Positions 1-64,000 of a stretch of DNA of 64,000 nt are shown piece after piece (position 1 is the stretch's first letter; every line of letters begins with the position of its first letter). The stretch lies in assembly GCA_019695345.1 (NCBI GenBank), contig JAIBAE010000015.1, positions 1 to 64,000 on the forward strand, read 5' to 3'. The DNA comes from Bacteroidota bacterium (GTDB taxonomy: Bacteria; Bacteroidota; Ignavibacteria; Kapaibacteriales; NICIL-2). Below the pieces are notes generated by a model. That model saw only the letters and a program-made list of their open reading frames with translations, was not told the DNA's origin and did no database searches. Both the position numbers and the translations under genes were made by a program.

Positions 1-154
1 AGCAAATCAACATTTTACCTACATTTGAAAGAGTGTGAGTTTCGGTTTAATAATAGAAAGAATAACATCTATCAAATTTTACTAAAACTCTCTAAATTGT
101 ATAACCTTATCTAGTCTTGTGCCAAAATTTATTATCATTAAATAAGGAGAATTT

Positions 155-1144
155 ATGAAAACATTTCATGTAGTATTAACAATACTTACAATTTTCATGA
201 CGGGTTGCTTTAATAATACTGAACAACCGCTTGTACCAAATAAAACTCAAACAAACGGAAATGGTAAAATTTATGGTCAGGTACTATATACAGGATATTT
301 TAATCCCCCAATGACTGAAAAGGGGCATGCAGGTACTGTTGTATCAGTGTTAGGAACTAACATCACAACTACCTCGGATGAATACGGTTATTGGCAGTTG
401 TCCGGATTAGACTCAGGAACATATACAATACTATTTGAACGTAATGGTTGTGAAACATTTGAATCAAAAGGTATGTACACTAATGGCGATGATAGTGTTG
501 AATTTAAATCAAAATGGAAAGATTATAATGGAACCTATCACGAACAACTTGGTAGATTGTATTTAATGGAAAAACAACCAACAGTTGCACTAACCAAACC
601 AAGTTGTAGTATTGAATGCACAATCAATACTCACCGACATCCACATGACTCAACCATTATTGTAGGTTATGATACAGTATATTCGTTCAATGGGAATGTA
701 TCAGTTGAGATATCAGCAAATAGAGTTGAGCTTTGGAAAAATTTGCCTTTCGGAATAGTATATAAAATCGATAATAAATCATATTTAGATAAGTATTCTA
801 TACCTCCGGATAGTCTGATACTGCACTCACAAGAGTATTCTGAAATATGGCGAACGCTTGATTTACTATCTGGGTCAGGTTCAGCTTCAAAAAGAACCAT
901 AAATGATGTATATGATCTGAAATCTTTTGAGAATAGGCAAGGTATAGATATAAAACGATATTTAGAACTCCAAAAGATAACTATTAAGCCTAAACAGCAA
1001 TTATATCTACATACCTTTCCAATGTGGAGATATATGGATTATACAATGGGGTATGACACCTTAATAGGTACAACAATAAAATATGGCTCTGCTAATGCTA
1101 CAAAATATGGCGATGTTGTTACCATCCCCATCCAATGGAAATAA
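155..1144 (+). CDS. lipoprotein with carboxypeptidase-regulatory-like domain
   Basis: The 329-residue product starts with a lipoprotein signal peptide; the lipobox FMTGC places the lipidated Cys near residue 18. Residues ~37-95 (GKIYGQVLYTG to about NGCETFE) look like a CarboxypepD_reg-like or Cna-B-like beta-sandwich: a GxVxxxG opening, a GT.V...G core and the DEYGYWQLSGLDSGTY strand-turn. The remaining ~230 residues have no motif I recognise. The start is supported by an AAGGAG ribosome binding site at 143-148. It is monocistronic, closed by a strong terminator directly after the stop. It is probably anchored in the outer or inner membrane facing the periplasm or surface. No specific function can be assigned. 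Confidence 0.8.
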   Translation: MKTFHVVLTILTIFMTGCFNNTEQPLVPNKTQTNGNGKIYGQVLYTGYFNPPMTEKGHAGTVVSVLGTNITTTSDEYGYWQLSGLDSGTYTILFERNGCETFESKGMYTNGDDSVEFKSKWKDYNGTYHEQLGRLYLMEKQPTVALTKPSCSIECTINTHRHPHDSTIIVGYDTVYSFNGNVSVEISANRVELWKNLPFGIVYKIDNKSYLDKYSIPPDSLILHSQEYSEIWRTLDLLSGSGSASKRTINDVYDLKSFENRQGIDIKRYLELQKITIKPKQQLYLHTFPMWRYMDYTMGYDTLIGTTIKYGSANATKYGDVVTIPIQWK

Positions 1145-1148
1145 CTTC

Positions 1149-1172
1149 AAGGCGGCAATAGCCGCCTTTTTT
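1149..1172 (+). terminator. Rho-independent terminator
   Basis: An 8-bp perfect stem AAGGCGGC/GCCGCCTT with an AATA loop is followed by a T tract. It lies 5 bp after the lipoprotein stop codon. Confidence 0.9.
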
Positions 1173-1537
1173 ATTTTAAACGGTAACCGTTGTGTTGTGC
1201 TTGTGGTTCTGCCGGGCAAGGTAAGGGTTTTGTAATGGCAATTGTGTGGAGCCCTTTGCGTTAGCATACAACGTTGTAATAAATTTTCTTGAAACGAAAC
1301 TACAAAGCTGCCGTCAGTTGGGAAACGTTGGGTATTTTTAGAAAAAGTTGGTTAGCTTAAACCCAAATAACACGGGCGGAGTCTGTTGGGGCGCTGTTAT
1401 AACCTACATAAAAAAAACAACACAGTTGATTGCCGTGTAACATGTTGCGTAAGCGTGTGTTACTTGCAATTAACGTCAGCGGGGAATGTAATAATTCATA
1501 TCAAAAGTATCAGTACTTACTAATAGCAGGAGAAATC
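1173..1537. other. intergenic region, no gene seen
   Basis: No convincing gene. Around 1201-1268, read on the minus strand, there is a decayed resemblance to repeat family A (TGCTAACGCAAAGGGCTCC, then a GC-rich return arm). An open frame extends upstream of 1538 to 1430, but it lacks a ribosome binding site and the conserved DUF1800 start begins at 1538. This stretch is therefore read as leader. Confidence 0.4.
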
Positions 1538-3115
1538 ATGGGCGCACTTGATCCGTATTCCGGAACGTGGGATGAACACCATGCCTCGCATTTGTTACGG
1601 CGGGCATCGTTTGTTACCTCGCGGGCTAAAATTACCGAAGTATCTAAAATGTCGATTGCGGCTGCAGTAGATATGTTACTTGCAGATAAACCGGCACCGG
1701 CCGAACCAACCGACCCGGGTTTATCTACAACCCCGTGGAATGTAAACTTAACAACACCACACCCCGAAGATTTTAAGTACCGTCCGTATATTAAAGACTG
1801 GTGGTTGAATCTGTTACTACAACCTAACAACGTATCGGCAATAGAAAAACTAACGTTGTTCTGGAGCAACCATTTCTCTACGGAATCGGATGTTATTAAT
1901 GACTCGCGATTTATTTACCACCTGAATGCCCTAACACGCAAGTATGCAATGGGCAATGTGCGCGATATGGTTAAGCAGATTACCATTAACACCGGAATGT
2001 TGCGGTATCTGAACGGCGACTCGAACACGAACAACAAACCAAACGAAAACTATGCGCGTGAGTTACAAGAGTTATTTACTATTGGCAAAGGTAAAGAGAT
2101 AGCCCCCGGCGATTACACTAACTACACCGAAGATGATATTAAAGCCGCCGCACGTGTTTTAACCGGATGGCGCACCAACCGCAACGGCGACCCATCGAAA
2201 TCGGTATTCCAACTTGCTACTCACGATACAAAAGATAAGCAGTTCTCTAAAGCATACAATAACAAGGTAATTAAAGGTACCAATACAGCCGCAGGTGGTT
2301 TGGACGAGATGAACCAACTTGTTGATATGATATTTGAGCAAGAGGAAACAGCACGGTATATAATCCGTAAAGTGTACCGCTGGTTTGTGTTCTACACGAT
2401 TGATGACGACACCGAGAAAAATGTTATTCAGCCACTTGCAACCATGCTGCGCCAAAACAACTTTGAGATTAAACCTGTATTGCGCACGTTGTTTATGAGT
2501 CAGGTGTTTTTTGATACCCAGAATATTGCGGCTATGATAAAATCGCCAATTGACTTCTTGATTGGCATGGCAAATCATTTCAACTTCCCATTACCAACCG
2601 ATACTCTGCAACGCGTTGCCGCATTAGAAAAAGTATGGCAACTTGGTGCTGCATTACAACAAAACTTAATGGACCCGCCAAGTGTTGCGGGTTGGCCTGC
2701 GTATTACCAAGAGCCGGGATATTATCAGCAATGGATAAACAGCGTTACACTGCCAACACGGTATGGTCTGACCGACATAATTGTTGCAGGTGGCGGTGGC
2801 AGATATTTACCTCCGGGTTGGGGATTAGATGTTCTTGCATACCCCGAAACAGTTAGTGCAGATGTTAGTAATGCTATGACATTAATAGCAGATATTGGAA
2901 CAGATTTAATGCCTGCTTATACCTTAACAACAGAAGAAGTTGAATACATAGCTAAAAATGTTTTAATGGGTGGCGGACAAGTGTACGAATGGACAACTAT
3001 CTGGAACGACTATAAAGCAAGCCCAACAAACACCGCTAAGAAACGGGCAGCCCAAGACCGATTAACGGCAACACTAAAATTTATGTTCCGTATGGCAGAA
3101 TACCAATTAATGTAA
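1538..3115 (+). CDS. DUF1800 family protein
   Basis: The product (525 residues from this start) opens with DEHHASHLLRRASF, typical of the DUF1800 family, and carries the family signatures ARELQELFTIG, DDIKAARVLTGW-like text and the RKVYRWFVFY segment. The start at 1538 is chosen because AGGAG at 1528-1533 precedes the ATG and the family N-terminus begins directly after it. The 36 upstream in-frame codons look non-coding. The biochemical function of the family is unknown. It is almost always encoded beside a DUF1501 protein, as here (24 bp gap), so the two are probably co-transcribed and act together at or outside the cell envelope. No clear signal peptide is visible. Confidence 0.9.
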   Translation: MGALDPYSGTWDEHHASHLLRRASFVTSRAKITEVSKMSIAAAVDMLLADKPAPAEPTDPGLSTTPWNVNLTTPHPEDFKYRPYIKDWWLNLLLQPNNVSAIEKLTLFWSNHFSTESDVINDSRFIYHLNALTRKYAMGNVRDMVKQITINTGMLRYLNGDSNTNNKPNENYARELQELFTIGKGKEIAPGDYTNYTEDDIKAAARVLTGWRTNRNGDPSKSVFQLATHDTKDKQFSKAYNNKVIKGTNTAAGGLDEMNQLVDMIFEQEETARYIIRKVYRWFVFYTIDDDTEKNVIQPLATMLRQNNFEIKPVLRTLFMSQVFFDTQNIAAMIKSPIDFLIGMANHFNFPLPTDTLQRVAALEKVWQLGAALQQNLMDPPSVAGWPAYYQEPGYYQQWINSVTLPTRYGLTDIIVAGGGGRYLPPGWGLDVLAYPETVSADVSNAMTLIADIGTDLMPAYTLTTEEVEYIAKNVLMGGGQVYEWTTIWNDYKASPTNTAKKRAAQDRLTATLKFMFRMAEYQLM

Positions 3116-3139
3116 TAATCAACAAGAAAGGAAAACACA

Positions 3140-4762
3140 ATGAAACGCAGAGACTTTATAAAAGCCGCGTCGCCAATGCTTGCAATACCGTTCTTGTTGA
3201 ATGGTATGCCTTTACGGGCCATGACCCGCACCCCCGAACTTGATGCAATGGTAAATGCTTTGGAAGAAACAGACAGAGTGTTGGTATTGGTACAGTTAAA
3301 TGGCGGTAACGATGGTATTAATACCGTAGTTCCGTTAGATCAACTTTCAACATATAACTCATTGCGCACCCATGTTGCACTACCTGAACGTTCGTTGTTA
3401 AAAATCAATAACAATACAACGGGCTTACACCCTGCGCTTGGTACCTATACCGATGCAACTAAATATAAATTTAATATCAATAAGTTGTATCAGGAAAACA
3501 AAGCAGTTATTGTTCAGGGCGTATCATATCCAAACCCCAACTTATCGCACTTCCGTGCAACTGATGTGTGGATGTCCGCTTCCGATTACGATAAATATCT
3601 TGGAACGGGCTGGGCAGGCAGATACCTAAATACATTGTACCCCGGCTACCCCGATGGTTATCCCAATACCACCATGCCCGACCCACCGGCTATACAAATA
3701 GGTGGAATCATGTCCTTAGCGTTGCAAGGTAGCAGCCAAAGCATGGGAATTGCCATAAACGACCCCTCAACATTTTTAGCACTTGTTGGTACGGGTAAAA
3801 ACGGAAGTGTATTTGCTACTCCGCCCGATACACGTCCCGGTAATGAATTAAAATTCTTACGTCAGGTTGAAGCAGAATCACAGGCATATGCTAAGAACAT
3901 CGACGCAGCTGCAGCCAAAGTTACCAACAAGGTAACATATCCGGCTTCCAACCAGAACTCATTAGCAACACAACTGCAAGTTGTTGCAAAGTTGGTAGCA
4001 GGTGGTTTAAAAACCCGTATCTATGTGGTATCGCTTGGTGGGTTTGATACACACGCCGCACAGGTGGATGCAACCGACAAAACTCTTGGTAACCACGCAA
4101 CATTGCTTGCACGCCTCTCGGAAGCGGTTGGGTTGTTCTACGAAGACCTACGCCTGTTAGGAGCAGATAACCGCGTACTTACCATGACGTTCTCAGAGTT
4201 TGGTCGCCGTGTGCAAGACAACGCAAGCGATGGAACCGACCACGGAACTGCCGCACCACTTTTTGTATTTGGTAACAACGTAGAGGCAGGCATCCGCGGC
4301 GTAAACCCAAGTTTAACCGACCTTGATAATGGCAACCTGAAAATGCAGCACGACTTCCGCCAGGTGTATGCATCGGTACTTGCACAATGGTTTGGTGCTA
4401 ATACTGCGGAGCTCAATGCATCTGTATTAAAAGACTTCACACAAATACCAATTGTAAAGCAATCGAGTACCGGTGTAACCGACGATGTTGTTAACGCAAC
4501 CGTTCTGCAATTGCGCAACAATCCAAATCCGGTAAATGGCGTGGGTACAACCATACAGTATGTATTGCCCGAATCCGCCGATGTATGGTTACGCGTGCTT
4601 GATGTAAACGGCAGAGTGATAACCGAACTTGTACGCGAATATCAAAGCGCGGGCGAACACAGCATACACTTTAACGCCGATACTGTTCCAAGCGGAACAT
4701 ACTTCTACGAAATCCGTGCAGGCAGGCGCATAACAAGCAACCGCATGATAGTAGAACACTAA
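3140..4762 (+). CDS. DUF1501 family secreted protein with type IX sorting domain
   Basis: The 540-residue product begins MKRRDFIKAASPMLAIPF, a twin-arginine-like signal. DUF1501 features include VLVQLNGGNDGINTVVPL (near residue 50), the sulfatase-like metal-site text LGGFDTHAAQ, TFSEFGRRV and DGTDHGTAAP. The family belongs to the alkaline-phosphatase/sulfatase-like superfamily. The last ~80 residues (NNPNPVNGVGTTIQYVLPE to SNRMIVEH) are a Por/type IX C-terminal sorting domain. A Tat-like N-terminus with a T9SS C-terminus suggests Sec/Tat export followed by surface delivery. AGAAAGGA before the ATG supports the start. It is second in an operon with the DUF1800 gene and closed by a terminator. 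The substrate is unknown. Confidence 0.92.
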   Translation: MKRRDFIKAASPMLAIPFLLNGMPLRAMTRTPELDAMVNALEETDRVLVLVQLNGGNDGINTVVPLDQLSTYNSLRTHVALPERSLLKINNNTTGLHPALGTYTDATKYKFNINKLYQENKAVIVQGVSYPNPNLSHFRATDVWMSASDYDKYLGTGWAGRYLNTLYPGYPDGYPNTTMPDPPAIQIGGIMSLALQGSSQSMGIAINDPSTFLALVGTGKNGSVFATPPDTRPGNELKFLRQVEAESQAYAKNIDAAAAKVTNKVTYPASNQNSLATQLQVVAKLVAGGLKTRIYVVSLGGFDTHAAQVDATDKTLGNHATLLARLSEAVGLFYEDLRLLGADNRVLTMTFSEFGRRVQDNASDGTDHGTAAPLFVFGNNVEAGIRGVNPSLTDLDNGNLKMQHDFRQVYASVLAQWFGANTAELNASVLKDFTQIPIVKQSSTGVTDDVVNATVLQLRNNPNPVNGVGTTIQYVLPESADVWLRVLDVNGRVITELVREYQSAGEHSIHFNADTVPSGTYFYEIRAGRRITSNRMIVEH

Positions 4763-4795
4763 GGAACACTAATACAACTAATGTTGGTAGGGAGC

Positions 4796-4829
4796 AGCAC
4801 TGTAAAGATTCATCTTGCAGTGCTTTTTT
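4796..4829 (+). terminator. Rho-independent terminator
   Basis: A long hairpin (AGCACTG...CAGTGCT with an inner AAGAT/ATCTT extension) is followed by six T. It closes the DUF1800-DUF1501 operon. Confidence 0.88.
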
Positions 4830-4830
4830 A

Positions 4831-4925
4831 TTTGCTATCGCATTGCCGCACCGCGCCTTGCTTACAAAGTAGTGCGTTTTTTTTGCGGGAAAGAACCGCC
4901 ATCAGGCAATAGCGTTTATCGTTTA
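4831..4925 (+). repeat. family A palindromic repeat, short form
   Basis: Starts TTTGCTATCGC. Closing stem CCGCA/TGCGG is followed by GGAAAGAA and the tail TTATCGTTTA, which other short copies share. It lies between convergent genes. Confidence 0.75.
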
Positions 4926-4996
4926 ATGGGTAAATGATTTTCAACCGAAAAACTGTTGTACCTATGTGAGTGGTACTACGGGTAATTACTGCCTAC

Positions 4997-5380
4997 TCAA
5001 GAAGACTTGGTGAAATGTGAAGTGAGTATTATAAATTTATATAGTTGCTTAGTTGTAGTTAGTAAGAAAGGATAACCTAAAAGAATTCCCGCCAAAAAAC
5101 AGCTTACCGGAGAAATCAACATCCAAAGATATAAACATAAGCCAGTAACAACAGAGACAAAGAGTACTCCATAGATTTTATGCTGAGTTGGTAGTTCACC
5201 ATCAAAAACAAAAATTGATACTACGGATACAGATACAATGATAAGATACAATTCCGCCCATCCCTTACTAGTACTCTCGGGGCCTATGTCTATAATAAAA
5301 CCTAGTAGCATCAGTGTTACAACTGTTGCAAAAAAGATAAATAGTAAATCCAAAGCTATTTGGGATAGTACTTTATACAT
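4997..5380 (-). CDS. small integral membrane protein of unknown function
   Basis: 127 residues with about four predicted transmembrane segments: residues ~8-31, 45-60, 68-88 and 91-115. A short charged loop (DGELPTQHK) and a polar C-terminus break the hydrophobic run. I do not recognise a family. The hydrophobic helix spacing looks like a real protein rather than a chance frame, and no competing gene overlaps it. It is a single gene converging on the DUF1501 operon and flanked on both sides by family A repeats. No function is proposed. Confidence 0.6.
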   Translation of the reverse strand: MYKVLSQIALDLLFIFFATVVTLMLLGFIIDIGPESTSKGWAELYLIIVSVSVVSIFVFDGELPTQHKIYGVLFVSVVTGLCLYLWMLISPVSCFLAGILLGYPFLLTTTKQLYKFIILTSHFTKSS

Positions 5381-5478
5381 TATAATTCTGTTCTATAAGA
5401 AGGAGTACATAGTACATACATTACTAACAAACATAACAAATCAGTATATCACGATAACCGTTGTTTGTTGGGTGTATG

Positions 5479-5542
5479 TTCTTTCCCGCACATGGTTGGG
5501 ATTTGCTTGCACGCGGCTCGGTGCGATCCGGCGATAGCAGAA
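5479..5542 (-). repeat. family A palindromic repeat, short form
   Basis: Read on the minus strand it begins CTGCTATCGCCGGAT, closes with CGCAC/GTGCG and ends GGGAAAGAA. It lies in the divergent region between the small membrane protein and the ABC exporter. Confidence 0.75.
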
Positions 5543-5617
5543 AATCTGCGTAGTATTACCGCACATGATTATTTTCGCGGGGCAGTATAAAACCATTTAT
5601 GTTGGAGAGCTACCCGC

Positions 5618-7804
5618 ATGTTCCGCAAACTCTCGCCCTTTCCGTTTATTAAAATGCGCGATATGACCGAATGCGGTACTACGTGCCTTGCTATGATTTT
5701 TAAGCATTACGGTTTGTTTAACGTACAAACTGCATTGCGCGATATTGCAGGTGTTACGCAAGCCGGTACCGACTTATATACTCTTGCGCGTGTGGGCGAA
5801 CGGTTTGGTTTTTCGTGCGATGGTGTACGCGCTAAGTTCGAGCATCTGGAGCAGATTCCCCTGCCATGTATTGCCCATTACGAGGGGAACCATTTTGTAG
5901 TTGTGTATAAGGCAACTAAAAACGAGGTCTGGATTGCCGACCCCGCAACCGATAAGGAGAAGCTTTCTGTTCAGGAGTTTGCATCGAAGTGGAATGGCGT
6001 TGTGTTGGTGTTACAACCAACCCGCGATGTATTTCAATACAACGATGTAATGGAAATTGCCGAGCAATACACCAAACGCGAAAAGTTTATTGCACGTTCG
6101 TTTTATCGTTCGGTGTTGTATCCGTTCCGCCGCGTGTTGTGGGAGATTGTAGCGGCATCGTTGTTAATGATTGCACTTGCGCTGGCATTACCATTCTTTA
6201 CCCAAAGTATTATTGATAGTGTGTTGGTGTTTCAGAATAAGAATCTGTTGTATGCAATTTTGATTGCAATGGTTGGTGTGTTTTTGTTGCAGGTTGTTAT
6301 TACCTACACCCGGCATTTGTTACTTGCGCAGTTTAGAGTAGAGTTTGAGTTTGAGTTTTTTAGTAGATTTTTCCGTCAGTTTTTATCGTTAACGCAAACG
6401 TATTTTGATGCACACAAACGCGAAGACTTTATTCAGCGTTTTCAGGAGAACATGAAAATCCGGAATGTGTTTAACGCGGGTACGTTACAGTCGGCATTGG
6501 ATATTATTTTGTTGTGTGCGTTGTTGCCGGTGTTATTTTTTTACCATTCACTTTTAGCAACTATTGCTGTTAGTTTCCTGGCGTTGTTTATAATAACTAC
6601 TATTCTGTTTACACCGCGCATACGCCGCTTGCAGGAAAAGGTATTCCACGAAAATGCAAAAACAATGGGCTCGTTCCTTGATACGCTTCTGGGTATAGGA
6701 ACTGTAAAACTGTTGGCAATTGAAACAGTAAAGTTCTGGCAATGGCGCAGCACCTACAAACACACTTTAAACAAAGTTCTTACGGCATCGCGCACGCAGA
6801 TTACTCTAAACTCCCTTTTGCGCACCATTATGTTTTTGGGTCAGATTACCGTATACTGGTTTGGCGCATATATTACCTTTAACGGGGAATTATCCATTGG
6901 TATGTACATAGCGTTTATCAGCATCTTTGTAATGATGATGAACACGGTAAACAATGTAAGCGATGTATGGTTTGTACTTACCGATATGAGCGTAACTTTT
7001 GCACGTCTGAACGATGTGTTTATGCAGGAGCCCGAACGTGCCGACCTTGCCACACAGGTAACAACATTAACCGAACCAAGTATCGAGTTCCGTAATGTGT
7101 GGTTTAGTTACGATAACAGCGAACGCCACGCCTTACGCGATGTTTCGCTTACCATAAACCCGGGCGAATACATTGGTATCGTTGGTCGTAACGGTTCGGG
7201 TAAAACTACCTTGGTAAAAATGTTGGTAAAACTCTACGAAAACTATCGCGGTAATATACTTATAGGCGGCACCGAGTTACGGAATTACCATCCGCAATAT
7301 CTGCGCATGAAGGTTGCGCTTGTACCGCAGGATGTGTATTTGTTTAACGGAACAATACGCGATAACATTGCCTACGCAAATCCAAGTGCCACAACCGAAG
7401 ATATTATTCGCGCCGCTAAAAAAGCCGAACTGCACGACTTTGTAAGTACACTCTACCTTGGGTACAACCACAAAATTGGCGAGAGTGGTTCTAACCTTTC
7501 CGGCGGACAAAAACTCAAGATTGCCTTTGCGCGGCTGTTCCTTTCCAACCCCGATATCATCATACTGGACGAAGCAAGCAGTGCCCTTGATGTAGTTGCC
7601 GAACAAACCATAATGCGCAACATCTACGAACATTTCCGCGGTAAAACAGTAATTTCCATTGCTCACCGCTTAAGCACCTTACAACACGTACACCGCATTA
7701 TTGTAATGGACGAAGGCGGCGTAAAAGAACAAGGCACACACGGCGAACTGTTAGAACTACAAGGCGAGTATTACAAATTCATAAAAACGTATGTAGATAT
7801 GTAA
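5618..7804 (+). CDS. peptidase-domain ABC exporter (C39/bacteriocin type)
   Basis: 728 residues in the order C39 peptidase, six-helix exporter membrane domain, nucleotide-binding domain. The peptidase shows MTECGTTCLAMI (C19), GNHFVVV (H92) and IADPA (D108), i.e. a complete Cys-His-Asp triad. The oxyanion Gln usually six residues before the Cys is Met13 here, which may weaken cleavage. The membrane domain spans ~165-450. The ATPase has Walker A GRNGSGKTT (~523), signature LSGGQ (~627) and Walker B IIILDEASSALD (~647). Such proteins trim double-glycine leaders and export the peptide. No HlyD-type adaptor or precursor peptide is adjacent, so the cargo is unknown. GGAGAG precedes the ATG. Confidence 0.93.
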   Translation: MFRKLSPFPFIKMRDMTECGTTCLAMIFKHYGLFNVQTALRDIAGVTQAGTDLYTLARVGERFGFSCDGVRAKFEHLEQIPLPCIAHYEGNHFVVVYKATKNEVWIADPATDKEKLSVQEFASKWNGVVLVLQPTRDVFQYNDVMEIAEQYTKREKFIARSFYRSVLYPFRRVLWEIVAASLLMIALALALPFFTQSIIDSVLVFQNKNLLYAILIAMVGVFLLQVVITYTRHLLLAQFRVEFEFEFFSRFFRQFLSLTQTYFDAHKREDFIQRFQENMKIRNVFNAGTLQSALDIILLCALLPVLFFYHSLLATIAVSFLALFIITTILFTPRIRRLQEKVFHENAKTMGSFLDTLLGIGTVKLLAIETVKFWQWRSTYKHTLNKVLTASRTQITLNSLLRTIMFLGQITVYWFGAYITFNGELSIGMYIAFISIFVMMMNTVNNVSDVWFVLTDMSVTFARLNDVFMQEPERADLATQVTTLTEPSIEFRNVWFSYDNSERHALRDVSLTINPGEYIGIVGRNGSGKTTLVKMLVKLYENYRGNILIGGTELRNYHPQYLRMKVALVPQDVYLFNGTIRDNIAYANPSATTEDIIRAAKKAELHDFVSTLYLGYNHKIGESGSNLSGGQKLKIAFARLFLSNPDIIILDEASSALDVVAEQTIMRNIYEHFRGKTVISIAHRLSTLQHVHRIIVMDEGGVKEQGTHGELLELQGEYYKFIKTYVDM

Positions 7805-7810
7805 TATATC

Positions 7811-7873
7811 TTTTGCTTTCGCCGGACGGCACCGCTCGTTGTACGCACAACACCACTGCCTTGCCGCAGAGAA
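7811..7873 (+). repeat. family A palindromic repeat, short form
   Basis: TTTTGCTTTCGCCGGACGGCACC opening arm (CGGCA) with return arm TGCCG followed by CAGAGAA. It lies ~55 bp before the zeta-like operon. Confidence 0.75.
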
Positions 7874-7928
7874 TGATACTTACATAAAAAACATAACCGT
7901 AATAAGAAGATTCTCACTAATTTAGACT

Positions 7929-8222
7929 ATGAATAATGAAAAAGAAATAGTACAATTGTTAATTCGAGACGGTGTTGTAGGTACTTCGCTAGCTGCACTG
8001 TTAACCGAACGTCAAATTGATAAAGCATCGCTAAGTGCGTTGGCTGAAGCTGTACTAATAGCAACCTATCAGGCAAACCAGATAGCACGTAATACGAATG
8101 TTCCATTTTTTATAGAAGAAGATGGAGCATTATTTGAAATACAAAAAAATAAGGAGAAAGTGTTTATCAGGAATATTGAAAAGCCATCCTTCCAACTCCC
8201 ACAACATTTTATACTTCAGTAG
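7929..8222 (+). CDS. small partner (putative antitoxin) of zeta-like kinase
   Basis: 97 residues, soluble, helix-rich N-terminus (KEIVQLLIRDGVVGTSLAALL) and a C-terminal segment IEEDGALFEIQKNKEKVFI. It ends 2 bp before the zeta-toxin-like gene, so the pair is almost certainly one transcript. I do not recognise a named domain. The small-gene-then-kinase order matches toxin-antitoxin organisation, and the antitoxin role rests on context only. It could instead be a regulatory or substrate-recognition subunit of the kinase. Confidence 0.65.
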   Translation: MNNEKEIVQLLIRDGVVGTSLAALLTERQIDKASLSALAEAVLIATYQANQIARNTNVPFFIEEDGALFEIQKNKEKVFIRNIEKPSFQLPQHFILQ

Positions 8223-8224
8223 TT

Positions 8225-8950
8225 ATGTCGGCCAAACGCATGAGGGTTTTTGCAGGCCCAAATGGTTCAGGTAAAACCACAATTATCAAAACACTTCAAA
8301 GCGAAATACCATTTGGAGTATATGTAAATGCCGATGATATACAGCGAACTTTAGAAGTAAGAAATGTCTTACTTTTTGAACAATACCAATTACAAGTTCA
8401 GCAACAAGAGATTGAAACATTCTTTAAAGAAAGTCAATTTTCTCCGGTAAAACGCAATGAGCCTAACCTATGGCAACACCTCACCGTTCAAGACAATGTA
8501 TTGCATGTTGATTGTAGTATTGATTCATATATAGCGGCAGATATAGCCGAATTTATAAGGCAGCAATTATTGGCAAATGGGCTTTCCTTTACGTACGAAA
8601 CCGTAATGAGTCATAGTAGTAAAGTAGAATTTATGGAGCGCGCCCAGCGGAATGGATACAGAGTGTATCTTTACTTTATTGCTACAGAAGACCCTGAAAT
8701 AAACGTAAGTAGGGTAAATGTACGAATTGCCCAACATGGTCATGCAGTTCCGTCAGCAACAATAAAAAGTAGGTATTATAAAAGCTTACAACAGCTTAAG
8801 AAAGCGATAAAATATAGCAATCGGGCATACATCTTCGATAATTCAGGTTCTGCAAGTACAATCGTTGCCGAAATTACAAATGGATATGATGTAAATATTA
8901 TAGATACCAATAAAGTTCCTAACTGGTTTGTGGTACATGTTGTACACTAA
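8225..8950 (+). CDS. zeta-toxin-like P-loop kinase
   Basis: 241 residues. Walker A VFAGPNGSGKTTIIKTL near the N-terminus, then VNADDIQRTL, equivalent to the NaDe motif of zeta-like kinases. The central TYETVMSH and VYLYFIATEDPEINVSRV are followed by RIAQHGHAVP and IKSRYYKSL, corresponding to the R..RGGH.VP..I..RY signature. Zeta toxins phosphorylate UDP-N-acetylglucosamine and block wall synthesis; chromosomal relatives may use other substrates. It is longer in the middle than minimal relatives: an insert follows NADDIQRTL (about residues 47-95). It is the second gene of a two-gene operon. Toxicity has not been shown from sequence alone. Confidence 0.85.
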   Translation: MSAKRMRVFAGPNGSGKTTIIKTLQSEIPFGVYVNADDIQRTLEVRNVLLFEQYQLQVQQQEIETFFKESQFSPVKRNEPNLWQHLTVQDNVLHVDCSIDSYIAADIAEFIRQQLLANGLSFTYETVMSHSSKVEFMERAQRNGYRVYLYFIATEDPEINVSRVNVRIAQHGHAVPSATIKSRYYKSLQQLKKAIKYSNRAYIFDNSGSASTIVAEITNGYDVNIIDTNKVPNWFVVHVVH

Positions 8951-9025
8951 GCTCACACAAAACCTTATCCGTAAATAAAAGTGTTTCTGTAAATTCCGTG
9001 CAAAGTACTATAACAACATAAACGT

Positions 9026-9742
9026 ATGCACATCCCTGACTCCTACTCACCCGAAGAACAGCCCTACAAAGCAATCCGCGAATGGCGGCACGACGAACGT
9101 CCTCGCGAGCGACTTCTGTTACACGGCGCGCACTCGCTATCGGATGCAGAGTTACTTGCAATCCTGATAGCCAAAGGCGTGCGTGGATTCTCCGCACTTG
9201 ATGCCGCGCGTCTTATGCTGGAAAAACTCGGCACACTTTCCGAAATTACCGCGCGCGATGTAAGCGAACTTGCACGTATAAAAGGCATAGGTAAAGTAAA
9301 AGCAATAACGTTAGCAGCGGCATTCGAGCTAACACGCAGGGTAGAAACGGCACCATTTCATAGCAAGCGTGTAATACGCTCGCCGCAGGATGTAGCAAGT
9401 TACTATATCCCTAAACTGCGCGGCATGATGAAAGAAACGTTTCGGGTGTTGTTACTGAACACGGCAAATCAAATCTTCCGCGATGTAGTGGTAAGCGAGG
9501 GCTCGTTAAATGCAAGCATCGTTCACCCACGCGAAGTATTCCGTACTGCCATAACCGAAAGTGCCAACGCCTTAATCCTGATGCACAATCATCCATCGGG
9601 TAATACCGAGCCATCGCGCGAGGACATTGCCATTACCAAACAACTTGTAGAAGCCGGCAAACTTGTGGACATCAAAGTGCTTGACCATCTTATCATTGCC
9701 GGCGAACAATACACCAGTTTAAGTGAGAAAGGGTTGTTGTAA
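9026..9742 (+). CDS. radC: RadC family JAMM/MPN protein
   Basis: 238 residues. The N-terminal helix-hairpin-helix region (LSELARIKGIGKVKAITL-type text, residues ~75-95) precedes the MPN/JAMM domain. The metal motif is MHNHPSGNTEPSRED, with H187, H189 and D200. RadC was named for DNA repair, but that role is disputed and family members are frequent near mobile and defence genes. The length is typical (~225-240). It is monocistronic, 75 bp after the zeta-like gene. A metalloprotease or deubiquitinase-like activity is plausible but unproven. Confidence 0.93.
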   Translation: MHIPDSYSPEEQPYKAIREWRHDERPRERLLLHGAHSLSDAELLAILIAKGVRGFSALDAARLMLEKLGTLSEITARDVSELARIKGIGKVKAITLAAAFELTRRVETAPFHSKRVIRSPQDVASYYIPKLRGMMKETFRVLLLNTANQIFRDVVVSEGSLNASIVHPREVFRTAITESANALILMHNHPSGNTEPSREDIAITKQLVEAGKLVDIKVLDHLIIAGEQYTSLSEKGLL

Positions 9743-9874
9743 AGATTGTTTTGCGAACTTTGCGTGAACTATTCTTGTAGTACTATTGCACGCTAAGAAC
9801 GCAAGGATTCGGGCAGGTGGACGCAAGGATGTTCCTGTATGATTATAAACGTTTCTTATCCTATCCGGCAAGTA

Positions 9875-9947
9875 TGTGCGACGCTGAACGTGCGGTTCGC
9901 ACCGGGTTGGCGAGCTTGAGATTTGCTTCGGCAATGGCGGGTAAACC
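9875..9947 (-). repeat. family B GC-rich repeat (divergent copy)
   Basis: Read on the minus strand it runs GGTTTACCCGCCATTGCCGAAGC and then aligns along its length with the copies at 47114 and 56404. It lies directly beyond the stop of the minus-strand gene at 9956. Just upstream of it the decamer ACGCAAGGAT occurs twice. Confidence 0.5.
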
Positions 9948-9955
9948 AAATACTA

Positions 9956-11431
9956 TTACGTTAACGATTCTACTGTAAACCACTTTAACAAATCGGAATA
10001 ATGGGCAACCATGCCGGAGTATTGTGTGGGGTCGAGTTGCTCTAAATCGGCACCAAAGGCATTCATGGCTTTTTCAAACCCTTTTGTAGAGTTGTTATAC
10101 GTTGCGGCGTTGATAAACTTTACAATTGCTTTTTCTAACTCGCCCATTATATCACGTTTGGTTAAATACCGCTTGTACGATAACGTGCGTGAGATTACTA
10201 AATCGGTGTTATTCAAACGCCAGTGTAATAGTATTTCGTACATGCGCGCATAAATGTAAATCTGTGTACGCTCTTCAAACTTTGGTACCTCGAATAGTTT
10301 CATGAGCCAGCGTATGGCGTCATCGGGGCGGTGTGTTTTTAGATACCCCAGTGATACATTAAAGATAATATCACTTTGAATTACTGTTCCAACCTTTGCA
10401 AGTACATCCTGATGTTCCTCTACGTACTGCACTCGTTCTAAGAACATATCAAAGTTACCGCGCAACGAGATTTCCAGAAATATCTGTGTGGCTATAATGC
10501 CAAACTTGAGTTCTTCCTGTTCTGCTACTTTTTCCATGCGAGAGCGGACAAGTTCTTGTGCTTCGGTAAATGTTTCCAGATTACGCGTATTGTATGCGTA
10601 CGTAATAATATTGCCCAATATTCTCAGGAAATCAATTGCACGCGCACGGAAATACTTTGGGGTAATTTTGGTTTCGTACAGTTCTACATTTGCGCACAAC
10701 GCTTTATAGGCTTCGTAATGTTGCCCCAACGAATGATGGCATATTGCAATAGTACTGTTGCACAGCGATACCGAATGATTGAGACGTACTTTTGATAACT
10801 CTGTATTCAGTAACTCAAGATATGTAACAAACTCCTGTTTGGCTTCGGGGGTTGGGCGCAAGCCATATTTGGAATATAAGCTGTACACTTTATGGTGTAG
10901 TTCTGCCATATGCTCACGTTCTTGTATCAGAGAAATAACATTATGAAACTCGGTGTGGATGGCACTTCTATCCTGAAGTAACGCCACGCGGTATGTTTCC
11001 TCTGTATCCAGAATATCCAGCAACGGTACAAGTTGTTCGGTATCGTAGCACAATTGCTTTGTTGTTGCAAAAGCATGCTCAGCCTGTGCATGTAAACCTT
11101 TAGCTATCAGTATTCTGATATTTGCCGCCTGTAGGTTAATATCATCAACAGGAGATTGCCCACGCCTAAACGCTCGCAATGCATCCAAAATGGCATCAAC
11201 CATATATGCCTTAGTTTTGGAGTAATATTTAATAATTTGCTCGCCTTTAAACTTCTTTTCCAGCGCAGACTTATCAAACACACTCATAGCGGCAACGGCA
11301 TCGAACAGGCGTGTATATTTTTGTACATCGCTGTGCGCATTACCCTCAAAATGTAATTTAAAATAGCGTCGCTCGGCTTTACTTAGCGAGTTGATAAGCT
11401 CAAAAAGCTCATCGGTTTCTTTATTGTGCAT
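9956..11431 (-). CDS. helical-repeat protein of unknown function
   Basis: 491 residues from this start, almost entirely alpha-helical, with TPR-like pairs (e.g. HAQAEHAFATTKQLCYDTE, TRNLETFTEAQELVRSRM). The N-terminal block FELINSLSKAERRYFKLHF followed by LFDAVAAM and KYYSKTKAYMVDAIL has no named family I can recall. The start at 11431 is preceded by AAGGGAAG; the longer frame to 11485 has a low-complexity start without a binding site. A second protein at 20438-21826 has a comparable size, an N-terminal LSVLNPTEKQHLRTI and long helices, and may be a distant relative. Likely cytoplasmic. No signal peptide or membrane segment. Confidence 0.75.
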   Translation of the reverse strand: MHNKETDELFELINSLSKAERRYFKLHFEGNAHSDVQKYTRLFDAVAAMSVFDKSALEKKFKGEQIIKYYSKTKAYMVDAILDALRAFRRGQSPVDDINLQAANIRILIAKGLHAQAEHAFATTKQLCYDTEQLVPLLDILDTEETYRVALLQDRSAIHTEFHNVISLIQEREHMAELHHKVYSLYSKYGLRPTPEAKQEFVTYLELLNTELSKVRLNHSVSLCNSTIAICHHSLGQHYEAYKALCANVELYETKITPKYFRARAIDFLRILGNIITYAYNTRNLETFTEAQELVRSRMEKVAEQEELKFGIIATQIFLEISLRGNFDMFLERVQYVEEHQDVLAKVGTVIQSDIIFNVSLGYLKTHRPDDAIRWLMKLFEVPKFEERTQIYIYARMYEILLHWRLNNTDLVISRTLSYKRYLTKRDIMGELEKAIVKFINAATYNNSTKGFEKAMNAFGADLEQLDPTQYSGMVAHYSDLLKWFTVESLT

Positions 11432-11660
11432 TGCTTCTTCCCTTCTGCACCAATGTCCCCACATCGGTTCGTAGCGAATATACATCTAAGTGGAGAAAAA
11501 CCTCCTAAACCAATCCTAAAAAACACAAACAAAACGTTAAGCAGTGCGGTAAACACTAAATCCCTGCCGTACATCTCTGCAATAAGCCGTAATTTTGCAG
11601 AAGGATTTGCGTTTTACCTTATAACTGACGATACTTAGCACTCTGTTGTATCGGTTGTTT

Positions 11661-11723
11661 TTGTAACGCATTACGGCACCAAACGGCAGTCTGCTAAACA
11701 GCCTTACACTGCCGGAGAGAACA
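11661..11723 (+). repeat. family A palindromic repeat, short form
   Basis: Divergent head (TTGTAACGCATTACGGCACC), with stem CGGCA/TGCCG and end CGGAGAGAA. It is 25 bp before the next start codon. The remainder of 11432-11747 shows no gene; minus-strand open frames there lack starts and family features. Confidence 0.65.
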
Positions 11724-11747
11724 GCAAACAACACAAACAAGGCATAC

Positions 11748-12068
11748 ATGAAGAAGAATGTAATACTGATAGTAAGTGTAATCTTGTTAGCTATTTCTCC
11801 GCTTGTATGTTTTGAATCGTTTATTATGATAGTAGAACATGGTGAACAAGAACAGCGTGACATCAACGTATTAAAACAACAAAAGAACTTCACTACAACG
11901 CAAGACAGTATTACGTACATTAACCATAGAGATGAATTTGTTAAACGAGCTGACCAACAATCTACATCAGACATTACATTACTTGCATCAGGTATTGTAA
12001 CGGGAATAACTGGAATTGTAATGTTGGTATGGAGAATACGTCTTGCAAAAAGTACTAACGAAAATTAA
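11748..12068 (+). CDS. small two-helix membrane protein
   Basis: 106 residues: N-terminal membrane segment (VILIVSVILLAISPLVCF, possibly an uncleaved signal), a polar ~55-residue stretch rich in Q, D and E, and a second segment (ITLLASGIVTGITGIVMLVW) with a basic tail. I recognise no family. A minus-strand frame overlaps it, but the plus-strand frame has the better membrane-protein pattern. It also fits the run of plus-strand genes, each followed by a family C repeat; the first copy begins 2 bp past its stop codon. Confidence 0.55.
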   Translation: MKKNVILIVSVILLAISPLVCFESFIMIVEHGEQEQRDINVLKQQKNFTTTQDSITYINHRDEFVKRADQQSTSDITLLASGIVTGITGIVMLVWRIRLAKSTNEN

Positions 12069-12069
12069 A

Positions 12070-12109
12070 ACAACTGTAAACGCCGGAACTGTAGCCGGCA
12101 CAACACAAA
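12070..12109 (+). repeat. family C cassette repeat, copy 1
   Basis: Core CAACTGTAAACGCCGGAACT then GTAGCCGGCACAACACAAA. Hairpin GCCGG-8 nt-CCGGC. This copy lacks the GAAACTAATT lead-in seen in the other three. Confidence 0.9.
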
Positions 12110-12132
12110 TTATTAAAATACAAATAATGTGT

Positions 12133-12876
12133 ATGAATAATATATCTCTTGTAACAAGTAAACAGTTATCCGTAAGACAACTTGTGTGCCTTGCGTTTGT
12201 GGTTGTAGCCATAATTGTTTCCGGATGTGGACCAACCTATGTTGGTGTGCGTGCAGGTGCGGAAATTCCATTACAAAGCTCTGCACCTTCTGTACCACTA
12301 AAGAGTGAAACCAGAGGGATGGCTTCTACCATGGGGTTTGTATTCGATCAATCCTTTTCAGAAAAATTTTCGATATTAATAGAACCAGGTATAAGCACGT
12401 CTTTTACGGATAAGTATGATATGACTGAATCTGGATTTCCTGGTGCGCTTTCAATACAAACCACACACGATTATTCCTTTGCACAGATACCATTAGTGTT
12501 TCGTTTCTCTGCACCAATTGAAGGAACATCATTACGACCATATTTTGGTTTAGGTGGTCGAATAGCTTTGGGGCTTTCAGGTTCACTGAATGCACAAGGC
12601 TTTTACTTGGATAGTAGCTTAGCTCGTGTTCCATTGATAAATCTGTCGAGAAATTCTGGCGAGGTATCCTCTATAGATGGCATACTATGCGCCGGAGTTG
12701 ATATGAAGCTATCGGAATCGTGGATGGTGCGATTTGATTCGCGTTTGCAACGTTCTTTGGGTGATGCTTATACAATTTATACATATTCGTATACACCAAT
12801 TTCCAGAAGAGATGTATTTATTACGTCGCCTATAACACATCTTTCTCTTTCTTTTTCTATGTTACTTAGACTATAG
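12133..12876 (+). CDS. outer-membrane beta-barrel-like lipoprotein
   Basis: About 247 residues from the ATG at 12133 (12127 is equally possible). The N-terminus MNNISLVTSKQ leads into a hydrophobic stretch and the lipobox IVSGC. The body shows alternating beta-strand patterns (FAQIPLVFRFSAP, LRPYFGLGGRIALGLSG, SWMVRFDSRLQRS) and ends LSLSFSMLLRL, like small PorT- or OmpA-type barrels. The combination of lipid anchor and barrel is odd but seen in FCB lineages. An open frame reaches back to 12043 through repeat C copy 1; I exclude it because the repeat is non-coding elsewhere. Function unknown. Confidence 0.7.
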   Translation: MNNISLVTSKQLSVRQLVCLAFVVVAIIVSGCGPTYVGVRAGAEIPLQSSAPSVPLKSETRGMASTMGFVFDQSFSEKFSILIEPGISTSFTDKYDMTESGFPGALSIQTTHDYSFAQIPLVFRFSAPIEGTSLRPYFGLGGRIALGLSGSLNAQGFYLDSSLARVPLINLSRNSGEVSSIDGILCAGVDMKLSESWMVRFDSRLQRSLGDAYTIYTYSYTPISRRDVFITSPITHLSLSFSMLLRL

Positions 12877-12898
12877 GAAGCGAAGCATGAATGATACT

Positions 12899-12959
12899 AA
12901 CAAGAAACTAATTCAACTGTAAACGCCGGAACTGTAGCCGGCACAACACAAACTAACTG
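12899..12959 (+). repeat. family C cassette repeat, copy 2
   Basis: Full-length unit: AACAAGAAACTAATTCAACT, then the shared core with hairpin GCCGG/CCGGC, then AACACAAACTAACTG. It lies between the lipoprotein gene and the YoeB-type pair. Confidence 0.9.
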
Positions 12960-12967
12960 GCATAACT

Positions 12968-13201
12968 ATGATTGCAACATATAAAATGAACATAAGCGAA
13001 TGCACGCCAGAGTTTTTTGAAAAACTCAATGCGGTGTTTGGTTTGGGAAATGCAACCGTAGAAATTACGGTAGTAAGTGAACCGAATGCAGAAAGGGAAG
13101 TGCCCGCTGCATTATTACAGCGAATGAAAAACGTTGAGCGCAATACAAATGTAGTTCGTTTTGATGCTGAGCGTTGGCAAGAATTTGTGAAGGTACAATA
13201 A
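12968..13201 (+). CDS. antitoxin of YoeB-type pair
   Basis: 77 residues. The N-terminal half (MNISECTPEFFEKLNAVFG, VEITVV) is compact and the C-terminal half (RMKNVERNTNVVRFDAERW) is polar and likely toxin-binding. The stop overlaps the toxin start by one base (TAATG), the usual translational coupling of such pairs. It is not an evident YefM/Phd by motif, so the antitoxin role rests on position beside a clear YoeB toxin. It probably autoregulates the operon. Confidence 0.8.
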   Translation: MIATYKMNISECTPEFFEKLNAVFGLGNATVEITVVSEPNAEREVPAALLQRMKNVERNTNVVRFDAERWQEFVKVQ

Positions 13202-13458
13202 TGAACATTCTCTTTGAACAAGAAGCGTTTGAAGAATTACAAGAATGGGTAAGTACCGATAAGAAAATATTTAAAAAGATTGTTGAGTTGATTCGGAATA
13301 TAAGCCGTTCTCCGTACGAAGGGCTTGGTAAACCAGAGCCACTTAAATATAACTATGGTGGATATTGGTCTCGTAGAATAACTCAAGAAGACAGATTAAT
13401 TTACAAGATAGATGATAGTACAATAGTGATTATATCTTGTAAAGGACATTACGATTAA
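13201..13458 (+). CDS. yoeB: YoeB-type mRNA interferase toxin
   Basis: 85 residues from the ATG overlapping the antitoxin stop. The YoeB signature is complete: FEELQEW near the start, KIVELIRNISRSPYEGLGKP, EPLKYNYGGYWSRRI, EDRLIYKI and terminal CKGHYD. The C-terminal His-Tyr and the upstream Arg are the expected catalytic positions. YoeB cleaves mRNA at the ribosomal A site. The start at 13174 is rejected because it lies in the antitoxin gene. The gene is immediately followed by repeat C copy 3. Confidence 0.93.
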   Translation: MNILFEQEAFEELQEWVSTDKKIFKKIVELIRNISRSPYEGLGKPEPLKYNYGGYWSRRITQEDRLIYKIDDSTIVIISCKGHYD

Positions 13459-13510
13459 CAAGAAACTAATTCAACTGTAAACTCCGGAACTGTAGCCGGC
13501 AAAACACAAG
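13457..13510 (+). repeat. family C cassette repeat, copy 3
   Basis: Same unit with two changes (AACTCCGGAACT; GGCAAAACACAAG), so the hairpin arm differs by one base from the others. It begins at the toxin stop codon and ends 4 bp before hicB. Confidence 0.9.
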
Positions 13511-13514
13511 AGAT

Positions 13515-13712
13515 ATGAAATATACAATAGAAACAGAGCTTGAAACAGACGGGCGATATATTGCCGAAATAGTTGAGATTCCCGGTGCAATGAGTTACGG
13601 GAAAACTCGTTTCGAGGCAATTGCTAAAGCAGAGGCACTCGCTTTACGTGTGATAGCAGATAGATTAGAAAATGAACATATAACCACAGAACACATTGAG
13701 TTCGCTTTATGA
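13515..13712 (+). CDS. hicB: HicB-like antitoxin
   Basis: 65 residues with the HicB partial RNase-H-like fold: MKYTIETELETDGRYIAEI, EIPGAMSYG, TRFEAIAKAEALALRVIADR. It is shorter than classical HicB, with no obvious C-terminal DNA-binding domain. It overlaps hicA by 4 bp (ATGA). The antitoxin-first order is a common alternative to hicAB. It binds and neutralises HicA. Confidence 0.88.
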   Translation: MKYTIETELETDGRYIAEIVEIPGAMSYGKTRFEAIAKAEALALRVIADRLENEHITTEHIEFAL

Positions 13713-13921
13713 GTTCGTTTCCATCTGCCAAAGCAAAGCAAGTTCTACAAGCGTTGCAAAGAATTGGTTGGTCTGTTAAAAGACAATCTGGTTCACACAA
13801 AATTTTAGAACGAGTTGGATGGGCAGACTATGTGTTCGCTTTTCATGATGGCGAAGAAATCGGTCCCATTATGTTGAAACGTATTGCAAAACACACAGGA
13901 CTTGTCCCAGAAGATTTATAA
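13709..13921 (+). CDS. hicA: HicA-like mRNA interferase toxin
   Basis: 70 residues with a dsRBD-like HicA fold. Catalytic His is in QSGSHKIL (H30), preceded by LQRIGWSVKRQ and followed by a FAFHDGEEIGPIMLKRI segment. HicA cleaves mRNA independently of ribosomes. It is coupled to hicB by a 4-bp overlap and followed 8 bp later by repeat C copy 4. Confidence 0.9.
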   Translation: MSSFPSAKAKQVLQALQRIGWSVKRQSGSHKILERVGWADYVFAFHDGEEIGPIMLKRIAKHTGLVPEDL

Positions 13922-13929
13922 TTACGTAT

Positions 13930-13985
13930 GAAACTAATTCAACTGTAAACGCCGGAACTGTAGCCGGCACAACACAAACTAACTG
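13930..13985 (+). repeat. family C cassette repeat, copy 4
   Basis: GAAACTAATTCAACTG, then the intact core and AACACAAACTAACTG. It ends 12 bp before the aconitase start and probably forms part of its leader. Confidence 0.9.
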
Positions 13986-13997
13986 AAAGGTTTTTTT

Positions 13998-16238
13998 ATG
14001 GCATTCGATATTGAGATGATACGCAAGGTGTATAGCCAGCTTGCAGAGCGTGTAGAAAAAGCACGTGCTGTTGTTGGCAGACCCCTAACGTTAACAGAGA
14101 AAATCTTATATGCACACATGTGCGAAATCCCAAGCACGGCGCACACACGTGGTGCATCGTATGTGGATTTTAACCCCGACCGCGTAGCAATGCAAGATGC
14201 AACCGCACAAATGGCGTTGTTGCAATTTATGAGCGCAGGTATTCCTAAAGTTGCAGTGCCTTCTACTGTGCATTGCGACCACTTAATTCGCGCTGAACGC
14301 GGTGCTAAGGAAGACCTTGCTAATTCACTTGTAGAAAATGATGAAGTATTTACTTTCTTAGGTTCGGTATCGCAGAAATACGGTATTGGTTTCTGGAAGC
14401 CGGGCGCAGGGATTATCCACCAAGTTGTGTTAGAGAATTACGCTTTCCCGGGTGGAATGATGATTGGTACCGACTCCCACACGGTTAACGCAGGTGGTTT
14501 GGGCATGATTGCCATTGGTGTTGGTGGTGCAGATGCTGTAGATGTAATGGCTGGCTTACCATGGGAACTTAAAATGCCAAAACTTATTGGCGTTAAGTTA
14601 ACCGGTAAAATGAATGGCTGGACATCGGCTAAAGATGTGATTCTTAAACTTGCGGGTATCTTAACTGTTAAAGGTGGAACCGGCGCAATTGTAGAATACT
14701 TTGGCGATGGTTGTGCATCGTTTAGTGCAACAGGAAAAGGAACCATTTGTAACATGGGCGCAGAGATTGGTGCAACAACTTCTATCTTCCCGTTCGATGA
14801 ATCTATGGCTCGCTATCTTGAATCTACCGACCGTGCAGATGTTGCCGAACTTGCTCGCGGAGTTGCGGCGTATTTACGTGCAGACGATAAGGTAGCGTCC
14901 GCGCCAGCAGACTATTATGACCAAGTAATTCATATTGATTTAGATACACTCGAGCCACATATCAATGGTCCGTTTACGCCCGATAAAGCGTTGCCAATTA
15001 GCGAGTTTGTGAAAGCCGTGGAAACAAATGGCTATCCAAAAGAATTGCGCGTTGGTTTGATTGGTTCTTGCACCAACAGTAGCTACGAAGACATGAGCCG
15101 CGTGGCAGAAATTGCTGAGTATGCGGCAAGCAAAGGTTTAAAAACAGCAAGCGAGTTTACCATTACTCCAGGTTCGGAGCAAGTGCGCGCTACTATTGAG
15201 CGCGATGGCATTCTTGCAAAGTTGGAATCGGTTGGTGGAACTGTTCTTGCTAATGCGTGCGGACCTTGTATTGGTCAGTGGAAACGCCACGATGTTCAGA
15301 AGGGCGATCGCAATTCTATCATAACATCGTTCAACCGCAACTTTACATCGCGTAACGATGGCAACCCTGAAACACATGCCTTTGTTGCTTCGCCGGAAAC
15401 AGTAATTGGTTTTGCTTTGACGGGTGATTTAACCGTGGACTTTACTAAAGAAGCTGTTCATGGTGTGATGCTAAATCCTCCTGTTGGATTGGAATTACCA
15501 AACGGTGGCTTTGTTCCTGATGCCGATGGCTTTGTTGCTCCGGCTGAAGATGGTTCGGGCGTTAATGTTGTAATTGCACCAGACTCAAACCGCTTGCAAA
15601 AGTTGGAAGCATTTAAAGCTCCACGTGCAGAAGAGTACAACGATATGCCCGTGCTTATTAAAGTAAAAGGTAAATGTACAACCGACCACATTTCTATGGC
15701 GGGTCCGTGGTTGCGTTTCCGTGGACACTTGGATAACATTTCCAACAACATGTTGATTGGTGCAATTAACTATGTAAACGATACCGCAAACTCCGTGAAG
15801 AATACGTTCACCGGCGAGTACAACGAAGTACCTGCAGTTGCGCGCGACTACAAAGCACGTGGCATTAGTTGGGTTGCTGTTGGCGAAGAAAACTATGGCG
15901 AAGGTTCATCGCGCGAGCACGCCGCAATGGAGCCACGTTTCCTTGGTGGTAAGGCAATTATTGTAAAATCGTTTGCACGTATCCACGAAACAAACTTGAA
16001 AAAGCAAGGTATGTTGCCACTCACGTTTGTGGATACAAACGACTACGATAAAATCCGCGAGGATGATAGAGTGTCTATCGACATAAACACACTTGCAGTT
16101 GGCGCAAACATTACTCTAAGCATTAAACACGCCGATGGCACAAGCGATGCAATAGAACTTAAACACACCATGAACGAACAACAAATTGGTTGGTTTAAAG
16201 CAGGTAGTGCATTGAATTTGATAGCGGCTGGAAAGTAA
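13998..16238 (+). CDS. acn: aconitate hydratase
   Basis: 746 residues, the size and order of mitochondrial-type aconitase. The [4Fe-4S] ligands are C358 ([13 protein letters not shown]), C421 and C424 (ACGPCIGQW). Substrate-site motifs include [21 protein letters not shown] and, in the C-terminal swivel domain, [16 protein letters not shown]. It interconverts citrate and isocitrate in the TCA cycle. AAAGG precedes the ATG. The last 25 codons and the terminator recur at 18782-18917 in diverged form, so the present 3' end may have been exchanged by an insertion just downstream. The enzyme itself appears intact. Confidence 0.97.
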
Positions 16239-16301
16239 TTCGCAAACACTAATTAAAACACAACGAACGGACATCAAGTTATTGGTGTCCGTTTTTGTTT
16301 T
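16161..16301 (+). repeat. direct repeat, left copy (acn 3' end plus terminator)
   Basis: The final 26 codons of acn and its terminator match 18782-18917 in order and orientation, with scattered substitutions. This is the left boundary of a ~2.6 kb segment that could be an insertion. Confidence 0.85.
16268..16300 (+). terminator. Rho-independent terminator of acn
   Basis: CGGACATCAA/TTGGTGTCCG stem (10 bp with one wobble), short loop, then GTTTTTGTTTTT. Confidence 0.88.
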
Positions 16302-16361
16302 TGCTACCGCAGACGGCACCGTGCCTTGTACTACTAACAACCACGTACTGCCGGAGAGAAG
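16300..16361 (+). repeat. family A palindromic repeat, short form
   Basis: TTTGCTACCGCAGACGGCAC head, stem CGGCA/TGCCG, end CGGAGAGAA. It begins at the T tract of the acn terminator. Confidence 0.75.
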
Positions 16362-16442
16362 GGCTACTATAGTATTTTTACATAGGAAATACAACATAGA
16401 GTGTGTATTATTGCGAGTTACTAAACCATATTACTGAAGTTA

Positions 16443-17507
16443 GTGAAGAAATTATATCAAACCAGCAAATGGAAAAAGTATTCTCTTAAACGACAGAGGT
16501 ATGAGTTACGTAAAACAAGAATTGTAGTAGACAAAAAAAAGAAACGTAATGCGGTACTCAATACACTTGAGAGCGGTAGTAGGCAATTATTTAAGCGCAT
16601 TCACAACACAGAACGTATTATTCCACAAACTCAATTTTCATTTATTAAGAATTCGAGGGGATTTATTGATTTTATGGATAAAGTTAGTGGTGCCTTTTCA
16701 GCTGGAAAAAACGTCCGCATTGATTTTAAGAATGTTGACGAAATAACGCCTGAATCTATAACGGTTATGTTATCACGACTGAAAGATGCAAATTTTACAA
16801 AAGGTAAATTTTACTCTGGAACAATACCTATAAAAGAAGAACCCAAAAGGATACTTTTCAACTCAAGTTTTCTAGATTATGTTGAGTTTAATGGTAAAAA
16901 AGAATTTGGAGATGGTGGAAGGATTATTGAGGAACATAAAAACACGGTTGCATCTGATATTGTTAAAGATATAAGAGAATTCACTACACTTAAAATGTAT
17001 AATGATAATTCTATTAAACTTCCTAGTATATACAGGGTTTATCAGGAGTTAATGAAAAACACAATAGAACATGGAAAAGGTCAGAAATCCACTAAGACAA
17101 ATCGCGAAACGTGGTGGACATCAGTATATTACGATGATTTGAATGATATTGCTTATTACAGTTTTGTTGACAATGGTGTTGGTATTTTGAAGAGCGGCAT
17201 TCAGCAATCATTTATGGATAAGTTAAGAATTGATATATTGCAGCTAAGTTTATTTGGCGGTAAAACCCGTGCAGATTATTTACACGATGTGTTTGTTGGT
17301 GCGGTTAAGAACATTTCTCGAACCAAAGAACGCAACAGAGGATTAGGTCTTTGGAGAATCTATAATGAATATAAAAGAAACTCAATTCAGAACTTAATCG
17401 TTATAACCAACGACGTTTACTTAAATTTTGACAAGAAAGAATATTTAGTACTTGAGAAAGAGTTCAAGGGTACGTTCTTCTATTGGGAGCTAAAAAAATG
17501 CAACTAA
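16443..17507 (+). CDS. STAS-like/GHKL ATPase protein
   Basis: 354 residues. The first ~60 are very basic and could bind nucleic acid. Residues ~65-155 resemble a STAS-like fold (VRIDFKNVDEITPESITVML, then FLDYVEF). Residues ~190-352 form a GHKL ATPase module: N-box QELMKNTIEHG (N206), G1 box FVDNGVGI (D243), G2 box RGLGLWRI (299-306) and a C-terminal GTFFYW strand. There is no phosphoacceptor His or sensor domain, so it resembles partner-switching anti-sigma kinases or GHKL effectors more than a sensor kinase. The start is GTG; no in-frame ATG fits. It overlaps the DUF4325 gene by 10 bp. Confidence 0.82.
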   Translation: MKKLYQTSKWKKYSLKRQRYELRKTRIVVDKKKKRNAVLNTLESGSRQLFKRIHNTERIIPQTQFSFIKNSRGFIDFMDKVSGAFSAGKNVRIDFKNVDEITPESITVMLSRLKDANFTKGKFYSGTIPIKEEPKRILFNSSFLDYVEFNGKKEFGDGGRIIEEHKNTVASDIVKDIREFTTLKMYNDNSIKLPSIYRVYQELMKNTIEHGKGQKSTKTNRETWWTSVYYDDLNDIAYYSFVDNGVGILKSGIQQSFMDKLRIDILQLSLFGGKTRADYLHDVFVGAVKNISRTKERNRGLGLWRIYNEYKRNSIQNLIVITNDVYLNFDKKEYLVLEKEFKGTFFYWELKKCN

Positions 17508-17842
17508 ATAATCGAATCATTAATATTGCTGTTGATTTTTCCGAAACTCCTGGACCAAGATATGAATGGCAAGGGAAGTTTTCAGGTGAAGAATTCTATA
17601 AAAAACTCTTACGACCTAGTTTTTTGGATTCCGAGCAATGCGGAAATATTTTGGAGGTTTACCTTGATGGTACTGAAGGATACGGTTCCTCATTCTTAGA
17701 AGAATCTTTTGGCGGACTACAGCGTGAATTTGGTACATCAAGAGTATTGAAGGTGCTGCAACTACATTCTGAAGATACGTTACTTCTTGGTGAGATTGAT
17801 GACTACATAAATAATAGATACGACAAACATGAGATGGCGTAG
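17498..17842 (+). CDS. DUF4325 STAS-like protein
   Basis: 114 residues from the ATG at 17498. The signature YLDGTEGYGSSFLEESFGGL (55-74) is characteristic of the DUF4325 STAS-like family, and LKVLQLHSEDT follows. It has no enzymatic motifs and is probably a regulatory partner of the GHKL ATPase encoded just upstream (10-bp overlap), by analogy with SpoIIAA/SpoIIAB. In place of the usual phosphoacceptor Ser of SpoIIAA-type STAS it has a GSSF motif, and whether either Ser is phosphorylated is unknown. It overlaps the next gene by 14 bp. Confidence 0.8.
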   Translation: MQLNNRIINIAVDFSETPGPRYEWQGKFSGEEFYKKLLRPSFLDSEQCGNILEVYLDGTEGYGSSFLEESFGGLQREFGTSRVLKVLQLHSEDTLLLGEIDDYINNRYDKHEMA

Positions 17843-18395
17843 AGAAATACTTCCGCTCACTGTTGGGCTATTCTTGGGTGGTGCGCTGTATGCTTTATGC
17901 GTTGAAAGGAATATTATTCTTAAAAATGAGGTCAATCTTTCAGATTGGCTTAACATAGTGGTCACACTAGTTGTTGCATATTGGATTGGTAACATAGTTC
18001 AAAAAAGACAAAATGAAAGTAGAGTTGAAAAGGATTTGATGATTCATACTGTTAAGACTTTACTGGATAAAACTAAACATCTCGAAGAAATTATTGTTAC
18101 AATCGGTAAAAACACGATTTCAGAAGAAAGTCAGCGAAATATTGTACGCCAGATTTCAGAATTAAGTATATCAATTGTGAGGATTAAAGAAGAATCAGAA
18201 GATTATGAGCTTTTTGAACTAATTGATGTCACATATAAAGAGTTGTCTGTACAGTTCAAAGCATACAAAAAAGCAGTTACGGGCGGAGACTTCCCCGACA
18301 AGTATACCGAAAAGAAATTAAAAGATATCGACAAGAAGTTAAACGCCATGCGGCGTAGTATACGTAAGTTAATCGTTGCCATTAATAGAGTATAA
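17829..18395 (+). CDS. membrane coiled-coil protein
   Basis: 188 residues: two N-terminal membrane segments (ILPLTVGLFLGGALYALCV; WLNIVVTLVVAYWIGNIV), then ~140 residues of highly charged helix likely to form coiled coils (residues ~62-185), ending RRSIRKLIVAINRV. The start lies inside the DUF4325 gene (14-bp overlap), so the three genes are translationally coupled. I recognise no family. By position it could be the membrane-bound sensor or effector of the STAS/GHKL module. That is inference from context only. Confidence 0.72.
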   Translation: MRWRREILPLTVGLFLGGALYALCVERNIILKNEVNLSDWLNIVVTLVVAYWIGNIVQKRQNESRVEKDLMIHTVKTLLDKTKHLEEIIVTIGKNTISEESQRNIVRQISELSISIVRIKEESEDYELFELIDVTYKELSVQFKAYKKAVTGGDFPDKYTEKKLKDIDKKLNAMRRSIRKLIVAINRV

Positions 18396-18474
18396 GCTAT
18401 CCTTCTCAATATAGAATTATTGAGAAGTAAAATTAGTTATAGTATGATTTAACAACAAATATTGGAGGCTATAC

Positions 18475-18714
18475 ATGGATAAAAAGCGAGTTTTTAAGAA
18501 CCTTGGTTCTGCGGTGGTTGATGTAAATACGATTACATCTATTCAAGTTGTGAAAGAGCATGATAATGTATCAACGCATGATTGGGCAGTCCGAGTATAT
18601 ACGGGATGTACATGTGGTGGTATAAAGTTGAATGATTTCAGTACTGCGGTTGAGGCAAACACAAAAATGCTTGAGTATGCAGCAAAATTTGGATTTAATG
18701 TTGAGCAATTTTGA
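18475..18714 (+). CDS. small hypothetical protein
   Basis: 79 residues, compact alpha/beta pattern: AVVDVNTITSIQVVKEH, DWAVRVYTG, CTCGGIKLNDF, then helix EANTKMLEYAAKFGF. A CTCGG motif gives two close cysteines but no second pair, so zinc binding is uncertain. TTGGAGG precedes the ATG by about 8 bp. It is 79 bp after the coiled-coil gene and probably separately expressed. No recognised family. Confidence 0.6.
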   Translation: MDKKRVFKNLGSAVVDVNTITSIQVVKEHDNVSTHDWAVRVYTGCTCGGIKLNDFSTAVEANTKMLEYAAKFGFNVEQF

Positions 18715-18781
18715 TCAAAATACTACAACCACATTTTTTAGCAGATGAATTTTATAGTACGCCAAACAATTCTATCAATCC

Positions 18782-18859
18782 AAACACACCATAACCACCC
18801 AACAAATTGGTTGGCTCAACGCAGGTAGTGCATTGAACTTGATAGCGGCTGGTAAGTAA
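18782..18859 (+). pseudogene. fragment of aconitase gene (last 25 codons)
   Basis: The in-frame translation matches the C-terminus of the acn product at 20 of 25 positions, ending in the same [11 protein letters not shown] and stop. Sequence similarity stops sharply upstream of 18782 and continues downstream through the terminator. It is not expressed as a protein on its own. Confidence 0.85.
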
Positions 18860-18883
18860 TTCGCAAACACTATAGAGTAACAA

Positions 18884-18914
18884 CGGACATCATCTTTTGG
18901 TGTCCGTTTTTGTT
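18884..18914 (+). terminator. Rho-independent terminator (duplicate of acn terminator)
   Basis: Stem CGGACATCA/TTGGTGTCCG, with a different loop from the copy at 16268, then GTTTTTGTTTG. It belongs to the acn fragment. Confidence 0.85.
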
Positions 18915-18955
18915 TGTCTATATTGTATTGCAATACATACTATACTACATACAAC

Positions 18956-19441
18956 ATGAAAACATTTCGTGGATATGGCGCACTTGGTGCATTGATAGAT
19001 GAATACGAAAAAGCAATCAATGAAATAATTGAGGTTGTGCAAACAATTCCACTCCATTCATTTACTACAATCCTTGATACCGAAACAACCGACCCTGACT
19101 GCGTTTCGTTTCAGTCTATTCTGTTTCATGTAGTACGGTCGGGACATGGGTACATCAACTATATAGCAAGTATATTCGGTGAGCATTACGAGTACAAACC
19201 TGACCAACCAACATCAACAACCGAGGTAATAACTGCGTTGCATCAACTCATGGAATCAACAGAGCGTTATGTTATGAGTAAATCAATCATTCCGTTTGAT
19301 AACCCCATTTGGGAGAAAACTATCATAACCCGCTGGAATGCCATATACAATTTTGAACAGGTAATGGAACATGCTATTGTTCATGTACTACGCCACCGCC
19401 GCCAGATTCAAAAATTTTTACTTCTTATTGAAACAACATAA
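18956..19441 (+). CDS. DinB-like four-helix-bundle protein
   Basis: 161 residues from the ATG at 18956. DinB/YfiT-like pattern: a first helix LGALIDEYEKAINEIIEVV, FHVVRSGHGYINYIAS with a candidate metal His, and VMEHAIVHVLRHRRQIQKFL supplying two more His near the C-terminus. DinB-superfamily proteins are metal-binding and include thiol transferases (bacillithiol or mycothiol dependent); the specific reaction here is unknown. The frame starting at 18914 reads through the terminator, so the later ATG is preferred. Single gene. Confidence 0.8.
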   Translation: MKTFRGYGALGALIDEYEKAINEIIEVVQTIPLHSFTTILDTETTDPDCVSFQSILFHVVRSGHGYINYIASIFGEHYEYKPDQPTSTTEVITALHQLMESTERYVMSKSIIPFDNPIWEKTIITRWNAIYNFEQVMEHAIVHVLRHRRQIQKFLLLIETT

Positions 19442-19462
19442 CCACTATTGTATCAATACGGC

Positions 19463-20119
19463 ATGAATACAATACTTCGTATATCTCGTGCTTGTGTGGT
19501 GCTCTTGGCTATTATATATCCTGCATACGCTTTTGCCGCTACCGACTCACTAAAGAAAAGTTATGAATATAAACCAAGTGGTGGCGGATTCAGTTTTGGC
19601 GGTGGTGCGGTGTATGGTTTACCTGTCAATAATTTGTCGTCCGTAATAAGTAGTAACATCGGCTATCAAGTTCAGGCAGCGTGGTTAAAAAAACGCTTTG
19701 CTATAGAAGGATGTGTTAGCGGTTTCTCTTCTGCAAGTAACAGAGATATTACACTTGGCGCAGAGAATATAGTAGCAAATACGATGCTCGATTTTTATAC
19801 GGTGGGCATACAAGCAAGTTATTCGGTTGTATATACAGAATCGTGGCGAGTAAGCCCTCTAACCGGTCCCGCCTGGAGCGCGCTAACATTAGAAAACGAA
19901 AAACATCCGGATAATCAATTCACCTGGGTTGCGGGCACAAAAGTGCAATACAATTTCAGGGGCAGAAGCAATCTTGGCGGATTGAAAGACGGTTTGGTTC
20001 TTCCCATTTATTTCAAATATCTTTATTCATTTCCAACAGAGCTCACTACTAATGTAACCGGTGGCGCGCACTTTTTATCGGTTGGTTTAGAGTTGTATAT
20101 AAAATCACCCGATGAGTAA
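19463..20119 (+). CDS. predicted outer-membrane beta-barrel protein
   Basis: 218 residues with a signal peptide ending YPAYAFA. The mature part starts with a polar stretch and GGGFSFGGGAVYG. It then alternates strands (YQVQAAWLKKRFAIEG, TVGIQASYSVVYTESW, FTWVAGTKVQYNF) and ends GGAHFLSVGLELYI, consistent with an eight-stranded barrel of the PorT/OmpA type. The five codons before 19463 are excluded because the signal peptide begins at MNTILRIS. Single gene. Function unknown. Confidence 0.75.
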   Translation: MNTILRISRACVVLLAIIYPAYAFAATDSLKKSYEYKPSGGGFSFGGGAVYGLPVNNLSSVISSNIGYQVQAAWLKKRFAIEGCVSGFSSASNRDITLGAENIVANTMLDFYTVGIQASYSVVYTESWRVSPLTGPAWSALTLENEKHPDNQFTWVAGTKVQYNFRGRSNLGGLKDGLVLPIYFKYLYSFPTELTTNVTGGAHFLSVGLELYIKSPDE

Positions 20120-20124
20120 ACTCT

Positions 20125-20402
20125 TTTGCTATCGCCGGACGGCACCGCACGTTTGTGTTCTTACATCCTCTTCTTGCCGGAGATTTCCTTGATTAATTCC
20201 ATTAACACATAAGAGACAAAAGGAAAACAAAAGGTACCACATAAGCATCTATTACTTCTCTGTGTGTATCACTCTATGTCTCTGTGACTCCGTGTTCAAA
20301 TGTTCAATCACGATAAACAGTATTACTTACTCAACACTTCTGCGCGGCATTGTGTGGATATGTTGATAAACCTATGGATTGGTGCCGTCCGGCGATAGCA
20401 AA
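20125..20402. repeat. family A composite element E1
   Basis: About 278 bp. It begins TTTGCTATCGCCGGACGGCA and ends with its exact inverse, GGTGCCGTCCGGCGATAGC plus AAA. Left unit stem CGGCA/TGCCG; the right unit is the same structure inverted. Between them is a spacer with the CTCTGTGTGTATC...TCCGTG phrase. It fills the convergent gap between 20119 and 20438. Very similar to E4 (27089). Confidence 0.88.
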
Positions 20403-20437
20403 CAATACTATAATAGAGCACATAATGCCAATAGTTG

Positions 20438-21826
20438 TTAAGACTGTGTACTTCCGTAAACAATATCTTTTAAGATAGCACCATACACATTGTAAATACC
20501 TTGGCTCCATTTTTCCAGTAATGCCCGATGCATAGCAGAATGTATAACACGGTTGGGGTTTGTGATGTAATCGCGCAATATGATATAGTACTCATGAAAA
20601 TCTGAGTTGGAAGATTTAAAACCTTTACTACGCAGGTATTTTTGATTACGTTCAATTACTGCCAATGCTGTTTCAGTATCACCTTGCTGTACTAACACCG
20701 CAGTTTGTAAATTTCTGAACTCAATTTCGTATTGTACATACAGCTTTCTTTTAAGAAGGTTCATTCCTTTTTGTACCATTGCCAACGCATTATTGAATTG
20801 ATGTGTTAATGTATAATACTTAGCGTAATTAAGTGCCGCATTAGCTGCCACTGTATGTTTATCATGATGCAGCAGTTTATGAAATGTGAAGTCCAGCATT
20901 GTTTGTGCTTGGGTAAAGCGCGATAAGATTAAACATACTTGTATATATTTTGCGGCAGGATAAATATTATTTTTTGTTTCCGGATATAATGTAAAAAGCG
21001 ATTCGTATTCTGTGCACGCTTCACGGAAGTTGTTGAATACCTGATATAATGCTGTAGCAAGTTTTATAAGTATTTGTTGTTTATCGAGAGTATGAAACGA
21101 TGTGATTTGTTTTGAGATTGTTGCAGCCTGCCGTATATATACAAGTTGTTGTTCGGATTCGATTGCCGCATAGTAATCGAACAAGGCAAGGTTAGCATAT
21201 ACCATTGCTTTTTTTGATGTAATGGAATGTGCATAACGGTATTCTTGTAACAACACCGATTCAAGCTTTTTATCTTCCCTGCCTTTTTGCAACACCATCT
21301 TACTTGCTAAACTCGAAATCTTTGCACTTCGTATTTGCGATGCCACTGTACTTTTTTGTTCATTCTTTTTGTGTGCAGGAACAACAGCTATGTAATCCCG
21401 TTGCACTTTGCGCACTACTTGTTCATTGATATCAAACAGCGGAATAGAAAGTAAGGTACGCAGTACCGTTTGATAATATACGTTCTTTTGTTCTGAGCTT
21501 AATGTGGGAATAAGTACCGTACGCTGGTGTGCTATCTCTTTAAATAGGTGCTTGGATAGTGTATAGCGCGCCGAAAGATGTTGTATAAGTTTTTCACCAC
21601 CTTGTGGTATAATTGCATCGTAACATTTTCTGAGTAATACCGACTGTAACTTATCCCAATTCCCGCGCGATATTCCACGCAATAGCCGTTGCTCTTCATG
21701 CTTATCTGCATCATACTCCAACATAATAGTAAGTACCTCACTCTCGCGCACAGATACAGGTATTGTACGTAAGTGTTGTTTTTCTGTTGGGTTCAAAACA
21801 CTAAGGTATTCGCTTAATAATGACAT
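20438..21826 (-). CDS. helical protein of unknown function
   Basis: 462 residues, wholly alpha-helical, with repeated TPR-like pairs in the C-terminal two thirds (NNALAMVQKGMNLLKRKLY, GDTETALAVIERNQKYL). N-terminus LLSEYLSVLNPTEKQHLRTI. No membrane segment or catalytic motif. It shares size, helical character and a possible N-terminal motif with the protein at 9956-11431. Monocistronic. I cannot assign a function; a cytoplasmic scaffold or regulator is plausible. Confidence 0.7.
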   Translation of the reverse strand: MSLLSEYLSVLNPTEKQHLRTIPVSVRESEVLTIMLEYDADKHEEQRLLRGISRGNWDKLQSVLLRKCYDAIIPQGGEKLIQHLSARYTLSKHLFKEIAHQRTVLIPTLSSEQKNVYYQTVLRTLLSIPLFDINEQVVRKVQRDYIAVVPAHKKNEQKSTVASQIRSAKISSLASKMVLQKGREDKKLESVLLQEYRYAHSITSKKAMVYANLALFDYYAAIESEQQLVYIRQAATISKQITSFHTLDKQQILIKLATALYQVFNNFREACTEYESLFTLYPETKNNIYPAAKYIQVCLILSRFTQAQTMLDFTFHKLLHHDKHTVAANAALNYAKYYTLTHQFNNALAMVQKGMNLLKRKLYVQYEIEFRNLQTAVLVQQGDTETALAVIERNQKYLRSKGFKSSNSDFHEYYIILRDYITNPNRVIHSAMHRALLEKWSQGIYNVYGAILKDIVYGSTQS

Positions 21827-21924
21827 AATTCCGTGTTGTAAGAATTCGGATAAATGCGGCGTGGTACAAATCTACTCTATTACATAGTTTACTATGCAAT
21901 GTTAAACTACTATATACATAAATT

Positions 21925-22809
21925 ATGACGCGCACAATTACCGTAGTGCTTCTACTCGGCTTCATTGCCGTATTCCTTGGGTGTTCAGATTCAACCTCGG
22001 TTGAAACAACACAGTTTAAGGGTTCCATTTATTACTCAAACGGCGGGACTGTGTATAAGTTAAACGTAACAGACCAAAGTAAAACTGAGCTTTTTACCAA
22101 TGCGCGTCACCCGGATGTAACTAACAGCGGCGACATTATTTGTGTTGAAACATATCCAATGGTGAGAATAATGCGCACTGACCTTACCGGTGCAAATAGG
22201 AATAGCATATTAACCGGCGTTGATTACACGGGTCCCAAATATAGGCAGTACATGAACAGACCGCGCATATCGTATAATCAGCAATATGTAGTATATGAAA
22301 GCGACAATGTATATAACCCAAATACTTATGTCGTAAATGCAACCGATGGAACTCTTATTGCAACAATTGGTGATTATAGTAAATCTCAACCTATGATTTC
22401 TCCCAGTTGGGCACCCGATGGCTCCGTACTTGTAGCCGGATGGACATCTATGAACAATGGTATTTACAAAGTCTCTCCCGATTTTACATCTATGCAACGT
22501 ATCGATCCAAATCTTACCAATGTAAGCGAGCCAAGTGTAAGCCCCGATGGAAAGACTATAGCGTTTATTAGGGACGGACAATTATGGATAATGGGAATTG
22601 ATGGCTCAAATCCAACACAATTATATGCAGGTGGTAACTACCGTTTTGGTATGCCAACGTGGTCGCCCGATAGTAAGTATATAGCAACAGTTAACAATCT
22701 TGCATCTTCGGGTCATATTCACATTCTTGATGTTCAGGCAAAAACACTAACAGAGATTACTAAAAGCCATTATGTTAGTCCCGATCATCAATTGTGTTGG
22801 CGGTATTAG
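21925..22809 (+). CDS. PD40/TolB-like beta-propeller lipoprotein
   Basis: 294 residues. Lipoprotein signal with lipobox VFLGC (Cys near residue 20). The body contains PD40/WD40-like blades: DVTNSGDIICVET, SPSWAPDGSVLVAGW, EPSVSPDGKTIAFIRDGQLWI and MPTWSPDSKYIATV. It is shorter than TolB and lacks its N-terminal domain, so it is a stand-alone periplasmic or surface propeller, probably a binding protein. Single gene in the divergent gap with 20438-21826. Confidence 0.85.
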   Translation: MTRTITVVLLLGFIAVFLGCSDSTSVETTQFKGSIYYSNGGTVYKLNVTDQSKTELFTNARHPDVTNSGDIICVETYPMVRIMRTDLTGANRNSILTGVDYTGPKYRQYMNRPRISYNQQYVVYESDNVYNPNTYVVNATDGTLIATIGDYSKSQPMISPSWAPDGSVLVAGWTSMNNGIYKVSPDFTSMQRIDPNLTNVSEPSVSPDGKTIAFIRDGQLWIMGIDGSNPTQLYAGGNYRFGMPTWSPDSKYIATVNNLASSGHIHILDVQAKTLTEITKSHYVSPDHQLCWRY

Positions 22810-22815
22810 AAACTG

Positions 22816-23056
22816 TTTGCTATCGCCGGACCGCGCCGCGCCTTGCTGCAAAGCAGGGCGTTTGTTTTTGCGGGAGAGTTCCTTGTTGTTGGAGCTAAAC
22901 ACAAAAGAGACAAAAGGAAAAAAAGTACCACATAAGGTTAGAGCCTCTACAACTTCCTTCTGTCACGGTGAACAGTTTTGCGTACACTATGCTTCTACGC
23001 GGCATTGTGTGGATATGGTGATAAACCTTTGGATTGGTGCCGTCCGGCGCAAGCAG
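22816..23056. repeat. family A composite element E2
   Basis: Opens TTTGCTATCGCCGGACCGCG and ends GGTGCCGTCCGGCGCAAGC. The left stem is CCGC/GCGG with an inner hairpin CCTTGCT/AGCAGGG; the right unit has GGTGCCG pairing with CGGCA. The spacer is shorter than in E1. Confidence 0.8.
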
Positions 23057-23077
23057 CAACAAAACCATGTATATATC

Positions 23078-23122
23078 CAAAAACAAAAAGAGCATTACGT
23101 TTTGTTAGTACCGTAATGCTCT
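23078..23122 (-). terminator. Rho-independent terminator
   Basis: 11-bp perfect stem AGAGCATTACG/CGTAATGCTCT, with TTTTTGTTTTTG on the minus-strand 3' side. It serves the S8 protease gene. Confidence 0.9.
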
Positions 23123-23158
23123 CTTCTTTGTGAATTAACTATCGTATTGTAGCGATTA

Positions 23159-25093
23159 TTACTTATTAAATGTAAGTGCAGTTTTACCATCGGATAGTTT
23201 AAAGATAAACGTACCGTGTTGTGTGAACTGAATGTTTACTTGTTGATTACTCATGCTTCCGGATTGAACCAAACGTCCTGTTATGTCGTAAATAGTATAC
23301 AAATCGGATGCGAGTGGTTGGTTCGTAATAAATTTAATGGCTGAGTTTTGATTGTCATAAAAGGCAATTACACTTGTATTTGCATCATCATCAACACCCG
23401 ATGTAGTTGCCGGCTTTATACCCGAAATAACCAACGCATATGGGCGTGTTGTTTGTGGTGATGTTGAACTTTTGCGAACGTTAAGCGTTGCTGTTGCATC
23501 CGCCTGTGGTGAGTTCAATATTGCCTGCTTGTAGTTATCCACCGTATTCTCGAACCATGTAGTGGTTATGGTTGCATTGCCTGTTCTGTTTGCCATTCCG
23601 GGACCCTTCCAGGGGCGTGCTTCGTTGCTGGCATTACTCTCTTTAACAAGGAAGTCGAAATTATATACTAAGCGTGATGCTGTGGGGTCGATACCATCGG
23701 TATTTACTTGTTCTGCCCCTTCATCATCGGTCCAACATATGGATACCTTTACGGGTTCACCACCAACGGTTGTGTACGTGTGTGTTGTTTCTTCGGTACC
23801 GTTATTGGCGGGGTTTGTTGTAACTGTTTCTATTACACTGTGTCCGCTTGCTTTTGCTTTTATAATATTAGCAGCAGCTTCTATGTTAGCTATACCCCAA
23901 CCAAACTTGGAATCAGGTCCGGGATTTCCAGCATCATCTGCAGTGTGTAACAACAATGCTTTTAGCAATGCAGCACTCATATACGAACCATACAATGAGT
24001 GATGATATTGTTGCAGTAACAACGCCGATGCCGCAACGGCAGGTGTTGCATACGACGTACCGCTTGATGACTCGCCATTGCCACTATAGGCAACATCCGA
24101 AGGTGTGCCGGTTGAATCGGTAAATTGCGATGAGTTAATCCCCGTTCCTTTTGCACAAATATCAGGCTTAATTCTGCCATCATCGGTGGGACCCCAGTTA
24201 CTGTAGTCAGACATAGCTCTATCGCCATTAACTGCGCCAACCGTAATTACATTTTTAGAAGAACTTGAACCGGTCATTAAATCATATCCTGCTTTATCTT
24301 TGTTACCGCTGGATTGTTGTTCGTTCCCGCCGGCAACAAACGGTAAATAATTGGGTGCATTTTTCAGGAGTAAATCCCAGTTTTTAGAAGTCTCATCGTA
24401 TGCTCCAAATTTCCATACGTCAACAGTGGAATCGTTAGAGTAACCGTATGAGTGATTGGAAATAAGAAATCCTTCTGCTGCAAAGGCCGCCATCTCAGCT
24501 AAATCATTATCCCAATCGTAACACTTAGCCGTAGCATTATATGCAATACCCCGAGCCGAAGGTTGATTAGTAATATCTTTACCAACAATAGTTCCCGAAA
24601 CGTGAGTCATGTGGTTGTTCCCACCCTTGCTATCCAATACTTGATTTGCCTGCATTGTTACCTTACCTGTTAGCAACTCGTGTGTAGAGCGAACTTGTCC
24701 GCCATCCCACACACCTGCCACCATGCCTGTACCGGTTATATCAACACCAACCGAACCACCCGAATACAAACTGTTAGCTTTAATTAACTCGCCCGATGCT
24801 TTGTTTTTGGTATTGATATACACCGGATTACCCTGTGCATCAATACGAACAAGTTCATATACCGATTTATCTTTTTCAAAGAAGCGTTTCACTTCGGGGT
24901 GAGTTTTAATATACAACTCAACACGTGCCATATCCGCACGGTATTGTGCATCGTACCGATTTTGTAATGCCTGTAACAGGGCTGTGTTGTTCTGCTGCTG
25001 TAGCTCTGTTAACTGGCTGCCTGTTTGGGCATGTATACTGCCTTGTAGTATTCCAACAAGAAACAGTACAGAAAAAACGTATCTATACTTCAT
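23159..25093 (-). CDS. secreted subtilisin-like (S8) protease with type IX sorting domain
   Basis: 644 residues from the ATG at 25093, where a signal peptide begins and ends GSIHAQ. A ~75-residue pro-region precedes the catalytic domain: D130 (VAGVWDGG), H164 (NNHMTHVSGT), S347 (SSSGTSYATP), oxyanion-region text FVAGGNEQQSSG. A P-domain-like beta sandwich (HTYTTVGGEPVKVSICWTD) and a type IX sorting domain (NQPLASDLYTIYDITGRLVQ to ALTFNK) follow. It probably acts extracellularly on proteins. The small gene directly upstream encodes a protein similar to the pro-region. The longer frame to 25207 has no signal-peptide start and is rejected. Confidence 0.93.
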   Translation of the reverse strand: MKYRYVFSVLFLVGILQGSIHAQTGSQLTELQQQNNTALLQALQNRYDAQYRADMARVELYIKTHPEVKRFFEKDKSVYELVRIDAQGNPVYINTKNKASGELIKANSLYSGGSVGVDITGTGMVAGVWDGGQVRSTHELLTGKVTMQANQVLDSKGGNNHMTHVSGTIVGKDITNQPSARGIAYNATAKCYDWDNDLAEMAAFAAEGFLISNHSYGYSNDSTVDVWKFGAYDETSKNWDLLLKNAPNYLPFVAGGNEQQSSGNKDKAGYDLMTGSSSSKNVITVGAVNGDRAMSDYSNWGPTDDGRIKPDICAKGTGINSSQFTDSTGTPSDVAYSGNGESSSGTSYATPAVAASALLLQQYHHSLYGSYMSAALLKALLLHTADDAGNPGPDSKFGWGIANIEAAANIIKAKASGHSVIETVTTNPANNGTEETTHTYTTVGGEPVKVSICWTDDEGAEQVNTDGIDPTASRLVYNFDFLVKESNASNEARPWKGPGMANRTGNATITTTWFENTVDNYKQAILNSPQADATATLNVRKSSTSPQTTRPYALVISGIKPATTSGVDDDANTSVIAFYDNQNSAIKFITNQPLASDLYTIYDITGRLVQSGSMSNQQVNIQFTQHGTFIFKLSDGKTALTFNK

Positions 25094-25124
25094 GGTATTT
25101 ATAAAATAGTTAAGAAAACGTGGG

Positions 25125-25412
25125 TTATTTCTTTTTGGTTTTGATATACACGGGCTTACCGTTTTTATCAATACGGATAAGTTGGTACGTCTGTCCATTC
25201 CGCACAAATGTCTTTTTGGCTTTAGGATGCGCCTTCAAGTATTCCTCTACATTTAGCGAATCCTTTTTATGTTGCTCCTGAAACTTTTGTTCAAGCTTCT
25301 TTAACTCTTCTTTGTTCGCTTGTTTTATCACTTCGCGGTCTTTAGCACTTTGCGCAAAACTTACAGAAGCAATCAACAACGTCAGTATTATGGTGCCTAC
25401 AAATGTCTTCAT
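25125..25412 (-). CDS. secreted pro-region-like protein, putative protease inhibitor or chaperone
   Basis: 95 residues: signal peptide ending VSFAQ, a charged helix (ANKEELKKLEQKFQEQHKK), then VEEYLKAHPKAKKTFV and YQLIRIDKNGKPVYIKTKK. This second half lines up with residues ~58-98 of the downstream S8 protease (VELYIKTHPEVKRFF; YELVRIDAQGNPVYINTKN). It is 31 bp upstream of that protease's ATG in the same direction, so the two are probably one transcript. A stand-alone homologue of a protease pro-region suggests an inhibitor or folding chaperone. Alternatively it is a duplicated fragment that still happens to be open. Confidence 0.75.
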   Translation of the reverse strand: MKTFVGTIILTLLIASVSFAQSAKDREVIKQANKEELKKLEQKFQEQHKKDSLNVEEYLKAHPKAKKTFVRNGQTYQLIRIDKNGKPVYIKTKKK

Positions 25413-25576
25413 ATATGGAATGTTAGTGTGGAATATCCGACGTGTACTTGTTGTTTTTTGGAATACAACAAACTGTTACCTATAAACGGGAGTGCGTGCA
25501 ATATAAATACACTTTGTCTATTTTGTACATTAGGATACAATATTATTATCCCTTATGTCGAACATAAATATGCTTC

Positions 25577-25817
25577 TGCTATCGCCGGACGGCACCGAAT
25601 GATTGTTACTATACATCCTCCTCTTGCCGCAGAGTTCCTTGTTTGTTTAGTTAAACACAAAAGAGAGAAGGGGAAAACAAAAGGTAACACATAAAGATAG
25701 AGAGTGTATCTGTAACTTCCTTTTTTCACGGGAACAGTTTTATGTACAAGACGCTTCTGCCCGGCATTGTGTGGATATGTTGATAATTCTGTGGATTGGT
25801 GCCGTCCGGCGATAGCT
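25577..25817. repeat. family A composite element E3
   Basis: TGCTATCGCCGGACGGCACC opens and GGTGCCGTCCGGCGATAGC closes; left stem CGGCA/TGCCG. It lies between divergent promoters of the protease operon and pirin. No gene is seen in 25413-25914. Confidence 0.85.
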
Positions 25818-25914
25818 TATGTATGATTTGTGCTATAAAAAGCATCGTAATTTGTTGAGTAGTAAGTTGTATATTGAAAACATAAAATTACTTTGAGCAT
25901 AATGATATATCTAT

Positions 25915-26796
25915 ATGGCAAATAATAAAATGATTGTTGATGAGCGAAGCAGAGACCTTGGAAACTTTCTTGTGGGGCGTTTACTACCTTTCCGCGAAAA
26001 ACGCCAGGTTGGCCCGTTTACGTTTATCGACCACATGGGGCCGGCAGAAATTAGTGAAGGTACTTATTTCGATGTCGATCAGCATCCCCATATTGGGTTA
26101 TGTACATTAACATACTTATTAGAAGGTGAAGCAGAACACCGTGATAGTACAGGAGCGCACCGTATAATTACACCCGGTTCGGTAAATTTTATGACGGCAG
26201 GAAAAGGGGTAACACATACCGAACGTACACCAATACACCAACGGGATGGAGGAAGGTATCGTATTCATGGATATCAGGTATGGGTTGCATTGCCAAAAGA
26301 ACTGGAAGAAATGGAGCCAACGTTTACCTATGTAGATAAACACGACTTACCTACATGGAATGAGAATGGTTTAGAGTTTATACTTGTTGCCGGAAGCGGA
26401 TATGGGCGTACTTCGCCTCTTGCAGTGCATTCGCCAATGTTTATGCTGGATATTACAGCACATACCGAATCGCAATTAGAGATACAAGGACAAGTAAAAG
26501 GTGAAATTGCCTTTGTTGTTGTACATGGCACTTTAAACGATGGTGGCGAGCATATTAGCCAAGGGCAAATGCTCATTTCTAAAACCGATAACGAATGCTC
26601 TGTTACACTTACCACTGGAACCCGTGTTTTACTATTTGGTGGTGAGCCATTCCCTGAGGAGCGTTTTATGTATTGGAATTTTGTTTCCAGCAGTAAAGAA
26701 CGAATTGAACAAGCTAAACAAGACTGGGCTCAAAAATTATTCCCTAATGTACCGGGAGACACTACATACATACCGTTACCAAAACAACACTTATAA
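25915..26796 (+). CDS. pirin family protein
   Basis: 293 residues, a bicupin. The N-terminal cupin carries the pirin metal-site text DQHPHIGLCTLTYLLEGEAEHRDS and GVTHTER. The RDLGNFLVGRLLPFREKRQVGPFTFIDHMGP opening is also typical. Some bacterial pirins have quercetin 2,3-dioxygenase activity and others bind transcription factors; the substrate here is unknown. Five bases separate it from the acetyltransferase gene, forming a two-gene operon. Length is normal. Confidence 0.93.
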   Translation: MANNKMIVDERSRDLGNFLVGRLLPFREKRQVGPFTFIDHMGPAEISEGTYFDVDQHPHIGLCTLTYLLEGEAEHRDSTGAHRIITPGSVNFMTAGKGVTHTERTPIHQRDGGRYRIHGYQVWVALPKELEEMEPTFTYVDKHDLPTWNENGLEFILVAGSGYGRTSPLAVHSPMFMLDITAHTESQLEIQGQVKGEIAFVVVHGTLNDGGEHISQGQMLISKTDNECSVTLTTGTRVLLFGGEPFPEERFMYWNFVSSSKERIEQAKQDWAQKLFPNVPGDTTYIPLPKQHL

Positions 26797-26801
26797 TACC
26801 T

Positions 26802-27080
26802 ATGGATATACAGCATTCTTTTAACGGACAAAAAGGTTCGTACTATATAAAACAAAACGATATACTGCTTGCAGAGATGACTTACGTTATGTCTGGTGAG
26901 ACATCATTTATCATAGACCATACATTTGTTGATAGCAGCTTAAAAGGTCAGGGGATTGGGCGCAAGTTATTAGATGCGTTAGTTGAACATGCACGTAAGA
27001 ATCATCTTAAAATCATTCCGCTTTGCCCGTTTGCAAAATCAGTGTTTGATAAAGACGAAACTATCCGAGATGTTCTGTAG
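26802..27080 (+). CDS. small GNAT-like acetyltransferase (YjdJ type)
   Basis: 92 residues of the minimal GNAT family (N-acetyltransferase YjdJ/GTLF3B type). Core DHTFVDSSLKGQGIGRKLLDALVEHARKNHL contains the acetyl-CoA loop Q-G-x-G-R, followed by LKIIPLCPFAKSVFDKD. Substrates of this family are undefined. Co-transcribed with pirin. Confidence 0.88.
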   Translation: MDIQHSFNGQKGSYYIKQNDILLAEMTYVMSGETSFIIDHTFVDSSLKGQGIGRKLLDALVEHARKNHLKIIPLCPFAKSVFDKDETIRDVL

Positions 27081-27088
27081 TAGAGTTA

Positions 27089-27364
27089 TTGCTATCGCCG
27101 GACGGCACCGCACGTTTATGTTTGTACATCCTCTTCTTGCCGGAGATTTCCTTGTTTAATTCCTTTAACACATAAGAGACAAAAGGAAAACAAAAGGTAC
27201 CACATAAGCATCTATTACTTCTCTGTGTGTATCACTCTATGTCTCCGTGACTCCATGTTCAATGTTTCTATCACGATAAAGGTTGTTACTTTAACAACGT
27301 ATCTGTCCGGCATTGTGTGGATATGTTGATAAACCTGTGGATAGGTGCTGCTATGCGATAGCAA
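27089..27364. repeat. family A composite element E4
   Basis: Nearly identical to E1 over the first ~170 bp, including the CACATAAGCATCTATTACTT segment. The right end is degenerate (GGTGCTGCTATGCGATAGC), so its terminal stem has a mismatch. It fills the convergent gap between the acetyltransferase and the gene at 27368. Confidence 0.85.
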
Positions 27365-27367
27365 GAA

Positions 27368-29203
27368 CTATCTAACTACAACTATTCGTTGCGTAATAAT
27401 ACCCGCTTCAGTTTGCGCAGTTAAGATATACGTGCCACTTGGTAACGGGCGAATATCCAATGTAGTTGCTTGTGTGGTTTGCTGCAACACAGGTGTGCCC
27501 AGCAGTGTGTAGATTGTGGCGCGTTGTATTGTTTGGGGTTGGTTATTCTGTATTATTTGTACTTCGGTCTGTGCCGGATTTGGTTGAACCGAGTTTGTTT
27601 GTATAGCATCTTGCTCTTGTACTGTTGTTGTTGATGCTGCAATAATATCACGCAGTGCTTGCATTTTGTAGTTTCTATCGGGCTTCGTGTAATCGTCGGT
27701 TATGCCCCAGCAACCATATCTGTTGTACGATGAAACAAGTGTAAAGTAATTGGCTAACCCGCCGCCAAGGTTTTTCCAGCCCTCTATGTAGTTATACTTT
27801 ATTGCATCGGCTACTTCCGTTGTGCGGTTTGCCAGAATCTGATTTCCCAAGTTTGCATTTGCCTGGTTTGGCAAACCTATTCCACCTTCGTACGATGCAC
27901 ATCCGCCGGGGAGTTGTAAGTCGCGCGCGCGCTTAAAATGATTATCGCGGTACGCAGAATTAGCGGTGTTGTTTATTTGGTCTTTAATGTCATCGGTCAT
28001 GCCTTTTGCAATATCAACCGGATTAGTTGCGTTAGGATTTTTAGAACCAAAGTATGCACTTGGGCTTATTGCATAGATGTAATTTTTTGGTGCACCGTAT
28101 TTATTGGTAATGTATGAAATATGCGCATCACTTCTGCCGCTGTATCCTTGTTGCGCGCCAAGCACAACACGAATACGTTTGTTGATTTCGTTTGCACCAA
28201 ACACTTGTGCAAATAAGTTGGAGAGTTCTACGGTGCGGCGTGCATAATTTTGGTCGAACGTAATACCACGTGCAGCTGCATCAGCTTTGTTATATGCACC
28301 ATACGCCATAAACGAACCGCTCCAGACCTCGTTGCTGTTTTCTACATAGATGTTGATGCTTGGGTCTAACTGTTGTTTAAGCATGGTGGCAAGTTGAATA
28401 ACGTAATTGGAATCAGCCGACATCAACACGCAAATCCACATATCTTTTTTAAGGATGTTTGCAAGTGCAATGATATTCTCCCAACTCCATGCGTCGTTAA
28501 CCCCAAGTTCCGGAACAGGAACCTGAACGGAATAGTTTACCGGTTTACGTTCTGCCCATGTTGTTTTTTTAGGATACACCGGCTCGCCATCCCACACGTT
28601 TTGCACACCATAATAACGGTAGCATGCAAAGTCGGCGCTTTTACATAATGCAAGAAACTCATCGGTAAAAACTTTGGTGGAAGTTAACGGATATCCCGGA
28701 CGGTTTACAACTATATCCGTAACTCCGCTGTTTAGCGTATCTTTTGGCGAACGGCGTGTATTAGTAAATACTAAGTTCACTAACCCGTGGTTAGCATTGG
28801 GATAGCCGCCAACAACAAGTTCAAAATATGTTGTGTTACTTGTGGCATCGTAGATAAGGTTCTGCACACTCGAAGCCACCCACGGCGAGCTTACAGTTCC
28901 CGAACCCTGAAATTTACATTGATACGAACCGGAAACATTCACGCGGTATTTCTCCGGGTCATCAATAGAGTTACTCCATTCTGCCGCCGGGCGCGCATCC
29001 ATTAGTAATAATTCAAAATCGCTGGTAGGATATCCAAGCGTATCATATCCAGCTGCCTTGGAATATCTGTGCGTATGTTTAGCAACGTTTACAAACGCGC
29101 CGGTATTTTGCCCGTCGAAGTTAACTCCTAACTGAAACGTAGATTGTGCAGTTGCTGCTAAAGTCAAGAATACAAATAGGAATACGTACACAGTATTTTT
29201 CAT
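27368..29203 (-). CDS. secreted glycosidase-like protein with type IX sorting domain
   Basis: 611 residues with a signal peptide (VFLTLAATAQS). Central text SWENIIALANILKKDMWICV and YVENSNEVWSGSFMAYG resembles a clan GH-A TIM barrel, in which an N-E pair supplies the acid/base. Such NE-containing proteins of unassigned GH family are known in environmental Bacteroidota and Planctomycetes. The C-terminus (SVQPNPAQTEVQIIQNN to TQRIVVVR) is a type IX sorting domain. It probably acts on a polysaccharide at the cell surface, but neither the family nor the substrate can be fixed by eye. Single gene. Confidence 0.78.
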   Translation of the reverse strand: MKNTVYVFLFVFLTLAATAQSTFQLGVNFDGQNTGAFVNVAKHTHRYSKAAGYDTLGYPTSDFELLLMDARPAAEWSNSIDDPEKYRVNVSGSYQCKFQGSGTVSSPWVASSVQNLIYDATSNTTYFELVVGGYPNANHGLVNLVFTNTRRSPKDTLNSGVTDIVVNRPGYPLTSTKVFTDEFLALCKSADFACYRYYGVQNVWDGEPVYPKKTTWAERKPVNYSVQVPVPELGVNDAWSWENIIALANILKKDMWICVLMSADSNYVIQLATMLKQQLDPSINIYVENSNEVWSGSFMAYGAYNKADAAARGITFDQNYARRTVELSNLFAQVFGANEINKRIRVVLGAQQGYSGRSDAHISYITNKYGAPKNYIYAISPSAYFGSKNPNATNPVDIAKGMTDDIKDQINNTANSAYRDNHFKRARDLQLPGGCASYEGGIGLPNQANANLGNQILANRTTEVADAIKYNYIEGWKNLGGGLANYFTLVSSYNRYGCWGITDDYTKPDRNYKMQALRDIIAASTTTVQEQDAIQTNSVQPNPAQTEVQIIQNNQPQTIQRATIYTLLGTPVLQQTTQATTLDIRPLPSGTYILTAQTEAGIITQRIVVVR

Positions 29204-29251
29204 AACATCGAACTAGTGGTTATAGTATAGTTGCAAGTTACAAAATATTTG

Positions 29252-29477
29252 CTGCTATCGCCGGACGGCACCGCAGGTTTGCGTTTTCACATCCTCCGCT
29301 TGCCGGAGAGTTCCTTATATAACCAAACAATTAACTCCGAGACATTCTCTGTGTCTCCGTGATTTTGTGTTCATCTACGCAATCACGATGAACGTTGTTG
29401 CTTACACTATGCTTCTGTGCGGCACTGTGTGGATATGTTGATAAATCTGTGGATTGGTGCCGTCGGGCGATAGCAAA
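29252..29477. repeat. family A composite element E5
   Basis: CTATCGCCGGACGGCACCGC opens; GGTGCCGTCGGGCGATAGCA closes. It differs from E6 (44566) at only a handful of positions over ~225 bp, 15 kb away. Confidence 0.88.
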
Positions 29478-29513
29478 CACAAAACCCCACAGAAGAAACT
29501 AACACAATTAAAA

Positions 29514-29606
29514 AGCCGTTTATCGTAGTTGCCGTAAATAAATCCGACAGAATCCACCTCTGGCGTATTTGTTTATGCAAACACTCGCGCATCTTGATAA
29601 ACGGCT
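29514..29606 (-). ncRNA. candidate structured RNA or long hairpin
   Basis: Perfect 11-bp inverted repeat AGCCGTTTATC/GATAAACGGCT encloses 71 nt in a gap without a gene. Read on the minus strand the right arm is followed by TTTTTAATTG, as at a transcript end. No known RNA family signature (SRP, 6S, RNase P, tmRNA) is evident. It could equally be a leaderless terminator with a large loop. Confidence 0.3.
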
Positions 29607-29654
29607 ACTTTAATTGTTACATTGAGAGTAGTGGGCTTGAACTACCTCAACATC

Positions 29655-30533
29655 TTACTTTGTTAATAGCAAAACGGCAAAAACAGCACGGTGATCTGAG
29701 AGTGTATCTGTTGGATCGCCAAATCCTTTAGTATGTTCGCCTGCTTTTACCACAGTAAAAGATGTTGTGCTACAGAAAACTTTATCAATAGAACCACCGG
29801 GAATTGATGTTGCAGTTGCATCGGTAAGTCCGATTTGTTCTAACTCTTTTACTTCGCCCATATTAAAATCTCCACCAATGATGTGGGGTATTTGGTTAAA
29901 AGGTGAGCTACTGTTAGAAAAATATCGGGCACTCTGTGTAGCCGAGTTTTCTGTTGGAATAAAATGCAACGATGAAACTGCCATTCGTTTAGTACCATTC
30001 TTAACAATTACACTAAGGATACTACGGCGCTGCCAAACATCAATGCGTTCTACTTCTACATTTTCCATAGATTCAATGGTAAACCTACTAAGAATTGCAT
30101 TGCCCCACTCGCCGGGAACTGGTGTAACTCCTGTTGCATCGTTGTAGCCGTGTGCACCAAAGGCATAGTTCATATTCAGCTCTTTTGCTAACTCTTCGAG
30201 TAGGTTCTTAATCTCCATGTTCGATCTGTTACGAGCAACTTCTTGCAAGCACACAATATCCGGATTAAGCGAACGAATATGTTGCGCTAATGCCTGTATA
30301 TGTTGCTTTGTTGCACCAATATCGCTTGCTGTCCACGGCGACATGTTTGCTGGAAATCCACACTGTATGTTATAGCTTATACACGTTAGTAGCGTGTCGG
30401 TGGTGCTATCATTGTTGGGAAACTGGTTCACAACATAGGATGTTCTCTCTTCATAGGACGGCTCTAATCCTAAAACCGAGCATCCATGAAACAGTAACAA
30501 TGCTAGTAATACAATTGGTGCGAACTTCAACAT
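29655..30533 (-). CDS. endonuclease/exonuclease/phosphatase family lipoprotein
   Basis: 292 residues from the ATG at 30533, where a lipoprotein signal begins (lipobox LFHGC). EEP-fold motifs are in order: CISYNIQCG, DIVCLQEVARN (metal-binding Glu), AFGAHGYN, GGDFNMGE (Asp/Asn) and SDHRAVFAVL (Asp-His). It could be a nuclease, a phosphodiesterase or a sphingomyelinase-like enzyme; the lipid anchor favours a periplasmic or surface role. The longer frame to 30578 is rejected because the signal peptide starts at MLKFAPIV. It follows the 30583 gene by 49 bp on the same strand. Confidence 0.85.
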   Translation of the reverse strand: MLKFAPIVLLALLLFHGCSVLGLEPSYEERTSYVVNQFPNNDSTTDTLLTCISYNIQCGFPANMSPWTASDIGATKQHIQALAQHIRSLNPDIVCLQEVARNRSNMEIKNLLEELAKELNMNYAFGAHGYNDATGVTPVPGEWGNAILSRFTIESMENVEVERIDVWQRRSILSVIVKNGTKRMAVSSLHFIPTENSATQSARYFSNSSSPFNQIPHIIGGDFNMGEVKELEQIGLTDATATSIPGGSIDKVFCSTTSFTVVKAGEHTKGFGDPTDTLSDHRAVFAVLLLTK

Positions 30534-30582
30534 ATTGGCAATGATAGAAAATGTGATGAACTGCAACGTACACAACAACGTG

Positions 30583-31044
30583 TTAACGTACCCGTAATTT
30601 TACCCCTTCGGTTGTTTTTGGGTACACAAATGTTTGTATAAGTTTATCGCCTGCCGTTGCATATAAATACAATGTATCGCCATCGTTTTCAAATAGCTCT
30701 ACTTCGTCTATTACGAATTCAGACATTGCGCATGGTTCAATCCAACGTCCTGGTAAATCAAACCTACGGCTCCATGAGTTCTCGAAGTAATAGCCGGCAG
30801 TATTGATGCGTTCGCCACCTTTTGCAAAGTTCATAAAGGTAATTTTCTCGTTAAAGTTGTCGTCGCCCACAGGGTTGGGGTCTACCCACACCATGCGTAG
30901 AGTAGTGCCTTCGGTTCCTTTGGGAATGCTATCGCAGCTAATTTCATCGAGTACAACAGGTGGTTCAGTAATATCTTCTTTGCATGAACTAAAAGTAAGG
31001 ATACACAAGACTATGATTGCTAATGTTTTGATTGAGGTTTTCAT
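30583..31044 (-). CDS. lipoprotein of unknown function
   Basis: 153 residues with lipobox TFSSC and an acidic N-terminal tether. The remainder is beta-rich (EGTTLRMVWVDPNPVGDD, GDTLYLYATAGDKLIQTFVY). I recognise no family. It sits between the 548-residue-frame secreted protein (29 bp upstream) and the EEP lipoprotein, all on the minus strand, and probably shares their transcript. Confidence 0.7.
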   Translation of the reverse strand: MKTSIKTLAIIVLCILTFSSCKEDITEPPVVLDEISCDSIPKGTEGTTLRMVWVDPNPVGDDNFNEKITFMNFAKGGERINTAGYYFENSWSRRFDLPGRWIEPCAMSEFVIDEVELFENDGDTLYLYATAGDKLIQTFVYPKTTEGVKLRVR

Positions 31045-31073
31045 GTTCTCTTGATTGTTTGTTACTAATTGTG

Positions 31074-32687
31074 TTATTTAATTTTATCGCACTCTATTTC
31101 TACTTTGTTACCAACGCTACCTAAGGTTAGAGTTGAGCTGTAGTTTCCGCCACCAATGTAATCGTACTTAAAGGTAAAACTTTGAATGTAGCATTTACCA
31201 TCTTCGTTTTTGGAAGCAAGTGTAGCCGAAACATATTTGTTGAGAATAATACCAAGCTCGTTTTTCTCAACTGTCCACCCCGAAGAAGTAATGATTGCTT
31301 TTTTGTAGTCCTGCACTGATGCTTTGTCTTGCATGATTTTTATCATCGCTTTTTCCATAGAAGCATTGCTCATGCCTGCTTTAGGAAGATTGACTTTACT
31401 TAGGTTAGCAGATGATAGCGAAGCTGCTACATCTTGCAACACTTCAGAGCCTTCGCCTAAATCAATGGAGAACATTGCTTCTTTAGCACTATAGTGAGTG
31501 CCTTCTACCGGATTCAGTCGGATATCCATACGCAAGTCATGGCGAATAGGAGTTAGCTTTCCTAATGCCTCGAATATCATGATGTAGGTATTTAATCCTT
31601 TTTCGGCGTAGGCATCATAGTTATTCTGTAGCCATTGTTTATCGGGGATGATAGGGAATTGTATGTACGACTTTTGATACATCTCATGCGTAAGAAGGAT
31701 TTTGCGGTCAATCACAATAATGTCGTTTCCTTTGCCTTTGTATATCTGGATGCGAATAAACTTTTCCCAATCCACATGAATTTTAGATAGCTTATTATCC
31801 AGAAACAAGGTTGCATACAAAGGCTCACCCGCTGTAAACGATGTCTTGAAATCTGCTGCTGTTGCGGTTTCTGGGTTAACTGCTTTGTTTGAGTATAGAA
31901 TTTTGTTTACGTTTTGCAAGTGAAAAGGATTGCTGCTTGCACCGCTCATTTGTTTGGTTGCCCCGCCCGATACTTTATCCAGTTCTTTCATCTTAGCAAC
32001 AAGGGTTGCCTCACCTGGCGTAATGCGTTCCAATGCGCGGTACCACGTGCGGAGTTTCTCGTATATCGCTAACTTCTCCGCAGGTGACTTTAATGCTTCG
32101 GCTTGGTCATACGCCTCGCGCGATAGTCCATCAAGCATTTCGGGATAGACCGTTGGTGCTTTTTGAATGTAACTCTCAAGTGTTTGAATTTCGCGTGGTT
32201 CGTCTGCTAATACAGTTCTGAATTTTTCGGTGGTAAAGTTTGCGGTTGCTGCTTCAATCTTTGGGGCGTCGCCTAACATCGTGCGTGCATCGCCGGAGAG
32301 AAGTTTACCGTTAAATATCTTAAAGAACTTTCCCAAGGCATTGCGCATTTCAACTTTTTCTGGTGCGTTGCCGTTGCTACCACCGCTACTACCACCACGC
32401 GCAGAACCTCTATCAGCGCCTCCACTGCGGCTTCCACCGCTACGACCTCCACCGCGTGCCTCTTCTTGTGGCTCGGATGATTCGGAGCTTGTTGCTTCTT
32501 TTACTTCTTCCTTTACTTCCTTCTTTGCCTCTTTAACTTCTTCTTTTACTTCTTTCTCAACTGCTTTTTTAATGTCCTTTGTTTTTGGTATTCCAAAGCC
32601 ACCAAACTGTGCATTGGCAACACCAACAGAGCACATCAGCACTATAGCAAGTGCATATAACCTATGGAATAATGGTACGGCATTCAT
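31074..32687 (-). CDS. secreted protein with Lys/Glu repeat and Gly/Ser/Arg-rich linker
   Basis: 537 residues from the ATG at 32687, preceded by AGGAG. Signal peptide ends GVANAQ. Residues ~35-65 form a low-complexity charged helix of alternating KEVKEEVKEA units, followed by a Gly/Ser/Arg-rich linker (~70-110). The rest (~110-537) looks like a folded domain, with PLYATLFLDNKLSKIHVDWEKF and YQKSYIQFPIIPDKQWLQ. I do not recognise the family. Exported, no sorting domain seen. First gene of a likely three-gene minus-strand operon. Confidence 0.7.
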   Translation of the reverse strand: MNAVPLFHRLYALAIVLMCSVGVANAQFGGFGIPKTKDIKKAVEKEVKEEVKEAKKEVKEEVKEATSSESSEPQEEARGGGRSGGSRSGGADRGSARGGSSGGSNGNAPEKVEMRNALGKFFKIFNGKLLSGDARTMLGDAPKIEAATANFTTEKFRTVLADEPREIQTLESYIQKAPTVYPEMLDGLSREAYDQAEALKSPAEKLAIYEKLRTWYRALERITPGEATLVAKMKELDKVSGGATKQMSGASSNPFHLQNVNKILYSNKAVNPETATAADFKTSFTAGEPLYATLFLDNKLSKIHVDWEKFIRIQIYKGKGNDIIVIDRKILLTHEMYQKSYIQFPIIPDKQWLQNNYDAYAEKGLNTYIMIFEALGKLTPIRHDLRMDIRLNPVEGTHYSAKEAMFSIDLGEGSEVLQDVAASLSSANLSKVNLPKAGMSNASMEKAMIKIMQDKASVQDYKKAIITSSGWTVEKNELGIILNKYVSATLASKNEDGKCYIQSFTFKYDYIGGGNYSSTLTLGSVGNKVEIECDKIK

Positions 32688-32767
32688 TGTGGATCTCCTG
32701 TAAAATAATAGTGACAGCAAACAGCACTATACAATACTGGTAGGTGTGTTTGCGCGAGTGTTAAAAA

Positions 32768-32776
32768 TGTGGATAA
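32768..32776 (+). other. perfect DnaA-box-like nonamer
   Basis: TGTGGATAA equals the consensus TTATCCACA on the minus strand. One box alone does not make an origin, and no dnaA, dnaN or cluster of boxes is nearby. The rest of 32688-32895 shows nothing. Confidence 0.35.
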
Positions 32777-32895
32777 TGGATGGCTGCAAAGTATATGCTC
32801 TTTGCGTAGTAAAACGGAGAGTTAGGCAAGTGCATACAGCTTGTTGGCAAGCGGGCTAAAACGCTTAGCAACTGCAAGAAACAATACTACTTTTT

Positions 32896-32959
32896 TTTGC
32901 TACCGCGGACGGCACCAAACCGCAGGGTATCTACAAACCTCGCTGTGCCGGAGAGAATG
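32896..32959 (+). repeat. family A palindromic repeat, short form
   Basis: TTTGCTACCGCGGACGGCAC head; six-pair stem CGGCAC/GTGCCG; end GGAGAGAA. Confidence 0.78.
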
Positions 32960-32983
32960 TTTTAAATATCGTTATCACCATGA

Positions 32984-33016
32984 AAAAACAAAAACGGCAT
33001 GAGGTAACTCATGCCG
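32984..33016 (-). terminator. Rho-independent terminator
   Basis: CGGCATGAG/CTCATGCCG with a GTAA loop. On the minus strand it is followed by TTTTTGTTTTTT. It serves the gene at 33113-35320. Confidence 0.9.
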
Positions 33017-33112
33017 TAGCAAAAAAGAAAACTTGTAACCTAAAATAAAATTGGAGACTGATAAGCAATGCAGCTGAACTACAAGAATTGAGTCGTAAAC
33101 TGCAAAAATTAC

Positions 33113-35320
33113 TTACTTCTTTACAACCATGTATGGCTGAGAATAGAAACGGTGTTCAGAGTAATAGCAAACAAAATAGAGACCATCAACTAGTGTTGGC
33201 AATTCCAAGATATTATTTGTTTCTACATTGTGCCATTCATGCAATCTTTTTCCAAGAATAGAAAACAGCCAAACATCTTTTATTGGCATTGCTGTGGTTA
33301 TACTGAAAGTATTGTTTGAGGAAAAAAATATGGGAGAACTAGTAGTGTTTTGGTCTAAGTATAGGCTGGTACTCGTTTGATTTAAATCTGATTTTATGAT
33401 AAGACCTTTATCACCACACAATAACAATTGGTTCTTTACTAATTCTAAATCTTTAACAATCACTGAACCATATTTTTCACCAGGAAAGACTATTCGTTTC
33501 CAGTTAGTACCATTTACTTCGCGTTGCCACAAACTCGATTCATCATTTGCATATAAAGTGCCATTATAGGCTTGTGAGATATTGTAGAAACTTGCATTCG
33601 AAATTTTATTAGTGTCAGAAAGATTGTACCAAGTATTGCCACGGTCAATACTTTGGAAAGCTACTTTGTTCAGCCCACAGATATTGATATTCGTACTACC
33701 AGCACAAGAAATACCTAACAACAAACCATTAGTAGGTTGAGAAAGAAATTTTAAACTCAATAATTCACCATCAAAGATATATACACTACCTTGTGTTGTA
33801 GAAATGTAAAATACTCCGTCGAAACCCTTTGTTATACATGTAGCTGATATTTCATTCAAATTATTGTCTTCAATCCAAGATTTTCCGCTATTGGTTGTTC
33901 TAAACCAATTCCATTCGGCATTAGTTCTGGTAACTATAAACCCCAAACCATTGCTAAAGATTTCACAGTTCCATACATATCTGTTTCTCAAGGATTCTGG
34001 TATCGGAACTGTGTTCCAAGTTGAACCACCATTTTCTGTAAAGAGGACAGTAGTTTGGTATTCATTTGAGGTAGGTTGTTTCAATCTTGTTTCGGTTATA
34101 AACCCTACTGTACTGCTTGTGAAACCGTGGCAAGTCTGAATTATAGTAGTATCAATCAACTTAAGTTGCTGCCAAGTTCTACCATTGTCAATTGACTTTT
34201 GAATACTACTACCCCATCCACTCGCAAATATCGTTGAATCATCCGTAACAGTACATTTTCTTAGATTTTCTGTTGTGCTATTACACCGCTGCCACTGGTT
34301 TTGACTATTCAGCTTTTTAAATATTCCGCCTCTGTTATTCACTAACCAAACAGTTTTATCACCGGCTATACTAAAATCAGTCCATTCAGTTAACCCATAA
34401 TCATTAGCACCTGATGGTAAAAAATTTTCATTCCAATTTTGACCAATATCGGAACTGATTAAGAAATGTGGTGTTTTACTAGTGTAACCGCTAACCAAAG
34501 GCGCACCCAATACTGTACCATACACATTGTCAAATACGGCTTTTTTATGCGGAGATCTTATAGAAGTCCAATGCTTTCCACTATCTATACTAGTATGAAT
34601 TCTTGTCCCATCTGTTGCAAACAGTTTACCTAAAACGACATAGTAAATATTATTTACAATACTTACATACTGTTCCGTTGATGATCTTTGATATGTTTTT
34701 CCAGAATCTAATGTATAGACCAAACTACAATTAATAGAATCCGAGTTGTAGTTAGATAACACTCCAACAGCATCACTAAAAAAGTGCACAGCACGGACTT
34801 CTCCGATAGAATCCTGTTGAATAGTTCGCCAAGAAGTACCTTGATCCTCAGAACGCAAAATCAAAGTAGATGTTCTAGACCCTGCTACCTTTGCACCATA
34901 AGCAATCCATGCACCAGAAGGCAAAGCCTGTACTCCTATAATTTGCTGAGATGAATCAAACTTAAACACCTGATAAATACTGTCTTTTCGTACCCTTAAT
35001 AAATACCTATTATTAGCTAGTAAAAAGTGTTCAATATTACTCGAAAAGAGAACCTTGTCATATGAAAATGGGACTTGAGAATTTACAGAAAAGAGTTTCT
35101 TCCAACTAGTACCGCCGTCTACAGTTTTGTATGCTAGTCCTACCTGACCAAAAATAAATGCAGTATCTTTACTAACTCCAATAATAGACTTAATACTATT
35201 AACAGGCAGAGTAGGATTCAGCAATTCCCAATTTGTAGATTCACCCCCCAATAACTCTGGCTGAATCAACATGAAAAGTAGTAATGCAAGAATATAATGT
35301 TTGGGGAATAATGTGTTCAT
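33113..35320 (-). CDS. secreted BNR/YCF48-like beta-propeller protein
   Basis: 735 residues with a signal peptide (LALLLFMLIQPELLGG). The body is a series of ~50-residue propeller repeats carrying BNR/Asp-box text: KTVDGGTSWKKLF, RSEDQGTSWRTI, TLDSGKTYQRS, SIDSGKHWTSI, SIDNGRTWQQL, TENGGSTWNTV, TTNSGKSWIED and SIDRGNTWYNL. It resembles YCF48/sortilin-like propellers. The C-terminus (FSITTAMPIKDVWLFSILGKR to YSQPYMVVKK) is a divergent type IX sorting domain. A binding or scaffolding role at the surface is likely; no catalytic residues are identifiable. No ribosome binding site before the ATG. Confidence 0.85.
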   Translation of the reverse strand: MNTLFPKHYILALLLFMLIQPELLGGESTNWELLNPTLPVNSIKSIIGVSKDTAFIFGQVGLAYKTVDGGTSWKKLFSVNSQVPFSYDKVLFSSNIEHFLLANNRYLLRVRKDSIYQVFKFDSSQQIIGVQALPSGAWIAYGAKVAGSRTSTLILRSEDQGTSWRTIQQDSIGEVRAVHFFSDAVGVLSNYNSDSINCSLVYTLDSGKTYQRSSTEQYVSIVNNIYYVVLGKLFATDGTRIHTSIDSGKHWTSIRSPHKKAVFDNVYGTVLGAPLVSGYTSKTPHFLISSDIGQNWNENFLPSGANDYGLTEWTDFSIAGDKTVWLVNNRGGIFKKLNSQNQWQRCNSTTENLRKCTVTDDSTIFASGWGSSIQKSIDNGRTWQQLKLIDTTIIQTCHGFTSSTVGFITETRLKQPTSNEYQTTVLFTENGGSTWNTVPIPESLRNRYVWNCEIFSNGLGFIVTRTNAEWNWFRTTNSGKSWIEDNNLNEISATCITKGFDGVFYISTTQGSVYIFDGELLSLKFLSQPTNGLLLGISCAGSTNINICGLNKVAFQSIDRGNTWYNLSDTNKISNASFYNISQAYNGTLYANDESSLWQREVNGTNWKRIVFPGEKYGSVIVKDLELVKNQLLLCGDKGLIIKSDLNQTSTSLYLDQNTTSSPIFFSSNNTFSITTAMPIKDVWLFSILGKRLHEWHNVETNNILELPTLVDGLYFVCYYSEHRFYSQPYMVVKK

Positions 35321-35335
35321 GACGTGTTACATGGT

Positions 35336-35370
35336 AAAAAAAATCCCTGCTCCAAAGTTTGGAGCAGGGA
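35336..35370 (-). terminator. Rho-independent terminator
   Basis: 13-bp perfect stem TCCCTGCTCCAAA/TTTGGAGCAGGGA, with eight T on the minus-strand 3' side. It follows the 35381-35944 gene. Confidence 0.92.
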
Positions 35371-35380
35371 ATAAAGTAAT

Positions 35381-35944
35381 TTACGGTACACACACACCTT
35401 GGCATTGCGGGTTTGGTGAGGTAGGATGCGTTTGGTTATTTGGACACTCAACACCTGAAATTTCTTTTAACCTTACAGTACGAATGCCATTTTCAAGGCA
35501 AACTTCATATTTAAGTACACAACAATCCGCAGTCAAGCATGGTAAATCAACAGCGCCACTAAACATTGGATGACTATCGAATCTAGCAAAACATGTTGCG
35601 AAACGAACAGCCCAGTTATCCTCACAACTTGGATCTACTGTTGGTCCGTAGCCCATTGGGTTGTCGATAAGAATTGCCTTTGCAATTTGTTCATACAAGC
35701 CTCTTGAAATTGGTGGCGGTGGGGTACAGCCTAAATATTGGATTGCATCTACTCTGACTATATTTACTCCACAACCGCTTAAAGCAGAATAAGCTACTCT
35801 TAGTGTACAGGGTGGCGCAATGGTTGTGTTATCGTAAGCCGTAAAGCTAGTCCAAACACAAGGAGGCGGAGCTTCACATTGAGCTTTCAAATAAGTAGTT
35901 TGAACAAAGAGCATAAAAGAAAGGACAAGCAAGAACTTTACCAT
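35381..35944 (-). CDS. secreted cysteine-rich protein of unknown function
   Basis: 187 residues from the ATG at 35944 (GGAG nearby). Signal peptide ends TTYLKAQ. The mature chain has about 14 cysteines (e.g. CEAPPPCVW, CGVNIVRVD, CLTADCCVLKYEVC, CQGVCVP), suggesting a disulfide-stabilised extracellular domain. No sorting domain and no family recognised. Immediately downstream of the large HYR protein in gene order, but with its own terminator. Confidence 0.7.
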   Translation of the reverse strand: MVKFLLVLSFMLFVQTTYLKAQCEAPPPCVWTSFTAYDNTTIAPPCTLRVAYSALSGCGVNIVRVDAIQYLGCTPPPPISRGLYEQIAKAILIDNPMGYGPTVDPSCEDNWAVRFATCFARFDSHPMFSGAVDLPCLTADCCVLKYEVCLENGIRTVRLKEISGVECPNNQTHPTSPNPQCQGVCVP

Positions 35945-36130
35945 AACAAGGTCTCCCAAGAAAAAGTTATAATAGCAATTAGTTTTGCTAGCGAACATTA
36001 AAAAAAAAAAATGACTTTTGCAAGCAGAATTTTACGAGACGAGCGGAGTGGGAACAATGTAAAGGATTAACTTATATAGAAAGCAGATAAAGAAACATGC
36101 ACTTATTAAGGTATCTATTACACACTTGTG

Positions 36131-36194
36131 TACTCTCCCGCACAGTGTGGGTTGGATGAAAGGCAAGGCGTGGAGCGGTCTGCGGGAGCAAAAG
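36131..36194 (-). repeat. family A palindromic repeat, short form
   Basis: On the minus strand: TTTTGCTCCCGCAGACCGC, stem CCGC/GCGG, end GCGGGAGAGT. The remaining part of 35945-36290 holds an A tract of at least ten near 36001 and the terminator below. No gene. Confidence 0.68.
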
Positions 36195-36210
36195 AATACA
36201 GCACGCACAA

Positions 36211-36240
36211 AACAAAAACGGACTGTACTGCTACAGTCCG
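36211..36240 (-). terminator. Rho-independent terminator
   Basis: CGGACTGTA/TACAGTCCG stem with a 4-nt loop and TTTTTGTTTT on the minus-strand side. It serves the HYR-repeat gene. Confidence 0.9.
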
Positions 36241-36290
36241 CTTGGGTAGATTATAGTTCTGCTGAGGAACTATGTTTGTGAATCCGTAGC

Positions 36291-39200
36291 CTACTTGAGA
36301 ACCACGAACTGTTTTGTAAGAATACCGTGTGGTGTTTCGATTCTTAGAGAATACGTTCCATTTGCAATTGTATCGGTATTGAGACCTACGGAGAACAGCG
36401 CAGTACCCGCGTTCATTGTTTGCGAAAACACTGTTTCCCCTAGAAGGTTTGTTACGCGAACCACGTAATCATCTTGAATTGCTTCTTGGAATGTAATGTT
36501 GATGTACTGTGCTGCTGGATTTGGCGACAGCATAAAGTTGGATGTCGATTGAATTTCTGGAGAGTCGGTATCTTCTGCAATTCCTTTGCTTGCGCAAACA
36601 GAACGAGTTCCTAACCACACCTGATTTGAGTTGATAAGATTTTGAAGTTGTGAATACTGAATGAGTGAGTGTGTGTTTGTGTTGCGATACCATACCCACA
36701 CTTGGCTTGTACCAACTTTCCAGTTCGAACGAACATCGGCAAATGCTGGTGGGTATTTGCAATCTGGTAAGCCATCGTTGTTGTTATCTACGGCATCGTT
36801 ACCGCCATCGCATTCATCGCAGGTATTGTGTACGCCATCGCAATCGTTATCGTTACCAGAACCTGCTACAATTCTGATATATGCAGTGCCATCGGTGAAG
36901 TTACCCATTGCATCGGTTGCTCTCACACCAATGCTAAAGTTTTGATTTGCATTTACGCATGTAAAGCTGGACTGTCCGCTAACTTGTGTTAGTGTTGTGC
37001 TACCACCGCAGTTATCAGTTGCCGACCAAACTACTTGGCTAAGATTAGAAGATGTAAAGCTTAAGGTACCATTGCTTGTTAAACTAATGTAGAATGGATT
37101 TGTTGAGGTTCCTTTGCATGATAGCGTTGGTTTGGTTGTATCCTGAATAACGATTGTTTGAGTTTGTGTTGTTGTGTTACCGTTATTATCGTTATATGTC
37201 CATACCAATGTGTGTGTGCCTTGTGTGCTAAAGGTTGTTTGCGAAGGTGTACCTGCAAATGTACCTGGGCGGCAATTATCGGTTGCTGTTGGATATGGGA
37301 ATGCAACAGTGTAATTGCATTGACGGTTGATAGTTGGTAAGGAAGCAACACTTGGCGTAGGAGCAGTGTTATCGGTAACTACAACTTGTTGTGTTTGTAT
37401 TGATGTGTTTCCGTTGCCATCGTTGAATACCCACGTAATTGTGTGTGTACCAACACTAAAGCTTGTTGGTGCATTGGTTGTTGCTTTGATATATCCTTTG
37501 CAGTTATCAAGTGCCCATGGATAGCTGATTTGATTTAGATATGCTTTACATGTTCTGTTGATAGTAGCAAGTGATGATGACAATGGCACAGGCGCAGTGT
37601 TATCGTTAACAACAACTGTTTGGTTTTGTGTGGAGATGTTTCCACGTCCATCGTTGAAGCTCCATACAATTGTGTAGGTACCTGCTGTTGTATAACTTAA
37701 TGGATTAGTTGTTGTACCTTGAATTACACCTGCGCAGTTATCTGTAGCTGTTGGGATAGTAGTTACTGTTGCACTGCACTGACCAGTAACTGTTGCAAGT
37801 GAAGCGGCATTTGGAACAGGTGCAGTGTTATCACCTACGTTAATTACTTGGTAGGCAGAATCGTAGTTTCCTTGATCATCTTGGAAGTACCACAATAAAC
37901 TGTAGGTACCAGCACTTGTAAATGTTAGTGTATCGGTTGGAAGAAAATTGTTTGCGCTAAATCCGTAAACCATGCTACAGTTATCGGTAGCTGTTGGTGC
38001 GGTGAATATATGTGTGCCACCACATTGAATTGAAATTGGAGTAAGTGTTGGTACTGTTGGAGCGGTTGTATCTTGAACAACCACTGTGGTATTGCAATAC
38101 GCTACTGCGCCTTGCGCATCGGTTGCTACTACTTGAACTGCAGTTGTGCCAAGCGCATAAGGACCAGATGGAGTAGCTGAAAGCGTTACACTAGAACCAT
38201 CCTGATCGTAAGAGCCATTACCAAGTACATTACTGCTAATTGCAATAGGTGAGCACGATGAACCCATAAATGCTGTTTGTGTATTACATACTGCAAATGG
38301 TGGCATATTGGTTGTGTAGGTTAATTCTACATCGTTACCATTTCCACCACCATAGTTAATGCTAAATCTATTTGAACCAATTGTTGCAATTCCATTGGTG
38401 AGCAATCCATTGAAGTGACCATTGATATCGTTGCCTGAGTTAAGTTCGATTGCAATGATAGAACTTGCAAGCGTAGTTGAGCTTCCACCTGCAATTGTAC
38501 TAGTAGTGTTTGATAAACCTAAAGCACCATTTACAATTATTTTATCGTGTTGGGTGCATGGCGTGGAGCCATTGATATCCATAAGGTACGTACCAGAGAT
38601 ATTTAAGCCACCTGTTGTACCACCGTTAATTGTTATACAGCCAACTGAACTCCCTGCAGGTGAGATAACACCATTTTGCTGAATTGCAACAAAACCGTTT
38701 ATTGTTCCTGTACCTGCTAGTGTACCTTTCCAAACCGTTAGTTCCATATCGCATGTAGTGCCGCCTACATCAAGAGTACCTTGGTTTGTTGTTGTTAACC
38801 ATGCTTGGCGCCAAGGTCCATCCAATCCCATGCGTCCGGTGAAGGATGCAAGCGAAACAGTGCCTGATGATTTTTCAATGTAGATTCTTGATAAAGAGCC
38901 ATTGCCAGAAATAGTTTGTGTAGCGGTACCAACCATGTACACACTACCTGGATTCTGATTAGATGGGTTTGCTGTCCAGCCATCGGAATCGCTACAAGCT
39001 ACGTTACCGAACACTTGAATGCGATTGTTGGTAAATCCGCTACCATAATACAATGCGCCAATATTTATGATGTTGAGTGTATTCTGAACTCTAATGCTTG
39101 AGGTAAGTGGGGAAGAGTACACCACACTAGATGATGTAGCACCATTGATTGTGAGATTGTAGAATTGCTGAGTGCTGTGAAGAGCGAAAATATCGTTTGA

Positions 39201-39602
39201 TGTGGGTGCAATTACGATTGTGCTAGTTCCCGCACTAAACGATGAACTTCCGTTGATGGTGAGTGATTTACTCACAGTGAGTGTGTTGCTTCCTGCACTA
39301 AGTACACCGCCATAGGTATTTTCTATAAGTAGTGCTTGAATACTTGGTGAGATATTCATGGTGCAGTTTGCAGAGCTTGCAGCCGAGAATTTGGCGGTGT
39401 CTGTTGCAGTAGGAACACCCGTAGGCGACCAGTTGTTAGGATTATTCCAAAGGTTGTTCCCACCTGAATTTGTCCAGACTCGTGTATCAGCAGTACTATT
39501 AACACAGAAGACTAATGTAACTAACACTAGGGAAATGATGTTTGGGAGAGAGTAAAGTGCACTATTTATTTTTGAATGTACTTTACAAGTTAAGTTAAGC
39601 AT
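36291..39602 (-). CDS. large surface protein with HYR-like repeats and type IX sorting domain
   Basis: 1103 residues. AGGAG before the ATG and a signal peptide (LVLVTLVFCVNS). Residues ~40-430 form a beta-helix-like region opening GNNLWNNPNNWSPTGVPTA. About residues 435-850 hold five tandem ~80-residue modules, each beginning (N/T)TAP or TTKP and containing TATDNC and GTYTIVW-type text (HYR/Ig-like). A Ca-binding thrombospondin-3-like stretch (DCDGVHNTCDECDGG) follows, then a linker and a type IX sorting domain (NFMLSPNPAAQYINITFQE to TKQFVVLK). Likely a surface adhesin or matrix protein. Near-identical repeats may cause recombination and length variation. Confidence 0.88.
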   Translation of the reverse strand: MLNLTCKVHSKINSALYSLPNIISLVLVTLVFCVNSTADTRVWTNSGGNNLWNNPNNWSPTGVPTATDTAKFSAASSANCTMNISPSIQALLIENTYGGVLSAGSNTLTVSKSLTINGSSSFSAGTSTIVIAPTSNDIFALHSTQQFYNLTINGATSSSVVYSSPLTSSIRVQNTLNIINIGALYYGSGFTNNRIQVFGNVACSDSDGWTANPSNQNPGSVYMVGTATQTISGNGSLSRIYIEKSSGTVSLASFTGRMGLDGPWRQAWLTTTNQGTLDVGGTTCDMELTVWKGTLAGTGTINGFVAIQQNGVISPAGSSVGCITINGGTTGGLNISGTYLMDINGSTPCTQHDKIIVNGALGLSNTTSTIAGGSSTTLASSIIAIELNSGNDINGHFNGLLTNGIATIGSNRFSINYGGGNGNDVELTYTTNMPPFAVCNTQTAFMGSSCSPIAISSNVLGNGSYDQDGSSVTLSATPSGPYALGTTAVQVVATDAQGAVAYCNTTVVVQDTTAPTVPTLTPISIQCGGTHIFTAPTATDNCSMVYGFSANNFLPTDTLTFTSAGTYSLLWYFQDDQGNYDSAYQVINVGDNTAPVPNAASLATVTGQCSATVTTIPTATDNCAGVIQGTTTNPLSYTTAGTYTIVWSFNDGRGNISTQNQTVVVNDNTAPVPLSSSLATINRTCKAYLNQISYPWALDNCKGYIKATTNAPTSFSVGTHTITWVFNDGNGNTSIQTQQVVVTDNTAPTPSVASLPTINRQCNYTVAFPYPTATDNCRPGTFAGTPSQTTFSTQGTHTLVWTYNDNNGNTTTQTQTIVIQDTTKPTLSCKGTSTNPFYISLTSNGTLSFTSSNLSQVVWSATDNCGGSTTLTQVSGQSSFTCVNANQNFSIGVRATDAMGNFTDGTAYIRIVAGSGNDNDCDGVHNTCDECDGGNDAVDNNNDGLPDCKYPPAFADVRSNWKVGTSQVWVWYRNTNTHSLIQYSQLQNLINSNQVWLGTRSVCASKGIAEDTDSPEIQSTSNFMLSPNPAAQYINITFQEAIQDDYVVRVTNLLGETVFSQTMNAGTALFSVGLNTDTIANGTYSLRIETPHGILTKQFVVLK

Positions 39603-40016
39603 GTCTATGCTCCTATTAGATAGTGAATGACTATGTATCTACCTAAAGAGATACTATTTGTCAAGTGAACGTGAACGAACATCCTCCCCTTTCCCCAAAG
39701 GGGTACACTCTAACCGAGGCATCCTTCCTGTATTATTTAGCGAACACACTTGGTGTGCTGTGTGTGTTGTACATAACGTTCAAAAATCACAAATAACATT
39801 CTACTATAAACCTGCTTTGCGCCACTGAATACTTTTTTTGAGTATCTGCATATATTTTATTCATAACTGTGGGCTGTAATAACTGTGGCTATCTGCCTTA
39901 ATTCAGATAGCCACAATTTTTTACGTATTAATATCTGTTGAGTAATAATGTACCGCTCGGTATACATATTGTCGTATTCGACAATTCATCCTACATATAT
40001 ATTAATCTCTACTTTA
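39603..40016. other. intergenic region, no gene seen
   Basis: Contains a short palindrome CCCCTTTCCCCAAAGGGG near 39686 and the hairpin at 39884. No open frame with coding character. Confidence 0.4.
39884..39922 (+). terminator. 12-bp hairpin with T tract, direction uncertain
   Basis: TGTGGCTATCTG/CAGATAGCCACA is perfect, followed by ATTTTTTA on the plus strand. No plus-strand gene precedes it. It may terminate the minus-strand gene at 40017 weakly, or an antisense transcript. Confidence 0.5.
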
Positions 40017-41273
40017 TTATCTGACTACTGCAAATTGTTTTAGTATCACATCGCCCACAGCCCGATGAATCATGATAGTATACGTCCCAGAACTTATTGA
40101 GGCAGGTAGTTCTAGCTCTGGAGTTGTAAAAGTATGTATAAGATTGCCATTTACTGTATACACATCTGCACGTACAAAGTTGCCTATACCTTTTATTGAA
40201 CAACCAACTAAATATGTAGGATTTGGATAAATTTCTACTTCCTGATTATCCTCTATTTCTACCGACGATGTTTTATAGAACATACTTGCAAACTCCTGAT
40301 TGTTTATCTCCCATTCATGAACAGTTTCCGCCGTAACATCTACAGGAACATTTGAGACAAACTCCTTGGTTTCTACATTAAATACAATTGTATATGGCTT
40401 ATACAACTCACTATTTACTACACGCGCTGTTAGTAGTGAGTTCATTTGATCAAATGCAATATGCGTTTCATAGATTGCTGCAAATGTTTCATCGCTCAAC
40501 ATAGTAAATACCCCATTAGAGTCTACGCTTGCAATCTGCATACTATTTGTACTTGTTGTTGCAAAACCAATAAATGAATTTGTGCGGTTGTTATATTGTA
40601 TTGCATTAAGTTGGTACTGCAATGGATTAGTACGATGAAGAATATTTCCGGTTTGTGCATCAATAAAGTACAGTCGTATATCGCTTAAAGATACTTTAGT
40701 ATTCTTGGCAGCAACAATAAACACACCTGTATTAGAATTATAACACGATGTATTTACTACAACCTGATCAAACTCGTTGATTGTTTTAATCACATCTGTC
40801 TGTGCTATGGCTGGATTCACACGAACAAATTCAACAACGTAACCCGGTGATACAAGATTGGAGTCATCCTCAATCTTTTTAGGACGTAGCCCGTACAACG
40901 TACCGGTCTTAAAATCGTATTCTGTTTCGCGTATTGCAAGGTCATTCGTAGATACCTGACTAACAACATCACCCGTCTTTGAGTTTACTCCTACCAATGT
41001 ATAATTTTTGCTATCTTGGCTGTGTGAAAAATAGTAAATACCGTTCTGGGGATTTAATGTTGAAGAGCCTACAAGAATTGTACTGTAGCCAAAATCATGT
41101 AATACCAATGATGTATTTGCGATTGGATTGTACATTACAAACTGAGTTGACTTCAACTCCTGATTAAAGCGCAAGCCACTAACTTGAATATCAGATTGAT
41201 TGCCGGCATACATTGTAAGCGTAGCAAACACAATATTCAAGGTACAAAAACAAATTGTGTAGAGATTTTTCAT
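40017..41273 (-). CDS. secreted protein with type IX sorting domain
   Basis: 418 residues from the ATG at 41273 (AGGAG upstream; signal peptide LYTICFCTLNIVFATLTMYA). The middle region has regular beta repeats with text such as GNILHRTNPLQYQLNAIQY and VETKEFVSNVPVDV, suggesting a propeller, without strong motifs. The C-terminus EIYPNPTYLVGCSIKG to KQFAVVR is a type IX sorting domain. The frame to 41327 is rejected. Single gene. Function unknown. Confidence 0.82.
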   Translation of the reverse strand: MKNLYTICFCTLNIVFATLTMYAGNQSDIQVSGLRFNQELKSTQFVMYNPIANTSLVLHDFGYSTILVGSSTLNPQNGIYYFSHSQDSKNYTLVGVNSKTGDVVSQVSTNDLAIRETEYDFKTGTLYGLRPKKIEDDSNLVSPGYVVEFVRVNPAIAQTDVIKTINEFDQVVVNTSCYNSNTGVFIVAAKNTKVSLSDIRLYFIDAQTGNILHRTNPLQYQLNAIQYNNRTNSFIGFATTSTNSMQIASVDSNGVFTMLSDETFAAIYETHIAFDQMNSLLTARVVNSELYKPYTIVFNVETKEFVSNVPVDVTAETVHEWEINNQEFASMFYKTSSVEIEDNQEVEIYPNPTYLVGCSIKGIGNFVRADVYTVNGNLIHTFTTPELELPASISSGTYTIMIHRAVGDVILKQFAVVR

Positions 41274-41529
41274 CCTAACACACTCCTTAAGTATGTAAAT
41301 AAATAGTGTAGATTCTTTATTTAACAACCTGAGTGACTTGTTTTTGTTTCTACCTACTTAGGCACTTGTAGCAGGTTTACTACCAACGACTGTATTTCAT
41401 AAACAGAAGTTGGAATATTTTTAATAAGTGTACCACTAAATTATACTCTATCAACTACGCGGAACCAACATAATCTATCATATAGAACTATAGCTGAGTG
41501 AATGGTTCGGAAACAATCCACTTAAAAAG

Positions 41530-42273
41530 CTATTCACTTAATATTTTTAGTATAGAATCACGTTTGCGTTGAGATACAGGAATCACAATGTTCTCTTCTG
41601 TGATTACACTTCCCCCTTCGTCTCTATCAAAGCGTACTATTCTGCGAGAATTAACCATATAAGAGTGATGCACGCGTATAAAACCATACGGAGTTAACAT
41701 ATCATCAAATTCTTTTAACGTTTTAGAGACAAATACACTTTTACCTCCTACCAGAATAAATTTTGTATACCCTTTGTGCGCTTCTAATACAGAAATATCA
41801 GGAACCCGAATAAAGTGAATTGCATCTTGGTCTCGCAGTACAATCCGTTTTTCCTGATAAGCACGAGGCTCAAGACCTTCTAATAGTACAGCAACCTGCT
41901 CTAATTTATTGTGCTTTTCAATATTGGCTTGGGCACGTTCTACACTGCGTTGCAGTTCATCTTCCTGAACAGGCTTTAACAGGAAGTCTGTTGCACTAAA
42001 TTTAAATGCATCAATTGCATAATGTTGGTGTGCTGTTATAAATACAAGCTGAAACATTGAAGTGTCTACTTTTCGTAGTAAATCAAATCCCGTTCCATCA
42101 TCCATCTCAACATCAAGAAATACAATGTCATACTTTTGTTTCCGTAATGCCAGTATACCGGCTTCCACACCCGATGCTTCTGCAATTGAATCAACATCAG
42201 GGCAGTAGTTCTGAAGCAGTGTTTTGAGTGCTGTTCTCAGTGGCTCTTCGTTATCTATAATTAGTACTTTCAT
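41530..42273 (-). CDS. LytTR-family response regulator
   Basis: 247 residues: receiver domain with D54 (VFLDVEMDDG), acidic pocket IIDNEE, KPVQEDEL at the fifth strand, then a LytTR DNA-binding domain (AIHFIRVPDISVLEAHKGYTK, FIRVHHSYMVNSRRIVRFDRDE, VSQRKRDSILK). It binds DNA directly to control transcription. The gene begins 2 bp after the LytS-type kinase gene, so the pair is one operon and one phosphorelay. The regulon cannot be seen from sequence. Confidence 0.95.
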   Translation of the reverse strand: MKVLIIDNEEPLRTALKTLLQNYCPDVDSIAEASGVEAGILALRKQKYDIVFLDVEMDDGTGFDLLRKVDTSMFQLVFITAHQHYAIDAFKFSATDFLLKPVQEDELQRSVERAQANIEKHNKLEQVAVLLEGLEPRAYQEKRIVLRDQDAIHFIRVPDISVLEAHKGYTKFILVGGKSVFVSKTLKEFDDMLTPYGFIRVHHSYMVNSRRIVRFDRDEGGSVITEENIVIPVSQRKRDSILKILSE

Positions 42274-42275
42274 GT

Positions 42276-44150
42276 TTATGGCAGTTGTTCGTATAAAATT
42301 GGCAACGTAATATTTACAGTTTTACCTTGTGCTTCGTTATCTTGTATTGTAAACACAGCATTTGAGTTATACTGCCTGTTAAGCAAGTACAATCTGTCTC
42401 GGGTTATTTGCATTGCCCGCGAAGGGTAATCTTTGTGGCTTGATGCAGAATTTTTCGTTCCGTTATCTGTTATGCTGATATGAACCGAGTTCTCCCGCAC
42501 ACTAAAGCTAACGGTTATAATACCTTTGTAAGAAATACCTTTAAAACCGTGTTCTAAACTATTCTCAATAAATGGTTGTAGAATCATCGAAGGTATCAAA
42601 AGTTCCTCTGTTTCTACGTTTGGGTCAGCCTCAATTTCGTGTTCAAACTTATTGGGCTGTCGTAGCGATTCCAATTCCAAGTAATTACGCAGAAAGTCAA
42701 TCTCATTATCAATCGATACTAATTCATTATAACTACTCTCTAAGGTCTGGCGCATCATACGTGCATACTTACCTAAGTAACTCGATACTTTAAATGAATC
42801 GTTTTCGGTTAATGTAAAACTTTGTATCGAGCCCAGTGTATTAAAAAAGAAATGAGGGTTTATTCTGGCGCGTTGTAAACGCTGTTCTGTTTCCAGAATA
42901 TACTGCTTATCTTTTAATGTTTTTTGTCTGTATAATACAAACAATACTAAAGCAACAAGTATTAAACTAACAACTACTGCTATTAGGTATTTGATATTAA
43001 GTGCCGAAATCTCTTTCTGTTGCTCCAATTCAGATATTTCTTTCTCATTCTTAACCTTGTTATACTGCAACTCCAATTCACGTGCTTTTTCAAATGTCTC
43101 AATATTATTTACACTGTCTTGCAATGCGGTTTGAATCTTTAGAATCTGATATGCTTCTTTGTAATTACCGGCTTTCTCCAGAATCTCTTGCATGGTTTCG
43201 TATGCAGTAACAATTGTACCCGTCATACCTGTCTGCTTTGCGCACGAAAGAGCCGAGTCAGCAAAAATTTTTGCCTGAGCATGATTGCCCAAGCTGGAAT
43301 GTGCACCCGCAAGAATTGAATACGTATTAGATAACGAAAACGGTGGGAGTGTACCTTTACCAACTAATAACGATGAATCTGCATACAGCAGCGAACTACG
43401 AAACGAGTTGTTGTATAATTCGGCAAGAGCACAGTTCTGGTAAGCCCGCACTTTATTTGGAATACGTTCATCATTCCTATTATACTCAAGGTTTTTTCGT
43501 GCCCACTCAATAAACTTTTGCTTGTAGATATCCTTATTAGTTTTATCAAATGCCGTTCTATACGCATCGGTATATGCAGTTGATATGTTACCTTCATACC
43601 CTCTGTTAGGAATTTGCTCTACAAGTCGTTGTGTTTTATTTAAAATCTCTATCTGTCGTTCAAAATCTCCAATTACATTTACTATAGAAGATATATTCAG
43701 TAGTGCTGTTACCTGTTGTAAGGTATCTTTATTTTGCTCGCAAATATCTGCAACGTTAAACAGATGCTTTAAGGTACCTTCTTTATCCTCGGTTAAATAT
43801 GCGATATAAGCAAGCTGACGCTCATTATAAAGAAACGTTTTCTTTTCGCAGCCAGACTCCATTAGCAACCTATGCTCTTTAGCTAAAAGCAATTTCGCAG
43901 AATCAATATGTCCGTCAAACAATGCAAGTTGTGCTTGTAAGTTAATTGCATAAATAGCACAAAGTGGCGAGTTCTGAGCCTTTACTTTATTATACAACTC
44001 CAGCATTGCAGGTCTATTCCCGGCATGTACTTGCTGAACAAACAACACCTCAGTTTTCTTAAAGCCGTCACAATCACAATCCGAAGAAAACACCGGAATA
44101 GCAGTACTCCATAAAAGCACAAGAATCTGAACATACTTTCCAATATTCAT
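42276..44150 (-). CDS. LytS-type sensor histidine kinase with TPR sensor region
   Basis: 624 residues: signal peptide, a periplasmic TPR-like helical region (~30-370), a coiled segment, one membrane helix (YLIAVVVSLILVALVLFVLY, ~388-408), a His_kinase domain with INPHFFFNTLGS (phosphoacceptor H433) and a GHKL ATPase (QPFIENSLEHGF, ITDNGT). The arrangement matches the many TPR-LytS kinases of Bacteroidota. It phosphorylates the LytTR regulator encoded 2 bp downstream. The periplasmic signal is unknown. Confidence 0.93.
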   Translation of the reverse strand: MNIGKYVQILVLLWSTAIPVFSSDCDCDGFKKTEVLFVQQVHAGNRPAMLELYNKVKAQNSPLCAIYAINLQAQLALFDGHIDSAKLLLAKEHRLLMESGCEKKTFLYNERQLAYIAYLTEDKEGTLKHLFNVADICEQNKDTLQQVTALLNISSIVNVIGDFERQIEILNKTQRLVEQIPNRGYEGNISTAYTDAYRTAFDKTNKDIYKQKFIEWARKNLEYNRNDERIPNKVRAYQNCALAELYNNSFRSSLLYADSSLLVGKGTLPPFSLSNTYSILAGAHSSLGNHAQAKIFADSALSCAKQTGMTGTIVTAYETMQEILEKAGNYKEAYQILKIQTALQDSVNNIETFEKARELELQYNKVKNEKEISELEQQKEISALNIKYLIAVVVSLILVALVLFVLYRQKTLKDKQYILETEQRLQRARINPHFFFNTLGSIQSFTLTENDSFKVSSYLGKYARMMRQTLESSYNELVSIDNEIDFLRNYLELESLRQPNKFEHEIEADPNVETEELLIPSMILQPFIENSLEHGFKGISYKGIITVSFSVRENSVHISITDNGTKNSASSHKDYPSRAMQITRDRLYLLNRQYNSNAVFTIQDNEAQGKTVNITLPILYEQLP

Positions 44151-44565
44151 GCAATTATCTCCAATTCGGAAGTGTAGTGTTGTTGTTCATGTTCTATAAT
44201 ATCGGTTAAGCCGTTCAAAACTGTCACAGTCATTATTCTGCGATAAGCCTTACATACCCTCAATTATAACATCACAGGCTATGGTACATTAACATAACAA
44301 TATACAGATATATATGTATAATATTAACCATAACAACATCAACCATATAGGAAAGCCAAAGCTACCGTGCATCGCACGATGTAGGTAGGAGAATGTACAG
44401 CATGGATTTAACACGCCTACATTATTATGGCATACATGGTGGATATGTTATGCACTATTTCGCACTGCAACTTCACAAAATCCGGCAAACAAAATAGCTT
44501 CATTGAACAAGCGAATGGATTTTATAAATAACTGCATTAATTCTACGAATAACTGATGTAGCTTT
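44151..44565. other. intergenic region upstream of the kinase operon
   Basis: No gene. AT-rich between 44280 and 44340, compatible with a minus-strand promoter for the LytS operon, but I cannot place -33/-7 boxes with confidence. Confidence 0.35.
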
Positions 44566-44791
44566 TAGCTATCGCCGGACGGCACCGCAGGTTTGCGTTT
44601 TTCACATCCTCCGCTTGCCGGAGAGTTCCCTATATAACCAAACAATTAACTCCGTGACATTCTCTGTGTCTCCGTGACTTCGTGTTCATCTACGCAATCA
44701 CGATGAACGTTGTTGCTTACACTATGCTTCTGAGCGGCACTGTGTGGATATGTTGATAAATCTGTGGATTGGTGCCGTCGGGCGATAGCAA
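44566..44791. repeat. family A composite element E6
   Basis: Near-identical twin of E5. Left stem CGGCA/TGCCG, right unit inverted. It ends 50 bp before the PH-domain operon start. Confidence 0.88.
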
Positions 44792-44841
44792 GAACTACTA
44801 AACACAATGTTGCGTAACTTGCAGAAGTATTTGTATGTATT

Positions 44842-45399
44842 ATGGTGATGACAATGAGTAGCGAACAAGAACATAAACATTTAGAACCCGTAACCGAAGA
44901 AACCATCTTTGCACTTTCGCGTCCGGATGCAAAGTTACTGACGTTATATTTTATCTATGCGTTATGTAGTACGGTGTTGTTTCCGTTTGCAATGATTCCG
45001 TTGTATTTCCGCTACCATACGTTGCGTTATACATTTGATAAGGAAGGTGTTTCTATTGCGTATGGTATTTTGTGGCGCAGAGAAAGTTACCTTACGTATT
45101 CGCGCATTCAGGATATACATATCACCCGCAATATTTTTGAACGCTGGCTTGGCTTAGGAACTGTTGCCATACAAACAGCAGCCGGAAGCGCAGACTCGGA
45201 AGAAGCCATAGTTGGCTTGCGCGAGTATGAAATGGTAAGAAACTTTTTGTACTCACGTATGCGAGGTATTTCAAACAAAACACAAAATGCGCCACACACT
45301 CCACAAACACCGGCAACTGACCAAGAACTGGAAGTATTACTTTCTATTAAGAACGAACTGCAAACGCTAAACACATTGTTGAAAGGAAACAAACAATGA
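44842..45399 (+). CDS. bPH2-type PH domain membrane protein
   Basis: 185 residues. A membrane hairpin (LLTLYFIYALCSTVLFPFAMIPLYF) precedes a bacterial PH (bPH2) domain: RYHTLRYTFDKEGVSIAYGILWRRESYLTYSRIQDIHITRN and GTVAIQTAAGS. A polar tail follows. The start may be 44842 or the ATG at 44854. It overlaps the second PH gene by 4 bp (ATGA). These pairs resemble YdbS/YdbT; the function is unclear, possibly in membrane stress or homeostasis. Confidence 0.85.
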   Translation: MVMTMSSEQEHKHLEPVTEETIFALSRPDAKLLTLYFIYALCSTVLFPFAMIPLYFRYHTLRYTFDKEGVSIAYGILWRRESYLTYSRIQDIHITRNIFERWLGLGTVAIQTAAGSADSEEAIVGLREYEMVRNFLYSRMRGISNKTQNAPHTPQTPATDQELEVLLSIKNELQTLNTLLKGNKQ

Positions 45400-46124
45400 T
45401 ACGTGCGTTATTTACCGGATTAAAGAATATCGTCTTTCCGTTTTTAAAGATAGATGGCACACAGCCAACAATTCCCGCCGGACACGAGCACGATAAACAC
45501 TTACAGGTTATCCGTGCCGATGCCCAATACTGGAACTTTGTACTATTGATGTTATGCGTTTATGCCGGTGGATGGATTTTAGGTATGTGTGTGTTTGGTA
45601 TTTCGGTTTTACTTGCAGCACCTGCATTAATTTGGCTGGTAATTCCTGTGTTGATATTTGCTTGCATAAAGATGCTTGTTGTGCTTGCAGTTCACAGAAT
45701 TGATTACGAACTACGCTGGTATATTATTACTGATACAAGTATTACCGTACGCGAGGGTGCATGGACGGTACAGGAGATTACGGCATCGTATCAGAACATA
45801 CAGAATGTGCGTGTTACACAAGGTCCCGTTGAGCGTTTGTTTGGTTTTGCAAATGTTAGAATTGATACAGCCGGTAGCGGGGCATCGCAACATAAAGGCG
45901 AGGGTATCTCGGGGCATCATGCCGTGTTACGAGGTGTTACCAATGCACAACAAATACGCGATACCATTCTTGCAAACCTTAAGGCGTATCGCAACACCGG
46001 CTTAGGCGACCCCGATGATATACACACGCATCCAATCACGCCAACTCACAATTCACGTATGGATGTATTGAAAGATATATTGCAGGAAATATCGGCTATT
46101 AAAACAACATTGATTCAAGAATAA
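45396..46124 (+). CDS. bPH2-type PH domain membrane protein
   Basis: 242 residues. Two membrane segments (~49-72 and 76-98), then a bPH2 domain with ELRWYIITDTSITVREGAWTVQEITASYQNIQNVRV and the RLFGFANVRIDTAG core. The tail is polar. Translationally coupled to the upstream PH gene by ATGA. The two proteins probably form a complex in the cytoplasmic membrane. Followed after 21 bp by a convergent gene. Confidence 0.85.
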   Translation: MIRALFTGLKNIVFPFLKIDGTQPTIPAGHEHDKHLQVIRADAQYWNFVLLMLCVYAGGWILGMCVFGISVLLAAPALIWLVIPVLIFACIKMLVVLAVHRIDYELRWYIITDTSITVREGAWTVQEITASYQNIQNVRVTQGPVERLFGFANVRIDTAGSGASQHKGEGISGHHAVLRGVTNAQQIRDTILANLKAYRNTGLGDPDDIHTHPITPTHNSRMDVLKDILQEISAIKTTLIQE

Positions 46125-46145
46125 GTAATTCACTTCACTAGGGTG

Positions 46146-46943
46146 CTATACTCTGTTTTGTTCCATCCACTGTATGCCAAAGTCCACCATTGTGTGCATA
46201 GGAAACAACCAACAATTGGCTTTACCAATTTGTACTGCTGAGTGTGTGTTATTTGCCTGTACATACGCGTTCGTTATAGTATCAAAATCATCGCTGTCAT
46301 AATCAAGGTCATCAAACTCAACCCACTCTCGGTTACCATTAGCTAATATAGGCGCACCTTGCCTAATTGATTTTTTATCTGGATACGTTGCACGTATCTC
46401 TGCTAAATGTAGCGAGGTATTGCTTTCGAACGGTGCGCCAAGAAATACAATCCCAAAACCAGAATTATACATTGTGGCAAGCGGTGATTGTTCGCCAAAA
46501 CTGTATTCTATGGAATGATTTGATATAACGTTGTGTGCGTTCTTTCCCCATGCCGCAAACGAGCCACTTGGGTGGTTGCTACGTACTACATCGGGTTGTT
46601 TTGCAAATACTGCGGGCACTCGGCCAACTCCGCCAACGGGTGCTGTTGCAGGCGTGTATGCCGGCATAGTATCGCGAATTGTTTGCCACCACTCTTGTGG
46701 TACGGGCGGATGTTGCCAATACGCCGGCTCGCTATATACCGAGCTTTGCGATGGCATTACTACTGTGCCTGTTGAACCAACTGCTTTGCAAAGTGCCTGT
46801 ATTATGGCTAGCTCTGCACCACAGATATACTCTGCCATTTGAGACATAGCAGAATGTACAAAGATGTTATCGCCATCTGTTACCCCCAGATTACGTAATC
46901 CTTGTATTATGTCATCTACTGTTAAAAGTGTTTGTGTGTGCAT
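46146..46943 (-). CDS. AAC(3)-family N-acetyltransferase
   Basis: 265 residues from the ATG at 46943. Family motifs: DNIFVHSAMSQMAEYICGAE, GSTGTVVMPSQSSV, PVGGVGRVPAVF, VRSNHPSGSFAAWG and GFGIVFLGAPFESNTSLHLAE, i.e. aminoglycoside 3-N-acetyltransferase (YokD-like). Chromosomal members are often not resistance enzymes and the natural substrate is unknown, so resistance should not be inferred. The ten residues before 46943 are dropped as a weak extension. Single gene. Confidence 0.85.
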   Translation of the reverse strand: MHTQTLLTVDDIIQGLRNLGVTDGDNIFVHSAMSQMAEYICGAELAIIQALCKAVGSTGTVVMPSQSSVYSEPAYWQHPPVPQEWWQTIRDTMPAYTPATAPVGGVGRVPAVFAKQPDVVRSNHPSGSFAAWGKNAHNVISNHSIEYSFGEQSPLATMYNSGFGIVFLGAPFESNTSLHLAEIRATYPDKKSIRQGAPILANGNREWVEFDDLDYDSDDFDTITNAYVQANNTHSAVQIGKANCWLFPMHTMVDFGIQWMEQNRV

Positions 46944-47004
46944 AGTTGAATTTGAAGTATCTGTGTACAATATACAAACGTAGCATTACATAGAATTTTC
47001 ATTT

Positions 47005-47100
47005 TATGCTATCGCAAACCGCACCAAACCGAAAGCTCTTGCACTCCCTTTCTGTGCGGGAGAGAACACCGAACTGTTCAATCAAGCCATTATCGTTTAT
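47005..47100 (+). repeat. family A palindromic repeat, short form
   Basis: ATGCTATCGCAAACCGCACC head, stem CCGCAC/GTGCGG (the alternative pairing), end GGGAGAGAA, tail CCATTATCGTTTAT. Confidence 0.78.
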
Positions 47101-47113
47101 GTGCGGTAGTATT

Positions 47114-47184
47114 TGCGCAGCTGTAACGGTTGGCTCCGCCCGTGTGACGGCGCAGAAGGCGCGCTTCGGCAACAGCGGGGAACA
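47114..47184 (-). repeat. family B GC-rich repeat
   Basis: 71 bp, one mismatch from 56404-56474. It abuts the stop codon of the minus-strand regulator gene (2 bp gap). Confidence 0.92.
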
Positions 47185-47186
47185 CA

Positions 47187-47906
47187 TCAGTTACCAAACC
47201 GCGTCCAGAATTCTTCTTTCTTTTGGCGAGAAATTGGAACGGTGGAACCATCTTTCATGACGATATAAGCACCATCGCCTTTGTATGCTTTTTTGATATG
47301 AGCAAGGTTTATAATGTGTGATTTGTGCGGACGGTAAAATCCGTATGGTTGTAGCATTTGCTCTACATCTTTGAATTGTTTGGTGATGACAATTTTATCG
47401 CCGCCGGTGAAGTAAAAGGTTGTGTAGTTAGTTTCACTTTCGCAACGGATTATTGTAGCGACATCGTAAAAGGCAATGCCATCGCCTGTGTGCAGAGCAA
47501 TGAGTTGTGCTTCTTTTTCGTTGTAATGTGTGGGCTTTTGTACGGAACGCTTTTTCTTCTTTTCTACTTTTTCGATAGCACTGAGTAAATCTATAATATT
47601 GATTGGTTTGATAAGGTATTCTGCGGCTTCCTGTTTTAATGCTTTTAGAGCATATTTATCGTGCGAGGTTGTAAAGACTACTTCAAATTCTCGATTAGGA
47701 AATTTATCTATTAACTCAACACCACTCATGCCGGGCATTTCTACATCAATAAAGACAACATCGGGTTTGTTATTTTTGATTGATAGAAAAGCTTTTTCGG
47801 CATTGGGGCATATATCAAGAATTTCGATTTGGGGTGCCGCTTCCCGCAGAAGTTCAACAAGCATATCGCGGAAGTGCTTTTCATCATCTATAACGATAGC
47901 TTTCAT
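47187..47906 (-). CDS. LytTR-family response regulator
   Basis: 239 residues: receiver with acidic VIDDEKH, D54 (VFIDVEMPGMSG) and LIKPINIIDLL; then a LytTR domain (TGDGIAFYDVATIIRCESET, FYRPHKSHIINLAHIKKAYKG). It is divergent from the hybrid kinase gene at 47939 with only 32 bp between the starts, a layout typical of cognate partners. The partnership is an inference, since a hybrid kinase normally has its own internal receiver. A family B repeat follows the stop. Confidence 0.94.
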   Translation of the reverse strand: MKAIVIDDEKHFRDMLVELLREAAPQIEILDICPNAEKAFLSIKNNKPDVVFIDVEMPGMSGVELIDKFPNREFEVVFTTSHDKYALKALKQEAAEYLIKPINIIDLLSAIEKVEKKKKRSVQKPTHYNEKEAQLIALHTGDGIAFYDVATIIRCESETNYTTFYFTGGDKIVITKQFKDVEQMLQPYGFYRPHKSHIINLAHIKKAYKGDGAYIVMKDGSTVPISRQKKEEFWTRFGN

Positions 47907-47938
47907 CGTAGTTTTCCTATCTTGATTATTTTTGGGTT

Positions 47939-50188
47939 ATGGATACAAGTCTCGAGGAATATGAGGAGTTGCTTACTACAGCAACCACACAAACAGAGAA
48001 ATTAAAAATTCTTGGTGAAATTAATTTCCTGCGTCAATTTATCATTGATAGCAAAACTACAAGATATATTCGTTTGATGATGCGTTTGGCTAAAGCCGAG
48101 GGCGACATTTTTTTTCAGGTTCAGGCATTACGATATTACACATATAACCTTTATCATAAAGGTGAATTCAAGAAAGCGAAGGCGAATACTCTTAAATTGG
48201 CAGCACTTCTTAAGGAAAGTAATAACCGAGATTATGATGCATCTGTATACCGTGATTTGGGACTTATTAGTGAATCCTTAGGCGATTTTGGCAATACGTT
48301 GCACTACTACTATCTTTCATTACGCAGTGCGGAAGAAACAGGAAACAACGTCCATTTGTTCCCTATTTGTATCAATTTGGGATTATTCTTTTTTAACCAC
48401 CTACGCGACGATGTAAAAGCAATTCAATATTTTTTGCGTGCACGTAAACTTACTAGAATTGAACAACGTTGGTCTGCACATGCAACATCCTGTAATTATC
48501 TGGCGGTCTGCAACCTCTCTTTAGGGAATATCAAAAAGGGCAAGAAATATCTGGATGAAGGGATTCGAGTTGCAACCCGACACAATCTTAGTACTGTATT
48601 AATATATCTGAAAGATACGTTATCGCAGTACTATAAAGATATAGGCGATCATGAAGCATCGGCACAGATATTAGAGGAAGTACATACTGAGTTTGAGAGG
48701 ACGTCAAATTATAAAATCCTTAAATCAGGGTATCTGAGTCTTGCATATAATTATATACATCAGAAAAAATGGGATAAAGTTGAAGATGCAATACGGCGAT
48801 ATGACCGGTTAAGAAAAAAGTTTGGTATTGAACGCGATATGGATAGCTTTTTTTCTTTAAAAGCAGAACTTGCTAAACATAAAAAAAACTATCCGATGGC
48901 AATTAAATACTTAGAACAAAAAATTGAGCTTCAGACAAAAAATTACCGCAAAGATTGGCAGCAGAAAATGGATCTTCTTGAACAATCGTATAAGTTGGAA
49001 AGTTATAAGAAGGATAAAGAAGTAGCTGAAAGCGTGGCTAAAATGAGAATGGATTTCCTCAGTAACATGAGCCATGAAATTCGTTCGCCTATGAATGCGG
49101 TGTTGGGGTTAACAACTATTCTGTTACGGAATAACGATGCAAATGAAAACACTAATCATCTCCGCACAATTAAAGCATCGGCCGAGCACTTACTTACAGT
49201 GATTAATGATATATTAGATTTAAACAAAATTGATGCAGGGAAACTTAGCATTGAGTATGCTACAGTTGCAATACAAGATGTACTATCTGCGGTTGTACAA
49301 GGAGCAGAGTTAAAAGCTGCTGAAAAAAATCTTTACGTACGGTTTAACATTAGTAACAACGTACCTGCGTTTATTATTGGCGATGCCTCACGTATAAGCC
49401 AAATCCTTATCAATCTTGTAAACAACGGACTCAAGTTTACCGAAAAAGGAGGGGTAGAGATTAGTGTAAACTGTGAGAGTAAACCACGTAGTAAGAATAT
49501 CCAACTTCTTTTTAAGGTACGCGATACCGGTATAGGTATGAGTAAAGAGCAATGCGATAAATTGTTCCGGCCATACGAACAAGCAGAAACCGGAACGTAC
49601 CGAAAATATGGCGGAACAGGATTAGGACTGCATATATCAAAGCAACTGACTGAATTAATGGGAGGAGTGGTTAGCTTGGAGAGCAAAAAAGGGAAAGGTT
49701 CGATATTTACCGTTTCCATACCGGTACAAAAAGATACAATATCAACAAACACCCAAAAAACTTATGCTAACAGCCAACAAGATTACACCGTACTCAGAAA
49801 CAAGACCTACCTTATAGTAGAAGACAATGAAGTTGATATTGACATCCTCAGAGAATCATTAAAAACATACTTAGGTGAGAATGTTAAACTCATTATAGCA
49901 AGAAATGGTAAAGAGGCGTTGCGTTTGCTAAAAGTCTATGGTAAGCAATCACAAGGTAAGAACATTGATTTTGTGTTGAGCGATTTAATTATGCCGGAGA
50001 TGAACGGCTTTGATTTAGCCAAGGAAGTAAAAAAGAACTATACTGATAGTAAAGTAATAGCTGTTACTTCGATTTTAGTTCCACTTAATAATGAACAGTT
50101 ACTTAAAGAAGGGTTTGATGGTTTAGTTAATAAGCCATATAAAATGGAAAAACTTATTGATACTATCTATAGCGTATATCTCAAGTAA
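47939..50188 (+). CDS. hybrid sensor kinase with TPR input and C-terminal receiver
   Basis: 749 residues. N-terminal ~340 residues are TPR-like (e.g. YRDLGLISESLGDFGNTLHYYYLSL). No signal peptide or membrane helix, so it is likely cytoplasmic. Kinase core: MSHEIRSPMNAVLGL (phosphoacceptor H379), INLVNNGLKFTEKGG (N-box), DTGIGMS, GGTGLGLHISKQL. The C-terminal receiver has D682 (VLSDLIMPEMNG) and a KPYKMEK lysine. Divergently arranged with a LytTR regulator. The TPR input suggests a protein ligand or oligomer-controlled activity. Confidence 0.94.
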   Translation: MDTSLEEYEELLTTATTQTEKLKILGEINFLRQFIIDSKTTRYIRLMMRLAKAEGDIFFQVQALRYYTYNLYHKGEFKKAKANTLKLAALLKESNNRDYDASVYRDLGLISESLGDFGNTLHYYYLSLRSAEETGNNVHLFPICINLGLFFFNHLRDDVKAIQYFLRARKLTRIEQRWSAHATSCNYLAVCNLSLGNIKKGKKYLDEGIRVATRHNLSTVLIYLKDTLSQYYKDIGDHEASAQILEEVHTEFERTSNYKILKSGYLSLAYNYIHQKKWDKVEDAIRRYDRLRKKFGIERDMDSFFSLKAELAKHKKNYPMAIKYLEQKIELQTKNYRKDWQQKMDLLEQSYKLESYKKDKEVAESVAKMRMDFLSNMSHEIRSPMNAVLGLTTILLRNNDANENTNHLRTIKASAEHLLTVINDILDLNKIDAGKLSIEYATVAIQDVLSAVVQGAELKAAEKNLYVRFNISNNVPAFIIGDASRISQILINLVNNGLKFTEKGGVEISVNCESKPRSKNIQLLFKVRDTGIGMSKEQCDKLFRPYEQAETGTYRKYGGTGLGLHISKQLTELMGGVVSLESKKGKGSIFTVSIPVQKDTISTNTQKTYANSQQDYTVLRNKTYLIVEDNEVDIDILRESLKTYLGENVKLIIARNGKEALRLLKVYGKQSQGKNIDFVLSDLIMPEMNGFDLAKEVKKNYTDSKVIAVTSILVPLNNEQLLKEGFDGLVNKPYKMEKLIDTIYSVYLK

Positions 50189-50550
50189 TTGTTTGATTTT
50201 AACATACAAGTAGAACTTTGGGAAAATACCTTCATGCCCCACGTAGAGTAATGTCAGTCTAAAAAAAATTCCCAAACAAATCCCGTGTACCGCCTATCGC
50301 CGGAAAATCATTGTGTAATTAGATAATGGTTACTTCCTGCCATTCATGTACTCAATCCTACCATTCATTGAATTCCATCACATTAAAGATACAATACTCA
50401 ATAGCTTCGCACTGTGTTCAAAGTAACATTGTTAAAAATCAAATTTATAAGCACACGATAATAACTCGGCAAATAACACATAGGAATATATCATCCGGTT
50501 TTACCGATTTCGATATTTCTTGTTGTACTGTTTACTTATTAATAAACACT
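50189..50550. other. intergenic region upstream of the GRAS gene
   Basis: No gene; an open frame runs back to 50326 but has no coding character. A short family A fragment CTATCGCCGGAAA lies near 50294. Confidence 0.4.
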
Positions 50551-51627
50551 ATGATTCAATCTACACCCCATACTGGACTTAACTACATGTTACATCAGGT
50601 TATGCTTCAAACTTCCAATGGAGGCTATTCCAAAAACCTTGAACAAGATATTGATACGATGTTATCGTTAAGTTCATTACGTGCAGAACATGAATCAGAG
50701 GCATTACTAACACTGCTTATAGGTAAAGCATTGAAAAAGAGATTACTGCTGGAAGAAGACTTTTCCAATCTCTACACAAGTAAACTTGAGATACCCCAGA
50801 TTCAGCTCTTTAATATATTAATCGAGAAATTTCCTTTTGTAAAATACAGTCAGGAAATTATTAATCAGGCGATTCTGCAAAAAATATCTCAACATTCGGA
50901 GATTACAATAGTTGACATTGGTATAGGGCAAGGCACGCAAATTCTTAATATCATTGAACATTGTAAAGAACTCACCACACTTAACAAACTAACCATAGTT
51001 GGAATAGAGCCATTTGCAGATGCACTAACCATAGCACAACAAAGAGTTTTAGCAACACAAAGTGCATTACCTTTTCAACTAGAATTTATACCAGTAAATG
51101 ATTTTGCAGAGAATCTGGATTTCTCGGCACTAAACGTAAATGCTTCACCTGTAATAGTTAATGCATCGTTGGCATTGCATCATATACAATCCAACGAAAA
51201 ACGAACACAAACATTGGCTAATATCAAAACCTTAAAGCCGGTTGCCATCTTTTTGACAGAACCTAATGTAGATCACTTCGAAGAAAATCTATACAAACGA
51301 TTTGTAAACTGCTTTAATCATTATGGCAGTTTGTTTCAGGTGATTGATTTATTAGATATAACAACCAACGAAAAACAAGCACTCAAACTATTCTTTGGGA
51401 GAGAAATTGAAGATGTTATTGGTAAAGAAAACAATGCACGATTTGAAAAACACGAGTTGGCTACAACATGGTTAGCACGTTTGCGCACTTCAAACTTTAC
51501 AGTTACAGATTCACTGGTAGCGCCATCTGTTTCGCCTTACGGAGTTCAAATTAAAAAATACGACGAGGGCTTCCTTGGTTTTACCTATAAAAACGAAACA
51601 ATTCTTTCACTTATCTGTGCACAATAA
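50551..51627 (+). CDS. bacterial GRAS-domain protein (Rossmann-fold, likely methyltransferase-related)
   Basis: 358 residues from the ATG at 50551. Motif order matches the GRAS family: VHIID-like ITIVDIGIGQGTQ (118-130), VNASLALHH (203-211), PVAIFLTEPNVDH (230-242), RFVNCFNHYGSLFQVID (250-266), PFYRE-like FFGREIEDVIG (281-291), RFEKHE..TTWLARL (297-311), and a SAW-like end near GFLGFTYKN. Plant GRAS proteins are transcription regulators; bacterial members were recognised as methyltransferase-like Rossmann proteins (Zhang, Iyer and Aravind, 2012). DIGIGQG would be the SAM loop. It probably modifies a small molecule. Stop and next start are one base apart. Confidence 0.85.
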   Translation: MIQSTPHTGLNYMLHQVMLQTSNGGYSKNLEQDIDTMLSLSSLRAEHESEALLTLLIGKALKKRLLLEEDFSNLYTSKLEIPQIQLFNILIEKFPFVKYSQEIINQAILQKISQHSEITIVDIGIGQGTQILNIIEHCKELTTLNKLTIVGIEPFADALTIAQQRVLATQSALPFQLEFIPVNDFAENLDFSALNVNASPVIVNASLALHHIQSNEKRTQTLANIKTLKPVAIFLTEPNVDHFEENLYKRFVNCFNHYGSLFQVIDLLDITTNEKQALKLFFGREIEDVIGKENNARFEKHELATTWLARLRTSNFTVTDSLVAPSVSPYGVQIKKYDEGFLGFTYKNETILSLICAQ

Positions 51628-51628
51628 T

Positions 51629-52708
51629 ATGGAAACAACTTTTTTCAACGATGTAGTTCAAAGTATAGGAAGCCGTGTGCACCAAACACAACAAGGAAAT
51701 AAATTTAGTCTCGATAAAAACGAACAGCCCAAAGACGTAGAAGTATCTCTTAAACTAAAAATTATCGAATCATTCTTGAACAGCAATTGGAATCGCTACC
51801 CATCTTCCGATTACAAAGACATTGAAGCAAGCATTGCCGAGTACGCCGGAGTATCGCCTGAGAACGTTGTGCTAAGTGCCGGCTCTGCATCAATCATTAC
51901 AACATTGTTAGATTATTTTGCACTGAACCATAAAAAAATTATCATCACTCAACCATCGTACTCATTGTTCGATTATCACTGCAAAACATACAACATCCAT
52001 TACACGCCTTGGTTGTTAAGCACATCGCTTGAGTACGATATATCGTTATTACCCAAACTCGATGAAGATTCGGTTGTAATTATCACAGCACCTAACAACC
52101 CTGTTGGCAATTCTATAAAATATTCCGATGTAGTTACGCTGCTTCGCAATAATCCCAACGCTCTCTTTATAATAGATGGTGTATATACAGAATTTTCTTC
52201 AACCGATTTTACTCCGCTTATCAATGAATTCAATAATCTCATAGTTCTCAGGTCATTTTCTAAAGCATTTCCAATAGCAGGGTTGCGCTTAGGATATTTA
52301 TGTGCAACGCAGAGTGTTGCAGCCATTGTAAAAAAATTGATACTACAGTTTTCTATAAACAACTTCTCATTAATCTTTGCCAGAGAAATCCTTTTTACTG
52401 CAGACTTCCACAAAGCATCAAAACAAAAAGTAAACGAAATAATTTCCGAGCGCGAAAGGATGAAAAACATTCTTCACAATCATTACTCGCAATCAACAAT
52501 CACAGTCTTTGCATCGGAAGGTAATTTCTTACTCATCAGGATTTGTAACAACAATAACTTCCTGAAAGTAACTGAAGCACTGATACAGCGTGGCATAAAA
52601 GTATTAAATACATCTAATTTTATATTACTGGAAAACACTATTCGTATATCGGTTGGAACAGCCGAAGAAAATGATGCGTTTCTGGAGTGTATGCTCAACA
52701 CAATGTAA
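51629..52708 (+). CDS. class I/II PLP aminotransferase (HisC-like)
   Basis: 359 residues, fold type I aminotransferase similar to histidinol-phosphate aminotransferase. Motifs: SLDKNEQP and RYPSSDYKDI near the start, VVLSAGSASII, TAPNNPVGN, FIIDGVYTEF, PLP lysine K212 in RSFSKAFPIAGLRLGYL, and IRISVGT near the end. HisC is only one option. No his genes lie nearby, and coupling to a GRAS gene suggests specialised amino-acid or signal-molecule chemistry. The start at 51629 follows the GRAS stop by one base; upstream frame extensions lie inside the GRAS gene. Confidence 0.9.
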   Translation: METTFFNDVVQSIGSRVHQTQQGNKFSLDKNEQPKDVEVSLKLKIIESFLNSNWNRYPSSDYKDIEASIAEYAGVSPENVVLSAGSASIITTLLDYFALNHKKIIITQPSYSLFDYHCKTYNIHYTPWLLSTSLEYDISLLPKLDEDSVVIITAPNNPVGNSIKYSDVVTLLRNNPNALFIIDGVYTEFSSTDFTPLINEFNNLIVLRSFSKAFPIAGLRLGYLCATQSVAAIVKKLILQFSINNFSLIFAREILFTADFHKASKQKVNEIISERERMKNILHNHYSQSTITVFASEGNFLLIRICNNNNFLKVTEALIQRGIKVLNTSNFILLENTIRISVGTAEENDAFLECMLNTM

Positions 52709-52770
52709 TACTAATCAACATCACTACAACATTATCAAATAACCGGCAGAGTGCAACTCTATCGTTTTTT

Positions 52771-52870
52771 TTTGCTATCGCAAGCCGCACCACACCTCAC
52801 GATGTATCCAGTGCCAACATTGTGCGGGAGAAAATCTTATGCAACAATAAAAGCTATTATCGTTTATATG
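52771..52870 (+). repeat. family A palindromic repeat, short form
   Basis: TTTGCTATCGCAAGCCGCAC head, stem CCGCAC/GTGCGG, end GGGAGAAAA, tail GCTATTATCGTTTATATGC shared with the 47005 copy. The rest of 52709-53016 shows nothing else. Confidence 0.78.
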
Positions 52871-53016
52871 CAATTGTATACAAATGCTACAATCTATATC
52901 TACACTTATACACAACCATTCGTTGAACCAATTCTGTCATTCATGGAAAATGCAATACGCATCTTTACTCAAGCAACGATGTTTGTACGTAGTTATAAAA
53001 CTTAAAAACTCTCACA

Positions 53017-53394
53017 GTGAAACTATCTGCCAACATCGTAAATACCGCTCTAATGCTAAGCTTAGACTGGGGGTATGATTTTATGGTACCTATCAATAAC
53101 CGAATGAAAAAACTGTATCCTACGCTTACACAACATGAATTGGATTTTCTGAATACAATGTGTTATCATACAGTGCAGCCGTTTGCCTGGCAACGTTTTT
53201 ACGAAGTCCACGAATCAGGTGATACCACTTATCAGGCATTATGTTCCATCAAAGAAGAATTTCCATGGATTACACCTGAGAATCTTAATACATTAGAAGA
53301 TCAGGGCGCATATTACGCTAAACGTAAAAACATCCCTATCCGCTATTCATTGACTCAAACCGACCATTCATGGAAATCCACAATAGTCACGTAA
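53017..53394 (+). CDS. hypothetical protein
   Basis: 125 residues, soluble, aromatic-rich: LSLDWGYDFMVPINNRMKK, LTQHELDFLNTMC, FAWQRFYEVH and FPWITPENLNTLEDQGAYYA. It looks like a folded helical domain and the composition argues for a real gene. I recognise no family. It could start at 53017 (GTG) or at an internal ATG such as 53056. Single gene between a family A repeat and a secreted protein gene. Confidence 0.55.
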   Translation: MKLSANIVNTALMLSLDWGYDFMVPINNRMKKLYPTLTQHELDFLNTMCYHTVQPFAWQRFYEVHESGDTTYQALCSIKEEFPWITPENLNTLEDQGAYYAKRKNIPIRYSLTQTDHSWKSTIVT

Positions 53395-53463
53395 TCAAAG
53401 GCAATAGTTTCGTATTCATTCAACAACAGAAAATTATTTGTTCAACGTTTTTATTATACTTCA

Positions 53464-55683
53464 ATGAAATCTTCTTTCAAGTCCATAGTTCTTCATACTA
53501 TGATGTTGTTAGTTGCATCAGCCATAGTGCTGCTTGCACAAGTTCCGCAAGGTATAAACTACCAGGCAGTGGTTCGCAATGCACAAAACAATGTAATTGC
53601 CAATGATAACATACAAGTTCGTTTTACTCTTCGGAACAGCGCTCCAAACGGTGTTGCTGTGTATCAAGAAACACATACAGTTCAAACAAACGAGTACGGT
53701 ATGTTTAGCGTTATTATTGGTAAAGGCAACACAAATAGCGGTTCGTTTGTAACTATTGATTGGTCTGCAAGTAGTAAATATTTGCAAGTAGAATTTAAAG
53801 CTTCCTCCAATCCAAGTTATACCGATATGGGAACAATGCAGTTAATGAGTACCCCTTATGCATTAAACGCACAAACAGCCAATGCCTTAAGTAATACCGC
53901 TAAAATTTCTCCGGATAACATTGATGGCAATGGCGCCGGTACTGGACAAGTATTGAAATGGGACGGAACACATTGGATACCAGGTACAGATGTACAAGCA
54001 AGTGGTGGCGCAACATATAGTGCAGGTCAGGGTATTGAAATTAACGGTAGTAATGTTATTACAAATATCGGCGATGTAAGCAATACAAACGAATTACAAA
54101 CACTCGCTCTAAATGGAAACCAGTTGTCTATTTCTAATGGTAACTCTATCACACTTCCCGCAGGTACAAACTATAGCGCGGGTACAGGAATAAACATTAC
54201 TAACGGTGTAATTTCTGCAACACAATCGGGAGGTGCTACAGGAATTAATCTTCCTCTTGATACTACACTTTCCACAACAGCCAATATATTCAAAGTTACT
54301 AACAGTAGCACAACTGGTACGGGAGATATGATTCGAGTTACCAATAGCGGGTTAGGACGCGGAGTATATGCTCAAATCAGTAATACATCTAATATTATGT
54401 CAGCTCTGCGCGGGGAAACAAATGGAGGTGGTTATGGTGTACAAGGTGTTGCTAACGGAAACGGCAATGCCGGTTTCTTTCAGATTAGTAATGCAGCGAG
54501 TACATCTTCTGTTATGAATGTTACAACAAATGGTATAGGATCGGGTATTACGGTACAACTTACCAGTGCATCTAATGGCGCACGCGGACTAGATGTGTTA
54601 CAATCTGGTGTTGGACCCGGTGTGTTTGCAACAAGTGCAGGAGGTAATGCTGTTTGGGGAATAACATCATCTATTTCCGCAGCCGGTGTGATTGGTGATA
54701 ACACGTTTGGTGAAGCTGTTGTTGGTAGAAACCGTGGTGGTAATGGTGTTGGCGCAGTGGTTGGTCGTAACGATTCATCGGGATACGGTGTTCGTGGATT
54801 TAATACCAAAAATGGATATGGCGTGTTAGGGCAGGCAGGTATAAGCGGTGGTACTGGTGTGGGCGGTAGATTCGAGAACGTAAATGCTGCAAATACCAGT
54901 AGTGCCTGCGAAGTAGCAACAAACGGTAATGCTAATGGACTTAAAGTAACAAATTCTGCCGCAACATTGGATAACGGTAAAGCGGCCATCTTAGCAACAA
55001 CAACCGACGGTACAGCAATATCCGGTACAACCAATGGAACTACCACCAGCGATGCCGGTATTCGCGGTACAGCAGCGAATACAAATGCTTATGCAGCCTA
55101 TTTCAGTGGCAAAGTTCACGTAGCAGGAACACTTTCTAAAACAGCAGGAACTTTTAAAATTGACCATCCCCAAGACCCCGCAAACAAATACCTTGTACAC
55201 AGTTTTGTAGAAAGCCCCGACATGATGAATATCTACAATGGTAACATTGTTACAGATGGTAATGGCAAAGCAACAGTTACCCTACCATCGTACTTCGAGG
55301 CAGAAAACATCAACTTCAAATATCAACTCACCGTAATAGGTCAGTTTGCACAGGCAATAATTGCAAAAGAAGTATCAGGTAACCAGTTTGAGATTATGAC
55401 TGATAAACCAAACGTAAAAGTTAGCTGGCAGGTAACAGGTGTACGTAATGATGTATTCGCTCAGCAAAACCGCTATGTAGACGTAGTAGAAAAAGAAGAA
55501 GAGAATAAAGGATATTATGTGTATCCACAAGGGTACGGGCAGCCCTTAAGCAAAGGCATCTACTCTAAGGGTTTTGATGAATATGCAAAAACTACAGAGC
55601 AGATACCTTCTACAAACGAGACCAAAGTATCAACAGCTTCAGAAACTCCTGTAACGGCTCCGCAACCTGCAACACGGAAATAA
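53464..55683 (+). CDS. secreted beta-repeat protein, unknown function
   Basis: 739 residues with a signal peptide (LLVASAIVLLAQVPQG). Residues ~22-120 are a domain common at the N-terminus of Bacteroidota surface proteins (PQGINYQAVVRNAQNNVI, YGMFSVIIGKG, MSTPYALNAQTA). Residues ~125-560 have Gly/Asn/Ser-rich beta repeats with GYGVRGFN-like units, such as GGYGVQGVANGNGNAG and SGYGVRGFNTKNGYGVLG. A C-terminal region (~565-700) resembles a peptidase-associated or auto-cleaving tail (NIVTDGNGKATVTLPSYFE) without clear catalytic residues. No type IX sorting domain; a Pro/Thr-rich C-terminus. Probably surface-exposed and possibly trimeric. Confidence 0.75.
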   Translation: MKSSFKSIVLHTMMLLVASAIVLLAQVPQGINYQAVVRNAQNNVIANDNIQVRFTLRNSAPNGVAVYQETHTVQTNEYGMFSVIIGKGNTNSGSFVTIDWSASSKYLQVEFKASSNPSYTDMGTMQLMSTPYALNAQTANALSNTAKISPDNIDGNGAGTGQVLKWDGTHWIPGTDVQASGGATYSAGQGIEINGSNVITNIGDVSNTNELQTLALNGNQLSISNGNSITLPAGTNYSAGTGINITNGVISATQSGGATGINLPLDTTLSTTANIFKVTNSSTTGTGDMIRVTNSGLGRGVYAQISNTSNIMSALRGETNGGGYGVQGVANGNGNAGFFQISNAASTSSVMNVTTNGIGSGITVQLTSASNGARGLDVLQSGVGPGVFATSAGGNAVWGITSSISAAGVIGDNTFGEAVVGRNRGGNGVGAVVGRNDSSGYGVRGFNTKNGYGVLGQAGISGGTGVGGRFENVNAANTSSACEVATNGNANGLKVTNSAATLDNGKAAILATTTDGTAISGTTNGTTTSDAGIRGTAANTNAYAAYFSGKVHVAGTLSKTAGTFKIDHPQDPANKYLVHSFVESPDMMNIYNGNIVTDGNGKATVTLPSYFEAENINFKYQLTVIGQFAQAIIAKEVSGNQFEIMTDKPNVKVSWQVTGVRNDVFAQQNRYVDVVEKEEENKGYYVYPQGYGQPLSKGIYSKGFDEYAKTTEQIPSTNETKVSTASETPVTAPQPATRK

Positions 55684-55724
55684 CAAGTCCGTTGAATACA
55701 AAGAGAGGAAGATGTCATGGCAAC

Positions 55725-55758
55725 GTAAAGGCGGATAACAGGGAGCGTCCGCCTTTAC
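55725..55758 (+). terminator. 11-bp hairpin, terminator-like without a strong T tract
   Basis: GTAAAGGCGGA/TCCGCCTTTAC perfect stem after the 53464 gene; only scattered T follow. It may work as an attenuator or protect the mRNA 3' end. Confidence 0.55.
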
Positions 55759-55803
55759 TACTTACAATAACTTTCTATAACAACATCAGTAATCAGTATA
55801 AAA

Positions 55804-56301
55804 ATGAAAACAATTTTCTTAAGTATAATTAGTATCATGTTGTGTAGTACAACAAATGTATTGGCTCAGAAGTTGGAACGGGCTGTAGTGGCTACGGCAG
55901 GACAGCATAATAAAACTTCATCGGTACAACTTTCATCTACAATCGGGGAAGCAGCAGTAAATTTTCTTAAAGTAAACGGTACCTCGTTGTGTCAGGGATT
56001 TCAGCAAATAACTATTCAGGTATCAACCGATGTAAGCAGCGAAGAACTTGTACGTATGGATGTGAAGATTTTTCCTAATCCCACTATGAGTTATCTTAAT
56101 GTTGATATTGGTTCTAATACCGGTGAACAACTATCCCTCTATATATGCGATATCACCGGCAAGACATTGCAAACCATAGAGAACATCGGTAATAATGAAA
56201 AGATTGACGTTACAACGTTTGCAACCGGCACCTATGTACTTACACTCCGGAAGGGTAGTGGAGAAACTATCGGGCAGTATTCAGTTATAAAATCACAGTA
56301 G
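55804..56301 (+). CDS. small secreted protein with type IX sorting domain
   Basis: 165 residues: signal peptide (ISIMLCSTTNVLAQ), a ~55-residue mature segment (ATAGQHNKTSSVQLSSTIGEAAV, SLCQGFQQITIQV), then a type IX sorting domain (KIFPNPTMSYLNVDIGS to GQYSVIKSQ). The mature part resembles the short beta segment found before sorting domains in Bacteroidota. It follows the 53464 gene with a hairpin between. A surface-attached product of unknown role. Confidence 0.85.
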   Translation: MKTIFLSIISIMLCSTTNVLAQKLERAVVATAGQHNKTSSVQLSSTIGEAAVNFLKVNGTSLCQGFQQITIQVSTDVSSEELVRMDVKIFPNPTMSYLNVDIGSNTGEQLSLYICDITGKTLQTIENIGNNEKIDVTTFATGTYVLTLRKGSGETIGQYSVIKSQ

Positions 56302-56403
56302 ATTGAGTGTGTGTTACTAAGGCATTCAGCATTAGGAAACTACTATACTGTTGCCTTTGTTTCAGATTAGTTTAGTAATCCGTTCTACTCTCTCTGGCAT
56401 ACC

Positions 56404-56474
56404 TGCGCAGCTGTAACGGTTGGTTCCGCCCGTGTGACGGCGCAGAAGGCGCGCTTCGGCAACAGCGGGGAACA
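56404..56474 (-). repeat. family B GC-rich repeat
   Basis: 71 bp, identical to 47114-47184 except one C/T. It directly abuts the stop codon of the minus-strand LptF/G gene. Confidence 0.92.
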
Positions 56475-57887
56475 TTATTCTTGTTCGGGTTCTTGCGGAT
56501 GTGATTCTTGCTGAACTTCTACTACTTCGGGTGTGGGTTGTTCTTTGCGTTTGAACTTTGCCAGTAACGCCGTAACCCAACCAAACGAAATGGATTCGTT
56601 GTTGATGCGGATGGTAAGTAACAACCCCATGGCACCTATTATTACGTTGGCAAGCCACATGGCAAGCGGCGATGCCAAGCGTCGGTCGGCAAGTTTTTCG
56701 CCACCAATTAAACATGCCCAATACAGCACGTAAAACCCAAGCGATATAGCGGCACTCATACCAAAGCTTCCGCCGCGCGTCATAATTCCCAACGGACAGC
56801 CAACAAACAGAAACACAAAACACGCTACGGGTATTGCATACTTTTTGTAAATCTCGGTTTGGTATTGGCGGGCTTTGCTATCGGCATCCTGAATCTGGAA
56901 TGCCTGTTGTTCCACCTGACTGCGCATAAAGGTAAGTCGGCTTGGAATCCGCTCGGTTGCTTGCTGAAACGTTATTGCCTGTTGCGGTGCAGTAGCTGTA
57001 TCGCCATGAAACAGATACTCCATGTGTTGTTCAATTGATGAGTCTATCAGATGTTCGGCTGTGCGTTGTCTTCCGCGTGCTTCATCAACAATTGCTTGCA
57101 TATCGGCAATCTTCATTTCGCGGTCGCCACGGGAGAACATACCATCGGTACTGCGTTCCAATAAAAAACCACTGGCAGGAATTACAATCTGGTGTGCGCC
57201 AAACGTAATGTTACGGTATTGCGATGGCGTTGGTTGGAAGAGCTGATGAATCTCGCCGTGGGTTAACATTACTATTATTTTAGAGTAGTCGGGCGTAAAG
57301 CGTATGGTTCCGCTATCGGCACTTACCACATTTACTTTGCCGCCTGCTGTTTTATCGTAAATGGTAACACCGCGTAATAGCCCATTGCTGGAATCTAAGC
57401 TACGGGCAAGAATAGTATATCCTTCCAACTGCGTAGAGAACTGGCCTTGTTCCAAATTAAACATCGGCTTTTTGCGGCCAATATCCATAAGCAGAAGTTT
57501 TGCCTGATGGTTAGTATCGGGCAACACGCTATCGTTAAACCAAAACATAAAATACGTTAAGCCGGCACCAAGAATAATCACCGGAAACATCATGCGTATC
57601 AACCCCGAACCACTTGCTTTCATAATAGTAACTTCCGACGCGCCCGACATAGACCCAAAAGCCATGAGCGTAGAAAACAACACGCCCATAGGCACGGCAA
57701 GCACAAGCATCCACGATAGATTAAGGGTAATCAGTTGAATAATAACCCACGTGCTTAATCCTTTGCCTACCAGTTGGTCAATTTTCTGCAACACAAATTG
57801 CATCAGAAATAAAAACATCACCACCGATGTCCCGAATAAAAACGGAGCAACATGTGCGCGCAGTATGTACCTTGGAAGTATAAACAT
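56475..57887 (-). CDS. LptF/LptG family LPS export permease
   Basis: 470 residues of the YjgP/YjgQ (LptF/LptG) family. Three N-terminal membrane helices (PFLFGTSVVMFLFLMQFVLQ; LSWMLVLAVPMGVLFSTLM), a periplasmic jellyroll (~130-270), then three C-terminal helices (FVFLFVGCPLGIMTRGG; ISLGFYVLYWACLIGGEKLADR; WLANVIIGAMGLLLTIR). The conserved G-x-x-S-A text is present near SMSGASEVTIMKASG. It would partner with another LptF/G and LptB to lift lipopolysaccharide from the inner membrane. The acidic Glu/Gln-rich tail is an addition. Only one permease is visible here. Confidence 0.93.
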   Translation of the reverse strand: MFILPRYILRAHVAPFLFGTSVVMFLFLMQFVLQKIDQLVGKGLSTWVIIQLITLNLSWMLVLAVPMGVLFSTLMAFGSMSGASEVTIMKASGSGLIRMMFPVIILGAGLTYFMFWFNDSVLPDTNHQAKLLLMDIGRKKPMFNLEQGQFSTQLEGYTILARSLDSSNGLLRGVTIYDKTAGGKVNVVSADSGTIRFTPDYSKIIVMLTHGEIHQLFQPTPSQYRNITFGAHQIVIPASGFLLERSTDGMFSRGDREMKIADMQAIVDEARGRQRTAEHLIDSSIEQHMEYLFHGDTATAPQQAITFQQATERIPSRLTFMRSQVEQQAFQIQDADSKARQYQTEIYKKYAIPVACFVFLFVGCPLGIMTRGGSFGMSAAISLGFYVLYWACLIGGEKLADRRLASPLAMWLANVIIGAMGLLLTIRINNESISFGWVTALLAKFKRKEQPTPEVVEVQQESHPQEPEQE

Positions 57888-57934
57888 GTGTGTAAGGATT
57901 GTAACAGTTCTATCAAAAATACAAATTAGTGTGC

Positions 57935-58017
57935 TATGCTACCGCAAACCGCCCCAACCGACGCGCTAACGCATGGGCGTATTGCATACGCCCGCCATCA
58001 CCTGCGGGAGAGAAAAT
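57935..58017 (+). repeat. family A palindromic repeat, short form
   Basis: TATGCTACCGCAAACCGCCC head, stem CCGC/GCGG, inner hairpin GGGCGTA/TACGCCC in the loop, end GGGAGAGAA. It sits between divergent genes in 57888-58208. Confidence 0.75.
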
Positions 58018-58208
58018 CACCATTACAAAACAGCGTTGTTCGTGAGAGGTGTGTGTGGTATGTTTGTGGGGGCGAAGATTATGAGCGATTAAAAAGAACG
58101 TACTTCCATTTCCTGATAACAAAAGATATGAGGAAGTGTTTGAGAGGAAATTTCATTTGTGTACAAGTTGTAAGTAACCCCTGACATAAACTCAATGTTG
58201 ACAACAGT

Positions 58209-58817
58209 ATGACAATTAAAAGAAAATATCTGAAACATGGTGACATTGTTGAAATACATTTGCCTCTGACAAATAGTTTTGCATATGGCAAACTTGTTGA
58301 CCCTCGTAAAATACGGGACCCTTTTGAATATCCATTTTTCATTAGAATCTATAATTTCACATGTACCGAACATATCGTTGATGTAAGCAAAATAAATCGT
58401 CAATTGCTTTTAGCACCGTTTTGGTTACAAGGGCAATCAGTTGCCGTAACAAAGGCGAATTGGAAAATATTAGCAAATGAACCTGTAGACCTACATGAGG
58501 AATTTATTCCTGACACTAAAAGAGAATTTCCAATAGGTTCTGCAAATCCTGAAAAGTGGACTTATGTTAAACGGTTTAACACAATACCTATTTCTACAGA
58601 GTATGCCCAGATAAAACATCTTGATTATTCATCAGGAAAAAACATTGAGATAGTACCTTTTCTTGTTCAGTTAGAAATTCTAAAGCAAAAAGGCAAAGAC
58701 ATTAAAAAAGAATATGGCTTAAAGGATTGGTTAGAAGAATTATATTACAAAAATTTTATCAACATGCCAGTATATGTTGACCTACCTGAAAAATTAAAGG
58801 AGAAATTGGCTTGTTAA
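58209..58817 (+). CDS. Imm26-like immunity protein
   Basis: 202 residues. The N-terminal KYLKHGDIVEIHLPLTNSFAYGKLV fits the Imm26 (immunity protein 26) opening, which is K.GD...IPL....YAYGR. Downstream text (FPIGSANPEKWTYVKRFN, LDYSSGKNIEIVPFLVQLEIL) is uncharacteristic of other families. Such proteins neutralise polymorphic toxins. No toxin gene with HNH, RHS or similar domains lies adjacent, so it would be an orphan immunity gene here. Monocistronic. A chance resemblance of the short N-terminal motif cannot be excluded. Confidence 0.6.
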   Translation: MTIKRKYLKHGDIVEIHLPLTNSFAYGKLVDPRKIRDPFEYPFFIRIYNFTCTEHIVDVSKINRQLLLAPFWLQGQSVAVTKANWKILANEPVDLHEEFIPDTKREFPIGSANPEKWTYVKRFNTIPISTEYAQIKHLDYSSGKNIEIVPFLVQLEILKQKGKDIKKEYGLKDWLEELYYKNFINMPVYVDLPEKLKEKLAC

Positions 58818-58918
58818 AAAATATTTTAAGTTAGGGCACAACTTCCTGAGTCTATGAAGGGTGTTGTGCTGTGTTTTATACCGCGCCATGTTCGCTACGC
58901 TGAACAGATGACGACTGA

Positions 58919-58999
58919 ATCCCCTCAACCGTCACTTCGTCAAGCTCAGTGCGTCGCCTGCGGACACCTTCTCCCAATGGGAGAAGGAAGGGATGAGGG
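58919..58999. repeat. CCCCTCA...TGAGGG intergenic palindrome
   Basis: CCCCTCAACCGTCACTTCGTC ... CACCTTCTCCC AATGGGAGAAGG AAGGGATGAGGG. The outer ends pair (CCCTCA/TGAGGG) and an inner 9-bp palindrome CCTTCTCCC-AAT-GGGAGAAGG is perfect. This type of sequence recurs across many environmental genomes. It is the main content of the gene-free 58818-59388, with the next repeat. Confidence 0.7.
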
Positions 59000-59040
59000 A
59001 ATTTCACACCAACACGATAACTATTCTTTTTTGCATGAGA

Positions 59041-59103
59041 TTCTTTCCCGCAGATGGAGGTTGTATTGTGTATGCCGTGCGGTGTGGTCACGCGATAGCA
59101 AAT
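59041..59103 (-). repeat. family A palindromic repeat, short form
   Basis: On the minus strand: ATTTGCTATCGCGTGACC head, stem CCGCA/TGCGG, end GGGAAAGAA. Located ~290 bp before katG. Confidence 0.72.
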
Positions 59104-59376
59104 ACCAGATAAATTGATAACACTTACCCCTGTAAGGATGTTACTGTTGGTACGGCTTTGTTGCACCAACCGTAAATCATAGACCACCCTATTATATGTT
59201 GGTTAAGCATCTACATTTTTTTGCTCTGCTGATGTGAAACAGTTATCTTGGATTCACCTTGTAATTGTTGATAACGAAGTGGTTATACACCTACCAATAC
59301 TCCAAGCCCTTAATCGTTACCTACAAGGTTTTACAGAAACACCAACTAAGTATATCAATATATATTGTACAACTAA

Positions 59377-61560
<2,184 letters not shown>

Positions 61561-61608
61561 TTTTTAGAACTAACTACTTACTACTTACATACGCAGAGGT
61601 ATATAACC

Positions 61609-61643
61609 AAAAGTGCGGACAAGAATGTCCGCACTTTTTTGTT
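61609..61643 (+). terminator. Rho-independent terminator of katG
   Basis: AAAAGTGCGGACA/TGTCCGCACTTTT stem followed by TTGTTTTAC. 61644-61867 shows no gene or structure. Confidence 0.9.
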
Positions 61644-61867
61644 TTACTTTCAGTGTAACCGAGTAGTACACCTGAAGACTTTCTACTATTATATGTTGTG
61701 CAATAAGTCTTCTTTTTCTTTAGTACTAATTATACAAATCAACCTATAGTTTAAATATGATTGCTTTAACAAATAGAGTTGTATGTTTGAGCTAAGAGAT
61801 TAAAGAATTCTTGCAGAAATTCTTGTTAGTTCATTACCACAAATTGTTTTTAATATATGGTAATATT

Positions 61868-62560
61868 ATGAAAACATCCTTTGTATTTCTCCTGTTTGTT
61901 TATGTATATACTTGTTACGGTCAGTTTGCAATAGTTACCGACAAAGATGGTTTTGCCAATGTGCGTAGCTCGGCTAAGATTACAAATAATATTACCGACA
62001 AACTGAATAACGGAGAGATTGTTTATTGCTTAGAAAGAAACAATGATTGGTTAACGATTGATTATACCACGAGCAACGAACAAAAAAGCGGTTACATTCA
62101 TAAATCGAGAGTTATGTTTATACATGAGTATGAAAAGATACCACGACATGTACTAAATTTCAGGAGCATAACTTTCCGTAAAGACTCTATTAGCTGTTTG
62201 ATAACCAAAACCAGATTTATCACGTACAATAACAAGCTGCAGTACAGCAAAAGAATACCGGATAATAATGAATATCGGTATCTGGAAAAAATTAATGGTA
62301 AGGAAATCTGGGGGACGGATGGTGGGATTCCTAAATATCAATACGGTAAAGTTGAATTGCGTTTTGGTGAAACTACAATACAACTGCCAATAGCAAATTT
62401 ATTTGAGCCAAACTTAGATGTAACCTCGATATATATTGATAAGCCAAACAACTCTGTGTACATTACTGCTGAGAATAGCGATGGAGCCGGTGCTTACGCT
62501 GTACTATGGGTAGTTAAGGATGGTATCTTTGAGCGAAAAGTTCAAATAAGAGTTTGTTGA
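61868..62560 (+). CDS. secreted SH3-domain protein
   Basis: 230 residues from the ATG at 61868, where a signal peptide (FVFLLFVYVYTCYGQ) begins. Residues ~18-80 are an SH3b-like domain: VTDKDGFANVRSSAKITNN, NNGEIVYCLERNNDWLTIDY, SGYIHKSRVMF. The remaining ~150 residues are beta-rich with EIWGTDGGIPKYQYGKVELRF and unassigned. SH3b domains often bind peptidoglycan peptides, so a periplasmic or surface role is plausible. Single gene. Confidence 0.8.
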   Translation: MKTSFVFLLFVYVYTCYGQFAIVTDKDGFANVRSSAKITNNITDKLNNGEIVYCLERNNDWLTIDYTTSNEQKSGYIHKSRVMFIHEYEKIPRHVLNFRSITFRKDSISCLITKTRFITYNNKLQYSKRIPDNNEYRYLEKINGKEIWGTDGGIPKYQYGKVELRFGETTIQLPIANLFEPNLDVTSIYIDKPNNSVYITAENSDGAGAYAVLWVVKDGIFERKVQIRVC

Positions 62561-62610
62561 GTAGGTACAATAAACATTCACTACTTCTACAAAGGATAGT
62601 ACAGAACGAA

Positions 62611-62682
62611 CTGCGATGCAGGCAATGCGGAGCGGACAGGGTTGCCGCGCATAAGGTTCGCTTCAGCAGAGGCGGGAAACCA
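62611..62682 (-). repeat. family B GC-rich repeat (divergent copy)
   Basis: On the minus strand it starts GGTTTCCCGCCTCTGCTGAA and aligns with the two near-identical copies over its length. It lies beyond the terminator of the minus-strand amidohydrolase gene. Confidence 0.5.
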
Positions 62683-62689
62683 TAGCACA

Positions 62690-62735
62690 AATAAAAAAGG
62701 ACTCAACTATTATGCTGAGTCCTTTTATTTTTTGT
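62690..62735. terminator. bidirectional Rho-independent terminator
   Basis: GGACTCA/TGAGTCC stem with a 10-nt loop, T tract on the plus side and A tract (T on the minus strand) on the other. It serves the amidohydrolase gene and possibly the SH3 gene. Confidence 0.85.
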
Positions 62736-62752
62736 TACGTTACCCCGAAGTA

Positions 62753-64000
62753 CTACCGTTGTTGTTTGTATTTGGTGCGGTATTTTTCTGCAAGACGGGT
62801 TTGTTTTGTTTCGAGCGACATTTTACGTCCCTGAATAAACGCGTACTCCAGCTTGTTACCCAAGGCATCGAGCGCGTTACCGGTTGATACAAACAACGTT
62901 GCATCTTTGCCAACTTCCAGACTGCCAACTTTTTTATCAACGCCAAACATTGATGCAGGATTGATAGTAAGTGCTTTTACAGCATCTTCTTCTTTTAAGC
63001 CAAATGCAACTGCGGAGCCCGCCTGAAACGGAAGGTTACGTTGTTGCCACGCACCGCCATCGCTAAAGGCAAACACAATTCCTTCGTTGGCAAGTATTTG
63101 TGGTAGCTTATAGGTAATATCGTACGGTTCGTCGTCGCGGCGGGGAAGTGAGTGAACTCTGCCAATAATAACAGGGTAACCACTTGCTTTAATTTCGCGT
63201 GTACAACGCCATGCGTCTTCGCAACCAACAAGTATTGCATTAAGCTGAAACTTCTTGGCAAATTCTATAGCTGCTATTATTTGTTTGTACTCTCCGCACT
63301 GAATCATTACGGGCATGTTTTTCTCGAACACGGCGCGCATTGCTTCCAGGCGGATATCACGTGCGTTATCGGTTAACGCGCTTTGTGCCGCTTTGGAATA
63401 CATTTGCGCTTTGGTGAAATAATCATAGAGTGCTTGTACGGCTTTATCGTTGTCTTTGCGTTGGTCGTCGGCACTTTTTTGCATCCACGGAGCTGTGAAT
63501 GTTGCAAGGTTAGGAAACGTAATTGCCATTGAAGCATATCCGTTTAGCGATATGTCTTCCCGCGTCCAGCCATCAAGCATCATAAGCGATGTTGTTCCGC
63601 CAACCATTCCGCCTTGCGGAACTACGTTTGCTATTAAAATACCATTGGTGCGCACGGTTGGGATTATCTCGCTATCGGGGTTGTAGGCAACTGCGGCGCG
63701 TGCGTTAGGGTTTACTGAGCCAACTTCGTTCATATCGCGTGTTGCGCGTACGGCATCAACCTCGGTAAGACCAATCACCGAATTAGGTGCAATAAATCCC
63801 GGATACACCGAACTCCCCTTGCAGTCAATCACTTCTGCCCCTTGCGGAATTGTAGCACTGATTCCAACAGCGGTTATTTTGCCATTATCAAATACTATAG
63901 TTCCGCGTTCTATAACGCCGCCGGTAACGGTATATAGTTTAGCGTTGGTTAAGGCAATTGGCTTTTTTTGTTTTTCGCCCGGGATTTCGTTGTGGGCAAA
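62753..64000 (-). CDS. amidohydrolase family protein (partial, 5' end beyond window)
   Basis: The frame is open from the right edge (FAHNEIPGEKQKKPIALTNA) to 62753, about 415 residues, without a start codon in the window. The N-terminal strand set ALTNAKLYTVTGG, VFDNGKITAVG and EVIDCKGSSVYPGFIAPNSV is the usual metal-dependent hydrolase opening. C-terminal PASMFGVDKKVGSLEVGKDATLFVSTG also fits. The HxH motif after VYPGFIAP is replaced by NSVIG, so the metal site may be reduced. The GTG at 63832 is an internal codon, not the start. Likely periplasmic or secreted in Bacteroidota relatives. Substrate unknown. Confidence 0.88.
   Translation of the reverse strand, partial: FAHNEIPGEKQKKPIALTNAKLYTVTGGVIERGTIVFDNGKITAVGISATIPQGAEVIDCKGSSVYPGFIAPNSVIGLTEVDAVRATRDMNEVGSVNPNARAAVAYNPDSEIIPTVRTNGILIANVVPQGGMVGGTTSLMMLDGWTREDISLNGYASMAITFPNLATFTAPWMQKSADDQRKDNDKAVQALYDYFTKAQMYSKAAQSALTDNARDIRLEAMRAVFEKNMPVMIQCGEYKQIIAAIEFAKKFQLNAILVGCEDAWRCTREIKASGYPVIIGRVHSLPRRDDEPYDITYKLPQILANEGIVFAFSDGGAWQQRNLPFQAGSAVAFGLKEEDAVKALTINPASMFGVDKKVGSLEVGKDATLFVSTGNALDALGNKLEYAFIQGRKMSLETKQTRLAEKYRTKYKQQR

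Follow-up and report, generated by a model that had tools for sequence, protein, structure and literature searches.

The six composite elements E1-E6 in the window (the whole 64,000-nt stretch of DNA that was analysed) are probably inverted pairs of a REP-like non-coding hairpin unit, multiplied to ~1,370 copies as mobile DNA that inserted at T-tracts and whose copies then came under selection. The ends were sharp (T-tract, then GCTATCG ... CGATAGC), the stem was compensated, the 5ʹ end lay behind a T-rich stretch, and whole composites had been duplicated without a target-site duplication (TSD). The most fitting description of the family is an orphan set of REP-like hairpins that form BIME-like composites and are placed at T-tracts.

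The initial annotation had described E1-E6 as pairs of inverted arms, and the presence of six inverted pairs within the window was confirmed: a 20-nt arm pattern (<=3 mismatches) gave 12 matches in the window and 0 in 100 shuffles (Table 1). The near-identity claimed for two of the pairs was also borne out, with 97% identity for E5/E6 and 89% for E1/E4; the other composite pairs were 63-76% identical. Two details held in part. The arms, said to stand at both ends of each composite, matched as terminal inverted repeats at 14-20 of 22 positions, and the right arm of E4 (GCTATCGCATAGCAGCACC) and the arms of E2 were degenerate (14-15 of 22). The spacer phrase CTCTGTGTCTCCGTGAC, said to join the pairs, was found in E1, E4, E5 and E6, but not in E2 and E3. 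Beyond E1-E6 the window contained 12 single units. A T9SS sorting domain was also encoded within the window, in broad terms an indication of Bacteroidota.

Table 1. Composites and single units of the hairpin family in the 64,000-nt window.
Feature	Position	Strand	Remarks
Composite E1	20128..20399		272 bp, two facing units; start 8 nt past stop of ORF 19448-20119(+); right end 39 nt from stop of ORF 20438-21826(-)
E1 left unit hairpin	20128..20190	+	GCTATCGCCGGACGGCACC - loop - TGCCGGAGA
E1 right unit hairpin	20337..20399	-	loop AATCCATAGGTTTATCAACATATCCACACAA (DnaA-box-like)
Composite E2	22819..23054		236 bp; start 9 nt past stop of ORF 21925-22809(+)
Composite E3	25578..25816		239 bp
Composite E4	27091..27362		272 bp; right end 5 nt from stop of ORF 27368-29203(-)
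Composite E5	29254..29474		221 bp
Composite E6	44568..44789		222 bp
Single unit	1265	-	
Single unit with tail	4834..4930	+	tail GTTTATCGT
Single unit with tail	5440..5538	-	tail GGTTATCGTG
Single unit	7815..7880	+	10 nt past stop of ORF 5618-7804(+)
Single unit	11662	+	
Single unit, short-spacer variant	16303..16370	+	GCTACCGC-AGAC
Single unit, short-spacer variant	32899..32965	+	8-T run precedes
Single unit	36189	-	
Single unit, short-spacer variant	47008..47075	+	GCTATCGC-AAAC
Single unit, short-spacer variant	52774..52840	+	9-T run precedes
Single unit	57938	+	
Single unit with tail	59002..59099	-	tail GTTATCGTG

The unit was ~95 nt long, with a T-tract and GCTATCGC(C)nGA followed by a stem of 5 bp (CSGCA/TGCSG) that enclosed a loop of 28-31 nt; the tail was weaker and closed with TTATCGTG. 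The consensus of its 5ʹ part was a T-rich tract, GCTATCGC, a spacer variant of 1 or 2 nt, (n)GA, the stem arm CSGCA, and CC; after the loop, the 3ʹ part continued with TGCSG, GARAGAAC, ~25 variable nt, and GGTTATCGTG. The strict tail was present in 16-22% of units against a background of 0.5%, and the 3ʹ end of single units had no sharp definition. The CGGCAC/GTGCCG stem previously assigned to the two halves was indeed present, but as these 5 bp around a long loop and not as a long palindrome. It was backed by compensatory changes. At pair 20-61 we counted CG 35 times, GC 19 times and UA 3 times, with 29 cells altered on both sides against 11.4 in shuffles, and the stem signal was lost once the partners were slid by 1-3 columns. 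The stem had been defined by hand before this covariation test; RNAalifold on a MAFFT alignment did not recover it. An outer T/AGAA pairing was possible, yet weaker than the stem (78% paired).

The foot 5ʹ of the stem was CnGA, CAAA or similar. Of 459 units from 80 stretches other than the window, 207 (~45%) had CnGA immediately before the stem; the same stretches also gave the T-tract, terminator, loop-length, loop-G and orthologous-site counts reported below. No GT[AG]G tetranucleotide was found at the hairpin foot of the units. Searches with Rfam gave no match to the units at the gathering threshold and only two chance-level matches, both outside units, at the relaxed threshold, and viral contigs gave no match to the units.

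In 857 kb of the same genome, 286 units were detected, compared with 1 on the reversed control, and 478 units in 1.589 Mb outside the window scaled to ~1,370 per 4.56-Mb genome. The 857-kb count allows for spacer variants; a PWM without indels misses short-spacer arms and undercounts pairs. The units were extragenic, palindromic and of high copy number, with ORFs here and in the placement analysis assigned by a longest-ORF rule in place of a gene finder. Neighbouring units 50-450 nt apart were convergent in 72 of 75 cases, a head-to-head pairing far above chance, and composites were mostly 120-380 bp long. Convergent pairing also held where the flanking genes shared their direction, so the pairs are not merely two units behind two convergent genes.

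This arrangement upheld one side of the BIME layout proposed by the initial annotation. On the other side, the pair was not supported as the usual form of the family: about two thirds of the units were singles, the region beside single units contained no excess of decayed arms, framework conservation did not differ between single and paired units (Mann-Whitney p = 0.25 and 0.92), and no cognate transposase was found. In REPIN and BIME systems singlets are decaying remnants, whereas singles in this family outnumber doublets and are equally conserved. The BIME reading was thus partly right, supporting units that are REP-like, were mobile in the past, and were amplified in the lineage.

Placement was tied to gene ends. 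Among 232 units with a same-strand upstream gene, 141 began 0-15 nt past the stop codon, and 87 of 601 ORFs (roughly every seventh gene sampled) carried a sense unit at this distance. REPs of E. coli are also known to lie <=15 nt from stop codons (PMC12306157). A second mode, 50-70 nt past the stop, consisted of units directly behind intrinsic-terminator T-runs. Of 44 units located 35-110 nt past the stop, 37 were preceded by a strong hairpin, whose mean MFE was -15.0 kcal/mol against -6.5 kcal/mol in controls. A terminator preceded the unit in 81% of genes with units at such terminator distances, whereas a terminator was detected within 200 nt in only ~22% of genes without a unit. Where one unit alone followed the stop, a terminator was detected in 24% of genes, against 22% of others. 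A T-tract was found 5ʹ of units in every context, including near gene starts, with T making up 0.61-0.80 of the last 8 nt; the preference involved no fixed tetranucleotide 5ʹ of the left end and no TSD. Orientation in tandem intergenic regions was random (120 sense vs 106 antisense), and unit orientation showed no bias with respect to GC skew. We interpret this placement as a preference for insertion at T-tracts combined with selection against gene damage.

The position just past stop codons is also what a family of transcription terminators would occupy, but we give hardly any credence to that explanation: the T-run lies 5ʹ of the hairpin and not 3ʹ, in tandem regions units face the wrong direction in half of the cases, and units also sit behind real terminators. 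Integron attC sites were rejected because the two conserved unit ends are not inverted and the orientation is random. Group IIC introns insert directly behind intrinsic terminators, the same position as that of the second mode, but the units contain no intron sequence and the sister genome has no reverse transcriptase.

Recent spread, as proposed by the initial annotation, was supported by duplicate composites and by the sister genus. In E5/E6, E1/E4 and a further pair 5 kb apart (L063:12812 and L063:17890), identity ended exactly at GCTATCG/CGATAGC, and the flanks were unrelated. The genes adjoining E1 and E2 had no unit at their orthologs in the sister genus, where the other neighbours differ and no exact empty junction is readable. 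The earlier observation that TSDs were not evident stood as well: none was seen by eye in E1-E6, and 56 composites showed no excess over shuffled flanks at k = 2-9. A MITE of a DDE transposase with ~20-bp terminal inverted repeats would account for the inverted ends, the composite lengths and the precise ends. This origin is very improbable; it was already largely refuted by the missing TSDs, the repeats >=250 bp listed from 35% of the genome included no larger element sharing these ends, and two thirds of the units were single-ended.

A covariance model detected dozens of related units in the sister genus (G002), with a diverged consensus (CGGCACCGCACC...TGCCGGAAAGCGCAGTC), and at most one weak match in each of the other relatives searched. 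The arm pattern was not found in 58 of 60 relatives and gave one lone match in each of the remaining two, and a draw of 197 genomes from the class added no further genome with matches. When an exact 20-mer was searched in named genomes other than this one and its very near relatives, lone matches appeared in unrelated high-GC genomes only; these were taken as chance.

Orthologous sites always holding the same element, which the initial annotation regarded as the sign of no mobility, were not observed. At 75 comparable gene 3ʹ sites, 29 had a unit only in this genome (an upper figure, as unit detection was stricter in the sister genus), 4 only in the sister genus, and 5 in both, the shared count being about that expected from independence. 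One orthologous site with alignable flanks (L062:6262 / L110:10879) kept 34 of 36 framework positions and 13 of 29 loop positions between the genera (p = 1e-5), and another (L062:4690 / L110:12530) kept the whole hairpin. Across the copies in this genome, the framework was near-fixed at 79-81% identity, whereas loop sequences were mostly unrelated, although loops were 28-31 nt long in 399 of 437 units and were G-poor. By loop sequence, a relative turned up for only ~11% of units; this value comes from the initial sample, which covered 19% of the genome, and is a minimum for relatedness. So few loop relatives at this framework identity would be unexpected for a recently spread neutral element and count against the explanation that we prefer. 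A framework kept while loops are unrelated suggests selection on the copies. The orthologous-site pattern, based on one clear site and the population pattern, suggests something unlike neutral mobile-element remnants.

The same data raise the question of whether the units are structured elements with a host function, at the level of RNA or ssDNA, that purifying selection retains at gene ends. They might act on mRNA 3ʹ ends, for instance, or serve as protein-binding sites, with mobility ancient and incidental. We regard this as unlikely, though deserving serious consideration. It agrees with the near-invariant framework around loops of constrained length and composition, with singles no more decayed than pairs, with both conserved orthologous sites, and with the 87 ORFs carrying a sense unit just past the stop. 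It agrees poorly with the random orientation in tandem regions and with the units behind terminators, which would fall outside the mRNA. Most orthologous sites were not common to both genera, terminators were no rarer where a single unit followed the stop, and Rfam gave no match.

The initial annotation had also proposed looking for an enzyme acting in trans, but searches with PF01797 and for reverse transcriptases gave no cognate mobiliser. The PF01797 search of the genome returned four matches at three loci, including two of IS200 type (one broken) and one of REP_Tyr type. The palindromes neighbouring the Y1 genes on C123, C53 and C55 differed from the units, and the REP_Tyr_transposase on C55 was adjoined by other palindromes, not by units. 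The intact IS200-type tnpA on C123 was framed by two arms, left and right, ~1.1 kb apart. It was bordered by its own palindrome arrays, which occurred only at this locus among the matches listed in the sample; standing between the gene and the arms, they led us to reject it as an autonomous copy. No class 3 tnpA gene was found by the PF01797 search of this genome. The sister genome, 91% complete, had no PF01797/Y1 match and no RVT_1 match; a reverse transcriptase was rejected as the enzyme, with one gene in this genome and none in the sister. The Y1 searches of both genomes thus yielded no transposase clearly tied to the units, which, together with a sister that has homologous units and neither a Y1 transposase nor a reverse transcriptase, weighs against the preferred explanation. 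The mobiliser may be the C123 protein, or have been lost, or be of another kind.

These results bear on an ordinary REP/RAYT system (BIME/REPIN), in which the units would be REPs of a resident Y1 transposase, most likely the TnpA on C123. We consider it improbable. The inverted pairs are BIME-like, the C123 gene is framed by arms, and the CnGA foot seen in under half of the units resembles that of class 3 TnpA_Y1 hairpins (PMC6006769). But the palindromes of that tnpA separate it from the arms, the GT[AG]G foot is absent, doublets are conserved no better than singlets, the sister genus has the family with no Y1 gene, and class 3 is reported chiefly from other phyla (PMC6006769). Compared with REP/BIME/REPIN and their RAYT (TnpA_REP; PMC3116915, PMC6006769), the units are likewise high-copy extragenic hairpins, stop-proximal and in inverted pairs; they differ in their ~95-nt length, in a 5-bp stem with a 28-31-nt loop where REPs have a short-loop palindrome, and in having no GT[AG]G foot and no cognate transposase found. 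Class 3 TnpA_Y1 hairpins, compared by description only, have the CnGA foot and reach ~600 copies in Solibacter usitatus (PMC6006769). They share with the units the high copy number, a weak atypical hairpin and CnGA just 5ʹ of the stem (~45% of units), but no class 3 gene was identified in this genome.

The units also resemble other repeats of their size. ERIC, BOX and RUP are ~100-nt intergenic imperfect hairpins without a transposase of their own. The units match them in these respects, in a comparison by description only, and differ in their T-tract- or terminator-adjacent 5ʹ end and in forming inverted-pair composites. For IS200/IS605-type single-strand elements, which combine the lack of a TSD with a fixed target sequence 5ʹ of the left end, the picture was mixed: the units have no TSD and prefer T-tracts, but show no fixed tetranucleotide.

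Under our preferred explanation, the units represent non-autonomous mobile DNA, still active or formerly so, and would insert beside a T-tract; the reaction would recognise the hairpin and be strand-specific, as in IS200/IS605 and REP systems. The T-rich stretch at the 5ʹ end is supplied either by the bases just past a stop codon or by a terminator T-run. Such a reaction would yield single units as well as inverted pairs, and old copies would be retained by selection on the hairpin framework. A variant is rather doubtful: a class of short hairpins, not moved by Y1 enzymes, that landed on stop-proximal or terminator T-tracts, multiplied separately in the two genera with diverged consensus, and whose individual copies selection then retained as part of gene 3ʹ ends. 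The units mark terminators and stops while leaving both undisturbed, and the family offers a natural case for the site choice of REP-like repeats, the need for a RAYT, and the dependence of hosts on repeats. When E6 was folded as ssDNA, its two ends paired with each other (z about -4).

In one subfamily of family A units (hairpin repeats of ~95 nt), the loops carried the sequence TATCCACAGRTTTATCAACATATCCACA, with three near-DnaA boxes within ~28 nt. This loop sequence was retained, whereas other family A loops diverged. Other palindromic repeats, GTAG-type GTAGGGGCGTATTGCATACGCCC and also GGGCAGAAAATTTTCTGCCC, were nested in family A loops.

An intact IS200-type transposase gene was found on contig C123 of the source genome with tandem palindromes on either side (GCTCCATCGGAGC upstream and GCTACTCYRTAGC downstream), and two family A arms, the repeated sequences at the ends of the composites, enclosed the gene together with these palindromes.

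A non-coding sequence of ~110 nt was ~91% conserved between this genome, where it had one full copy, and the sister genus. It gave no match in Rfam, and is a candidate structured RNA. A family A unit lay ~110 nt from it in both genera. A short dispersed sequence was also common to several loci of this genome and the sister genus (88–93% over 44–52 nt).

Within the window, a 71-nt repeat beginning TGCGCAGCTGTAACGGTTGGCTCCGCCCG occurred twice with 99% identity; a resembling stretch was present elsewhere, and the repeat is apparently a further dispersed family. Two of the four copies of a 56-nt repeat, CTGTAAACGCCGGAACTGTAGCCGGCACAACACAA, were identical, and a 91-nt direct repeat showed 89% identity.

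Positions of the repeats and associated features (L, sampled stretches; L110 and L112, sister genus)
Feature	Position
TATCCACAGRTTTATCAACATATCCACA loops	right halves of the six window composites E1-E6; L073:7976; L078:7741; L078:18897; L062:10213; L083:18304
Nested palindromic repeats	window 57938; L057:7297; L058:2075; L060:10508; L061:212; L052:16608
IS200-type gene	L031:1378-1998, minus
Conserved non-coding sequence	L078:728-858; L112 ~5459-5570
Short dispersed sequence	L110:11474-11519; L053; L058; L074; L174
71-nt repeat	window 47114-47184, 56404-56474; resembling stretch close to L058:6065
56-nt repeat	window 12061-13985
Direct repeat	window 16161-16251, 18782-18872
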